From Saccoglossus kowalevskii (Eukaryota > Hemichordata > Enteropneusta > Harrimaniidae), in contig NW_003131853.1 in assembly GCF_000003605.2 (NCBI RefSeq), positions 1,052,140 through 1,115,941 on the forward strand: 63,802 bases of DNA, read 5' to 3'. Below, piece after piece: positions 1-63,802 of the stretch (position 1 is the stretch's first letter; each line of letters begins with the position of its first letter). The position numbers and the translations under genes were made by a program. Below the pieces are notes generated by a model. The model saw only the letters and a list, made by a program, of their open reading frames with translations, had not been told where the DNA came from and did no database searches.

Positions 1-475
1 ACTATTTTGAATAGGTGGTTTAGTATAGTTTGTTAAACTAGAAAATACTATTTTGATTAGATAGTGTAGTAGAGTTTGTTGAACCTAGAAAATACTATTT
101 TCAATAGGTAGTTTAGTATAGTTTGTTAAACTGGAAAATACTATTTTGATTAGATAGTGTAGTAGAGTTTGTTGAATCTAGAAAATTCTATTTTGATTAG
201 ATAGTGTAGTAGAGTTTGTTGAACCTAGAAAATATTATTTTGAATAGGTAGTTTAGTATAGTTTGTTAAACTGGAAAATATTATTTTGATTAGATAGTGT
301 AGTAGAGTTTATTGAATCTAGAAAATACTATTTTGATTAGATAGTGTAGTAGAGTTTGTTAAACTAGATAAGACTATTTTGATTTGGTAGTGTAGTAGAG
401 ATTGTTGAAACAAGAAACTACTATTTGATTATATATTGTAGTATTGTTTGTTAAACCTAGAAAATACTACAGGAA
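1..475. repeat. Minisatellite, alternating 46/47-bp units
   Basis: About ten head-to-tail units of 46-47 bp open the window. Two variants can be told apart: one has 'aataggtggtttagtatag' in its middle and the other 'gattagatagtgtagtagag'. They partly alternate, so there is a higher-order period of about 93 bp. Units become more diverged after about 380. The array probably continues to the left of the window. No coding potential. Confidence 0.9.
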
Positions 476-2038
476 AATGAAAATTTGTAGTGTACGCTGT
501 TGCTTCATGAAATGTTATATTAAGAAATATAACATAAATTGGAATATTTAGTATGAGTGTTCATTCATAGAGTTTATGCGCGTCTTTGGCATGTCTTTTC
601 GCTTTTACATGTATGGGTATACTCTAACGGGGTGCAGTGTGTTATGGAACACCCGTTGAGTGACCTAATACAGGAGTGTGAATGAGCTAGAAAATGTTGC
701 TGCCCTCATGGCTTGACAACGTTAGTGTTTATTCTGCATAATCTCACGAAATATACAAGTTTATATTTTGACAGTCAGAATAAGATTATTTGCATATAAC
801 AACACACTGATATGATATAATATTTTAAATATGTATTCTAAGGCAAACATGTAATGCATGATTCAAAAGCTTTTATTTTTGCAATGACAAGAGATTAATC
901 ATAATAAAACTAATTAAAGCTCATTGTAATGTACATGTATATTTAATATTTTTGTATACCCCTACTTTGTGATTCCCTCATGCCAGTACGAATTGTTTTT
1001 CGAATGCACCTCCAAAAATCCACCGATCCCTTCACATAAGTTTCTGAAAGCAGCCTAACTTCGGGAAATACTGTACCATTGGCAATTGAGGAAGTTGAGA
1101 AAACAAAAGCTAACTTTTCTAATTTGATTTCCAGCTTCTTCACTCGCATATATTTCGCATATCATTTCACTGAGACTACATGGACTATCCCCACGTACGT
1201 CACCAAATTCGCTCGATCGTTCGAGGTCGACTACACGGTTATTGAATAAATAATGCATCTTTAGAACAGTTTCCGATTTCATCTGAGGTTCACGTACCAC
1301 ATTCTGAGTGTACATGTGTCAGGTGTGTAACTGTATTTGCATTATGAAGGGCGCCATCTAGAAAATTACAATTGTTCACTCGTTTGTCAGTATATCCGGA
1401 CGAACTCTGCATCGTTCATTCGAGAATTTGGTAGCAAGTGTTCTGCTTCGATTAATAGGTTGAACGAATTCCACAACACGCATGCTACATGCTCGTATCA
1501 ATCACATTTATAAAAGGTTAATATTACGTCAGAAATTATTGCCAAATGATTTCATGAAGTGTTTATTACAATTTTCTACAACATATTGTATTATCAAAAC
1601 ATACATTTGCACAACTATGTGTCAGTTTCTCGTACTCATTCAATATCGTACATGCTGCTGTCCAAATAAGGTCAGGTCACTTCCATATTTGGACACGACC
1701 GAGACATATATGGACATGGTAGCAATCAACACTCAGTGACGGATGATGTAATATTGTAAATTTAGTACCGAGATGTTTAAAAAATTACAATATATGATGA
1801 AATATAGTTTTAAAATTATTTCAGATTGTCGACATATGAAAATATGCCTTCAGATGTATTACATTTTAACTGAGTTAGTAATATAAATGTAAATAATTCA
1901 TAAAAAATGTATATATCGTCATGTAGTTTATACTCTATATGGGTTTGAAACATTCCATGTTCTGGTCTAAGGCATGTTGCCGAAATATTAACATGACTAT
2001 AACAAATACACCTTACAAATGATTAGAAATATCCTATA

Positions 2039-2069
<31 letters not shown>

Positions 2070-4009
2070 CTGAATCATTCAAGTTGGGTGCCCTTATATC
2101 GAGGCTAGCGGAAACTATCAGGCAACTTTGGGCACGTTGAAACGTGAGCAATAGTCAACTTTGTAAATAAACGGTTATTCGCCAGCAGTGTTAGCAATAG
2201 GATTATGAGTCCCACATTCACATAGTCATTTTTAACGATTTGTACTTAATCTATACGAACGCGCAAAGCTTATTGTTACATTCACTTGAAAATATTCTCA
2301 AATTCCACTTCAGTCATTTGTTGTAGATGAAAAAATATATATATTTTTGCATAATTTTATCCATATAGCTGGGAGCTGTGTGGTGGAACGCAATATGTCT
2401 AGCATGTTGAACCTTGACATGATTACCACAAAAAGGCACAAAAAATACCAAAAAAATTAAAAATACGTAGGTAAGGAAAATTTGTGAGAATGATACATCT
2501 CACTACGAAAACCAACAATGTACACCGGGTTTTCTTTAAAGCGTGAATTTGTTTATAAGCTTTTTTTTTATAAATGTTTATATATTCCAAATGAACAATC
2601 ACAAACCTTAGCGGATGAATACCGTTCGTATAGAACTCCACTGTGGTTAGTTAACCTTTAACCTCTCCTTTGAAACTGGTTTGCTTTCGCAGTTTAACGT
2701 TCTGTGCCATACGATAATGGTACGACTTGTACTCGAATTCTTTAAAATTTGTCTCAACGAACAAATCACTGATTTCACGCGTTTTAAACAAATTTTATGA
2801 ATTCTACTTTTGCGTTCATGGCAGTAAATTTGACGAAATCTCACAATTATACACGGTAATGAATTACCGAATTATTTCTACATCCAATGAAAAAAACCTT
2901 CTTCCAATTTAAACGAAGCGAGAGGATATTTCGGAACAAATGTTTATAAATGTCCTTAAACACATTCACGCCTTCGTGAAACCCAGAGTAATGTACACAA
3001 AATCAAAATACAAATGATCATTCAAAACACAATTTTATGATCAGTTTCTCAGTGCTCACAATATGCGTCAATCTGTTATACGTTCCCCTCCATAAAACAT
3101 AAATTTAACAACTCTAATTCATTAATTTAAAATTACAGTTGTCGAAACCATGGCATGAGGTTGTCTCATGTAAGTGGTTGCACAGAACAGGACTGAGCAG
3201 AGCTATCCGTGTTAATCTGATGTCATCCCATTGTCGGTCAGCACCAAATCACAGCTGGTCGTTTTATGGGACAAACCTCGCTTAAACATTTGTATTAACT
3301 GTTTTTGAAATGCAAGTACACCTTGATGGAAAGCATCGCACATTGACACTAAATGTCAGTTTACTAGTCCAGTCAATTTATCGACAAATCGTGCATAACC
3401 TGGCACTAATTGCATAAAATCTGTTCATGGTAACAGATCTCGTCAACGGTTGGTCAGATAGTAATGCCACAAGCCGTCACCTGTACTTTCATTTCTAAAA
3501 TTAGAGAAGTTGAATGGCAATTACATAACCAATGACTAGAGAAAAAAAAACTGCTCTTTTGAAAGCAAATACTGAGAAATAACATGTTTTTGTTTTTTTA
3601 ACAGCTTTCCCTTACATCGATTTTGTTATATCTATGATATGTTGCTGATTTTTGACTTGTTACAATGAACATACTTCCTTTTGTAATAAGTGCCATGTTT
3701 AAATGCATTTTGACTGGACTATAAGAATCAGCTGCATAACTACTCTCATAACAACACTATACTAACAACTTACTCTGAATAAAAGCATAATCACGAAAAT
3801 TGCTTGCTAGTTATTAATCCGATTAGTTATTACATTTGTGTACATAGACGACGGAGACAATTCCGTACCAGTTACCAAGTCAAGTGGGTGATGAGTTCGT
3901 GCTAGCAGTTGTACTGGACTACAAAACGTTATTGAATAGTTTTATCTGAATTCAAGTTGCAATGAGTATCGTAGGGGTTACGCCTAGTATCCGGAAACAT
4001 AGTGACATT
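476..4009. other. Intergenic, no gene seen
   Basis: AT-rich DNA with stops in all frames beyond about 90 codons. It holds a short (AT)n microsatellite at 2038-2062. Short open frames on both strands show no recognisable domain or splice-site arrangement. The part below 4010 is the expected 3' untranslated and flanking DNA of the minus-strand gene that ends there. Confidence 0.6.
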
Positions 4010-4801
4010 TTACACAAAGTGATGCCACCATCTGTCACGGTAATCGTTGGGACAAGCAGTTTTCGCGTAGCAAGCCACGATATAATTCGACTGGTTGTTG
4101 TTGTCCCAATATTCTTGACCATTCAGCCGGTAAAATACAGCGAATTCCAAGCGCGTGCCAACGGTGAAATTATTTGGTAGCGATAAACTGAACGAGAACT
4201 GGTCGGTAGCCCCATCACATGAGTTCTGAACATAATTGGTCGGAATATCGTAATATTTTTTCCAGTTATCAGTGGTGAAACGCACGTTAACGTGTTTAAC
4301 GTAGGCAGTGTTGGCGACTCGTATGGTCCCCAATATCGTCATGTCTTCGGCGACAACTAGACTCTCCAAGCATACTTTCTGATCGTTTACTCGCTGTAGA
4401 AATCCGGCGAGAGCACCAGGTTGCGGGAAACACGCTGCTAGGTATCTGTATTCGTCTTGTAGTGGCGTATCCATGTTGTTATGTCGAAGGCACGTGTTGT
4501 TTGATGAAACGGGACATGTCGGGGAGCTCGCCTCCCCCAAGTCATCAAAGGCGACACGTACGCTTTCTGCCAGGTCATCAGCTTCATCAGCTTCGTCAGC
4601 AAAACGCACTTGCTTTTTTTCCGTTGGCGTTCCTGGTGGTGTCTTTCCCGGACTTTTTAAGCAACTACCAGATGGTCTTCTCGACAACACTGGGGTTTCA
4701 TCCTGGTTATTTTCGGACGTGCGAGGGCTAGCTTCCAATTCACTGCCGTCCAAACAATGCCAGTCAGCACATACATCGGTTACGTTTGGATTCTTCTTCA
4801 T
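4010..4801 (-). CDS. Protein phosphatase 1 regulatory subunit 3-like, CBM21 (glycogen-targeting)
   Basis: A single-exon 263-residue protein that should bring protein phosphatase 1 to glycogen, so that glycogen synthase and phosphorylase are dephosphorylated. Seen: an RVxF-type PP1-docking motif KKQVRF at residues 62-67, an acidic stretch after it, then a CBM21 carbohydrate-binding domain at roughly 140-245, with the hallmark ending WDNNNQSNY. Ser/Pro/Thr-rich residues 25-60 may be a phosphorylation-rich linker. The chosen start is the ATG at 4799-4801 (MKKNPNVTD); the open frame extends 14 codons further upstream but without another ATG. The family (PPP1R3B/C/D-type) usually has a single coding exon and about 280-320 residues, so this is slightly short but complete. 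I cannot say which vertebrate paralogue it is closest to. Functional assignment is from family knowledge; docking and CBM motifs are seen directly. Confidence 0.9.
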   Translation of the reverse strand: MKKNPNVTDVCADWHCLDGSELEASPRTSENNQDETPVLSRRPSGSCLKSPGKTPPGTPTEKKQVRFADEADEADDLAESVRVAFDDLGEASSPTCPVSSNNTCLRHNNMDTPLQDEYRYLAACFPQPGALAGFLQRVNDQKVCLESLVVAEDMTILGTIRVANTAYVKHVNVRFTTDNWKKYYDIPTNYVQNSCDGATDQFSFSLSLPNNFTVGTRLEFAVFYRLNGQEYWDNNNQSNYIVACYAKTACPNDYRDRWWHHFV

Positions 4802-4982
4802 TATGACACACGGGAAAGCAAACCAGACATGAACCCACAACAAGTAACACTACCGCTCTCGGTGCCAGTGAACAGCAAACGCCGGGCACAGTTCACCAAG
4901 AGCTGGCGACGACCCATTGTGGACAAGTCTGTCGCTGACACATTCGTACTGTCGTTGCGATAACCAGTCTAAAGAGGATTTC

Positions 4983-5009
4983 TGTTTACATGTATACCTC
5001 GTGACGTCA
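4983..5009. promoter_or_regulatory. Palindromic CRE plus forkhead-like site upstream of the PP1 subunit gene
   Basis: A perfect CRE palindrome TGACGTCA lies at 5002-5009, about 200 bp upstream of the minus-strand ATG, next to a forkhead-type core TGTTTACA at 4983-4990. A CRE half-site variant (tgacgtaa) lies near 5274. cAMP/CREB and FOXO control of glycogen-targeting subunits is known in vertebrates; here it is only inferred from motif matches. Confidence 0.35.
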
Positions 5010-5610
5010 CATGACAGCTTTACGTGCCAACTGGCCTAAGCATAATGACGACACCAAATACACGTTTACTGTCAGTGAAATATCACTCTAATATATTCAG
5101 CTTTTTAATTAAATTAGTTGCCACATTTCTATGGAATAAACCATATGCTGGAATGCGAGATAAACCAGGCCTGATCCCCAAATAGCAGTAGTATCTGCGC
5201 CTGCTACGTGGTATCAACACATCATTATCTATGCATTGAGGTCAAAAATGAGACGGAACGTCATGTGACTGCATGACGTAAATAAAGTCGCTGGGTTTGG
5301 GCTTCCCTATTTGTGGTTTCTCGATTCGAGGCTATAAATAACAGCACTGGTTCAAACAAGTCCTGTATACCTGATACCTAGAATAGTCTAGTTGGTTGTC
5401 ACGTGGTGCTTACACATGCACAAACATAAACACCATACTCGACTCATAAGCGGAGGTTGGCGACCCTTAAAAATTGGCCTCATGATTTAAAATGAGGTTT
5501 TTACGATAGACTTCTATCAATGTAACCAAAGTAGCAACAATGTTTCCAATTTAGTCTTTGTTTTGCGCGTTCAATCCATTCCATCGATATCGATCGTAGT
5601 GATGGCCGAG

Positions 5611-6141
5611 GATATCTGATAGAGGGAAGTTGTGCAACCAAATTTGCCCAGTTCGCAGTTTTTCGACAATAAAAAAATAACTAAGACAAAAACTCACGGT
5701 CACACATTATTCTCTATCAATATACCTCCCAAAATAGGGACATTTCTACTAATTCTTGTGTTTTTTCGACGTTTCTGCGAAAGTAGAACATTCCGGAGGG
5801 GGTCTTTGGCAACGACTGCAAACGTATCGTGTCCAGCCACTGGTTGGCCAAATAGAGGTCAAAATACGCGTTCTATTTTTACGCGTTATGTTTGGCTCTT
5901 CCGTTTCACCCCCTTCGGAATGTTCTACTTTCGCAGCCTAATCGCAGGTTTTTCGTAAAACGTCGAAAACACACAAGAATTAGTAGAAATGTTCCTGTTT
6001 TGGGCTTATTATTGATAGAGAATAATGTCTTTATTACAAAAATGCTGAAAAACCGTGAGTTTTTGCCTTAGTTATTTTTTTATTGTCGAGAAACTGCGAA
6101 CTCGGCAAATTTGGTTGCACAACTTTCCTTTATCATATACA
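5611..6141. mobile_element. Foldback (long inverted repeat) element, about 530 bp
   Basis: Two arms of about 210 bp are reverse complements with scattered mismatches. The left arm starts near 5611 (gatatctgatagagg) and runs to about 5806 (cattccggaggg). The right arm starts near 5910 (ccccttcggaatg) and ends near 6141. The loop is about 100 bp. Outer arms contain ggaagttgtgcaacc / ggttgcacaacttt. No transposase is encoded; the open frames across it come only from the hairpin arms. Non-autonomous foldback element or large MITE; family unknown. Confidence 0.85.
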
Positions 6142-8455
6142 CCCAGCGACACCAATGCCAACTGACTGTGGGCCGAGATTACCACGGTCGTCCCTAAAAT
6201 ACGTATCTTGTCGCTACACATATTTGCTTAGTAGTTTTGTATTTCTAGATACTAATAATATGGTTTTACAAAGAATGATTAAATAAGGAAAAGAAAATAT
6301 CTGCTATATGTTTCGCAATGCTGAGTCTGTAGTCTACAAAGTATCACACAGACATTTGCATTTTAGAGACATTTGCCTACAGAAAATAACCGAGTGTGAT
6401 TCCCAGACACAACAGCCGAATGTAAGTAATAACAATAACTGCTACTGACTACTTACTACTACTAATAATAACCTAGCTTCGAATTTATTAAACATGGATG
6501 ATTATTTGAGCTCACAAACGTTGAATATTGAAATATTTTCCCCGAAAAGCCAAAACATGGTAATTTTCACCGAAGGAATAGTGGATGACCATATAAATAT
6601 AGAAATGTAAAATAATTTATGCACAAGAAATGTTATCGCAACTAAACTTCAATTATTGAAAAAGTAGAAGACAAAAATAAAGCTGAAACATTCGTTGTCA
6701 CGAAAATTCAAATATGATATTTTAATGAAATATGCATTTGAAAAAAGAACAATCCGTTGATTCTATAAAGATCATGTCGTCGATCGGACACATTCTTATT
6801 GCTCCTATTTACCAGTACGTTACCTGTTACTCCTGGCATGCGTAGATAATGGGTTTACGTGACGCCGAGATGATGACGTCATCGACTATCATCCATTCAC
6901 CTTCATATAGCTTCGCCCTCATTTTTATTAGCCCTACCTGTTTAAACTAGTTTACCTTTCGTAGCCAAGTTGACATTTGCCCGGCAATGGACAGATACCA
7001 CAGTATTTAGTTGTCTCTCAATTAAACGCGATTTCAAGTGGTCGTATTTTGTAAGATGATTTGGTTCAAAGGTAAATTCTACCCTCTGTGCGTATTGAAA
7101 TGGGGGTACTTTTGACTGGAACTTTTGGCTAGAGACTTGTTACGCGTCAACAACAATGTGTATTATATATACGGGTTTCACGATCATTAATGACATCATG
7201 ACCACATATTTGCACATTGTAGAATTTGACCCCGGTGTCTGACCTCTCGCTGTGTAAAGAGTCGCGTAAAATGTCGACCCCTTCCCAATGTTTATGTATA
7301 CTTTTAACAATCTGCTTCAGATACCAGTGATAACCGAGAGAGTTGTATATCAATTAGAGCCGTAGGTGGGGATGAATGCTTCTCTGACGGTAATCACCGT
7401 GACGTATGTCTTCTGACGTCAAGCTAAAAGAAAATGTGTTGCCAGTGGATTATGGGTAATTCTCTCTTTGCGTTCATTTATTAGCCCAATACTATAACAA
7501 ACACAATCAACAATGAACGGTGGCTTTAGTAATATGACACAAGCAAAAGAGAAACCCTTCATTGACAACTTGTTATGTGTGTGGCTGCTTAAACATGTAA
7601 TAATAATACATTTGTTAAGTAATTATTTAGTTAATGCATCGCCATCTTTGGAATGTTGTATTTGTGAATCCGAAACCAGATTGAATCACAATGTAGTTTT
7701 TTTTTTAAATTTTAGTATAAACTGCTCTGAATATGTTCGTGCTATATATACATACGATTCACGATAGCTTCACAGCTGAATATTTGTGTCAAATTATGCG
7801 CACATATTGCAGCCTTTCTATTCTAATTGATGCATGTTCTTAGATCTTAGATCTTGTCATATTGTATACATTGTAATCTTGATAATGTGATAGGTATTGT
7901 ATTATTTTATTCGATCTTTGCTATTTAAATTGTTGGTGCATTGCACTGTTATATAACAGTTGTGATTATGCGTTATGAACAATTAATATGTCTTCTATTA
8001 TATTATCTGTTAATTTATTATAATATGAGTGAAGATAAACCTTAATTTATTTGATGTTACATGAGTGTACCTTAATATGGTAAAGCGATTACATTTGTAT
8101 GCAGCATAGCGAAACTGTTTTTTTTTTTATTGGAAATGTGTAGTATATCAAGAGGGCGCTATTAGAGACAAACGTATATAAACCACATTTCATTCGTCGA
8201 ATTGGTGGATTTGATTTCTTTGTAAAGTCAATGTAATATTTACTTGCTTTGCATGTAGCTTAGCTCTTCCAGTGTATGTAATGTCATTCTGTTGATGTTA
8301 GTCAAGGAGTACGGTTACCCAGGCATAATTATATAAAAATTACAACCCATTTTATCACGATTTAGATTTACGTTTTCTAATTTACATATAAATTAGGAAC
8401 GCTTTTAACCAGCTTCAATTATATTTACGAGAGAACACAACTGTAATCAAAGTTA
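6142..8455. other. Intergenic, no gene seen
   Basis: AT-rich sequence with several homopolymer runs and a CRE-like palindrome near 6878 (gatgacgtcatcg). No frame with a recognisable protein domain on either strand. Confidence 0.55.
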
Positions 8456-8467
8456 TAGTGTTCTAGC

Positions 8468-8675
8468 GAAGTATTGTAAAATACTTTATTTTAGCTGGAA
8501 TTAATTTTCGCTGAAAAGATTTTTTGGGTGTTTTGTATGGAATTTATTTTCTCTGATTTTTGACAAGTTTAATGTAAAATATAGGAAAAAAAGGTATATT
8601 CGCCAGATTTTAAATTTTAATTTAAATTAGTGAACATTAATTGCAAGCAAAAATAAAGTATTCTACAGTGATTGA
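8468..8675. mobile_element. MITE (family with TACTTTATTTT termini), copy 1
   Basis: The ends are inverted: left 'gtaaaatactttattttagc' and right 'gcaaaaataaagtattctac'. The interior 'ttttgggtgttttgtatgg' recurs in a second copy at 30100-30265. Length about 200 bp, non-coding. The paired copies and inverted ends support a small DNA-transposon derivative. Confidence 0.65.
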
Positions 8676-10220
8676 TTAGTGTCAGGACGGATGCAGTGGC
8701 TAAGAGAGGCGTTCCTTTACAATGACGTAATTACTAAATTGCGTTATAGCCATGTATTCACGAATAACCATGGCATGGTCCGGTCATCCCTAAAACCGTC
8801 ACTAAGTTTCTACATTTTCAATAATTGTAAATTGAATTACTATCATAAACTATAATGATGAGATTGTGAACAACGAGTTTGGAAATCACATCAATTGCGC
8901 CACCTCGTGGCAAATCCCAGTTCTTTGACGTCACTCGCATAAGATCGCTGCAAGCAATATATTGGTGATGACGACAGCAGGCCCCAGTGCAGTGTTCGTT
9001 ATCTAAAAACGACGCAGCAGTTAGTTCAGACGTACTTAACTTTTTAAACCATAATTTATTGAATATTGATTTATCACTATATTAACGTATATTTATTGGG
9101 CAATTAGTCGTCAGCTAATGCATTTGCTCGCAAGAGATTCGTCAACAAAACCACTGGCAAGCACCACTGTGACAACAAATTAACGCCGCACCTCAATATT
9201 CAGTGTATGACACTCCCCACTTGAAACTATACATGCAATGAAACAATTAATTTAATAATATGACACAAGTGAAAGAGAATTAACATCTTTGTGGTAACGC
9301 TAGCGGGAATGACAATTCTGAAGAGTTTAATGTATTGAATTAGTAACAATATCAATCTAAAATTATGTTCACAGACAAGACAATAATATTGTATCCGAGT
9401 ACGTGGCCCATCATACTAATTAACATAATTATTCCATCAATGCAAAGTGTAACATTTTTATAATGTTACATATCGTATTATACTTAAACAAGTGCTATAT
9501 TGAGCCCAAAACGCCATCAACGCCTTGGTATGTTCAGGGACTTGTGTAGTATATCGGTTTGTCTATAATATCGGTGAATACAATTGTTTTTATTTTTTGT
9601 CTGATGAAAACATGTTATTATTTTCACTGAATGTAATTTCGAGATTTGGCAGCTGTGTGTCGGTGAATAGTATGGACTGAGATAATATTGTCCATTTTAA
9701 AGCCTATCCATTTCACTGAATCGACACAATAGTCAGCGCATGCGCAGACACAAAATACATAAACCAATTCCGTACAGCTGGCAGAAGCGTGATTTGCTGT
9801 CCAGCCCACTGCGTGTTACACTCGAGCGTAAGTACCCCTATACAATTATTGCGTGTTTACTTTGCATTGGCGAGGTTTGCATTAAAGTAATAGCAGAAGG
9901 AACGATCAGTCACCAGGTCGGATGGTAGTGTCGGCCGCGAACAACTATTTCTTCGATGTCGTGATATTAAGCTAAGTATATATCTGCAAGACAATATCAG
10001 GCTTGGGCTGCTGCTTTAAAGTTCCGTTATTCCATTGACACCGGTTAAAACTACCCTCGAGAGTTCATCATGATGATCTGGTCAGTGAAACTACATGCAT
10101 GAATACTTAGTTCAGACACTGTAGGTCATTCGTAGGCAAAGTTTTTTAGTGGCACAACAGGTGCTTGTCGCAATGGCGACATATAGATATACATAGATCA
10201 AAGTCTACACAGGTCTGGTC
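8676..10220. other. Intergenic, no gene seen
   Basis: No recognisable coding sequence on either strand. The stretch just upstream of the beta-glucosidase gene contains candidate promoter motifs that are listed separately. Confidence 0.5.
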
Positions 10221-10226
10221 AACCTC

Positions 10227-10424
10227 TGACCTTTGATCGCAGTGCGCGAACTTTTGTTAGCCTTTAGGATATCATTACATGCAGTCTTTCAGTATACACA
10301 ATGTGTGTCCATATAGAGGCAGCTGTGGATTATGTCGGACAATCAGGGATTATATACTAGAATTATGGCAGTAATAGAAGATTTATATTTTAGGTGTTTT
10401 TTTAATATTTTGATTTTATAAAAA
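10227..10424 (+). promoter_or_regulatory. Candidate promoter of the GH1 gene (DR1-like site and TATA box)
   Basis: A DR1 nuclear-receptor-like site tgacctttgatc lies at 10227-10238 and a TATA-like ttttataaaa at 10414-10424, about 60 bp upstream of the ATG at 10481. The distance fits a short 5' leader. DR1 sites are typical HNF4/RXR targets in digestive tissue; that link is inference. Confidence 0.35.
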
Positions 10425-10480
10425 ATCTAGTATATTATGTAATAATGATTTAAATACTGAACAGAACGATACTAATTTAA

Positions 10481-11849
10481 ATGTATCAATTTCATTATTC
10501 CTTCAGGCTACCATTACACTTTTTTACGATTGCGATTCTGACGTCTGGATTGAAGTTGACAATGGCTGACACTTTAAACTATGATAAATTTGTATACAGC
10601 GAGTTCAACGATCCTGAACGAGACCAACTTTTATATGGCCATTTCCCAGATAATTTTACATGGGCAGTAGCAACTGCGTCGTACCAAGTAGAAGGTGCCT
10701 GGAACGAGGACGGCAAAGGTTTGAGCATCTGGGACACATTCACTCATCAGCCTAACCATATTTATAAGAACCACAACGGCGATGTAGCTTGCGATAGCTA
10801 TCACAAGATTGCTGAAGATATCGATATACTAAAAGACTTAGGTGTCACTCATTATAGGTTTTCACTGTCGTGGCCCAGAATTCTTCCTGATGGAACTGTT
10901 GATAATATTAACAATGCTGGTATTGATTATTACAACCGTTTAATTGACGCGCTGATTGCTGCCAATATACAACCTATGGTCACTTTATATCACTGGGACC
11001 TTCCACAGTCTCTCCAAGACATCGGCGGATGGAGCAACGACATACTTGCTGTGTATTTCAATTTATATGCAGAACTTTGCTTCGAAAAATTTGGAGACAG
11101 AGTCAAAACGTGGATTACCTTGAATGAGCCATACATCGCTGCTAGGATGGGCCATGAAATGGGCGTACATGCACCTGGTCTACGTCACCAAGGTACAACA
11201 ATCTACAGAGTGGGTCACACTATGCTGAAGGCACATGCCAAAGCGTGGCACAGCTACAACACTATTTACAGACCTGACCAGAAAGGTTCTATCGGCATCA
11301 CTCTGGTTGGTTTCTGGGGAGAACCTGCATCTGACAGTGACGAAGACAGGGCAGCTGCTGATAGATATGTCCAGTTCATGCTCGGTTGGTTCGCTCATCC
11401 CATCTTCATTGGAGATTACCCGGATGTGATGAAAGAACAAATTCTGAAGAAGAGTCGTGCACAGGGTCTTACATCTTCGCGTTTACCATCCTTCACTGAG
11501 GAAGAAATCAACTTGATTCGTGGTACGAGCGATTTCATTGGCCTGAATTACTACACGACACAACTAGTTCGTCATGCTGAAACTGAAACGTTGCCGGTCG
11601 GATTCTTAGAAGACCAGGACCAAGTCGCGTGGTATAACGAGAGCTGGCCGAAAACCGGAGTACCTTGGCTGCGACCAGTTCCATGGGGGTTTCGCAAGAT
11701 TATGAATTGGATTAAGATGAATTATGATAACCCACCAATCATTATAACTGAGAACGGTGTAGCAGAGTTTAGTGATGGGAAGGAACAACTATTGAATGAC
11801 ACATGGAGAATACAATACATTACCTCACATGTCAATGAAATGTTAAAAG
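10481..11849 (+). CDS. GH1 beta-glucosidase / lactase-like, exon 1 (residues 1-456)
   Basis: This exon carries nearly all of a glycoside hydrolase family 1 (TIM barrel) enzyme that should hydrolyse beta-glucosides or beta-galactosides by a retaining mechanism. Seen: a hydrophobic N-terminus (about residues 8-22) that looks like a signal peptide; the GH1 N-terminal signature FTWAVATASYQVEGAW; the acid/base motif TLNEPY with Glu216; and the nucleophile motif IITENG with Glu424. The ATG at 10481 is the first in frame and gives the signal peptide. The exon ends in a phase-1 donor (AAAAG|GTATGT) before the last two barrel strands, which are supplied by one of two terminal exons downstream. Closest in type to single-domain lactase-phlorizin-hydrolase-like enzymes of invertebrates; the exact substrate cannot be told. 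Confidence 0.93.
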
Positions 11850-12010
11850 GTATGTATTAACTAATCATTAACCAACCAATTGACATCCAGTGAGGCCAGG
11901 CATTTATTGAAGTATTGTCCGATAAGAAAAAAAAATGCTAAGCGATAGGAAATAATATGTTATTTATTATTTCTATACTTGTATTAATTGATGGCACCAC
12001 TGGTTGCTTC

Positions 12011-12149
12011 TTAAAGGGCGGCAGTCGTCGTGCCGCGCCCTGTTCGATATGGGACTCATAGCGACGTATACAAAGAGTGTAAAATACATTCAATTTGTTT
12101 ATTTACATGAAATTCGAACACGCGTTGCGCGACGACCGCCGCGCTTTAA
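12011..12149 (+). mobile_element. TTAA-flanked GC-rich MITE, copy 1 (in the GH1 intron)
   Basis: Starts TTAA|AGGGCGGCAGTCGTCG and ends CGACGACCGCCGCGCT|TTAA. The interior holds the family core gttcgatatgggactcatag. The TTAA target is the piggyBac type, but no transposase is present, so superfamily assignment is inference. Four more copies are in the window. Confidence 0.85.
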
Positions 12150-13016
12150 AGTGGTTAGTGTACATATGATATCCCAAAATAATTTCTATTAAATGAATTC
12201 AATATGACTGTGTCCAATCCGATCTGACCAATTATGCTTTGGTTGCAGTAAACTAATTGTGAACCATTTGATTATAGCTAAATGCCCGGTGCTAAATGGC
12301 ACACCATATTTTGATTTTCAAATTATGTGTATTAGTATGTATGACTTTCAAAGGTCGCTCTAAATAAATTCATGTCGAAATTATTGGGGTTTCGAACTAC
12401 ACGTTATAAAATCCAAATATTCAATGCGAGGGCACGCTCTGTGCCAGCATGCACAACTGAAACAATTTGAGGGCTGTTCATATTAAAACCTTTATGCAAA
12501 CATGAATAAATCTCAGGGACAACCTCGTGTATCCATGTTTTAGAAACATGTCACAATTTATTTGTTTTAGGGTATTTGTGCTCTTTATTATTCTCATATC
12601 CTCCCAGTTACTGCAGTAAATTATGTATAAAAATATGAATTATATTTTCATATTTAAATGCGTTTCATATATATTACCTTCATACATCTGTAACTAATTA
12701 ATCCATCTACGCTCCTTGTATTTTTCAGATAGCTTGTTAATGATATTAACTAATTAATCATCACCATTGTTTATAGTTTCTGTCATTTTCAGGCGGCACT
12801 TGGTTAACATTGCAGGCATTTATGCACACGTTCACAGATAAGGTCATTCTACTAACCACTGCACATTTTTTAATTAACCTCGTAACTAAAGTATTGGCAA
12901 TTGCCGCGATCATAGAACTTGCTTTATAACACGCTTGTCGCAAATTCATTGCCACAAAGCATTGCACTAATTTAGATGCTTTCAATTTCAAAATCATACG
13001 TGTTTTTTTCGTTTAG

Positions 13017-13280
<264 letters not shown>

Positions 13281-13308
13281 GCAACTTATAATGTTATCAA
13301 TTTTACAG

Positions 13309-13589
13309 CCCATCATAAAGACGGAGTAGATGTGCGTGGATACACGGCATGGTCCTTAACGGATAGCTTCGAGTGGACGGCTGGATATGCTTATAGGTTT
13401 GGTTTGTATTACATGAATGCCGATGATCCGATTAGAAAACGAATACCCAAAGCTTCTGTGGACTCTTTCTCTGAAATTATAAGAAATAATGGATTTTTGT
13501 TGCCTTATGAGCAAGAGATCAAGATGGGTGCAATGGGCACGTTTGGGAAATGGATTCAAAGTTTTTCTCAAGTTTTTCGAAAAGGTTAG
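13309..13589 (+). CDS. GH1 terminal exon, version B (C-terminal barrel strands, longer tail)
   Basis: A second copy of the same exon begins 28 bp after the stop of version A. Acceptor ATTTTACAG|CC joins exon 1 in phase 1 and reads [17 protein letters not shown], then SFEW; stop TAG at 13587-13589. It has a longer, basic tail (GKWIQSFSQVFRKG). With exon 1 it gives a 549-residue enzyme. It keeps the conserved W-S-L-x-D-x-F-E-W aglycone/glycone-site strand found in version A. Confidence 0.8.
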
Positions 13590-15900
13590 ACGAGGAGAAA
13601 AATACTTTGGTTTGTCCGTAAAGTCGGTGAAGGGAGTGGTGTATAAACTTGATATGTCTGAAACAAGATACCTCATTTCACTTCACTGAATTCATAATTG
13701 TATTGATTTTAGGTAAATTCATTTTTTTTCCGTTATACTACAGTGCCAGACTACACAGTTTCTGTGTTAAAATTCAGTAATTCAATGTGATCTTCAGTAA
13801 AATTAAAGTAATTTTGGAAAAAAATATAGGTTAACTTATTCTACATTTAACACATTTTTTATAATCATTACTTTTGTTTACATAATACTGATTGATTAAT
13901 TATGCAGAAACAATTACAGGCACACATATGATCATATAAACATGAAACATCAGCTCCAAACTTACAACTGCAAATGAGTCTCGCAACTGTAAGAAGACGC
14001 GCTCCGTTACGCCACGTCACAATGCTAACATTGTGTGGAATAAAAAAAAATGTAATGTTAACGTTGCTGCCGTGTGCCTCATACTTCCACGACTAAATTG
14101 CATTCAATTGGTTTACTCTATATAACGAGTGCCACTGGGACAAATTACGTAGTTATGTTAATTTTTGCTTTTGCGCTACGGTCACATAAACCGGGTCAGT
14201 ATGAAATAATTTCGACCAGCCAGTTTATTTTCTTGTTCAGTGGTTGGCCAGAATATGTGAAAACAAAATAAAAGCGTGATTATACATCGCTCGGTAGTAA
14301 GTTAGTAATTAGTATGGTAGTAACTAGACATGACAGTATCACAAGTCAACAGGGATGTTTGTTGTCATGGTTGCTAGGAAACACAATCATTTCCATTCCA
14401 CTTTGTGAAGATATGTCGTAATGTGGGTTGAATATCGGATTCCCGGAAATAAAACACTTAGGAGGAGATGGTCGAGACAGGTAGTATCGCCCGTATCTGA
14501 CATGTCCCACCAAGCCATCAGAGGGCGTTCTGAATCGGCATTCTCGTATTTTTCTCCTGCGTGCCCACGTATAACAGTGCTTAGGATTCTGAGGTGTGAG
14601 TTTAGGGTCTTACTTTCTGAATATTGCAACTCTGCTTCCTTTAAAAGTTTAATAAATTTAAGTTTTAAGACCGTATATTATCATAGTAAGATAATTTGTT
14701 GGAAATATCGTGGCTGTGGGTCAGAATTATGTGGCGATGATTATCGGACGAACACATTTTGTAACGTAATTCTGCAGCGTGAAGACTGTGGCGGCGTGGT
14801 GGCAAATGGTTAAGTACATATCACCTTTTAAATCCGTTACATTTCATGCCCAGTGTAATATCAAACATGTTGACTCTTTGTGAACATTCGGTTGCATGTA
14901 CAGGATGGTTAAAAAGGACACAAGTTTCCCCCTACCAATGCTTGGAATCTAGTTTATGCATATTCATGATGTCACACACACGCCCCAAAATTACGTGATG
15001 TCGTGATCACAAGATCCGTCCAGTATTTGCAATATACATTTTTATTGTTTGGGACCACTCAACCGCATTGTATAAATCCGCATTCGTATGCTACATTATA
15101 ATACATGTTGATTATATTTTAGAAAATCCTTTGAGATTGGCTGGTGGTGGTTCTCAAGACGTTTAGTTTTCGAGCTCCAGTGAATCCGGCACGGATTTGA
15201 AAAAAAAATGTATTTTTCCCGGAGAGGTTTTATTTAGGATAACAACAATAGGGAACAGTGATGTGAATTGTACCAGTCGACCTAAGTGGAATATTACATG
15301 GAATGATCAATAGAGTGGACAGAGTGTTCTATTGTATTATTTATTCTGTTAATATTGGTTTCTTTTTTTAACACAACTGCGAATCCACCTCAGGTCGGGT
15401 ACGTTTCCAACGTATTCAAGTTACCCACCCGCTGTCGCCAATATACGGTTGTGTAATTGCAGCTGTCTACCTCTCATTATTTGGCAACATTCACGATTTT
15501 CCGTCAACGTATTCGATAATAAACGGATGTCACGCAGGGCAGTAACATTCATTAAAATAGTTTATTAGGAAAGTAAAACGTTCATAAAATAAGAAAATTG
15601 ATAGAATTGCTTTTAAAAACGTTGGGACTGTCACAGAAATGAAAACACGAATTTAAATATAAAATCACACTTCAAGACTAAAACGGCATCTGCGCCGTTT
15701 TGATATATAATGTATACAGTGAAGTAGTAAATTCGACAGTTAAACGTACGAGATTTGTTGATACATTCAGTCAGTACCTTTCGCGAATATGTATACATTG
15801 ATGGTCAATAAAAAGTAGCTGCAGAGTTGTGGGTAGAAATACTAGGCCGATTTAAAAATGTATAAATTATTTCTGGGACCACCGTGTTCTACTTCAATTC
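13590..15900. other. Intergenic, no gene seen
   Basis: The first few hundred bases are presumably the GH1 3' untranslated region; an AATAAA lies near 14038. A 130-codon plus-strand frame at 14421-14813 shows no family motif and is not called. Confidence 0.5.
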
Positions 15901-15904
15901 AGAC

Positions 15905-15985
15905 TCTTCATTCTCGCCAATAACAGATAAAACACACACCAAAGATTAACTTCATGAACTCAAAGACAGTCATGAATTGCACCGT
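15905..15985 (-). pseudogene. Decayed DEG/ENaC TM2 fragment
   Basis: On the minus strand this reads TVFEFMKLI and then, after a one-base shift, LLLARMK. It matches the second half of the last exon of the intact channel gene (TVFEFMEFI...LLLARMRGK). The frame is broken, so it is a remnant. It carries the half of that exon which is missing from the fragment at 18.0 kb. Confidence 0.6.
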
Positions 15986-18009
15986 TGTCGCTGAACATTT
16001 GTTGTCTAGACATGTGATGTTAGTTCATATTAACTTTCTATGAATGCATATAGCATTATTCGAAAGCCTGTTTTATTATAGTAGTACACGTTCGCATATT
16101 CTAGATGCACCTTCAGTTTAGCATGCCAACGCTCTAGCGCCATTAACGTTGGATATCTGTCCTTTATTTTTTATCGGTAAAGTCATATCCTTTGTTGTTA
16201 AAGAACATGCAGACTATATTGCATAAATCCATGAAATAATGGTCAGAACGACCGATCCAGTTGCCCTCAGACAACAAGAAAAGCCCATAGATGAAAGTAA
16301 AATGAACTGCAGACACAAACATATTACATCATATTTCACCAAGCATGGTTCAAACTCACAACACGGCAAATGCACGTGGCCAATGTTAGCAGATGCATTT
16401 CTCATTACGCTATAACGCACTGCTGCCCAAAAGACAGATTCAAATAGCATGTAGTGAACACGCACTTACGGTGACTGAGAAATACATGCGTAATCAGAAT
16501 CTCTAATGTCACATACATATATAGCCATATGGTCACTAGCAGTGAACAACAAACTATTGGTAATTCACGTTTGTGTGTGTTTATTATCACTAAAATCACT
16601 TTATTACCCTCTATAACCTAGTTATATTGCATTTTGTATATGATATAGTGTTATTTTTGAAAAATAACAAAAAAATTAACGTTTTTTGTTATATCAGCTT
16701 CATTTATTATGTACATACAAATGAATCATGTTTTTCTTTACCCTACACATTGTACAAGTATATTCCAGTACTAGTGTCATTTTACTTAATTGGCAATACA
16801 TAATTAATACATATTTTGATGTTATTGTGATAGGTATTTTTGATGGTTAAAAACCTTTCACTTAGGTAACCGGGATTCGGTCGTTTCCACGCTAGGCTAA
16901 CAAAAGACACACACAAGCTTCGTTCATGTTCCCAAAACGATTCTCTGCCAAGTCCCTGGTTTTCACCCGAGACAGCATTAAATCCATCTTTATTTCTTGT
17001 CACCCCTTAACCAATTACAATCAGTATAAGAGACTCCAAGGCCTTGCCTTCCAACAAACAACCAATCACATGAAAGTTTTACACATCATAATCAATTAAT
17101 TACTCGTCAAGCTGTCTAGAGAAAACATTTCTATACATTGTCAACGCTAACTAATATTGATGGGGTAATAATCTCGCACTAACATTCCACAAAGATACTA
17201 CCTTAGTTAAAATCGCAAACAACATTGGTTTAGAATTACAGCTACTGTCTTGTATCTTAAAACCTGCAGAGTCATAAGATGTTTTTGGTTGATTTCGACC
17301 AGCTCGCCATCTGGTCTTGTCATTAACCTTTATCAGTATATGTCATGGCAACCACTGTCAAAGTGACTGAAATATAAATCATGATATTATTACTAAAATT
17401 GTACTGTAGCATAAATCTGGCGTAATATATGTATGTTGAATGTTGAATAAGTAATAATTCTTATACATATTAGTAAATATTTTCTAAACTTCAAAACTTT
17501 GATTTGATTTGATTTGTATTGATCGTTATTTTAATTGGACGATTGCGGAACATGAACTTGATTCGCATCTTCAATTTAGTATCTATATGGCAACAATACG
17601 TTCACTCCAACATTGAATAACAGGTCAATGTCACAAAATACAAGTTCATTAGCAAAAGCAAACTTGTACATAGTAATGTGGGCATGTTATAACAGTCAAA
17701 TGTATGAAGATGTCAAAATAAAAATATTATAATAAACAATCTACACACATGTAACCATAATATTGTAAAACAAATCTCGTAGTATTAAGCTAATATATGC
17801 ATTTATCATAACAATATAAACTTTACACATTGCATACGTGAGATTATTAAAGTACGCCATAAAAAAATAATCACTTATGCCCATCTTCCGGAGTTCTGTT
17901 TTGTGTTATATGATCTTGATAAACATGATTGATACGATTGAACAATTTTCTGCGGACCATACTTTGAAATGCAAACTCTCTTTTTCGCTATCGACAACGT
18001 GAACTTACG

Positions 18010-18440
18010 ACAATTGGCGCAATGTAATATCAGGGATACCGATATTCAAGCCCACTGTGCCACCAATATAGCGCATAAATACTCAATATGCATTAAAGGG
18101 CGGCAGTCGTCGCGCCTCGTCCTGTTCGATATGGGACTCATAGCGACGTATACAACGCGTGTAAAATACATTACACCCGAACACGCACTGAGCGACGACC
18201 ACCGCCCTTTAATTTTAGTTTCCATCATCCTGCCTTGTAAATGACCCTGCGCTGCCCAGTATGTTAAACGCTGAAATCATATATATCGATGCACAACGGC
18301 AAGTAGTTACTAAAATAATTAAATATACTATCCCTGTTCACGAAATTATCGTGGAGTCAGCATTAAAGCACGAAGACGTAAGCTTAAATTACTAATAAGA
18401 TTCTCACAATTCAGTCAGCTCATATTTCAATTCATCAAAA
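18010..18440 (-). pseudogene. Decayed DEG/ENaC exons with a MITE insertion
   Basis: The minus strand at 18020-18079 reads IGGTVGLNIGIPDIT with a one-base deletion just before it, matching [15 protein letters not shown] in the last exon of the intact gene. At 18410-18440 it reads FDELKYELTEL and then a stop, matching the penultimate exon ([11 protein letters not shown]). Order and orientation follow the intact gene. A MITE sits between the two. Remnant of a duplicated channel gene. Confidence 0.65.
18093..18212 (+). mobile_element. TTAA-flanked GC-rich MITE, copy 2
   Basis: TTAA|AGGGCGGCAGTCGTCG ... CGACGACCACCGCCCT|TTAA with the core gttcgatatgggactcatag. It lies 14 bp upstream (in the gene's direction) of the decayed channel exon at 18020-18079. 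Confidence 0.88.
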
Positions 18441-18449
18441 ATACGTAAT

Positions 18450-21400
18450 TAATTTATTTGAGACAGTATAGATGAAACTTTTCCTTCAAAACAGAAAACA
18501 CTTTCAACCACCCTAGTTTTGAAATAATAGTACTAAGTATGTTATCATTATACAATAATACAGATTTTGTCTTGTTTGTCACTCTATAATTTGTGTTTTT
18601 CTTTAACAATATTTTACTAACAATTATAGCCATGCGCATCAGTGCATCCCATTGTCATATTTTTGCCGTTGATGGCGTACTTGGTACCTGAATTTCGCTG
18701 TAAATTTAATCATCAAGTCATCTACTCATTATGCTTTCTTTGTATGTTGTAACTTAACTCGATTTGTTTCGTTTTACATTGAATTACATTGAATCTAATC
18801 TGATCAAATTGCATTTAATCTGCATATTGTGAAGCGGGAAACATTTTTTCAAAAAATTCCGGCGGACAGCAATGAAGTACTCTATCTCCAGAAAATATTT
18901 TACATATAATTTTTGTTACTTTAAACGATGGATCTCGATAATATAACAGGAGATTTTTTATTCGCAAGTTTAAAAGGCAATTAACATTGCATTAATAAAG
19001 ATATGTAGAGAAAGTAATTAAAAACACTTCTTGAAAGAAGCAAAAAAAAACACTAAAAATTGCGAATATTTGTTAGCGATTCACATCGATTTACATATAT
19101 TTAATATGGCATTTTTTTGTCTACACGAGTAAATATATCTTTTTGCTACCAGAAAGTGGAAGTTGATAAACATGTAAAATCTTCATCCCGAGTAGGATTT
19201 CCTAACTTGTCCCCAAAGTATCCCAGCTGAATGTTTCAAATATCCGGGTTCTGACTGTATTCAGCTTGTAAATATTGTATTGTACATCTATGTGTGTTAG
19301 ATATAATTGTTCATTTATTCAGAAATGTGTTGCTCAATCGCGTTTATTTAGGGTTGAGTGGCCCCCAGTGTGCTGTTTTTGTGTGTGTGCATATTCAGAC
19401 GGTAGCCCGTAGCTTGTTTACTACAATGGGATCGGTGTGGGTACACGGCCGATGTACTATGTTGACGACCCTCAGATAGCAGTGTTGATTTCTGCTTCGC
19501 CTCTGTCAACAATACACACTCTGCATACGGATATTTTTCCAGGCTCAATTCACGTTACGCTCAAGCAGTTAGATGATACGTATTCAATTTGTTTATTTCA
19601 TAATGAGAAGTTATTACAAAAATCTAATTGAAATTTATGTCCAGTCGTCTTGATTAAAAAAGCCGTGATGCACAGCCACGAACATTATTAAAATTAAAAA
19701 TACCAAACCAATATAAATTATCATATTGTATATTTGTGAAATATATTATATTTTTAATTCCACACAGTCAATTATGATATATATTTGGGATATCAATTGA
19801 GAGCGTTTTTTTTCTATTTTACCATTAATATATAGTTGATAAATATATGTGCACACCTGCGTGAAGTGCTTACGTCGTGCAATTACACGTAATCTTATTC
19901 AAGTAGGATTTGTCTTAGTCTGTATTGTTGTGAGCTTTCAACTCATGTTGCGGTGTTTGTTATTCAACCCTCATATACCATGTATTAGCATGATGTAATA
20001 GTTTGGACGACATATGTTACAATGTATTCTTTGTATTAATCAGCAGAATTTCTCAAGTGACATTTGTTTAGAACAGCTCATTATATAGTATACAATTAGT
20101 CGTACCAATGGACTGGAACTTTATTTATAGGAGAAGCTGACTGGTACATTGCGCATTTTAATGCTTCGGTGCTTTTCCGTTTGTACATTTACATTTATGA
20201 GCGTAAACGAACAGTTTGAAGCACCCAGGCTGCTAAAATAAATATACTTCGAATAACCAATATATACGAGTTACTCTTTGTTATTGTGAAAGTGATGAAG
20301 TAAGGAATGATGGTTTTCTACATCTTTCCATGAACTCAACTTAACCGATTTATGAAGTCTGGTTAATTTAGAATCTACTACTATATAGGTTAAGACGGAA
20401 TTTACAAAGGTATTTACAACTCTATATAAATACAACCACAGAATTTTTCCCATTTGCATATATAGAAATTTGTGAGAATAATGTGTTACATGATCATTAG
20501 TGCATACATTGTACAGACACGTTTTTTCCTATACGTTAATGACATACGTTTGGAGTGTCTCTCTTCTTTGATCATCTGACACATACAGTACTTTGCTTTA
20601 TCTTTACAGAAATCGTCGGTCCGACACTTGCACACACAATCGTCTGTGTTTATATTTCACATACCAGAATAGAATGCGCTGCATGGTTATGGTTACTATA
20701 ATAAAATAATACTGGGAATTTGACAAATTTTTGATGTTTTCTACACTTCTGAAAGTTCTTCTGTCATTTGTATATTTCTTTGATCCATCCTTCCAACCCC
20801 ATTAGATTGAGAGAATGTCCACACATCTCAAATTGGTAAACATGTTCGTGTTCCAAAGTTAAGTACCAAATCCCTAACTCACGTTTACGCATGTCGATAT
20901 ATAATATTACAAGAGTTACACATAAAAAACGCATGTCAGACTAGAATTACGAAATTACGAGTTATTTGATGAAGTAGATCGTGTGTTACATAACATATAC
21001 ATAGAAAGTACATTCTGAAGGTATATTTCATATTTCGTGATTATCAATGAAACACAATATTGTATGGAGTAAATTCAGTTACTGGAGAGGACAATCAAAC
21101 ACAAGACATTACTGTGGCACATGCTTTAATGTTGGTTTCTCTGTCGAGGCCTGCATTAGCATATACTTTGAAGAACGATTATTAGAATTTCTTTCTTTAC
21201 TTTGATATCATAATTTGTATATAGTAATGTTCAATAATGCTTATAATAATGTAGAACAACTGGTATAAAAGAGTATCGACATTATTTGATAATTTAACCG
21301 ATGATATATAAAACACTATGGAATTACATTTAATTTGTTATGGTGCAGTAATGGCGGGTTACAGGATCGAAACTCACAATTGACGGTTCACCTAATCTAT

Positions 21401-21968
21401 ATACACTAAACAAACATCCCTTTAGCGCAATGTGCTTTTTGGGTGCATAATTAGGTGCATTCAGAATGTACAAGAGTGGACAATGTGGTATGTATATTCT
21501 TATCGTATATTTACAATTCCTTATTAACATACCAATAATAAATTTGATATTACTCATTGTTAGTCAGAGTGCATCACTTGAAATATTCTTATACATGCTT
21601 TATATTTAAAGCTACGCCCATGGAAAAAATAATGTATCCTTGTTCTGCATATCGCCTATGTTGTATCTATTGATCAATTTCATAAACATAAATGTTTTAA
21701 AATTCCGGCGTTCGTTTTTCTGACCTCGAATTCGTGCCAAAACTTTATGAATGGCGCGATAGTTAAAGGCCCGAAATGTGCGTTCACTGATTTGATCGCT
21801 ATGTTAATATTTAACGTAGTAGCATATAACTGTGCAATTCCATTTCAAGCTCCACTCTCGTTGTCTTCGAGACAAAAAATGACATGATGGTATAAACGGC
21901 GCATAGCGAATGCAAACGGACAGATAAGCTGCTGCGGTTTGTTGCACATGACTCCAGTCCTCTCACCG
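18450..21968. other. Intergenic, no gene seen
   Basis: AT-rich; no supported exon. The right end is presumably the 3' untranslated region of the minus-strand channel gene. Confidence 0.5.
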
Positions 21969-22112
21969 CTACATCCTAGACTTGCCCCTCATTCGGGCCA
22001 GTAAAAGCACAAACACGTCGCCAATGAACTCCATGAACTCAAATACAGTAATGGCTGAGATGCCGATGTACAACCCCAGTGTTCCACCAATGTCACTGCA
22101 TAAGTTTTCAAT
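21969..22112 (-). CDS. Channel exon 32: selectivity filter, TM2, stop
   Basis: Phase 0 in. Reads [20 protein letters not shown], with the family's GG-x-LGL pore approach and G-I-S (GxS) selectivity filter, then TM2 and a short basic tail ending KSRM. Stop TAG at 21969-21971. Confidence 0.93.
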   Translation of the reverse strand: MENLCSDIGGTLGLYIGISAITVFEFMEFIGDVFVLLLARMRGKSRM

Positions 22113-25100
22113 CTGAAAACAACAATTATAGTTTGTTTACAACCAAGATGTCTAATTATTACTTGAGTATACCCACTACAATTGTCATGCGTATAAGGAC
22201 ATTCTAGTACTACGTCATACGTCAAACGTGCATTTGTAATAATATATGTAAGGCTCCTTCTCACACATAGAGCCACACCACGTCCAACTCTTGATAAAAA
22301 GTCGATAACTCGTAATATTTCTCCGTTGAAGCTAGTGAACATACAATTGTCAACATAATGGTTGGCATTTACGATTAAGTCTTTACTTCTACCGAATTAA
22401 CGTCCACGTGTCAGGATAACTGTTCCATTAGTTGCTAATAGTTCAAATTACTTTGACCTACTAAATGGCATTATGGTCATTAACATAAAATATTCGCTTA
22501 TGTAAAACACATATTGAGAATATAACATACTGGATATGCTTCTTGTTCCTCAATCAGCTCATAATTTAATTCATCAAAGTAGATTTCCAGACTCGCAAGA
22601 TTTCGACTGCACATTAATAAAACAAAATGAAAAAAACAATATTAGTAAGAGTGATAGTTAGACATGTGTGGCTTGTTTTGTATCATAGACTTCTGACTGA
22701 AACATAAGTCATCGATCAGGAAAATATTCAGTTGTTCTTTGTGACGGGTGATAACTGTGAATATTTCGTAACACATCATTGTTTGTCCCCATAAGAGGCA
22801 ATACGTGATAGGTCAGTGCAAGTCTGGGTTAAATAAGTAAATTAGCATAGTGTAGCTTCAGTCGGTAATAAAAACCAGGGTCGGATTTTAAATTACATTT
22901 GAAAGTCTGTCTAGTCAATATCTAGTCTATTACAGTTTCTCGTTGATTATGGAATTACGTGTCTCTACAGACAGCTGCATGTTTTCAATATTTCAATTTC
23001 TCATCAATTATCATTAACAGTATAGCAATGGTGAATATATAGATTTTCATCATTATGAAATGTGGATGAAATTATCGTAAAGTTTAACACTTTAAACGCC
23101 ATTATTATCCCTACAATCATTTTGGTGAAATGATTGGCTAAATTTCTTGCTCATTTTTCTAATATGGGAGAAATTACGTCAAGGTATTTTGTAAAAAGTG
23201 ACAGTCGATTTTAATGTTTAAAAGAGAATTGAGTTGATATTTTATATTACCTCACTTGTTCCATATCATTAAGATTTCTTGTTTTATTGTTCGTAGAATG
23301 CACTGCACGCAACAAATGACTCTAAAACAACAAACAATGTGTAATAACAAACAATTGAGAAATAAAAACTGGTAGATTATGAAAGTTTCATTAACTCATA
23401 TACGATATGATGACATGTTGTCACTACAAATGAGTTATAGATAGAATTATCGATTAACTTACCAAATATACTTCTGACGGCCACGCTGATTGTGACATTT
23501 GAACAGTATACCATTTATCCCTGGTATAAGTACATATTTAGAAATAATTTACTAGTAGTTTTTAAAATCGCAGGTATTCAGAAAACGTTCAAATGTTTAC
23601 ATAAGAACGTTATTAAGTACCGCACGACAAGCTAACTCGACGTAAATATATGAAACAGAATAAATCGATTGGTTAAACAGAATACTTTAGGAAATAACCA
23701 ATTTGAGACATTCTCGTTTTGGTCAAAGACAATATCGCAGTCTGAAGACAATTGAAGACGGTATACACTTACCAACAAGGCTGCGCACAATCACAACTCA
23801 GCTTATTTTTATGATATAAATAATACACTAACTGGCGACATAAATCTGAAATAAGGATATAAATTAGTTATTAATTATGTAAGCACACAGAGGCGTGATC
23901 AAAATGGATCTGACGTCTTTATGAAATGTCTTTGTCAAAACGAAGTTGATGTTCTATGCGATAAGATTAAACGTCTTATCAGTGAGATTACAAATCTCTT
24001 AGAAATGTCTACATTTCAAGCATCAAACAGATTTTAGGAAATAGAATTAAATGTTTTAAAAAAATATAAAACATTTGCTTAAAAGGGAATGAACATGGTA
24101 GCGGTTCACCAAGGGCACCTACATACTGAGTATGGTGTCAATCGGGATAGCAGTGTTTAAGAAGTTGATAATAGCAATTGTTAGCAAAAATATTCACTAA
24201 AAATAGAGAATTGGCGATATCTTACAAAATAAACACATTTGATACAGGTCCAAGGTTCCCACATACCACGCATTAATGCACGGGCTTACTCGGCCATACA
24301 TATCAATTAATAAGTGCGAATACCTTGTGTTTTATTCAATACTGAGCATTCTGGGACGTCTACCGGATACAAATCATCTGTACAACCACATCTATCACCC
24401 ATGTTTTTCAAAAGACACGTTTTCTGACAAGCCTAATAATATAAAAAGAACAGAGACAATATTAAAATGCGGTGATCGTCGTGCCGCGTCGTGTTCGATA
24501 TGGGACTCATAGCGACATTGTAAAATACATTCTTTATTTAAAATTAAATTTCGGGCACGCGCTGTGCGACGACCGCCGCCCTTTAAGTGTTGGCGTCGAA
24601 CCCCTGATAGATCAAAATGAGTAATATCGAGACAATTCAAGCACACTGGTTCTAGTCAGTAATGAGGAAAATAGTGCAATGTTGTAACAATATGAGTACA
24701 AAAGTGTTTGGAAATACAATTCATGTGACTACAAATTCTATCTACTCTAAATGTACGTGTGTTATATATCAATTGCGAGTATTAATTATTGATCCCAGAT
24801 ATTGATACAGTTATGAAAATAAATCAATCAATAAATAAATATATCAATCAATATATTTGTATAGTTGGTGTATTTTGGTATATTTGTTTTAAAACAAATT
24901 CAAAGTTTTTCAGAATACGGCAATATAATCACATATAAAGATATGACAGTGATAAACAACCCACTTATTTACCAATGCCGTATAGCGATTGTCCTTTCCA
25001 TAAAGAGTGTCCTTATTACCATCACTGCAGTTGCCGTGAGGTGATGGCATTCTCTCGATATTATGCTGAAAACAAAAACTATCATATGTTAAATGCCATA

Positions 25101-28100
25101 ACTAATACTTGAATGGAGTGTTAATAGACTATGATAACGGTGATGTATATCACTGCACTACACTACACTACACTGCACTGCACTGCACTGCACTGCACTG
25201 CACTGCACTGCACTACACTTAACTACACTACACTACACTGCACTACACTACACTACACTACACACTTCCCTTCTTACATTAAAAAGAAAGTTTTTCATTC
25301 ATTATTGCGGGAGGTAAGTATGATCATTATAGTGTGACACGAATCACCAATATAAAGACAATGTTTCAGTAACATACCTCACGGACTCCAATCGACGTCA
25401 CAGTGCCTGGTTTTATATTAATACCTTCATCATATGGAAATACTGGTTCATCATTTGGTAAAATAACTACACGTGCACCGGCATCACGACCATAGATACT
25501 GATGTATTCAGACTGCTCCATAAACAGTGTTAATTTCAATCCTGTGTGATAAGTGTGTAAGGCATAATCAATTAAAAGTTGCGTTCCTATTCTTTAGGCA
25601 GAACACATCCGACTGATGATAATGAGAGATAAATCAGTTGGTTTGATAACACCTGACAAACAAGTTCGTGGTTATATCAGTACCAAATAAAATATAAATA
25701 CATGGTAACATTTTATGAACACAAGGTGCGTTCATTATAAAAGTTTAGGGGAATGGCTAGAGCCTTCAAACTTGTCTCACGTGTTCCCCTGCAACTCACA
25801 GCGCAGCGCAGGGAAAAATTGGAAAGTCAAAGTTACAGTATGTGTATATGTGTGTTCAGTATTGCATAAGTAAAATCGAAAAATAGTCAGCGCCTTCAAA
25901 CTTGGCACACATATTCATCATGTTACATTTCAATGTCAAGGTTAAAAGTCATAATTCATAAGTCATATATTCTGTTCCCGATAATACTAAAAAGGGATTA
26001 TGAACTTAGCATACATGTTCATCATATGATCGCAATTTTAAAGGAAAAGTCGCAATATATATGTAAGATTGTAAATTATGTATCGCCTTCAAACTTCACG
26101 CACATCTTTCCCGCGCAATTCGCAATTTAATGGTCACGAGTGATCGTTACAAGGTCACACAACAGGTCTCCTGCCATAACTACGCCATGACGACTGAAAT
26201 GTAGCTCTGAATGTTCATATTAATATTGAAGATATATTGCGCAGTGTTCATCTTCTCAAAAATATATACTCAAAGCCTGTTTTAGGGGGAAAGTACAAAT
26301 GTTAAAATTAAACAATTCCATGAATTTTGCTAAACGACGTTGTATTTATGTATGTGCATTGTACTTTATTGCTTACCAAAGTTCGCCCCAGTTCGTGTCG
26401 CATCATGTGTTTTTCTCCCAGGTTCTGCACGGTTAAACTCAAAACAGTTCCCATATTTGTCATCCTGAAAAGTTGTGAAATCTTCACTGCAAAATTAAAT
26501 GAATCGGGCAATCAGCAATATATATAGCAACTTAGTTTGTTTTAGAGGCACAACGGATGACATGTTAAATCAATTATAATGGACTCACCTCATATTGCAT
26601 GGTTGCTGATCAAAACTACATTGTAAAATAAAATCATTCAACTGGTGTCCGTAATTGTATATTTCCTCAGGCGTTAGTTTTAAAACAGAACGGATGTCAC
26701 TGAAATCAGGTGATGAACTAAATGTCATGAAACCTAACCAGTCAGGTGGATCTTCACCTTTGACCCTATCAAAACCGTTATCACGGTAGTATTCGTCACG
26801 AAATGTCTGATAAATATGGTGTTCATCTGTTACATCAAGGAAGTTACTGTACCATGCGCCATCAAACACACTGTGTGTTGTATTGTATGCTGAAACGAGA
26901 GCCAATTTGACATTATTTGACACACTATATAAATAATAAAAACAATAAAACAGACGTTTGTGCGTATGTTCATATGCGGTACTTAAATAGAAGTTCATAA
27001 TTTAATCGAAGAAATATCAGGTGATCATTATCATAGTCGGATATATGTTTAGAAGATACATTGTTTTTTTTGGAACACACTATTAAATCGGCATGATGAC
27101 GTCTCGTCACTTCTGTCGTCACACTCCACTAGTAGATTACACCTGGAATACCGATGAATACATTGTCCATTGTCGCAGCGATATTCGCCGGATTTACATT
27201 CACTGCTGTAATCTGAAATGATAATTTAAAAGTATGAAAAATTTTTTTATCCGAGATTTATGAGTATTAATACGTTTATAATGTGCATAGTTTATCATTG
27301 AGTTAGGGAGTACCACGAACTAGGTTTTGCTAGACTGTCCACAAATATAGAGAAACCTTACTAATACATCATAATATAAACATAATATGTAGACAGTTCA
27401 TAAAGTAACAGAATATTATGTACACAACGCCACGCCGACTTAGTTTAAGTCACGACCGGCACCCCGTACTTACAGAAACGGTTTTGAGCACGTTTGAAGA
27501 TGACGCCGCCTTGAAAGTACGTCATCAGTGTCAGGCTCTCTCTGGAGTTTCATTCATTGCAAGTATTTTTTTTTTAAAAACATGGCTGCTGATAACAGCG
27601 CCGGCTCAGTTTAGTCTTTATACACTTATGAACACAGAACCAATTAAAACCACTGATGACGATTGTTTACCAGGTTAGTCAAGCCGGCTCTGTGGCATAC
27701 CTGAGAACAGGGTATAATACTCGGACATAAAATAGTAAAAATCAATCAGATGATCTTAGAGGCAAATGGCCGCTGAGACTTCGTTGAGAGCGGGACAGTC
27801 ACGTGGTCTGTTTTGTGTTCCCGTTATCGTGGCCACCATTCCAAAAATGGTTACATAAGTCATGAACACAGCGGATGCGAGGACGAGCGACAATGGAACA
27901 AAAGCAAGTCTCGCTCTCAACGAGATCTAGGCGGCCATTTCTTGACGGTCATTTCTAGGCGGCCATTTCCAAGGCCTAGTATACAATCAGTGCAAAGCAA
28001 TAGATAAATAATTTATCATAAATTATCTTACAATGCCAGATTTCGAATTTGATAATCTTCTTATCTCATTATGATTAAAACAATGAATTTGCCTCTCTCA

Positions 28101-31100
28101 TTCACCATTCAAGAATACACACTGTGATCAGTGAAAAAACACACAAAAAACCTAGTCTTACTTGTAGAAATTGTTGTTTGATTACTTGGCATAGAAGTAG
28201 GCGTAACGTAGAAATGCGTTGTCTGCGGCGATGTCAGTCTAAATGGCGTCGGGCTAGTGGGACAGTTTTCTTCATCCGTCATGTCTACGCAATCAGAAAA
28301 GGCGTTGCATTGTAACGTCAGTGGAATGCACTGAGTATTGTTGTCACACAGAAAACACGGCTCGTCTGATGAGATAAGAGGTAAGTAAAATATAAGAAGC
28401 AATTATTGAATATTCTGTATTCTTAATATAGTACAGGGATGCTCAAATCTTTTCAGGTGTGAGCATGTTATAATGAATTCACGAATACTAGTTATTCAAG
28501 TTCATTGAATCATTGATTGTCGATGAGTATATCATTACCAAAGAATATGTCTGTATGACTTAAATTGCATATACTACAAGTACTGAATTGCGCATGCTAA
28601 ATCGATCAAATATTCACCCGGCCAATCGTATAACCACAACCACCGTGTACACACCATAATCGATTCGCCTGTATGTCAAGTTGAATCCATTTCCACCAAT
28701 CTGGTCATCACTGCGGAATCTTATATACACGTTATGTGAATCAGATAGCCATATATCCGGCAATGAGTAATTGCCACATAGAGTTTGACTGGAAATCCCA
28801 TCTGTAATCTGCAAAAAGTAAATCAACGTCGTTTGGCTACATACAATTTAAAAACAATTTCTAGTTGTGTTTGTAAACTTTTGTGTTATTAATAGTGATA
28901 TTACTGGCTCGTCCATCCATCAGTCGTAGTACTGACATATAATACATATATTTGCGCAAGGCAAAACCGATTCACAATTGATTATACGACTCACCGCTAA
29001 GTAGTCAGCCACGCAATTCTCTGAGTTCTCAAGGTCAAATGTCTGAAAAACGAGTTCAACTCTACCATAACCAATATCGATAGAGGTGACGCAGTCATCA
29101 ACCGACGCTGGATAATTGTCAGGGTAGTTTGGTGACGTCACAAAACCAGTGTCATGGGTCAGGGTTACGTCACAAAAATCTAAGAAAATAAAGTTGCGTG
29201 ATCAATATGTACATTATAATAATTTTAAAACATACATCTCACAGGAATTATATAGAAGAGCTCTTAGACTAGCCAATATATATATTAAAGGAATATTGAC
29301 ATGTTCGTTTGTTTACATATTCTATTTGATAACTTCATAAGAGTATTTGCTTCATTAAAGTGTTGATTCCCATTTTGCTTTGCGTGATTTTGGCAAAGTG
29401 TTGTTGACGTGTTGATTATATACTAGACGATTTCTAGTGCATTGCATTAAATAGCAAATAATATTAATAATCAATGACGGGACTGTAGAGTGTTACAAAT
29501 TTACATAATTTTTATTTGGATATTTTGTGAATGAATTTTCTTTCTTTTAAATCTTCACGCGTAATCATAAACACGCCTCGTCAGTACAATCAAGCTAAAA
29601 TAAATATTAACCAGCTAAACATCATATTTTGAAAGCCACTTTTTTTCTGATAATCTAGACACTTACTTAACGTACAACCTGCCTCATCTGAATGATCTTC
29701 ACAGTCTTTATTCATATTGCATACAACAGATGACGGCAAACATCTGATTCCACCATCACATGAATAACCATAGCAAGCTTTTGAATTAATTAACAAGACA
29801 GTTACGTCATTAGAGCATGTTTGCTTTTGTTTCGAAATGCATATTAATACAAGATAAACTTAATTAAAATTATGTTTGGCTGAACTAAATTAATTCGTAT
29901 TCTGAAAGTTGTGAAGAAATTAAATTCTTGTTTTAACCACATCTCAACACTGTGTGAATCTGCTGATTGTTACGCTATGAATTTTCTGTATATTTATTGT
30001 GAAATTGGCGCAGAACATGGTTATTCTCCGGACAGACAAATATCAAAAGAAGTAGTATATGCCAGAACCATGTATGAATGGAAAATAGTCATACATTGTA
30101 TACTGTGAAAAAGCATTTTGGGTGTTTTGTATGGTATTTATTTTCACTGATTTTTGACGAGTTGAATGTGAGATATAGGGAAAAAAGTATATTCGTTGGA
30201 TTTTATTTTCACGGAATCATCCCTTCAGCGAAAATAAAGTAAAATAAATAAAGTATTCTACAGTATATACATAAAATGACGGACAGCTGTACACAATGTA
30301 GGGTTACAAAGCCGTATTTAAAATTTCTCTCGTTTTTATTTGGTGTATGATTATTTGTCCTCATACATGCGGTGATAGCAATAATATATATTTTTATACT
30401 CGTCCAATTACTAATTATTAACAACGTATAATATTTAGTTGACCTTACTATCAATAAGCTTTTAATTGACCTCCTCAATTTCCTCAAATTCCACTCGCAA
30501 ATACTCGATTTTTTTTAATCATAGTTTGACTGGCCCAGGACATAAAATCGCTTTGGTTTTATTACTTAAAATGCAGAAAACTTAAGTGATAAGATTTAGG
30601 AGTACATTTTCTCCGTATAAGAAATTATTTTTTCGTTGCAATTCATAATCGTACAATAAAAACAATCAATTTAGTTCGATTTCTAAATCCGGAAAATATA
30701 AAGACAACATCATCTCCAAGGTACTTACGCATGGTATCATTAAGAGGTGGCAATGTTTCATACACTGCAGCGAAACCAGTCCTACTTTGTTCTGAATCAG
30801 TGGTTATAACAATAGATACATCTTGGCTGTCCGATGTCCAATTGGCAAGTGGTAATACTCCGCATAATAAAGGCGTGGTTCTCCGAGAGATATTGTCTAT
30901 AATCTGAGTTCATAAATAAGCGATTACAGGTCAATGTACTTTGTGTTGTGTATGTATGACCAGCCATCGTAAGTAATTTCTCCAGTGATATATTTTTCTT
31001 TTCAAACAAGACTAGCATAATGTATCAATGCATGTTTGTGGGCACTAAAGCAAAAACATTTCCTCTTCATTTCGAAAACGTTTTCTCTCTTCCTCTGAAA

Positions 31101-34100
31101 CATGCTCAAAAACGAGTTAAACATAAAACATGTCAGGGAACTCGTATGCGATTGAAATTCATTATCTTCGTCCTTGTATTTTCTGTGTTGTTATGGTTTG
31201 TTCTAAATGTTGCACTAAATATTTGGTGATGTCGTTATGAACAAGAAAGCGCCCTAGTTTATTTCAAAACGTTAGGACAATGACACCAGAAGTGAGAAAT
31301 ACTTTACTAGGATTAAATGTTTGACAAAGAACCTGCTTATTCAAAATTTCGATCACTAAAAACAAACTACGAACATTTCACAGGAAATAAACACAAATTT
31401 GAGGAACTATTTAAATGTTATTATTCCGACCAACTGTAAAACACGAGACTTCAGATAATGGATAATTTGCGTAACCATTTTGATCACTGCAAACGAATTC
31501 CACCGATGATTATAATTGAAATGGTTGTCATAGTTCCAGATTTTAAGTGTTATGTAAAACGCTGTTCATTCACTATTTATGTACAGCTTTATGAACCATG
31601 CTATCAATCAAATAAAAGGATATTTTCGCCTAATTTCTAAATTTTAAAATAATTGTTTGATTATTACGTTCAACACGGGATAACGCTCCATGATAATGAC
31701 AGTCTCTAGCTAAGCAACACGTTTAATTCAAGTGCCAACAAACCTGTTGAATATTGAATTGTGATTGACTATATATCTATGCAAATAACCAAGATTCAAT
31801 TCAATCAATTCAATTAACAACCTGTGTAGTTAAGTATATACAAACAATAACTTTACCTGAACGTTATCATATCTGCACTCATCGACAAATTCGAACTCAA
31901 AAGCCGTAAATTCAAGGTAAATACGTCCGCTACCAACATGTATCGTGATAGTACATCTTAAATTGTTATCATAATTTCCCGGATAGTTGGGTGTTGATAA
32001 TAATCCAGATTGCTCAAATAAAATCTCATTGCAATCTACAATTATAAAGCACGTTGTTATTAGATCCAATCCATTGTTATCATTTAAAAAAATATATATA
32101 ATCAGTTAAAGTTCAATATATTTATTGTCATCACTTGTATACCTTCGTAATGCCACAAATTACAATCAATTCAGTATACCACGTTATATATATATCATAC
32201 ATACACCGCATATGTAAGATGAACTAGACTAGACTAGACTAGACTAACCTGTTGGTGAACGCTGTTCTCCTAACAAGGACCGCGCTTCCATATAATACGA
32301 ATCAAACTGCAATATATAGCCATAACCTCCCACGGAAGAGTCGCTTACGAAATGAACATAAACCAATCCTGTGTCCGAAACCCAAGGTGGTGGCAGTTCA
32401 GTTCCACAAAATCTGCTAGACGTCTGATTTGAAACACCATCCACAAACTAAAGAAAAGTGTAAGATTTTTATGAATATCGCATATGATACCTGGACATCT
32501 AAACCTGCATAACAGTTGGTGAGAATCTAATAAATTGTTGATGATGAGGTGCAGTTGAATATATTCGACATATTATCGTAACAAATGTCAAAATCGCCAC
32601 TTTAATGACTAAGATAGACCAGGTCTACATTACATTATATCTGGCACTATTTTATCTATGTATGCATAGTTTACAGTGAGGTAGTGAGTTGAGAGCGTGT
32701 TTGCAGTGGCAAGGTGAGTTCAAAGTTTTGGTATGCTCTTAATATACCTACGATATAACCAATATGTTGGTTATTCTCACCTTAAAGGCAATAGAGTGAA
32801 ATCAATAAATATTGCATAAAACGTATTACAACACACAATTCGACCACATAATCATGGCAATTGCAAACATAGGGAATCACGCGACCTACCTCACCACACT
32901 TACATAGCCAAAATTACATGTAAAGAACAACTTCTGATAGTGATTAGATAGTAATACACATGACAAATATCGGATATCACAAACAACATATATAGTTGCG
33001 TAGCCGATTCTAAAGAATCTACTTAGTTACGATTGACGAATCTGTCTATCGGCAAGGACAACCACAATTATAAATTGTACATGCATATAATTTGAAACAC
33101 AGGATTATAACTTTCAGTCACGTCAATCGCCTCGCCACAGGCAGATTGATCAATATACGTGAATTTAGAGTTAGATCAATATGTCTATTTCACTTTCAGT
33201 TAAGAGTGAGACCAATATGTCTATTTCACTTTCAGTTAGGAGTGAGATCAATATGTTTATTTCACTTTCAGTTAGAAGTGAGATCAATATACCCATTTCA
33301 CTTTCATTTAAGAGTTAGATCAATATGTTTATTTCATTTTCATTTAAGAGTTAGATCAATATGTTCATTTCACTTTCATTTAAGAGTTAGATCAATATGT
33401 CTATTTCACTTTCAGTTAGAAGTGAGATCAATATGTCCATTTCACTTTCATTTAGGAATTAGATCAATATGTCTATTTCACTTTCATTTAAGAGTTAGAT
33501 CACTATGTCTATTTCAGTTTTATTTAGAAGTGAGATCAATATGTCTATTTCACTTTCAGTTAGAAGTGAGATCAATATGTCTATTTCACTTTCAGTTAGA
33601 AGTGAGATCAATATGTCCATTTCACTTTTATTTAAGAGTTAGATCAATATATCCATTTCAGTTTCATTTAGAAGTGAGATCAATATGTCTATTTCACTTT
33701 CAGTTAGGAGTGAGATCAATATGTCTATTTCACTTTCAGTTAGAAGTGAGATCAATATGTCCATTTCACTTTCATTTAAGAGTTAGATCAATATATCTAT
33801 TTCATTTTCATTTAGGAGTTTGATCAATATGTGTATTTTACTCTTATTTAGGAGTTAGATCAGTATATGTATTTCCCTTTAAGTTAGGAGTGAAATCAAT
33901 ATGTCTACTTCACTTTCAGTTAAGAGTGAGATCAATATGTCTATTTCACTTTCGGTTAGAAGTGAGATCACTATGTCTATTTCACTTTCATTTGGGAGTG
34001 AAATCCATATGTCTATTTCACTTTCATTTAGGAGTGAAATCCATATGTCTGTTTCACTTTCATTTAGGAGTGAAATCCATATGTCTATTTCACTTTCATT

Positions 34101-37100
34101 TAGGAGTGAAATCCATGTCTATTTCAGTTTCAGTTAGAAGTGATTCTCAATATTTTCTGGGAGTGAGATCAACATGTGGGTTTTAGTTTCAGTTATCGTC
34201 TTGATCACAATAAGGGTAAACAAGCTCTAAATCATAAACATTTGTCGATTTTTTTATGACAGTATTAACATTTTTTGTAATAATATTTTTGTGATTAACT
34301 ACATAATTCTGTTATAACCTGCAATGCAAGACAATTAATAATCTAGAAGGATCTCACCAATAAAAAGATGACAACAGTTTACGGCAATTCTTACCTGAAC
34401 ATAATCGTTATTACATTCGGGAGAGCCGTTTTGTAGATTGAATTCAAGGAAAATGAGCATTAGTGACCCGCTCATAACGTTTCCTGTGCCAATAGTAATA
34501 GTGCAATGCAAGTTGTCTGGATACACGTTGCCGTGATTTGGCGAATGTATTACTCCATGCTGAGAGGAGAATACTTCGTTACAGTTGTCTGTGTAAAAAA
34601 AAACCGAAACAATTACAAACTGTATAATAATTATATTTGTGTATATCCAAGTATAGTAGCTAAGCTTTAAATCTGGTTCTGGTCCTTGCAATTGGTTGAT
34701 GGTTATTATAATTATAATAACGGGGTAGCTTAATGTTTTTGCATTACATTATACAGACAGAAATCGAATTATCAACAATGGAATGTAGACTGGAGACCTT
34801 AGTTTGTCAACACGTGATGACATTGGCTCGATATTGATAAAATGTAATCCTAACCTTGCGGCGGTGTAGGTTGAACATCAGATTCCGTACCGGGTTGGAA
34901 TGTAATCTTATACCCATAACCGTTGACAGACGAGTCGCTCACAAATCTAATAAAAACCAAACCTGTATCAGAGGTCCAAGGATTTGGCAAACTAGTTCCA
35001 CAAAACTTTTCAGATATTTTGTTCGAAACTACGTCTTCAAACTAAATGTAAATGTAAGACACGTGCGTTATAATACATGAATGTTATGTATCTAGTGTCA
35101 CTAGCATGATATTATGTAATGTATTCAACTCTCCTACGATTAGACAAATTAAGGAAATCAAAGAAAGCATAGAAAGAACTCCAGTGTGCTAGGCAAAGTA
35201 CAAATAGGGGAAATTGTATTTATTATATCAGAATCACGTGCGAAATCATTGAAATATGTCTTATTTTGCTTTTAACGTTTACAGTTACGGCAAATATAAC
35301 AAAAAAAATATAACTGCAAGCACTGACCAGGGTGGTCAGCGGCTATTATAATATTGAATGAAATTATGACCATATGACTTTATATTTTGGGCAGATATTT
35401 TGTCTAACAGCGCAATTAAAATTCAGATGCTTTCATTACAGCAGTGGTTAATACATTGAAGTTAAGCATATTGATGAGGTAACATGACCATATATGATAA
35501 TGTGATATGTTCTTCATAACTATTGTCTGATGCATTAAATATAACACTAAATGCATATCCCTGGCAGCAATAGAGCCCGAGATAAAAACACAGTTATGCA
35601 TATGCATGATTAGGTCACATACAAAATAAGTAATTATTATGCATGGATTTCAACCCTGAAGTAATCAGATTTATAAGTTAACCAAAAACACCTATATACC
35701 ACGTGCTATTGAAGTTTGTGTGGTACTCAAGTTATCTGTGGAACATCTATAAATTGCACCACCACAAGTACCACCTACATTCATAGAAATTAGGTGATTA
35801 GTAAGCACACAATTCAACTCTAAAATAAACGTACATATGGGCTATCCCAGAGCACTTGTTTACCTAGTTTCATTGAAATCTCACAAGTGGTCAAGATATT
35901 GGTGGAAAAGCTAAAGATTGCAACCAGAAACTAATCAGGTCTGCGCATTTTCCCAGACCATAAATGTAGTTCAAGAGAAAAAAGTGAGAAGACTTAAAAT
36001 TGGCTAATTAATAAGTAAATTGGGTAATTAAGATGCATGGTGTTGAACCAAAAACTTCCCAAATTTGCGTATTATCCCAGACATCTATATTTCATTGTAA
36101 TCTGTTAAATTGTACTTGAAAAACAGGTAGAAATACTTACAATTGGCTACTTATCATGCAAATTAGGTAATATACACATAATGAACCAGAAACTGATCAG
36201 GTCTGCGCAACATACCAGAGCATATATGTACCACATTTCATTCAAATCTGATAATTGATTCTTGATAAAAGTGGAAAGGCTTAACATTATTGGCTAAATA
36301 TTAAGCAAATCAATTGATTAATATGCACAGATCTCAACCAAAAACTAATTAGGTCTGCGCATTTTCCCAGACCATTTATGTATTAAGTGGCATTAATTTG
36401 ATATTTGGTTCAAGCACAATCACACAAATATACAGACGCACTAGTCGCAAAGACTACCATTGTGTGCAGTAAAAAAACCTAAATAATAAGCTTTTAAATA
36501 TTATTGGTAGATTGAACAATTAATCGTAACCATGTGACTACAGCAGAAGACTGCATGCACGACAGAGTGATAATCGCATGAAGTGGGCATTTCTTGCCTG
36601 TATGTAATCGTAAGCACAACCGTTGTCTTCTAAATTCATCTCTAAGAAAGTGAATTCAATCCTTCCGCCCGTCGTGTTCACTGTAATGGTGCAGTCCCGA
36701 TTGAAAGGATATAGCAGTCCAGGACCATAATTTGGGGAGAATATGATTCCGTGGTCTTCGTTGAATTCCTGGTTACAATCAACTGTCAGTGGGGAAACAA
36801 AAGGGAAATCGTTGTTCTTGATCTACTATTTCGTGATGGAGTGCGTAAAAGTAAACTATAATTTCTATATTTGTTGTAATAGCAAGTACAAGTATAATGT
36901 GATAATCTATAACCTAAAATTTTCGGATAAATTGCTTATGTTATTCGATAATATGTTACCTTCATTACAATCGGCTTCATCACTACCATCAAGGCAATCA
37001 GTATTGCCATCACATACCCAGCCAGTTAGGAAACACTTTTCTTCCCCGTCCATACCGATACATCTGAATCCATAGCATGCTGAAAAGGAGTGAATGTATG

Positions 37101-38407
37101 ATTAATAATCTAACGTCTTTACAGTGGTGTATTGTACTGAGGTTTACTGTACCGAAGTTTGCCAAACCGCAATCAAACCTTATGAAATACTGTGTCATAA
37201 CTTACGGCAATCCTGTTCATCGAATCCATCAGCACAGTCAGGCACATCGTTGCATTTTAGTGACTCTGACAAACATCTTCCCTCCAATGGACACATGAAC
37301 AGTCCAACTCCGCACGGTCCACTTGGCCCCACTGTAATTAAATGTACGTCACATGGCTTATTAATCTTGAAAAATACGCTCGCAACGCATCAATATAAAT
37401 ACACCAATTGTTGTAAAACGTGTTAGACGTAGTCAGAGCTTTTAGGACTGGGAATATTTAATAGTTGTTGTTTTTTGAAACGCAGTCACGTTTTTGGCCA
37501 TCAAATGAAAATTGCTTTTCCGGGTGTTTTTACTGACCATTGAATGTAAATCGAATCAGGTTTAGGGGGTAAATTAGATTTGCTTGCAGTCTGTTGCGAT
37601 TTCGATGAAATATCTTGAAAAATAAATATAAATTGCGTAAACCAGGGGTGAACGCGAAAGTCGTGTGACCGCGAAATACCAACAGACTTGCCATCAGTGT
37701 AAGCGCCCTCACATTACCGGCCAGATTCGGGCTTGTAAATTTTGCCATATACGTCATACGTCGTGGGTGGAGCAAGCCGAGCCCCGGATCATAAAAATAA
37801 ACCGGACATTGCACGTGCCTGTNNNNNNNNNNNNNNNNNNNNNNNNNNNNNNNNNNNNNNNNNNNNNNNNNNNNNNNNNNNNNNNNNNNNNNNNNNNNNN
37901 NNNNNNNNNNNNNNNNNNNNNNNNNNNNNNNNNNNNNNNNNNNNNNNNNNNNNNNNNNNNNNNNNNNNNNNNNNNNNNNNNNNNNNNNNNNNNNNNNNNN
38001 NNNNNNNNNNNNNNNNNNNNNNNNNNNNNNNNNNNNNNNNNNNNNNNNNNNNNNNNNNNNNNNNNNNNNNNNNNNNNNNNNNNNNNNNNNNNNNNNNNNN
38101 NNNNNNNNNNNNNNNNNNNNNNNNNNNNNNNNNNNNNNNNNNNNNNNNNNNNNNNNNNNNNNNNNNNNNNNNNNNNNNNNNNNNNNNNNNNNNNNNNNNN
38201 NNNNNNNNNNNNNNNNNNNNNNNNNNNNNNNNNNNNNNNNNNNNNNNNNNNNNNNNNNNNNNNNNNNNNNNNNNNNNNNNNNNNNNNNNNNNNNNNNNNN
38301 NNNNNNNNNNNNNNNNNNNTTGTTGCGGTCACATGACTTTCGCGTTCACCCCTCGTTTATTCAATTTATATTCATTTTATTTTGTCCAGGCTCAAAGTCA
38401 AATCATC

Positions 38408-38442
<35 letters not shown>

Positions 38443-41400
38443 TTTAAGCTCTATATTGCATAAAAATGTTTCAACGTTGTCACGAACTGTATTCGGGTTT
38501 GAAATAGTGCAAGATTTATTAAAGCGCGGTGGTCATCGCGCAGCGCGTGTTCAAGTTTCATGTAAAAAACAATATATTTTACACGCGTTGTATACGTCGC
38601 TATGAGTCCCACGTCGAACACGACGCAGCGCGACGACCATCGCCCTTTAAATAAACCAATATAATATAATATAATAATAAAATAATCTTTCCAAAATTGA
38701 ACTTCAATATTACGTCATCAGAGCATTTCAGCCGATCTAATTTCTGAAGTCTGGTTATTGTATGGCGAGGCGGTTCAGATTCGAAATAAAAAATAAATAT
38801 GCAAATGAGTTCATTCCGTTGCAGAAATCGTATTTCAACACAACGAACAAGGACATGAATATAACGAAGGTTTACAATCCAATTAGATAAGTATGCAAAT
38901 TGAGCAATTAATATGCATTGTTGCATATTACGAACGTTATTTTAGGTGAGACAAATAATCACGACTTACCACGGTAGTCAATACATCCGATGCATTCACA
39001 GTGAGCAAAACTATTACCGCACCAATCAGAAGGGGAGCAGCAATAGAATTCGGAATTAGGGTCGCACTCAGCGGGACTGCCATCGGGCAAAAGATAGTTT
39101 GGGCCACAGCGAGCATCGTCTCTCCACCTCGTATTGCTACCTACAATAATAATAACACGTTAAGTGCAGAGATTAGGCAAGATTACGATAGGAAGATTTG
39201 ATACTGACAAACATGGTGCAGAAAATCTTAAATTAAGATCGGGAATTGTGTTTGATCTATTATGGAGGGAACTTAAAGGGCGGTAGTCGTCGCGCCAAAC
39301 TTGCGCGAAATATATGAGTATCATATAAAGAAAGATGGCGACTTTGGCTGTTGCGCAGATCAATGAGTACAAATTTAGACGTTACTAAACTTTAATTAGG
39401 TATTTTAGATGATTGAAGGGTATCGAAGGAGTCACCGGCGGTAATTAGCACATTGGATTGTGGGAAAATCAATGTTTATCAACAAAAATGTAGCAAATGC
39501 GCAGCGCGACGACCGCCGCCCTATAAGATATTGTGTACATACATACCAGTTCCACACATATTTGGGTCCTCGTCTGACTGATCAAAACAGTCAAATGTAC
39601 CATCGCATCTGAAATACTCAGGGATACATTGGCCTGTCATACATCGAAACTGATCAATTGTACAAAATCCTGCAGGTAAATGAAACAAAATCGTAAACAT
39701 AATGGATTATAAATCGTACAGCACCGTACTAAGCAACTGGGATCGGAGCTACCTCGTGTTATATCAATTTATAAGTTAAGAGTTGGCAAAATTCTATCCC
39801 ATGAGAGCATCTCGCGAACATAAATTTAATTCACAGTTTCTAAATCCCATACAGATATGTCAACAAATAATTTGATAAATTTACAACGTAATTTTTGTAT
39901 GTGTGTTATGTATTTTAATGGTTACATATAATATAATTTTCTTTTGCATACTAATATATGTCGTCATCAGATTTTATTTAAACGGTAGTTTAAAGCGAGT
40001 TATTGACCCAATGCAACGCTAACTAAGTCTTACACTTACACTTACAAGGCGACACTATTATGCTATCAATACGTGACGGCAGTTTCTGTGATTGGTTCAA
40101 TGTTCGAATATGATGAGTCATTGCTATGGATTGGCTAATACGACTTTGTAGGTTTAATTTTGTGTCACAATATTTTAGAATGAACAACGTTATATCCTTT
40201 CGCAAATAATTGACTAAAATTAGAGCTTGCGGTGGTTGCTTCAGTCACCGCTCTACTAACAACGACTATTAGACTGAAATATCGTGTTGAGTATGTTTAG
40301 GTGATTAGAACGAGAAAAAACAAGATTGAGAATCCGATCGCGAGGGACCTAGATAACAAAAGACAATTCAACTGTCACATATATCAACTGTCACAGCGAG
40401 TTTAAAACAGCCCTCAAAAATGGTAATTATATTTTAAATGTACTTACCTGGTACCAGTGCACCAAGGTCGCAGTTGAGTTCGTCGGTTCTGTCATTACAG
40501 TCATAACTACCATCACACTTGAAACTATTTGCTATACAAGTCACATTTCGATCACACAGAAAACCATTAATACAATGCTTGACTGAAATAACACATTCTT
40601 AATGTAAGTAATGTACATTGTCATGGAAAAATCTGACGACAAAATAACATAAACTCAAAAAACCGGCATGACCCTTTTTCACCCATTGTAAGATCAATAT
40701 ATATATTCAGGAACTTGAAAATCAAATATTTTCTAATTAATAAATATATAAAACGTACGTGTGTCATATTTGAATGTCTTGTTGTGTGACATCAAAACTC
40801 ACCATCTGGACAATTTTCTTCATCCGATCCATCACCACAGTCCGAATGACCATCGCAAACTTTGTGTTTCTCAAGACAGTTACCAGCATCGGTACATTTA
40901 AATTCTTGCATTCTGCATTCTATATTTAACCACAGAAGTGAAATTGAAATTGAATCTTTCGTATGATGCAAAACTGAATGACTGATTGAATAACTAATTG
41001 ATTGAATAACTAATTGTTGAATAACTAATTGATTGAATAACTAATTGACTGATTGATTGATTGATTGATTAATTGATTGATAATTTAAAAAATAAATATC
41101 ATATGTTCTGTCAATTTAATTTTACATTTTCAACGTGCACGTCTGTTTTTATTGTAAATATAATTGTTCAGAATGTTCACGACTTTAAATGTAAATCCTG
41201 CTTAGTACATTTATACGTGTTCCTGTGTCATTTTTGCTTTTATATCGTTATGCACATGCGGCGCCGACCTTCTCCGTGATAAATATACATGATTGCATGG
41301 TATATACTATGCTGAATGACAGTAAATATGAACTGCGTACGTAACCCCAACATGTACAATTCGAATGAACTAATGTGACATTAGTATTGTGTAGGATCAT

Positions 41401-44400
41401 TGTGCATGCAATTGTGTCTACAGCAATATTTGGGTAAAATTGGGACATCTTTATATGGTTATATTTAAAGCGGGAGGGTCATCACCTGCGCACGCGCGGG
41501 AATTGAGTCCCAAGCGACGATAACAGCACACACTAAAAACGCAAATGGCTCGTGTGGGTAGACGCTTGTTTGTGAACAATGACACGCTATGGCTATCTGA
41601 CGCATGCGCAGGTGACGACTCTTCAGACAGCTTTGTGCGCTCTAGTATTCCATATTAACGCATAATTTAGATAGATAACACTATATGCCATTAATTATCT
41701 CGAACAAATTATACATCGGACAACCATGCTTTATAACCTGTTACGTAATTACATATTCAAAACTGTAAATATTTAAACTGACACCAAATTCTTCCACATG
41801 ACTGCAGTACATAAGAGTTATTACTTGCCGCAATTCTGTTCATCTTCTGCTTCGTAACAGTCTGCAACTTTGTCACATTGTTTGCGTATTGGAATGCACG
41901 GCCCTCTGGGACTTCCATTTTGACATCGGAATTGATTTTTGCCGCATGTACCTGAAAATGATAACATCGCCAACAGTAAAATCAGTCATGGTGGAAAGGG
42001 AGGTCGACATTACACATTTTCAGACATTGTGGATACAGAGAAAATAATTTGGATTGAATGATTCATTTTATGGGACAGACAACGATATTTATAACGATGT
42101 TTATTTCTTCCATGAATTTCATCAATGTTATTTCACGCTCCATTTGTGCAGGTCAGATTGAATTATTTATTTCATCATGCACGTACTGTTTCATTGCGTT
42201 TTATATTACTTGTCTATGTGTGTCTGTGTTATATGCATCTTTATTTTTAAGACATTATTTTTCAGCTTACTGTCTTCATTAATAAAATCTTAATTTAACT
42301 TGTGGGTACGTAACATTGTACTCACCATATACACATCCATTTTCGTCACTACCATCATTTGAGCACTGTCGAATACCGTCGCATAATAAGTAGGGCTTGA
42401 TACATGCGATTCCATCGCTACACGCAAAGTCACCAGCTAAACAGGGACCTACACATGAAAATTACAAGGTAAGTTTCACAAATCAAAAGTAGCCGGCGAA
42501 ATCCAAGTAATGCTCGCTTTGTTGGATTTCCTGCTACGTTTCCGATCTGCGGTACATCGTGGCCATTTCACAATGTAATCCCATCCTTACAATTAATTAA
42601 TTAAATAAAAATTTAGTATATTAGTCTTATTTTTGACTCGTTGTTAACTTAACTCTGTACTATGGTATTGGTGATATATGAATTGGGTGCCATAGGATGG
42701 TACTTGATGGCCAACCAACCTAATCAAATATGTATTTTGCATTGTACGAGTGCAAAATAAGATATTAGGATATTAGTACCAGCTGTGTTATACGCATGCG
42801 CATTGGCCGATCCTGTCAAATGTCGTCATCTGTTTTGGGGCGTGTCTGGTCTGGTGAAATTGCTTCAGCCATTGGGTAACGGAATTAACTGGTGTCTGTG
42901 TGAATACCGCTGTAAAGTGGCGGTAAAATGAATTTGCGCGGATTTACCAACATAGTAAACCAAACTTAGAACTCATGATATTGATGCAGACGACTATGGT
43001 CGAACAACCATGAGAAATAAATGGCGGGACTTTGGTGTTGCACATTTAGCACAGAAATAAAAGACACGCCCACAGTTGGACAACCAATCATTTTATTATT
43101 GGTCACGATGAACCACGGATCATCTGCACGTCCTTTGTAAACACCACATACACGATGTGCCGTCATCCAATGGCGGGATGAGCGGCTAAGCCCCTTTGTG
43201 CACAATCAGCGTCAACTTCATGATAGAAACACGACGCACTTGCTAAGCCGTCTGGTGGCGCCCTACTATTGCACCAATAACCGAATATATATCCTGTTCC
43301 CGAATTGGACATTTGTTTATTTGGAGTAATTTCCAATTCTACGTCCTTAGTAATTAATGATTTCACGTATTTATTTGGCCGTTGTTTGACAGACGTAAAA
43401 TGCCATAATGTTATTTCGCGGAAATTTAAACACACTGATACTGATAATAAATTAAAAATTTGCCAAAGAAATACTAAATTTGCTATCTCATGGAAATGAT
43501 TAAAATCAAAATATTTGGCAATATATTAAGTTTTGCGTCGCATGCACACGATTGAAATATCATATAAAATGGGTCTAATATACTAATGATGTACTAGTAT
43601 TTATTTAATTGTAAGAACTAGTTTACATCCTGGAATGTCCACGATGTACCACGGATCGTTTTCGAACATAGTCCCGAACACATTTGTAAGACACATGTGC
43701 CTATTACTCAATAGAGAGTGATATTGGTTGCAATCGTAGTTTCAATTTCGGTAGAGTGGCGTAGCAATACATCTAAGTGCAATCTATGTCAACAGAAAGA
43801 AAGTGTATTTACTTACTGTAGTATGGGAGTATGTTACCCTCGTCCACGAGCAGAATGTTGGCATGTGGTGATTGGCTGATGGCTGACTTGCGCAGTTTGT
43901 TTGTATTGCAGACAGTGATGCTTGGGAACGTCAATGATGTACTGGATACAACTTTAACCTTAGTAAGTCACAGCACATACATAATAGTGAATGTTCTGGT
44001 TTTAAGACAATTTGTTCATAGGAGATGAATAAACTAAATGTTATAACATATGCTATTGGTGAGAAATTTAAATATTCCACATTGTTCATTTCTGTGTGCT
44101 AAAATATTACGCACAATTTAACGTTATAGGTGTCATTTTACGTGCTTTTGTTTTTTTAGTTTTCAAAAAGGAATGTCTAAAATTAAAACAATAGTAAATG
44201 GTGTAGTCATATTGTTTAATGTTATGTCCATTGAAAAATACATTACTAAATTGGATGCAGTGTAATTAATTGCATAAAACGGTCTTTTTTGTATTATAAG
44301 AATAAATTATTCATGCAACTTAATTATTTTACGCTTATCTTTTAATTTGAATCTATCCCTGACGGAATACCGTGTCACGGGTCAAAAATAGGACTAATTC

Positions 44401-46903
44401 TGGAATTTATCATTTTTTTGATATGATAAATGCAAATTTGGCAATATAACTTTGTGAATGACGGTTGTGTCGGTCACACATGTTTTGTTTTCTGTGTTAA
44501 ATAGGGAGTATGCACTGTTTTTATATCAATTAAAAGTATTAAAATGACGGAAGTTCTGATGATGTGCCATATTGTACCACAATATACAAGGTGTGTATTA
44601 TATGCTATTGCCATGTGTTACACTTGGCACGAATCAATTGTTCCAGGTACATACAGACATAAACATATATATATTAAAATACCATTTGTTGACATTTTCT
44701 GAAATGATAATTGTTGCACATATAAGTTGTACAGACACTGCAATACACACTTTCCGCTCTCAACCTCGTAAATTTCTTTCATTTGGGGTGGGTCAGATTT
44801 TGAGTAGAAAATTCAGAAATATGTTAAGAATAATAATTTTAATAATAACCAATTACACAAGAATATTACAGAAACAAAAAAAATTGCTATATTATCTATA
44901 CTTTTGTATTTTATTTGTTATGAATTACGATTGCAAGAACCATGAATGAAATTGAAACTATGCAGTGTGTTCAACAACTTATATATGAACAATAACTTAA
45001 ATAAGTTTTACTTTATTTTCAGCATGAAAACACAAGAATTGTCCAATGTCGAAAACGGAAAGTTTTTATCGTATTATGGTATTAATATTATGACAAAATA
45101 TTGGAGCATTGGCTTGCATGCACCACCACCACGCACTTAGACACATAAACCAACCAATCATAATGGCTGTATATGTCCACGTTTATGAATGAATGAATGT
45201 AATGAAATGATTAAATGTTTGGACAGTCGCACCATACAAAGTTAATATAGTGTTATCAATGTTTTATTGATACATGTTAAATTTATAGAATACATCTATC
45301 CAATTAACATGCAAATATGTTAACCACAATTGAATACATCATCTTCATCATCGCAGCGATGTATATGTATAATTAATTAGCAATTACACTGTGCCACATA
45401 TTCAAGATGTGTCTAGGACAGCGGAGGCAACAATTGAAGGAATGGGGTAGATATAGGAAACATTTTAAAAGAGTTAAGAATAGTCTATTAAACAAGAAGC
45501 CTGACTGGTGAGAGTGTTATATTTAAAAACGTATTAAAAATACATTAGATTTCAACTAAGATGATTTATGGGTGTTGTGTATGCTTCACTGTCATATCAA
45601 GGTCATTATCCCTCATGGGTGGGCATTATAATTACTCGGAACTAAATGTGCCTGCCATGCTCAATGTTTTGTATTCTGACCCCATTAATCACAATTTTGA
45701 TGAGTTTTTTTTCGTGACGTCACGCTACTAAGATCAGACGATGTTGTGACAAGCACAGGAGATATAAGGATGCAATATATTGATTTAGTGTTGCTGAGTT
45801 CAGAAGTTGGTTTAGAACTTGGTTATATCTTGAACTCTTAGTGTTGACATTTTCGAAAACAATTCTAGATCTATTTGATTTGGGCAGTACGTGTATATCC
45901 TGAACAATTGCATGTTACAACGACTAGTCATCACAGTGCATAATAGATACATTGCATATAACACGTTTACATCCATCGCCGTATGTGTATGGATTACTAA
46001 CTGGTACTCCCGACTGTGGATGTTAACACACGAAACCTTTTGTCGCGTAAACTTGCCACAGTATAAAGTATATTTTTGATAAAATAATATCCATCATATG
46101 AAGGTACATTTAAAAAAAATGCTGGCTTAATTTTATGTTTTTCCATGCGGGAAATATCATTCTAGCTCCACTGATGTGTTTTCGCAATACCAACTATATG
46201 CTCCTTGCGATGGTGATGTTAATTATTCATACAAGTTTTAATTAAATGATTTGTGAATTAAGAAGCCACGTATGTTTTATTACCTTGTTATTGACTTGAT
46301 ATTCTAGATACTGTATAATCAAGAGCGACGACTGTACAAGAAATGCCGTCAGGGCACATACACATATCAGACTCCACATGATACGACCACATGTCGACTT
46401 TGACTGTATAACACGAGGTATGCCATGTGCAGTGGTATTGTTCATATACTCTTTAGAAATAGCATAACACCCAACTCTGCCCTCCTTCGTGTCTTTTTCT
46501 TCCACGATGACGCTGGGTGGATTTGCGTACGTAACGCTCAGCCGTTGTGAAGAATCCTTTCTGTCGGTAAACCCGCGTTCATCCGTGATGCTGGATAAAA
46601 TGAAACAAAGAAAGTCATAAATCCATCACCGCAGCATATCGTATTTATCGCCATTCTTTATTACGGCGCGTTTAAGTTCTAAGTTCATTTTTCTAAGTTC
46701 GTTTTAAGTTCATTTTTGACAGATATAATAGTAGTTTCTCTTTTTTAATTATCGTGTACAATTATGCACGCCAGACGAAAATGTTCGATATGTTATGATA
46801 CTTACTCTGTCATGTCGCCGGATGATTTTGTACTGCTGTTCAAGTCAGCGTGCCCATATAGCCAGCTTGCTTTGAAGGGTGCACTTCTTGATGACTCAGA
46901 CAT
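21969..46903 (-). CDS. DEG/ENaC channel with CUB/LDLa ectodomain insertion, whole gene (32 coding exons, 1,562 aa)
   Basis: A predicted plasma-membrane, trimer-forming sodium (cation) channel of the DEG/ENaC/ASIC superfamily with a giant extracellular insertion. Exon coordinates, 5' to 3' on the minus strand, are in the separate entries from 46806-46903 down to 21969-22112. All 31 junctions agree in phase and the summed exons make 1,563 codons including the stop. Layout by residue: cytosolic N-terminus with His88-Gly89, TM1 about 103-125, FPSITVC strand about 145-151, LDLa1-5 183-389, hevein-like module 390-446, LDLa6-7 447-528, CUB1-3 529-901, LDLa8 902-938, CUB4 939-1051, LDLa9-10 1052-1163, channel ectodomain 1164-1515, GxS filter 1532-1534 and TM2 to 1562. 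An acceptor-like ctcgacag directly before the ATG suggests an upstream 5' UTR exon. Ordinary family members have about 500-700 residues. A hidden symmetric exon in the N gap is possible. Confidence 0.85.
22531..22606 (-). CDS. Channel exon 31: IYFDELNYE strand
   Basis: Phase 2 in, phase 0 out. Reads [19 protein letters not shown], the conserved (I/V)Y(Y/F)xEL strand leading into TM2. Acceptor ATGTGCAG, donor TCCA|GTATGT. Confidence 0.9.
23251..23321 (-). CDS. Channel exon 30
   Basis: Phase 0 in, phase 2 out, 71 nt. Reads SHLLRAVHS and RNLNDMEQV, a variable helix of the family at this position. Acceptor GTTTTAG, donor GTGAG|GTAATA. Confidence 0.78.
23463..23520 (-). CDS. Channel exon 29: WPSEVYL strand
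   Basis: Phase 2 in, phase 0 out, 58 nt. Reads [19 protein letters not shown], the family's Y-x-V-x-x-S...WPS strand. Confidence 0.9.
23773..23845 (-). CDS. Channel exon 28: thumb (CDCAQPC)
   Basis: Phase 1 in, phase 2 out. Reads [10 protein letters not shown] and [10 protein letters not shown], completing the thumb disulphides. Acceptor TATTTCAG, donor GTTG|GTAAGT. Confidence 0.88.
24324..24432 (-). CDS. Channel exon 27: thumb cysteines (CGC motif)
   Basis: Phase 0 in, phase 1 out. Reads [20 protein letters not shown] and VDVPECSVL, the family's C-x3-C...CGC disulphide-rich thumb. Acceptor TATTATTAG, donor ACAAG|GTATTC. Confidence 0.9.
24462..24586 (+). mobile_element. TTAA-flanked GC-rich MITE, copy 3
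   Basis: The right end ACGACCGCCGCCCT|TTAA is canonical; the left end is decayed (TTAAAATGCGGTGATCGTCG). Core gttcgatatgggactcatag present. It begins 30 bp upstream of the acceptor of channel exon 27. Confidence 0.82.
24973..25065 (-). CDS. Channel exon 26: ectodomain, PHGNC
   Basis: Phase 0-0. Reads [12 protein letters not shown] and ends DNRYTAL, matching the family's P(Y/H)GNC segment just ahead of the thumb cysteines. Acceptor GTTTTCAG, donor CATTG|GTAAAT. Confidence 0.88.
25149..25263. repeat. (CACTR)n pentanucleotide microsatellite
   Basis: About 23 units of cactg/cacta in the intron between channel exons 25 and 26. It makes a spurious plus-strand frame. Confidence 0.95.
25378..25541 (-). 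CDS. Channel exon 25: palm/beta-ball strands
   Basis: Phase 1 in, phase 0 out. Reads [18 protein letters not shown], then [12 protein letters not shown] and [15 protein letters not shown], all strongly conserved DEG/ENaC segments. Confidence 0.92.
25740..26200. repeat. Degenerate tandem repeat, intronic
   Basis: Diverged copies of 'gccttcaaacttggcacac' / 'atgttcatcat' recur near 25762, 25893 and 26088 at about 110-190 bp spacing. Non-coding filler between exons 24 and 25. Confidence 0.6.
26377..26486 (-). CDS. Channel exon 24: YGNCFEFN motif
   Basis: Phase 2 in, phase 1 out. Reads [19 protein letters not shown], the DEG/ENaC (D)F...YGNC(Y/F)xFN signature. Confidence 0.9.
26589..26889 (-). 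CDS. Channel exon 23: start of distal ectodomain
   Basis: Acceptor CGTTTCAG|CA, phase 1 in; donor ATGAG|GTGAGT, phase 2 out. Reads a family-like alpha-helical stretch and ends [17 protein letters not shown], the conserved C-S/F-x5-C pair of the DEG/ENaC finger. Confidence 0.85.
27081..27212 (-). CDS. Channel exon 22: LDLa 10
   Basis: Phase 1-1, six cysteines, [15 protein letters not shown] and [12 protein letters not shown]. The last inserted module before the channel ectodomain resumes. Donor TTAATA|GTGTGT is weak; acceptor TCATTTCAG is strong. Confidence 0.83.
27765..27980. mobile_element. Inverted-repeat (MITE-like) element in a channel intron
   Basis: Left text aaatggccgctgagacttcg / ttgagagcggga faces right text tcgctctcaacgagatctag / gcggccattt as reverse complements. 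The right motif ggcggccattt occurs twice. Non-coding. Confidence 0.6.
28162..28365 (-). CDS. Channel exon 21: LDLa 9 plus Thr/Pro/Ser linker
   Basis: Phase 1-1, six cysteines ([10 protein letters not shown]), followed by about 30 residues rich in Thr, Pro and Ser that look like an O-glycosylated spacer. Donor TACAA|GTAAGA. Confidence 0.87.
28655..28808 (-). CDS. Channel exon 20: CUB 4, second half
   Basis: Phase 0 in, phase 1 out. Reads [18 protein letters not shown] and [14 protein letters not shown]. The donor TTATG|GTGTGT is weak but is the one that keeps phase 1. Confidence 0.82.
28995..29179 (-). CDS. Channel exon 19: CUB 4, first half
   Basis: Phase 1 in, phase 0 out. Reads [20 protein letters not shown] and ends CVADYLA. 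Acceptor TTTCTTAG, donor TAGCG|GTGAGT. Confidence 0.87.
29667..29777 (-). CDS. Channel exon 18: LDLa 8
   Basis: Phase 1-1, 37 residues, six cysteines, [14 protein letters not shown]. The acceptor TTCAAAAG has a weak pyrimidine tract. Donor TTAA|GTAAGT. Confidence 0.85.
30100..30265. mobile_element. MITE (family with TACTTTATTTT termini), copy 2
   Basis: Shares 'ttttgggtgttttgtatgg', 'gatttttgacgagtt' and 'aataaagtattctacag' with the copy at 8.5 kb. Intronic, non-coding. Confidence 0.65.
30729..30903 (-). CDS. Channel exon 17: CUB 3, second half
   Basis: Phase 0 in, phase 1 out. Reads [16 protein letters not shown] and a less conserved final strand ([10 protein letters not shown]). Donor CATGC|GTAAGT. 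Confidence 0.85.
31857..32035 (-). CDS. Channel exon 16: CUB 3, first half
   Basis: Phase 1 in, phase 0 out. Reads [20 protein letters not shown] and ends CRYDNVQ. Acceptor AATTGTAG, donor TTCAG|GTAAAG. Confidence 0.88.
32222..32246. repeat. (CTAGA)n microsatellite next to a splice donor
   Basis: Five pentamer units directly downstream of the donor of exon 15 (minus strand). Confidence 0.9.
32249..32447 (-). CDS. Channel exon 15: CUB 2, second half
   Basis: Phase 0 in, phase 1 out. Reads [16 protein letters not shown] and [16 protein letters not shown], then a linker. Acceptor TTCTTTAG, donor CAACAG|GTTAGT. Confidence 0.88.
33160..34190. repeat. 36-bp minisatellite, about 28 copies, intronic
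   Basis: Unit approximately 'agtgagatcaatatgtctatttcactttcagttaga'. Because 36 is divisible by three, long open frames arise on the plus strand (repeats of [12 protein letters not shown]), but these are not genes. On the gene's strand most units carry GAAAGTGAAA. It occupies the intron between the halves of CUB 2. Confidence 0.95.
34395..34588 (-). CDS. Channel exon 14: CUB 2, first half
   Basis: Phase 1 in, phase 0 out. Reads [20 protein letters not shown] and ends CNNDYVQ. Acceptor TTTACACAG, donor TTCAG|GTAAGA. Confidence 0.88.
34855..35041 (-). CDS. Channel exon 13: CUB 1, second half
   Basis: Phase 0 in, phase 1 out. Reads [16 protein letters not shown] and [16 protein letters not shown], the standard CUB second half, then a Pro/Thr linker (DVQPTPPQ). 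Donor GCAAG|GTTAGG. Confidence 0.88.
35640..36425. repeat. Degenerate tandem repeat, about 120-150 bp period, intronic
   Basis: Four diverged copies of a unit containing aggtctgcgcattttcccag recur near 35936, 36056, 36200 and 36350, with 'taattaggtaattaatatgca'-like AT-rich text between. It fills the channel intron between the halves of CUB 1. Non-coding. Confidence 0.65.
36598..36782 (-). CDS. Channel exon 12: CUB 1, first half (GC donor)
   Basis: Phase 1 in, phase 0 out. Reads [19 protein letters not shown] and ends CAYDYIQ, the usual first half of a CUB domain with its cysteine pair. The donor is CAG|GCAAGA, a GC-AG intron. Confidence 0.85.
36960..37079 (-). CDS. Channel exon 11: LDLa 7
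   Basis: Phase 1-1, six cysteines, [17 protein letters not shown]. Acceptor TTTTCAG, donor GAAG|GTAACA. Confidence 0.9.
37206..37331 (-). CDS. Channel exon 10: LDLa 6
   Basis: Phase 1-1, six cysteines, [14 protein letters not shown]. Phe replaces the usual Ser in the SDE box (GFDE). Acceptor AATTACAG, donor TGCC|GTAAGT. Confidence 0.87.
37612..38392. repeat. Inverted repeat whose centre is a 497-base run of N
   Basis: The left arm at about 37612-37676 (core ggggtgaacgcgaaagtc) and the right arm at about 38324-38390 (core gactttcgcgttcacccc) are reverse complements. The N run 37823-38319 lies between them. A foldback or TIR element within the intron between channel exons 9 and 10 probably defeated assembly. 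Open frames that cross the N run are artefacts. Confidence 0.75.
38409..38440. repeat. (AAT)n microsatellite
   Basis: About ten AAT units, intronic. Confidence 0.9.
38519..38650 (-). mobile_element. TTAA-flanked GC-rich MITE, copy 4
   Basis: TTAA|AGCGCGGTGGTCATCGCGC ... GCGCGACGACCATCGCCCT|TTAA; the interior holds the family core in reverse (ctatgagtcccacgtcgaac). In the channel intron between exons 9 and 10. Confidence 0.85.
38970..39140 (-). CDS. Channel exon 9: hevein-like cysteine-rich module
   Basis: A phase 1-1 exon of 57 residues with ten cysteines: [37 protein letters not shown]. The CCS-x3-WCG core looks like the hevein (chitin-binding type 1) pattern, but the ending C-x-C-x2-C-x-DYR differs. 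I recall similar modules in multidomain invertebrate proteins, without a named function. Chitin binding is not claimed. Confidence 0.8.
39273..39526. mobile_element. TTAA-flanked GC-rich MITE, copy 5 (different interior)
   Basis: Same ends as the other copies (TTAA|AGGGCGGTAGTCGTCGCGC ... GCGCGACGACCGCCGCCCT) but about 254 bp with an unrelated interior, so a sub-family that shares only termini. In the intron between exons 8 and 9 of the channel gene. Confidence 0.8.
39547..39669 (-). CDS. Channel exon 8: LDLa 5
   Basis: Phase 1-1, six cysteines with [15 protein letters not shown]. Acceptor CCTGCAG, donor ACTG|GTATGT. Confidence 0.9.
40448..40582 (-). CDS. Channel exon 7: LDLa 4
   Basis: Phase 1-1, six cysteines with [17 protein letters not shown] and a short linker GALVPG. 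Donor CCAG|GTAAGT. Confidence 0.9.
40803..40919 (-). CDS. Channel exon 6: LDLa 3
   Basis: Phase 1-1, six cysteines with the classic [11 protein letters not shown] calcium box. Donor GATG|GTGAGT. Confidence 0.9.
40978..41078. repeat. (GATTGAATAACTAATT)n-type repeat
   Basis: Short interleaved units of gattgaataactaatt and gattgatt in the intron between channel exons 5 and 6. Confidence 0.85.
41466..41636. mobile_element. TTAA-target MITE, second family, copy 1
   Basis: Left end ttTAAAGCGGGAGGGTCATCACC followed by tgcgcacgcg; the right end tgcgcaggtgacgactcttc...agcttt is its imperfect reverse complement. About 170 bp, in the intron between channel exons 5 and 6. Confidence 0.7.
41829..41951 (-). 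CDS. Channel exon 5: LDLa 2 (GC donor)
   Basis: Phase 1-1, six cysteines, ending AEDEQNC. The donor that keeps phase is TTGCG|GCAAGT, so a GC-AG intron. The Ca box is less canonical than in its neighbours (YEAEDE in place of xDxSDE). Confidence 0.83.
42326..42448 (-). CDS. Channel exon 4: LDLa 1
   Basis: Phase 1-1 exon with six cysteines and the calcium-box residues DGSDENGC. LDLa modules are about 40-residue calcium-binding ligand-recognition folds. Confidence 0.88.
42460..43816. other. Channel intron 3, no exon seen
   Basis: Contains locally duplicated text (cacgatgwaccacggatc near 43105 and 43640) and stretches such as tgattggctgatgg that look like old transposon debris. No further exon that keeps phase was needed. 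Confidence 0.45.
43817..43958 (-). CDS. Channel exon 3: first palm strand (FPSITVC)
   Basis: Acceptor TTACTAAG|GTTAAAG, phase 0; reads [18 protein letters not shown], the family's conserved strand after TM1. Strong donor TACA|GTAAGT, phase 1. This is the last channel exon before the inserted modules. Confidence 0.87.
43959..46283. other. Channel intron 2, no exon seen
   Basis: A 2.3-kb AT-rich intron; plus-strand frames here (for example 44572-44949) have no family motif. Confidence 0.5.
46284..46590 (-). CDS. Channel exon 2: HG gating motif and TM1
   Basis: Acceptor TTATCCAG|CATC; reads a hydrophilic stretch, then [11 protein letters not shown], with the family's His-Gly gating pair, and then the first membrane segment ([20 protein letters not shown]). 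Donor ACAAG|GTAATA, phase 0. Strong DEG/ENaC N-terminal hallmark. Confidence 0.88.
46806..46903 (-). CDS. Channel exon 1: cytosolic N-terminus
   Basis: ATG at 46901-46903, reading [10 protein letters not shown]; donor ACAGA|GTAAGT, phase 2. Rich in Ser and Thr. A pyrimidine tract and CAG immediately upstream of the ATG suggest that the transcript starts in a further 5' exon that I cannot place. Confidence 0.75.
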
Positions 46904-46909
46904 AGTCTG

Positions 46910-49900
46910 TCGAGCAAAGAAGAAAAATAATTATATAGCAATTACTTGTACGTGTAACAAAACAAATATTATATTACATTAATAGATTAAAAACATGCAT
47001 TACCTGATATATATCTCCCCTCCAATTAATTATCAAAAAACTGAAAATGCAGTTGTACGAGAACTTATATACGCAGTGCGCTGTTTTTATTATTGTCATG
47101 TGACGATCTTCGGTGTCAGTAAAATAGATATACATTTAATATAAAGCTGGTCATCATTATTCATAATATAATGAATATAGATGAATTTTTAATGTAAATA
47201 TAATATAGCTTCGCTTGCTCTAAACGGGTATCTATTTTTATCGTCCATTAACACTAATATATGCATTGACCCTGTGTTCTATTAATGTAAACAATTTCAC
47301 ATTAAGGTCACAGTATGTGGACAATTTATATTGGGTTTTGATAATCAAATTATTAGTTTACCAAAATCGCAATGACAAACTGTTATATAATAATTGTACA
47401 AATACGTAGAATGACCTAACACAATTGTGGCAATGGGCAGTAGCAACTAAACTCTCATTTAAACGCAGCAACCATCGTCAAATTTTGAACACTTGTGTGT
47501 TATTGTTTTTTTCATTGTACTTTGTAATGGTAGTTTTAATGTGTTTACGTGTATTTGCCGTTACTCATGCGCAATGCCGACTGTTGAACTCATATCGAAT
47601 TTGATTATCTGCACAGTATCGAATCAGTATGATAATAACCTTTTAAACTGTTCACAATATTTGTATTGTGTATTTGGTCTGTAATTATCAGTATATTGAT
47701 ATTAACGGTATCCTATGGCAACAGGTGTAACCTGTTCACAATAAATTATTGTAATTGTACACGCAACGAAATTTTTCGGGGTCGTAAGTTCAAATCCCTT
47801 GTTTCATATTGTAATATTTGTCTTTTTTGCATATACAATTTCTAAATCGATAACTATTTGCATAATATGTGCATGAATGGCTTGCGCAATATTATTTATA
47901 TTGATGTAATTTTCAATTCAATTTTCACCTCACAAAATCAACGTATGTTTTACCTGCCACACAGTGTGCGAATATATAAAAACTTTCTTTCTCAAATTCA
48001 TCTTCAGCCAATTATAGTTGTGTGAACGTGCTCAACAGCTTTTGCATAACAGTCGGGGGCATGTATAAATATATCAGTATTTGAAAAGATATATATATAT
48101 ATATTATATTAATAGCTTACATCAATTATGTAACAACATGCAGTGTGGCATATTATATGAGTCTACATATTGTGTTTCGTCGATTGTCGAATATTTTTGC
48201 TAATAGTACCTGTGTTTGTAATCGATATCTTTTACTGGTCCAATCATGGTATTGCTTTCAGCAGATTGTGTATCTCATTTTATTTACACAAAATTACACC
48301 GAAATTCTACTCTCGGTGAGACATTTTGGGTCTCCTAGATGTTGTTCATTCTATCTCATATAGTAGTACAAATTTTCCTATGCGTTTCAATAAAACTGAA
48401 ACATCTGCTAAAGACAACTTACAATACTTACAATAATTTAACATCAAATTCAATAACATTGTGCATATTGTAAATTGTTTGACCTTGGCGAGAGCGAGAA
48501 ACTGCGTTTAATACATATACCAGTAACCCGAATACCCGATCATAAAACGAGAGTTCGAACTACGACATCTCACAAAATTACATGTATACTTTACGCTAAA
48601 ATAATATAATATGTGGAAAAGGTTAGTGAAATGAACTACATTCTGTCCGATGGGACCGATGACGTCAAATGTCAACCAATCATAACCCATGAATTACTAA
48701 TAATCAAACAATGTAATTTCTAGAAAGTGGTTTAATCGATAAATAACGTTGACACTTTACTCTGACATAAATTGATTGTTGCAATTAAAATGTATGATCT
48801 ATAATATCATTACGTGTCAGCTAGTACGAATGCGCTTTACCTGTCACGGTGTTTATGGGTCGGCGTTACCTGAACTGGGTTGTCAGAAACAGCCAAATGT
48901 ATATCCACTGCGTGGTGATTATATTTGACGCGGTGGTTGTCACGCGGGGTTGATGTAGAATGGATAGTACGTAGAAAATACCGTGTAGCTTGAATTAAAA
49001 CGTGGACTTGTCTCTAAACTTCACATCACACACAACCACTCTACCCGTATTTTACTTTCTGTGTAAACTGTTTTTAGAATACTGTCACGAACAACAGGAT
49101 ATTGACATCACTGCATGTCTTTGACGTAAGCCGATTCATTGACAGATGCAATATGTAGAGCTCACTTTTAGCGACGAGTTCAAAAATATACATTTATAAA
49201 ATTATATTGTTGCACGAAAAGCACTAGGGAATTTCACTCGTGTCTCTGTCACTGTCAGTAAGTCACTGGAGAAAATTTGAAATTACCTTGTCCGCACTGG
49301 ACTCAACAAGATCATATGGTAATGACTATGCTAACGACTGTTGACGTACACAATTGTGTTCTTTCCAAGACTTCTCGAAATCGCATTTGAATCTAAAGTG
49401 TTATGCCTGTCTCATTGAGGCACCAGTGTTATGTTTGTCCCACGTAGTTCAAAAGTGTTGTTTGTCTTATGTGAATAAAAAGCGTTTTGTTATGGTGGAA
49501 ATATATTTTTACGAAAGTACAATATATATTAAGTGACCCAATACTAAATCGATTCTCAGCTTACCCAATATTGTATTGTGACTATGGAATCAGACAGAAT
49601 AGAAAATTAATAACACACACAAGTCAGTTATTTACGAATATAAAACGTGTCTTTATTATTTGGGCAGACACGGTAAAATCTCAGACTAGTAATATTACTA
49701 GTCTGAGGTAAAGTGGAGCATCATACCGTAGAATAGTCGTTAAATGATAGCGTGCTACTCACTGCTAAAATTACACAGAATCGCACAGTTTCTGTAATGT
49801 TGTTCAAAAGGTTATGTTTGTTTCTATCATGTGAAACGAAAGCATACTATGTCTTATTTGAGGCAAAAGTCGTATTGTCTCATGTCATGTTTGTTTTTGT

Positions 49901-52900
49901 TTTTATTTTTATCGTGTGAATCCAACGTGTTACGTTTGTCTCATGTTAAGCAGACGTTTTTCTTATGGGTTTCTCGTGTCCACGTCAATTCATACCGCGA
50001 ATCATATAATGCGAATCTGACGAATGGCTCACTGTTTAACCATAACTGTGTTTTTTTTATATTCTCTATTTTAATATTCAGCCCCTATCGTTCAACTGAC
50101 ACTATATGGTATAATGTTTTTAGGGAGCAATAATATGTTCTCGTTTTGTATTAATTTAAGCTGTACTGCGGGCGACCATACTTGTCTGTCTAATGGTGGT
50201 AATTTATAATACATAGGTAAGGAAAAAAATCACAAATCGTTATGAACAGGAGGGCTTGATTCACGCATAGAATTGTTCTGTTTTATTTTATTTTGCAATA
50301 TTGGTTTTAATGTGTTGCATGCAGACAATTTTGAAAATCTACACTTTTACTTGCAGTTACTTACTGACGACTGTTGATATAATATCGAATCTAGGTGACA
50401 TATTTGTGATTGTATATTAAACGTATTTGTATTGTATATCTTACGTGTAATTTTCTTTACTATACTAATAAATCCGTAACTTTAACCACAGTTTAACCTG
50501 GTCATATTGAATTATATATTTGTATACGTAAAATATAATTATAATATGGCCCTATATCGCTGACTGACAACTTGATACATATACATATAATTTTTTTTAT
50601 CTTGGTGTGCGAACAATCGGTTTTTGTAAGCTGGGCACATCCGCAAAACAAAGATTTCGAGAAAATGCAAATGTTTTCTAAGTTATACATTACGCAAAAT
50701 TAAGGTTGAATTCGATCGCAGTCGATATTTATTATATAGTAATAGACAGAGCGTATCGTTTATAAATTTCGAATGTCAGCTCATAAACTGTGTATTAAAA
50801 CTAACAGGTGGTTACACAACGACTGTGTTGATCAAATATGTCACCCGCTTTCGTTATTTACTTTGTTCCATGTATGATAATTACTAATACGTCAGACTGT
50901 AATATAACTCATGGCTTGGTATATCAATTTACCTACATATATTAAAGTTACACTTGAACACTTCTGAACAGTTGTTGGTAGTTGGATTCACTGTGTACAG
51001 GATTACAGAAAGTTGTAGACGCAGTTATATATAAGAGTTTAGTTACTTCATGAACACTGGAGAAGAGTACTGGTATTTGTATATATGATTACTATTAGGT
51101 TTGTTTTATTTTTATTTTTTCCATCGTCCAGACACGGGTGAAGCTGGCGGGTCTGTGACATTTCTTCGAATGCCGATTTTGAAACATATCTTGTTATTTA
51201 GCACACCTGATCGCACGTCGGAAATTTGGCGAAAAGTATCGTGTAATGCTATATATTTATTTTAGAACGACGAAATCTGGTGAAATGTTTTACTAATAGT
51301 ATTGGTTTTAATCATAACACAGACGCAATAATGTAATTTTGATATATATATATTATTATAATCCCGAGAACAGTAACAAGTCGGCTGTGAGTTTCTCGTC
51401 TCAATTTATGTTATATTTTCAAATACGTGTATTTTATTCACACAGCCCCTGGAAAAAAACCCGGTGGGGTCAACCTTTTTAGTGGTATGACAATAGTTTG
51501 AAAAATGCATAATATCATTACTTGTTCGCACAAGTGGGGAGTGGATATTAAATGGGCGTTATCCAGTGCTACAACACAGAACTTTGTCGAAATTCTGAAT
51601 AAATAAATACGCCTTACCTGTCATTTCATACGGAAAATTGAGTCGAGTATTGTCCGAAGCAGTCTAGGCTCCAAATTTCGGTGATTTTAGTCACGGCTGT
51701 GGCTGATCAACTCCATGTTGGTTTTCACATTACAAGTATTCACCCTGCCCGCATGCCATTGTATGTATGCTTGTCCATTTTTAGACTATTTATCATGATA
51801 ATATAATTGATCATTAGCACTCCTGTGTAAAATATCCCCGCAAAATAATGGTTCACCCACGAAAACAAAGGGCTTAAATATGAATACGTACAAGGGCGAG
51901 AAAATAACAGACCTTGTTTCTCAGTCAGAACACTCGAATAAAATCAGTTACTATTGTTTTAATAATAAATATAATAACAATAAATATTCAATTAATATAT
52001 ACCAGGGTAAATACTGGCATTGATGCCTGGGAATGAAGGTAAATCGTGTTTACGCTGCACTCTGATTGGAAGCCTGCCAAAAAAGTGAATGAATTGATTA
52101 AAGGGACACATTCGGCAACATAAAGTTGAAGTTCACAATTATGCTCATTTCACGTTGTGTACATTCAGATGTAATAATCGGCGATGACAATGATGAATCG
52201 TATAGGATAAAGCCCGAGTATGTGGACTCTGGGATTTAAGTTCCAACCCATGATAAAATGTCGAGGTTGTCTATTTTTCCGACTCAATCTTCATCAGCTC
52301 CCGAATTAGCACTGACTTATGGAAAATAAACAAGTAGTTATGTTTCATCAATGACAATGATAAGTGAACAGGTCGCATCGTCGGAGATTTAAAATCCTAC
52401 GATCTTTAGTATGTGCGACTGTTAGGCTAAACTACAATGCGTTTCCTTTACATGTAATACGACTTTTCAGTTGTCTATGTCGCTGAAAGGCTGACAATAT
52501 TATCCAATCAAACTCACAAATGAAGCAATTAATGTCAGACGTGTTGCTAATGGACATATTGAGGAAATTATTTTGATCCGGGAATTTGGAGACAATGGAT
52601 GCATGCATAATAATAATAATGCATCAATCATAGACACGATAGAGGAAACAAATATTATTATAGATACTGTCACCAACAACAATTATAAACCTAACAACCA
52701 CTGTAAACCGAAAGTTCGAGAGTAAATTCGAGAGTCGGTGGAAAACGCGACGTTTTGTAGCAATAACTAAAAAATCTAGTGTTCCGCGACAGGAAATGTT
52801 GTCTTCTTAAATGCCATAAAATGCTGGCATCGCGAAAATGTTTAGCAGTGAAAATTAAACGGTTTATTATTTTATGTCGATTACAAATTTCATCTAGGTG

Positions 52901-53129
52901 TAAATTGCTAATGAATTCACGGACAGTGTAATCTTGATATAGCATGATGAAATCTTAATGACAGTTGTACAATTATCATTACAAAGCCCATATTATCGAC
53001 ACCGGATGATGATGCACTGAAAAACGTGAAAGCTTTGCACGCTCGGTTCATGCACTGTAACGTGGAAATCGTAAGCCGTCTTTGATGACCTCATTTATGT
53101 ATTTATTTTAAATTAATCATCGCATTCTG
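46910..53129. other. Intergenic, no gene seen
   Basis: Expected to hold the 5' untranslated exon and promoter of the channel gene, which I cannot place. Contains (AT)n near 48092 and 51344 and a 28-bp palindrome at 49680-49707. No coding frame recognised. Confidence 0.5.
49680..49707. repeat. Perfect 28-bp palindrome centred on TAATATTAC
   Basis: ctcagactagtaat is followed directly by its exact reverse complement. The centre spells TAATATTAC (49690-49698), identical to the nonanucleotide used by rolling-circle CRESS-DNA replicons, but no Rep-like gene is nearby. Confidence 0.8.
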
Positions 53130-53440
53130 GTGCAATTTGGTACATGGGTGCCTGGGACATTGCTTAGATCTAATTAGTTTTGAACTGAAACCATACATAT
53201 TAATTACCTAATTGGTATAATAATTAACCAGTTTTTCACCTTTATCTAAAAAAAAACATTTGCATTGTAATGATACTAATTATATAAATGCATGGGAACA
53301 ATTCTGCAGATCTAATTATAGTTTTGGATTGAAACTCAATCATACTAATTGCAAAATTGTCACATTTCATTGAAATGTGGTGAATAGATGTTCTGGGGTA
53401 ATTCATAGACGGGATTAGTTTAATGACGAAAAACATTCAT
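53130..53440. repeat. Degenerate tandem repeat, about 120-130 bp
   Basis: Two to three diverged units containing 'agatctaattagttttg' + 'gaactgaaacc' and 'catattaattacctaatt'. Non-coding. Confidence 0.5.
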
Positions 53441-53659
53441 ATTAACTAATTTTTATTAGCCAATTTCTGATATTTCAAATAATCAGATTTAAATTGAACT
53501 TTTAGTAGAAGCGATCTGGAATAAATCAGACTGTAATCAAACACATTGTTTCCATGTTGTACAAATTACAGACAAATATTAGTCGCCAAGCTTGCTTTAA
53601 AGGTTAATCCTCAATTTTGAATTAATTTTAAATATACCTACAAACGTTCCGCCGAACTT

Positions 53660-54580
53660 AGTACGATGTGTGATATGGTTATTAAACCCATCGTGCGACG
53701 TCAAAACAGATAAGAATGTCCTTAACAATAATTTCACTCATGAACTAAAAGAGTTGCAACACAACGCGTTAAATAATACCGACATTATTCCTGGAGAGCC
53801 AAAAAAAAGACTAATAAAAAACAAAGAAACGGCGGAAGAGGAAGTATTCAATGAAATTATTAAATATGGTTAACCCTTCCTCGTAGAGGCAGTACACAAA
53901 ATCTTTAATATTATCTACAAATTTAACGATTTCCCAGTATTACGGAGTTCAGGTTTAATAGTGTCGATTTTAAACAAAAGGCAAACATATAGAGAATATA
54001 GCAAATTATCTTTTTTCCGTATATTCTTGTGTAATTATGAAAATTATTTATGGGTGCATAGGGAATATATTTTGTTATGAATTATTCTTAATATAAATTT
54101 CTGAATTATCTTGTCAAAACAAGTTTTTTTTTCAGGTTTTATTTATTTAAAGACAAATGAATAAACACTGCTACAGTAACCGATTAATGGACACATCAAA
54201 CAAACTGGTAAAGGAAGCAGCGTTATCAAACATACAATTAAATAGTAAATGGTATTTCGTAATAACAATTAACAGAAAAAGTAGTAAAAATATTCATCAT
54301 TCATTGGAAAAAAGAAATAAATCAGGCAACACCGAAACTATCAAACCAAGGAAAAACAAACCGAGGTTCCATTTATGTAACCACGACCTCCAAATCGGCA
54401 CAAGGAGACATACTAATAAAAAAAAAACGAAATTACCAAAAAAAAAAAAAAATCTGCAATCTTTGCTCAAAGGTTGAAGTAAAAGACGAATACCATTTTA
54501 TACCAACATGCCCTTTTTACAGCGATCAAGGAAAGAGATTATATGAGGATGCCGGTAAGAAAATAATTTGACAGTAGAAA
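53660..54580 (+). pseudogene. Non-LTR retrotransposon (LINE) reverse-transcriptase remnant
   Basis: Plus-strand pieces in shifted frames. Around 53895-54000 is KIFNIIYKFNDFPVLRSSG followed by LIVSILNKRQTYREYSKL, which resembles the start of a LINE reverse transcriptase (lFN.i...fP..w..g.ivpi.Kkg...yRgisl). After a deletion, 54157-54477 and then, past an A-run frameshift, ICNLCSKVEVKDEYHFIPTC resembles the C-terminal C-x2-C...H-x4-C motif. Truncated and inactive. Confidence 0.6.
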
Positions 54581-54589
54581 ACAAATTTA

Positions 54590-57500
54590 TAATAATAATG
54601 GAAAACATTGCAATGAATATTGCATTGGCCAAATTTATAAAAACAACAACTTGATCATGAAACAGCAACACATTTTGTCGTCGTAGCGTAACCATCATTT
54701 CATTTTAAACATTGCCGTATAATACGAGCGCAAGCACCCCTTGTAATTTGTGAATGTAATTTTTATGACGCATAGCTGCAATACGAGAGTGTCGGTACGC
54801 CATTCTCGTAGTACATTGCAGTTACACTAAACACTGAATAGACAAAATGCACACTGTAGTAGGGTTCAAGTTGATTGACCTCTGCATTGTGATTATTAAC
54901 ATTTAGCAATTTAATGTAAATTTCATTTATTTATTTCATGTAATCAATAAATCACATCACTTCTACTCATATCATTTGATATAGATGGTATTATTGTTTA
55001 AATCACAAGTCATGGACATTATCCGGATAATGATAGATACTAGTGCTACCCGGCCAAACAACTAAACCAATATTGTGTTTGCGATGTAGGCGAATAAAGT
55101 GTGTTTCGTGAATGTTGGAAGAACATCTACGATATAGCCATATGTTACCTTGTATTCTAATTTGCCAAGACTAAATCAGTTCTCTGCAAAGTATTTAATC
55201 AAATCATGCGCGATCGCTTTTAATTAATTTAGCATTTGGAACTTCACACGTATTTTAGTTGATAAAGTTGGCAAGTTGGAACTGCCTACTAGTAAATGAA
55301 AGTGCTCGGAAGAAAGTCCTTACTACAGTATATGTTAATTTATCAAAATTCAGATGAAATGTAATGCTAGTTCACTTGTAATTGCATGTTTTATGTATTA
55401 TCCTCTGGCATCTATATAGAGATCGTCTAAAACGTAACATACATAGGTATCACGTTGTTACACATTTAAGTTATTCAAGTCCATTGCATTATACTAGTTT
55501 CAATATTTTCAGTAGTTGCAGTTGTCCTTAGTTTTGAGTGATTGATATTCTGCATTAAAATAATTTAAATGATGCAACTACTGAATTTACAAATGACACA
55601 TTTTCTATATTTGGGTACATTACGTAATATATTACGTGTCGAACAGGACTGTACACCCTGCATTACAGTAAATAGTCATCGGTATTTACTCAACTCACTA
55701 CAATTAACGTGCGATACAAATACTAGTACTATATCAAATGCATGCGTGTTTTAATATCGGTAAATCCTGTATCATCACGTGTGTCACTATGGGGGTAATA
55801 CGACAACACTATAAAGTGAGTGTGAAGTGGGTAATCTGGACATATTTATAAATTGAATTCATTTGCATACATGTTCCATTCACTAACAAGTTGCACATAT
55901 TCTTCATGTTTGTGATTGTTTCTGTTCTTGCGTTAATCTCATGTTTAATTGTTGTATACCAGTGTTGATGCGCGGAGTGTGGACATTTTTTCACTTCTAT
56001 GCGTCAGCGGCGCTGTTTCAATCCATGTAATAATAAGGTACGGATCGTAGAGGGCGTTTCAAAACTCAATGATGTTGTCTACGCTATCCAAATTTATTTG
56101 CATGTTATTTGTCATAATAGATTAAAATCTCATGCGCAGCTCATTAAACTTTTTTGAAAACAAGAAAATGGGACACCCCACATAGATTTAAGGTAGAAGC
56201 CTACTCATAAATAAAAAAACACAGAATTTATTCATTTTTCAATAAATTGTATTCCAGGCAATATAAGGATATTGAGTTAAAAAGAGTTAGGGATCACCAG
56301 TTTAATTTTCAGGAAAATGATGGTTGAATTCTAGTGGATATGGCCATATTGACAGTATTATAACAATTTTACCATAGGTTCCTATGGCAGAAATATTATG
56401 CCATATCTCAAATTGTAGGCTGGTGACATTATATATTATAAAAATTATATATTGTGAATGATGAGGTACTTTTTGTTGTCCTCAATTATTTCACAAATCT
56501 GGGTTTTAAAAAGTGCCAAAAAATGCAATTTTTCTTTTAATAGTGTGCTCTATGGAATTGTTTTTAAAACAGATCTGGTCATGCAAATATGATGGTCCAT
56601 TACTATGGCTATGGTATATATGGTATAAATTTGCATACTGAAATTGTGACAGGTGGACCAGAGACTCGAGATCTGCATGATTATTCAAGATCTAAGATTT
56701 TTTTTTTCTCAGCATGGCAAATCTGAGCCAGGGTTTCATCTAGAGACAACAAGTCAGATAGAAAAAAGGAAATTTAGTGTATATAAAGTTTAGCAACAAA
56801 GCATTCTGATTGGTCAACAGCACCAAGTTTTAAGTGACACAGAATAAAATTTTGATATACTTACTAAAAATGGGAACACAGTTCATGCAAGTTACATGTA
56901 CATTACATATACGAAAACCTTTATTTTAAAGCGGGAGGGTCATCACCTGCGCATGCGTGGGAATCGAGTCCCAAGCAATAACACACGCAAAAAACGCAAA
57001 GGGTCATTGGTAAACAATGATACGCTACGACAAGCAGACTTCTCCCCTGCTTAATACTTTATATTATATTGGTTGGAGAGGACGTGTGACGTCAACACAC
57101 AGACTTCAATGGGCCAAATTGCAATTAGACTATTCTGGTTCTGGAATTAATGACCTGAATTTTTAGCACTAAAATGCTCGTTTTTGCAACATTGTGAATT
57201 GAATCATGAAACAAATGCACTTGTACCTAACCATGCATGCAGGTTTGAATTCAATTGGCCTAGGAATGTCTTGGATACAGGTGTGGATGCACTGAATTGA
57301 AACAAGTCCTCATTTTCAAATTATGTCCCAGTAGGGACTAATAAAGACACAGGTGACATTTGGTAACATGACCTATATTATAAAGGGGCTGAAATTTAGG
57401 TGAATAAAGGAATGTAGAATAACAGATTAAATGTTTAATTGTCAACATTCATATTTGAATCAATTGTAGTTTGAGATTGCATTTTGCAGACATAATGCAA

Positions 57501-58464
57501 GTAATTAAATAATAAAATGAGTTCACAGATTTATTATACACTGAACTCTCTCACTCAAGACTAAAACAAACTTTACTCAATATTCACAATTCCATGAAGC
57601 AAGGTGGTGGCAATTTGAGCAAAATTGGTACAAGTTTTCCAGAAAATTGAAAATTGTCATCTGTTTCATGCAGTGATCCATTTAAGCCTTGTTTTTAGTC
57701 AACTTAATTGCTCAGAGACTTAGCTTAGTGTCATCTGTTAATATCAACAATAATATTTAATTTTTCCCAGAGAAAATAAAGTTAAATTTATTTCTAAAAT
57801 CAGAAATAAGAGGCACTTGTATACTTTTCCATTAAAAACCAACACAGAAATGCGATACCATAATTGTTCTATTACTAGTAAATATTCTGTTGTAAATTAC
57901 AGAGATGTTTCTATGGTCAAAATAAGGAATATTTTAATGATTCAGTATACAACAAATGTGATTTGGGGTTTATATGCTCTATTAAAAATGTGCTTTCAAT
58001 AGAGCTAATACGTTACCATAAGTTGTCACATGCATACAAATAACTGGTATCACAGGCCGGAATCCCCTAATGTTCCACGTTAGAAGAAATTTATCAAAGC
58101 AGCCAAGTAGTGTTTACCTTTGCACATTCTCCCTTTTTTATTGAATGACTTTCTTTAAAAGCATCATATTTTTATCCTGTGGTCTATGTCTCTGCTGTCA
58201 ATAGCACTTATAGGTGTAAAGCATGCTGATCCTGCTGAGCCGTTTAAATTACATAAGAGTACATACCCGGTAATATCATTGCAGCTATATGAACACCTTG
58301 AGATATGCCCATATCCAAAGAGTAAATTATATGGTTGTCCATATACATGTAGTTTTTTTTTTAATTACAATATCCAGACTAGTTTTACAACTCATTTTTA
58401 CTGAATTCTGAGAATCTTTTATATACACTTCAGAACAAATTGTAGGTTTGACAACCGAATGGAT
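54590..58464. other. Intergenic, no gene seen
   Basis: AT-rich; apart from the second-family MITE nothing recognisable. The right end is the presumed 3' flank of the 6-phosphogluconolactonase gene. Confidence 0.5.
56931..57056. mobile_element. TTAA-target MITE, second family, copy 2
   Basis: TTAA|AGCGGGAGGGTCATCACC at the left, ending ttctcccctgcTTAA; shares gagtcccaagc and aaaacgcaaa with the copy at 41.5 kb. Non-coding. Confidence 0.75.
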
Positions 58465-58584
58465 TTAGTATTTAGCTTTCAATCCAGCAGCCGCAGCTGT
58501 ATCCAGAAACCAATGCAGCTCACCATTTGTTGGTTTTACCCTAGCAGCAGGTAGAGGAGCAGAATCATTTCCTTCAAGGACTTT
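58465..58584 (-). CDS. PGLS: PGLS exon 4
   Basis: 39 codons and stop TAA at 58465-58467. Reads [18 protein letters not shown] and a C-terminal helix. Acceptor TTTTTCAG. Confidence 0.92.
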   Translation of the reverse strand, partial: KVLEGNDSAPLPAARVKPTNGELHWFLDTAAAAGLKAKY

Positions 58585-61500
58585 CTGAAAAATTTAAATG
58601 GATAAAAATGTATTAGGGTTCTCATCATCATAGATTATCAATTACACCAAAAAGAGAAAATTTGAAAAAAAAAAAGATCAATACAATTATTTTAAAATTT
58701 CATATAATTTGAGTTCGCGAATTCCTTTCACAACTAACTGTCTACACATCATATGCATACTCCTTTTCTAGCGACTATTTTTGATGTTTTGTAAAAGTAA
58801 ACATTTTATCTGTGAATCTACTAGACATGGACATTAACACATTTGAACATTACAATCTCCCACTCTCCCCCATTAATTATACCTGTAAAATATCTGCTTT
58901 ACCAGCACCTGTTGATACAAACATAGCACATCTCGTAGCATTGATAACAGGAAACGATAATGTAACTCGACACGGTGGAGGTTTTGGTGAATCACTAATC
59001 GGGGCAACTGCGACTTCAGTTTCCTGTGAAGAAACAAAACTACAAATTTAGACATTACAGACCAAAATTTGAACTATTGCAGACAAAATCATAATTGAGG
59101 TAAACGTCCTCAATTAAAAACACCTAATTCTTTTTGTCCTATCAGAATGCTCCACTGCAGAACTACACTTGTTTTTTCCCGAATTTTCCTGGAACTTTTA
59201 TACACCTTTGTTCTCATAAATTGTCCAGGACTTTTATACAGATCAGTAGACATCAAAAATGAAACATCGCCCAAGTTTTACTGTACTAAGGAGAAACCAC
59301 AAAGGTTGTGTTTAAACTCGAATCTCGCACAACGGTAGATCTGATAGACATGCTGCTCATTGATTTATCAGGAACTTTATGACAATCAATGGCTTTTGGG
59401 CTATTTATTCATTCTATAAGTTTTTGTATAAGATCATAAATATTCATAAATTGATCATTATGCAGGACTAGTGTATACGGCCCAACTGCCTTAATTTCAG
59501 TATGCAAATGTACGGGAACAATAACTGCAAATTCTAAAACTAGAGGCGAAGATAGAGTACCGGGTACTTTACAGTAGCAGATCCAAATGGCATGACACAT
59601 GCAAATGACACTTTATCACTGAATTCAATCAGTTTGCTCCTTTCAGAAGATACTACACATCTATTGCTGTGGTTATACACGTGGAAGTGAAATAAATCAA
59701 TTGCAGATCAATCAATCAGAGAAATTTCCTTTAGAAGCACCAGTACATTGGTTGGTTTATATAGACCGTGCATATTTAATTCAAAATTTGGAAGTGAATA
59801 AAATTGCACAACGAAAGTGATGCTTTTAATTAGGAATGTTATGTAGGTATTTATTTATTTATTGACCTTACCTGTAGTAATTTATGGCCAGGAAACAAGG
59901 AACATGTATGTCCATCAGGTCCCATACCTAATATCAACAAGTCAAACACAGGAAGATTGTTTTCTTTTGGAACCTTATCCACCTTCTTTGCATAATCTTT
60001 TGCTGCATCTTCAACGCTCAATGATGGATCAATGGGGAAAATATTTTCTGATGGAATGTTCACTTTATTGAACATGTTTTTCTGTCAAAATAATTAAATC
60101 AAAATAATCACACTTTTACTAAAAGTAAAACACTACAATGTAACAAATATAAAAATATTGTCATTTTCTTTATTTTTAGATATTTGATATATCATGTTAC
60201 TAGGATGAAGAAAATTAAATAAAAATATTGGGTCACTGTTCTCTGAGAAAATCAATTGATAAACAGTGAAAATAGCATGTTTTGTCTTTTGCGCATTTTA
60301 CCATTGTTTCCTATTGCAAGGTTAGAGCTCAACATCTTAAAATTTTGTTCTGTGACATATTGTGAAAAAAATATATATATAGTGTCTTACAAGGAGCTTT
60401 TTAATATCTAGCAGTATTAATAAATTTACAATATTATTAGTGTGATTTTAACGAGGAAATGTGTTTTCATTGTGATTTTTGGAAACCACTGCTAAAATAG
60501 TATTTTATGTGTATTGTTTTTTTCCAAAATCAAATTGACAGTGAACCCAGAAAAATCACATATTGCTGACTAAAACGAATAATTGTAGACAGACTTTGAC
60601 ATCAAATTTTGACACATATTGGTACTACTATATGCGCTAAAATATGCACACATGTAATAAACTTGTGCAAGTAGCATTCTACCTTTTAAAGAGTGATTAA
60701 ATATACATATAGGCATTCCAGTGATAAGTTTTGAGGTTGGCCATTAGAAACTCTGAGGTGGAAGATAGTAGATGAAGTTAGATTGGAGCTAGATAGCCCA
60801 GGCATTTTGCTTTCACTTTCAGTGATTGGCTGATAAATACAACATACTGATCTGTATACTAACTTGTCAAACAATGAATGACAGCTATAACATTTCCAGG
60901 TGATATATTAGATGATATATGCCTTAATTACGATCATCCCATTCTTCATGACATTGCAATAAATGCCATGGTTAATGAGCAGTCACTGCCATAGTTACCA
61001 GTAGCCGCGGTTCCGTAGCTCTTTGGTGCGACCTACAATCGAATTTCGCCCTAACAATTTCATTTGGACGTCTTTTTTTAATTTTGTTGTTCTGGGCCGG
61101 GCAGAGTCAGTCACGTAAACAATGCGGTCGGCAACATAGGGCTATGATTCCACAGCTAAGTTACCAGCAGATCAATACTCGTGTACTCGGGTATTTCTCA
61201 GGATTATGTTTCTGTAACAAAAAATGTTTTGCCTTCTTCTATCAAATGTGTGCAGTTTTTTTATAGCTTTTTTTGTCATTGTGCCTGTATGATTATTTTT
61301 TCTCTACAAAACCCCACCTCCAAGATTTCTAATGGTCAACCCGCTACATCATGATGTCATCAATCACAGATTACCATTATTCCATACTCGAACCATCCCC
61401 CCGGACATGAAAACTTACTTTAAAAAACTTGTATGTACTGTCCTCGTGGTCAAATGGCACTAGACGTTCGTCGCAAAAAAATACTTTCCATTTCGTCCAG

Positions 61501-61682
61501 TCAATATTTTCTAAACCGGGCATGCCAGTGCTTAAAATTTTAGCCACACTACCACCGGACACGCCCACGTTAAATTGACCACGCGATTCAATTGCATGTC
61601 TGCTTTTATCCGCTACGAAGGCGCACACTTGCGATGGAATGTCCTTCTCGTCAAGAATATGCACTTTTCTTTCAGATGGCAT
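58465..61682 (-). CDS. PGLS: 6-phosphogluconolactonase, whole gene (4 exons, 244 aa)
   Basis: Cytosolic enzyme of the oxidative pentose phosphate pathway: hydrolyses 6-phosphogluconolactone to 6-phosphogluconate, after glucose-6-phosphate dehydrogenase. Exons 61419-61682, 59872-60081, 58883-59023 and 58465-58584, all joined in phase 0. Motifs in order: [11 protein letters not shown] (about residues 41-51), [11 protein letters not shown], the active-site loop [26 protein letters not shown], and a C-terminal helix [12 protein letters not shown]. Length 244 matches the stand-alone animal enzyme (about 250-260). Start ATG at 61680-61682 ([10 protein letters not shown]); an acceptor-like tctatttcag lies 12 bp upstream, so a 5' UTR intron is possible. 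It faces a probable plus-strand promoter about 570 bp away. Confidence 0.95.
58883..59023 (-). CDS. PGLS: PGLS exon 3
   Basis: 47 codons, acceptor CTTCACAG, donor TTACAG|GTATAA, phase 0-0. Carries [20 protein letters not shown]. Confidence 0.92.
59872..60081 (-). CDS. PGLS: PGLS exon 2
   Basis: 70 codons, acceptor TTTTGACAG, donor CTACAG|GTAAGG, phase 0-0. Carries the signature [16 protein letters not shown] with the catalytic His/Asp region. Confidence 0.93.
61419..61682 (-). CDS. PGLS: PGLS exon 1
   Basis: 88 codons from the ATG to donor TTAAA|GTAAGT, phase 0. Carries the Gly-rich substrate-binding [11 protein letters not shown] and [15 protein letters not shown] motifs. Confidence 0.93.
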
Positions 61683-62199
61683 GTTTGAACTATCTGAAAT
61701 AGATGCAATCACGGAGATGAAGTAAATCTTACAGATCGTGGTCACTTGTATTTAAAATCACGTGTGACACAGGTTGACCTTTCTATTCAAGCTGCGTTAT
61801 CCTCGTTCAAGAATAATTTATTATTACAATGTATAAACACAAACATTTATATAAACTTTGCATCCATTTTGTATTATTAAAATACACTCAATTCAAAACA
61901 TATAATTGACTTAAATACAGATAAAATATATTCACAGTCAAAAAATTAATTATAATTTTGAATGATGCGAACAAGGGTAACTTATTTGTGTTGCCAAAAC
62001 ATGGCTGGTTCCTACGACCGCGTAACAAACAAACCAGCAATATTATACCGCGCAACTATCATACATAAAATATTGTTGTTGTATCACAGATGTTATAATC
62101 CAGTTAGTACATTATAATTGAATCATTGTTGTACAGAAAATAATGTTGCCATTATAATGGCAATATTTTATGATCAATTGGCACTATTTAGGCTGAATG

Positions 62200-62358
62200 T
62201 GACGTCACGCGGCATAATGTAGTGAGTAGGCGTGTTCTAAATAAAACACAAAATGGCGAAAGATAGAAGGAGGTTTAGGTGATGTTTGACTATGTCTGTG
62301 ACATACAGCTCTTTAATTCCGTGCCAAAGTTGCGGATAGACTCTTGATTTGCGTAACG
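62200..62358 (+). promoter_or_regulatory. Probable promoter and non-coding first exon of a plus-strand gene
   Basis: A CRE palindrome TGACGTCA at 62200-62207, a YY1-like core-promoter motif caaaatggcg at 62249-62258, and a good donor AACG|GTGAGT after 62358 in locally less AT-rich DNA. ATGs in between open only short frames (21 and 15 codons), so the exon would be untranslated. The gene body lies beyond the window. Could serve as a bidirectional promoter with PGLS. Confidence 0.35.
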
Positions 62359-63802
62359 GTGAGTTTATGCCCTGTTATCTCATCTCATGCATTTTCTGTC
62401 TCGGTTAGTCGTTGCACTGCCCAGTTCGCCCGACTTATGATCGCCTTCAATGATAACAGTCACAGTTGAAGGAAACGCCGGGCGATGGTGATTACTGACA
62501 AATTTGCAGACAAGTGTAGTTGACAATAATATCTTTGTATATATGTATTTACATTGGTCACTTTCGGCACGTTTTGCAAATGTACGACAGTCATTGTAAA
62601 GAGTTACGTTACACGCGTGTTATTTTCTAGTGATATCTCCATGCAAACTTGCCCCACGTTTGTATTGTAAGTGCTGTGTTGACCGGGCGCACTTTAGGGC
62701 AGTGTGTTATTATTCCACAGACGTTGTCTAAAATCTGTCATGATTAATTCGTTTGTTCGACGGTATACTTTCTCAATAAGGCGGTTAGAAATCGACCCCC
62801 TCCCCGCCTCATTCTTTGTGTTCATTGGATTATGTTCTTTTGAAACACAAACGTTCCATGATTCAGTCTGGATTTAATTACTTATGTCCTAATTAGTAAT
62901 GAAATTAGTGTAACCAGGGAGCTGCCTGGTGTAACGGAATTACTTCCTGTTTTATTGAAAATCTACTCGGGTCAAGATAAATGGCCACTGCTCTAAAAGA
63001 TCTATGGAATTGCACACAGTTGCTGTATTGCACTGTAGATTGCAGCATGTGATCATCAGGCACAGTTGGCTCATTTTGTTTACATTATCTGTCTTGTAAG
63101 GAAATGTATTGTTTTGACTTTTTGAAACAGATACAGCTCATGGTTATGCTGATCCTATTAGAGATTCCATGTGATGATATATATGCTAGGTTAAGCTTCT
63201 CACTCCAATTAACAGGAGATTTATCTTTTTTGTATTCATACGGATGTGGCCAAACATGATTTTCACTTTGGGTTTCTTGTTTAATATGTCAGGCTATGTC
63301 AGGCTATGTCAGGCTGAACTTTGTAGGAGTTCATCCATGAGAATTTATTGGAGAGTTGAGCCGGCTTGAGTTGAACTGTAACATGTTTGCAATACACGGT
63401 CCTTTTATGCATGCTTGAGTTGTAGGACACCAATGAAATTCTGTCTTGTAAATGATTATTGCTTTGATATCAGTGACCTTGTCACCAATAGTTACCTTTT
63501 TGAAAATAATCTGTGGATTGTCTCATGGTGGTGTCTAAGTGACGTCACATTCAAAGGGTATATTGGATTTGTTTTTACAGCGAGCGCAAGATATTTACAT
63601 ACACCTAACTCGCGCACCCGGTAGGTAATTACCGAGAGACTTTGCAACATCCCCAGACACTTTGCTAGACGCCCCAACGACCGTTGTAGACGCAATAAAT
63701 TTACATACACTCTCACGTGACAGTTAATCAAAACACCGGACGCGGTATGCCTTTGATGTGTGGGCACGAAGACGAGGGGTAGTTTGGATATTCCATTGCT
63801 TT
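62359..63802. other. No gene seen; short 10-bp triplication
   Basis: Contains three tandem copies of tatgtcaggc near 63286-63315. If the first exon call above is right, this is its first intron. Nothing else supported. Confidence 0.4.

Follow-up and report, generated by a model that had tools for sequence, protein, structure and literature searches.

Does one gene encode a sodium channel of the DEG/ENaC family with a large set of LDLa, CUB and hevein-like modules inside its extracellular loop, or do the exons of an ordinary channel enclose a second gene, and what could such modules do for a channel? A preliminary description had proposed the first for the minus strand of the window (the whole stretch of 63,802 nucleotides analysed here). 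We rebuilt the gene independently from the minus-strand frames and the splice sites read around conserved stretches, using DEG/ENaC motifs to pick frames and test membership.

Gene model and modules

The 45-exon output of an unconstrained exon search was rejected, its spurious short exons being dropped after the frames were compared with DEG/ENaC motifs. The assembled model has 32 exons running from a putative start codon at ATG 46903 to the end of the last codon at 21972, followed by TAG at 21971-21969; phases are consistent, internal stops number zero, and 1,562 amino acids plus the stop make 1,563 codons. The exons are listed in the order of translation, with the basis for each in parentheses.

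46806..46903, minus: exon 1, start codon (M at 46903) and cytoplasmic N-terminus, GTAAGT donor, 5' end putative (gene model)
46284..46590, minus: exon 2, HG motif (AHGIP) and TM1 (gene model; alignment to PDB chains)
43817..43958, minus: exon 3, post-TM1 strand FPSITVCN and start of the finger, phase-1 end (gene model; phase analysis)
42326..42448, minus: exon 4, LDLa 1, counterpart in 7/7 paralogues read (gene model; Pfam; paralogues)
41829..41951, minus: exon 5, LDLa 2, GC donor, counterpart in 7/7 paralogues read (gene model; paralogues)
40803..40919, minus: exon 6, LDLa 3 (gene model; Pfam; module profiles)
40448..40582, minus: exon 7, LDLa 4 (gene model; Pfam; module profiles)
39547..39669, minus: exon 8, LDLa 5 (gene model; Pfam; module profiles)
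38970..39140, minus: exon 9, hevein-like (chitin-binding type) module (PGRP3 chains, 6e-16; Pfam Chitin_bind_1 below cut-off)
37206..37331, minus: exon 10, LDLa 6 (gene model; Pfam; module profiles)
36960..37079, minus: exon 11, LDLa 7 (gene model; Pfam; module profiles)
36598..36782, minus: exon 12, CUB 1 first half, GC donor (gene model; Pfam; module profiles)
34855..35041, minus: exon 13, CUB 1 second half (gene model; Pfam; module profiles)
34395..34588, minus: exon 14, CUB 2 first half (gene model; Pfam; module profiles)
32249..32447, minus: exon 15, CUB 2 second half (gene model; Pfam; module profiles)
31857..32035, minus: exon 16, CUB 3 first half (gene model; Pfam; module profiles)
30729..30903, minus: exon 17, CUB 3 second half (gene model; Pfam; module profiles)
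29667..29777, minus: exon 18, LDLa 8, poor AAAG acceptor (gene model; module profiles)
28995..29179, minus: exon 19, CUB 4 first half (gene model; Pfam; module profiles)
28655..28808, minus: exon 20, CUB 4 second half (gene model; Pfam; module profiles)
28162..28365, minus: exon 21, LDLa 9 and Ser/Thr/Pro-rich linker (gene model; Pfam; module profiles)
27081..27212, minus: exon 22, LDLa 10, weak donor (gene model; module profiles)
26589..26889, minus: exon 23 (E1), second part of the finger, mostly family-specific (gene model; genome search; locus alignment)
26377..26486, minus: exon 24, YGNCFEFN strand (gene model; PDB chain alignment)
25378..25541, minus: exon 25 (E3), GLKLTLF to GVRE (gene model; PDB chain alignment; genome search)
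24973..25065, minus: exon 26, conserved stretch of 10 residues (frame reading; gene model; PDB chain alignment)
24324..24432, minus: exon 27, thumb cysteines (CGC) (frame reading; gene model; PDB chain alignment)
23773..23845, minus: exon 28, CDCAQPC (frame reading; gene model; PDB chain alignment)
23463..23520, minus: exon 29, AWPS (frame reading; gene model; PDB chain alignment)
23251..23321, minus: exon 30 (frame reading; gene model)
22531..22606, minus: exon 31, stretch of 12 residues (frame reading; gene model; PDB chain alignment)
21969..22112, minus: exon 32, TM2 with GIS tract, stop codon (frame reading; gene model; PDB chain alignment)

Exon number, codon number and agreement of phases thus came out exactly as first described, and the rest of that description of the protein was borne out as well. 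Its DEG/ENaC hallmarks at both ends are present in the translation (36 residues), and a Pfam search with the complete translation (E up to 1) returned just ASC (2.4e-78, two stretches), CUB (3e-74, four stretches) and Ldl_recept_a (2.3e-62, ten stretches), all with scores far beyond chance, matching the claimed ten LDLa and four CUB modules on the same strand; the insert, put at about 980 residues, measures 981 (residues 183-1163). Besides the splice sites marked in the list, the acceptor of exon 3 is poor, and a 497-base run of N (37823-38319) lies inside intron 9 and could conceal an exon.

The insert is rich in cysteine (84 residues), strongly acidic (net charge -96) and holds 13 of the protein's 21 N-glycosylation sequons. 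Its modules are ordered as LDLa 1-5, the exon 9 cysteine module, LDLa 6-7, CUB 1-3, LDLa 8, CUB 4 and LDLa 9-10, and six cysteines with an acidic end are present in every one of the ten LDLa modules. Searched against the PDB, the CUB block matched cubilin best (1.2e-43), then neuropilin-2 (3.5e-21), PCPE1 and MASP, with Neto2 (2.8e-13) and enteropeptidase (9.4e-10) among the lower matches. The exon 9 module alone scored 0.0047 against Pfam Chitin_bind_1, below the family cut-off, and matched two PDB chains named peptidoglycan recognition protein 3 (PGRP3; 6e-16 and 7e-16), which we take to be amphioxus chains, the matched part presumably being their chitin-binding domain. In chitin-binding modules aromatic residues contact the sugar; the exon 9 motif CCSPSDWCG has one Trp at the position of WGW in the PGRP3 chain. 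Modules of the exon 9 type occur at 20 other places in the genome among the matches listed (e.g. contigs C120, C350 and C560), with 46-65% identity, and on C120 they form an array spaced at ~1 kb.

When the modules are left out, by joining exon 3 to exon 23, the frame is kept and a 581-residue chain results, both halves of which align to PDB chains of ASIC2 (2.5e-53), ASIC1 (4.1e-51), ENaC alpha (5.7e-51) and FaNaC1 (1.3e-46), scores that do not decide among the ASIC, ENaC and FaNaC subfamilies. TM1 with the HG motif, FPxxTVCN, the thumb CxC and CxCxxPC, and TM2 with GxS (26 residues) are intact. These are the features shared across DEG/ENaC channels (ASIC, ENaC, FaNaC), along with the cysteine-rich thumb; the window protein differs from them in its length of 1,562 residues and its finger insert, the matched PDB chains having 421-679 residues, some of them as truncated constructs. 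H73 and D78 of ASIC1a are protonatable residues fairly conserved in ASICs (PMC9949801). Read by eye, the 13 residues of the window protein that align with the ASIC stretch yfhyhhvtkldev have no counterpart of either; proton gating of the ASIC type is therefore not predicted, and we set it aside. Furin-type activation likewise found little support: the whole protein has one RXXR motif, inside LDLa 10, and no RX(K/R)R.

LDLa-bearing channel loci and the single-gene reading

A genome search with the second channel half gave 105 matches, 41 of which (window included) were taken as matches to exon 23, or E1. We read seven loci, chosen among the ten strongest E1 matches after the window and hence not random, all having TM1; C2445, C309 and C1573, also among those ten, were left out of the reading. 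In all seven, TM1, the exon-3 part, LDLa, E1 and E3 stand in sequence on one strand, with LDLa modules at E<0.01 numbering 9 (C2340b), 4 (C3786a), 4 (C3786b), 12 (C3229a, plus one weak module at 0.02), 6 (C4507a), 6 (C4507b) and 4 (C6). TM2 was found in six of the seven, the stretch read at C6 ending short of it. The first two LDLa modules are 48-59% identical to those of the window, and E1 is 49-54% identical to the window's. Profiles built from the window detected no CUB or cysteine module at E<0.01 in the seven paralogues. The two loci on C3786, with four LDLa modules each, are a tandem pair.

The seven loci are spread over four other contigs and a far-off region of the window's own contig, a recurrence of the same order that, together with 1,562 open codons and 32 exons in phase, makes it extremely improbable that the window gene is an assembly artefact or a pseudogene, for all that the N run in intron 9 and several weak splice sites might suggest one. 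In three paralogues (C3229a, C4507a and C4507b) no intron separates TM1 from the exon-3 part, the two forming a single open frame, in support of our joining exon 2 to exon 3.

To count LDLa-bearing loci genome-wide we used a single query (LDLa 1-2, E up to 0.01, best candidates scored) and assigned to each E1 those matches on its strand that preceded it by no more than 40 kb and followed the nearest TM1 or preceding E1. This used 98 of the 117 LDLa matches (18 on C4670 and one on C2959, contigs with no E1 match, were left out), 40 of the 93 ASC matches (TM1-like) and the 41 E1-like matches. An upstream LDLa match was present for 25 of the 41 E1 matches, window included, for 22 of the 30 that are 38% or more identical, and for 16 of the 23 with TM1 found; we accordingly regard LDLa arrays as a trait of the family. 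The other 16 had none among the candidates scored: they comprise weak E1 matches, E1 matches close to the end of a contig, and two good matches that have TM1 (C309 and C3821). TM1 is present in seven of these 16, with E1 identities of 51% (C309), 41% (C3821) and 28-33% (C4225, C696, C1055, C2444 and C3898), and such loci may be family members truly devoid of LDLa.

CUB modules were found in two genes, that of the window and one on C1687 (~41355-49606, minus), where two CUB modules are followed on one strand by E1 in two pieces and by E3, the contig ending upstream before any TM1; this is likely a second CUB-bearing DEG/ENaC gene. The genome-wide CUB search, in which the best 150 of 402 candidates were scored, did not list the window's own CUB modules and therefore gives no count of CUB-bearing channels. 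C1091 has CUB modules (66209-68541) and an LDLa match near the contig end (76953); channel exons are absent from the 10 kb read there, and it was not counted as a family member. Among the eight loci read, the window gene has the most elaborate set of predicted modules, and it is not a one-off.

Exon borders in the eight loci nearly always share one phase. The best exon-3-type donor is in phase 1 in 8/8 loci (window included), as are the best LDLa acceptor in 52 of 55 modules and the best E1 acceptor in all seven found among the eight loci. A best LDLa donor was found for 52 of those 55 modules and is in phase 1 in 49. In the window gene every LDLa exon and every pair of CUB exons is flanked by phase 1 on both sides. 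We then compared three related paralogues pairwise (the two on C3786 and the one on C6, all outside the window), setting LDLa exons against four channel stretches (TM1, exon-3 part, E1 and E3). By pair, dS was 0.505, 0.509 and 0.671 for LDLa exons vs. 0.475, 0.672 and 0.654 for channel stretches, single exons being scattered from 0.13 to 2.5, and dN/dS was 0.14, 0.13 and 0.13 vs. 0.23, 0.23 and 0.25. The comparable dS and low LDLa dN/dS indicate that, in these loci, duplication took LDLa and channel exons together and that the LDLa exons are maintained as protein.

The competitor to a single gene would be two: an ordinary channel gene enclosing, between its halves, a separate gene for LDLa and CUB modules. 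In its favor, the channel stays in frame without exons 4-22, and read-through of exon 22 meets a stop ~30 bases on, with a poly(A)-like hexamer at ~27006 in intron 22, so that a shorter product ending within that intron may exist. A nested gene would need its own beginning, and candidate first exons are few: upstream of LDLa 1 (phase-1 donor, score >2) there is one in intron 3, not hydrophobic, and none in intron 2, while of five upstream of exon 1 the one hydrophobic candidate, at ~57.0 kb, is 10 kb away. Moreover, in all seven paralogues read TM1 precedes and E1 follows the LDLa exons on one strand, and LDLa and channel exons diverged together. On paralogues, first-exon search and joint divergence we rejected the separate nested gene, to which we give very little credence; a chance neighborhood of LDLa exons was likewise rejected, on paralogue order, genome-wide counts, phases and selection. 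The channel halves and the modules most likely form one gene, a reading that rests on the order in 7/7 paralogues, the phase-1 borders and the comparable dS with LDLa constraint. Paralogues, phases and joint constraint thus lend good support to the single channel gene of the preliminary description, with LDLa, CUB and hevein-like modules in its extracellular loop, and make unlikely the separate module gene that it had named as its own refutation.

One gene need not mean one product. The same exon borders would permit in-frame skipping of single modules or of the whole arm (exon 3 to exon 23 giving the plain 581-residue channel), and a plain channel and modular forms might both be made by skipping of phase-1 cassettes, the modular form being a tuneable share. 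The phase-1 ends of LDLa exons and CUB exon pairs favor this, as does the variation in LDLa number, from 4 to 12 (E<0.01) among the paralogues read; in the three related loci, however, LDLa exons are more constrained than channel exons, which argues for their routine use there. We hold such a mixture to be a reasonable possibility, with chances short of even.

Position of the insert and its possible action

The insert follows the conserved post-TM1 strand and precedes the second finger half. Its starting point, query residue 182, corresponds to position ~162 of the ENaC-alpha chain, and the alignment blocks end at 172 and restart at 260; from this point and gap the arm would exit the finger at or next to the position of the ENaC GRIP domain, which lies between finger helices alpha1 and alpha2 (PMC6197857). 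In a model presented as speculative by its own authors, partial removal of GRIP rearranges finger and thumb (PMC6197857).

We somewhat favor the reading in which the predicted 1,562-residue protein is one DEG/ENaC subunit with a finger-borne binding arm that, in cis, couples contact with a partner to gating or to clustering or anchoring; a role in gating or localization had also been put forward, as a hypothesis, in the preliminary description. If subunits assemble as trimers like other DEG/ENaC proteins, each channel would carry up to three arms in a ring on its top. Their LDLa and CUB modules would bind calcium and capture a partner, whether protein, matrix or glycan; an arm that is held, pulled or released would shift the finger against the thumb and so alter opening, and it might additionally cluster or anchor the channel. 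The net effect would be a channel with a CUB-LDLa helper of the Neto or LEV-10 type fused in cis.

Such helpers are known: LEV-10 clusters acetylcholine receptors, SOL-1 and SOL-2 regulate GLR-1, and Neto proteins act on glutamate receptors (PMC9083331). Neto1/2, SOL-1/SOL-2 and LEV-10 share with the window protein CUB modules, mostly with LDLa, that gate or cluster receptors (PMC9083331), but they are separate type 1 membrane proteins serving other receptor families, whereas the window's modules lie inside a two-TM channel chain. For the family as a whole the analogy is weakened, since the LDLa module of LEV-10 is dispensable for clustering (PMC9083331), and the seven paralogues have LDLa without CUB at E<0.01. 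Similar CUB or CUB-LDLa blocks occur in cubilin, neuropilin, PCPE1, MASP, enteropeptidase and the stem of matriptase, which have no channel and other roles.

Other uses of the arm have to be weighed against partner binding. It might be a docking and cleavage platform for proteases, in the way that ENaC is activated by proteolysis: two CUB and four LDLa modules occur in matriptase, one of the activators of ENaC (PMC8199346), the arm's finger position is near that of GRIP, and MASP and enteropeptidase chains are among the matches of the CUB/LDLa block. Against protease control stands the single RXXR, inside LDLa 10, and we consider it unlikely. The resemblance to GRIP, an extra finger domain that controls gating (PMC6197857), is positional only, GRIP being a small beta domain with cleavage sites rather than a set of imported modules. 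A different proposal, a non-conducting adhesion or scaffold protein that kept the channel fold merely as a base, draws on some DEG/ENaC proteins, EGAS included, that gave no current above control when tested (PMC10424705). The HG motif, TM1, TM2 and GxS tract are nevertheless intact in the window gene, and the channel exons of the three related loci are under purifying selection, making a scaffold quite unlikely.

Returning to the binding arm, the preliminary description knew of no channel with this architecture. Among the open-access papers listed, we too recognized no description of a DEG/ENaC channel with LDLa or CUB modules, and the main text of two DEG/ENaC papers (PMC10148893 and PMC9822975) contains no 'LDL'. 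That claim needs qualification for added modules in general, for which EGAS-1 to -4 of C. elegans, DEG/ENaC proteins combining EGF with ASC, are a precedent (PMC10424705); their modules are EGF, a family absent from the window protein in Pfam at E up to 1. What sets the window gene apart is that CUB/LDLa channel partners, known as separate proteins, would here belong to the channel chain itself and sit at or next to the site of proteolytic control in ENaC. The sister genes, with 4 to 12 LDLa modules, would offer a natural series for relating the finger arm to gating, placement and choice of partner. If the arm binds ligands, a deuterostome would have a family of sodium channels that are tethered or gated directly by ligand, a description of which did not turn up in our searches of the open-access literature. 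A broader and more tentative proposal, which we think rather improbable, is that exon shuffling at a GRIP-like finger site turned the DEG/ENaC channels of a deuterostome lineage into a large receptor family with built-in recognition of patterns or matrix and with member-specific sets of LDLa, with or without CUB and chitin-binding-type modules, in which binding of protein, lipoprotein, matrix or glycan would directly open, close or place a sodium channel without a helper subunit.

Surrounding sequence and the mitochondrial contig

The frames flanking the gap in intron 9 (37823-38319) are alike in opposite orientation, as if an inverted repeat surrounded it, and intron 14 contains a minisatellite (33163-34143) of 27 copies of a 36-base unit that is open in several frames. 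Downstream of the gene on the minus strand are two weak TM2-like stretches (18011-18079, 6e-05; 15903-15947, 9e-03), which may be left over from a duplication of the last exon or may be chance matches. Neighbors in the window are a CBM21 protein (4013-4849, minus), stretches of glycosyl hydrolase family 1 (10481-13586, plus) and exons of a gene of the glucosamine isomerase/6-phosphogluconolactonase family (59854-61751, minus).

Contig C4830 (17,037 bases) is mitochondrial, and by eye it has cox2, atp6, cox3, nd3, nd4L, nd4, nd5, cytb and nd1 on one strand and nd6 and cox1 on the other. Its codon use is in keeping with a hemichordate host, probably of the enteropneusts: ATA stands mostly at sites expected to be isoleucine in COX1 (nine inner ones), AAA at expected lysine sites of ND1 and AGA at two serine-like sites, and TGA is read as tryptophan.
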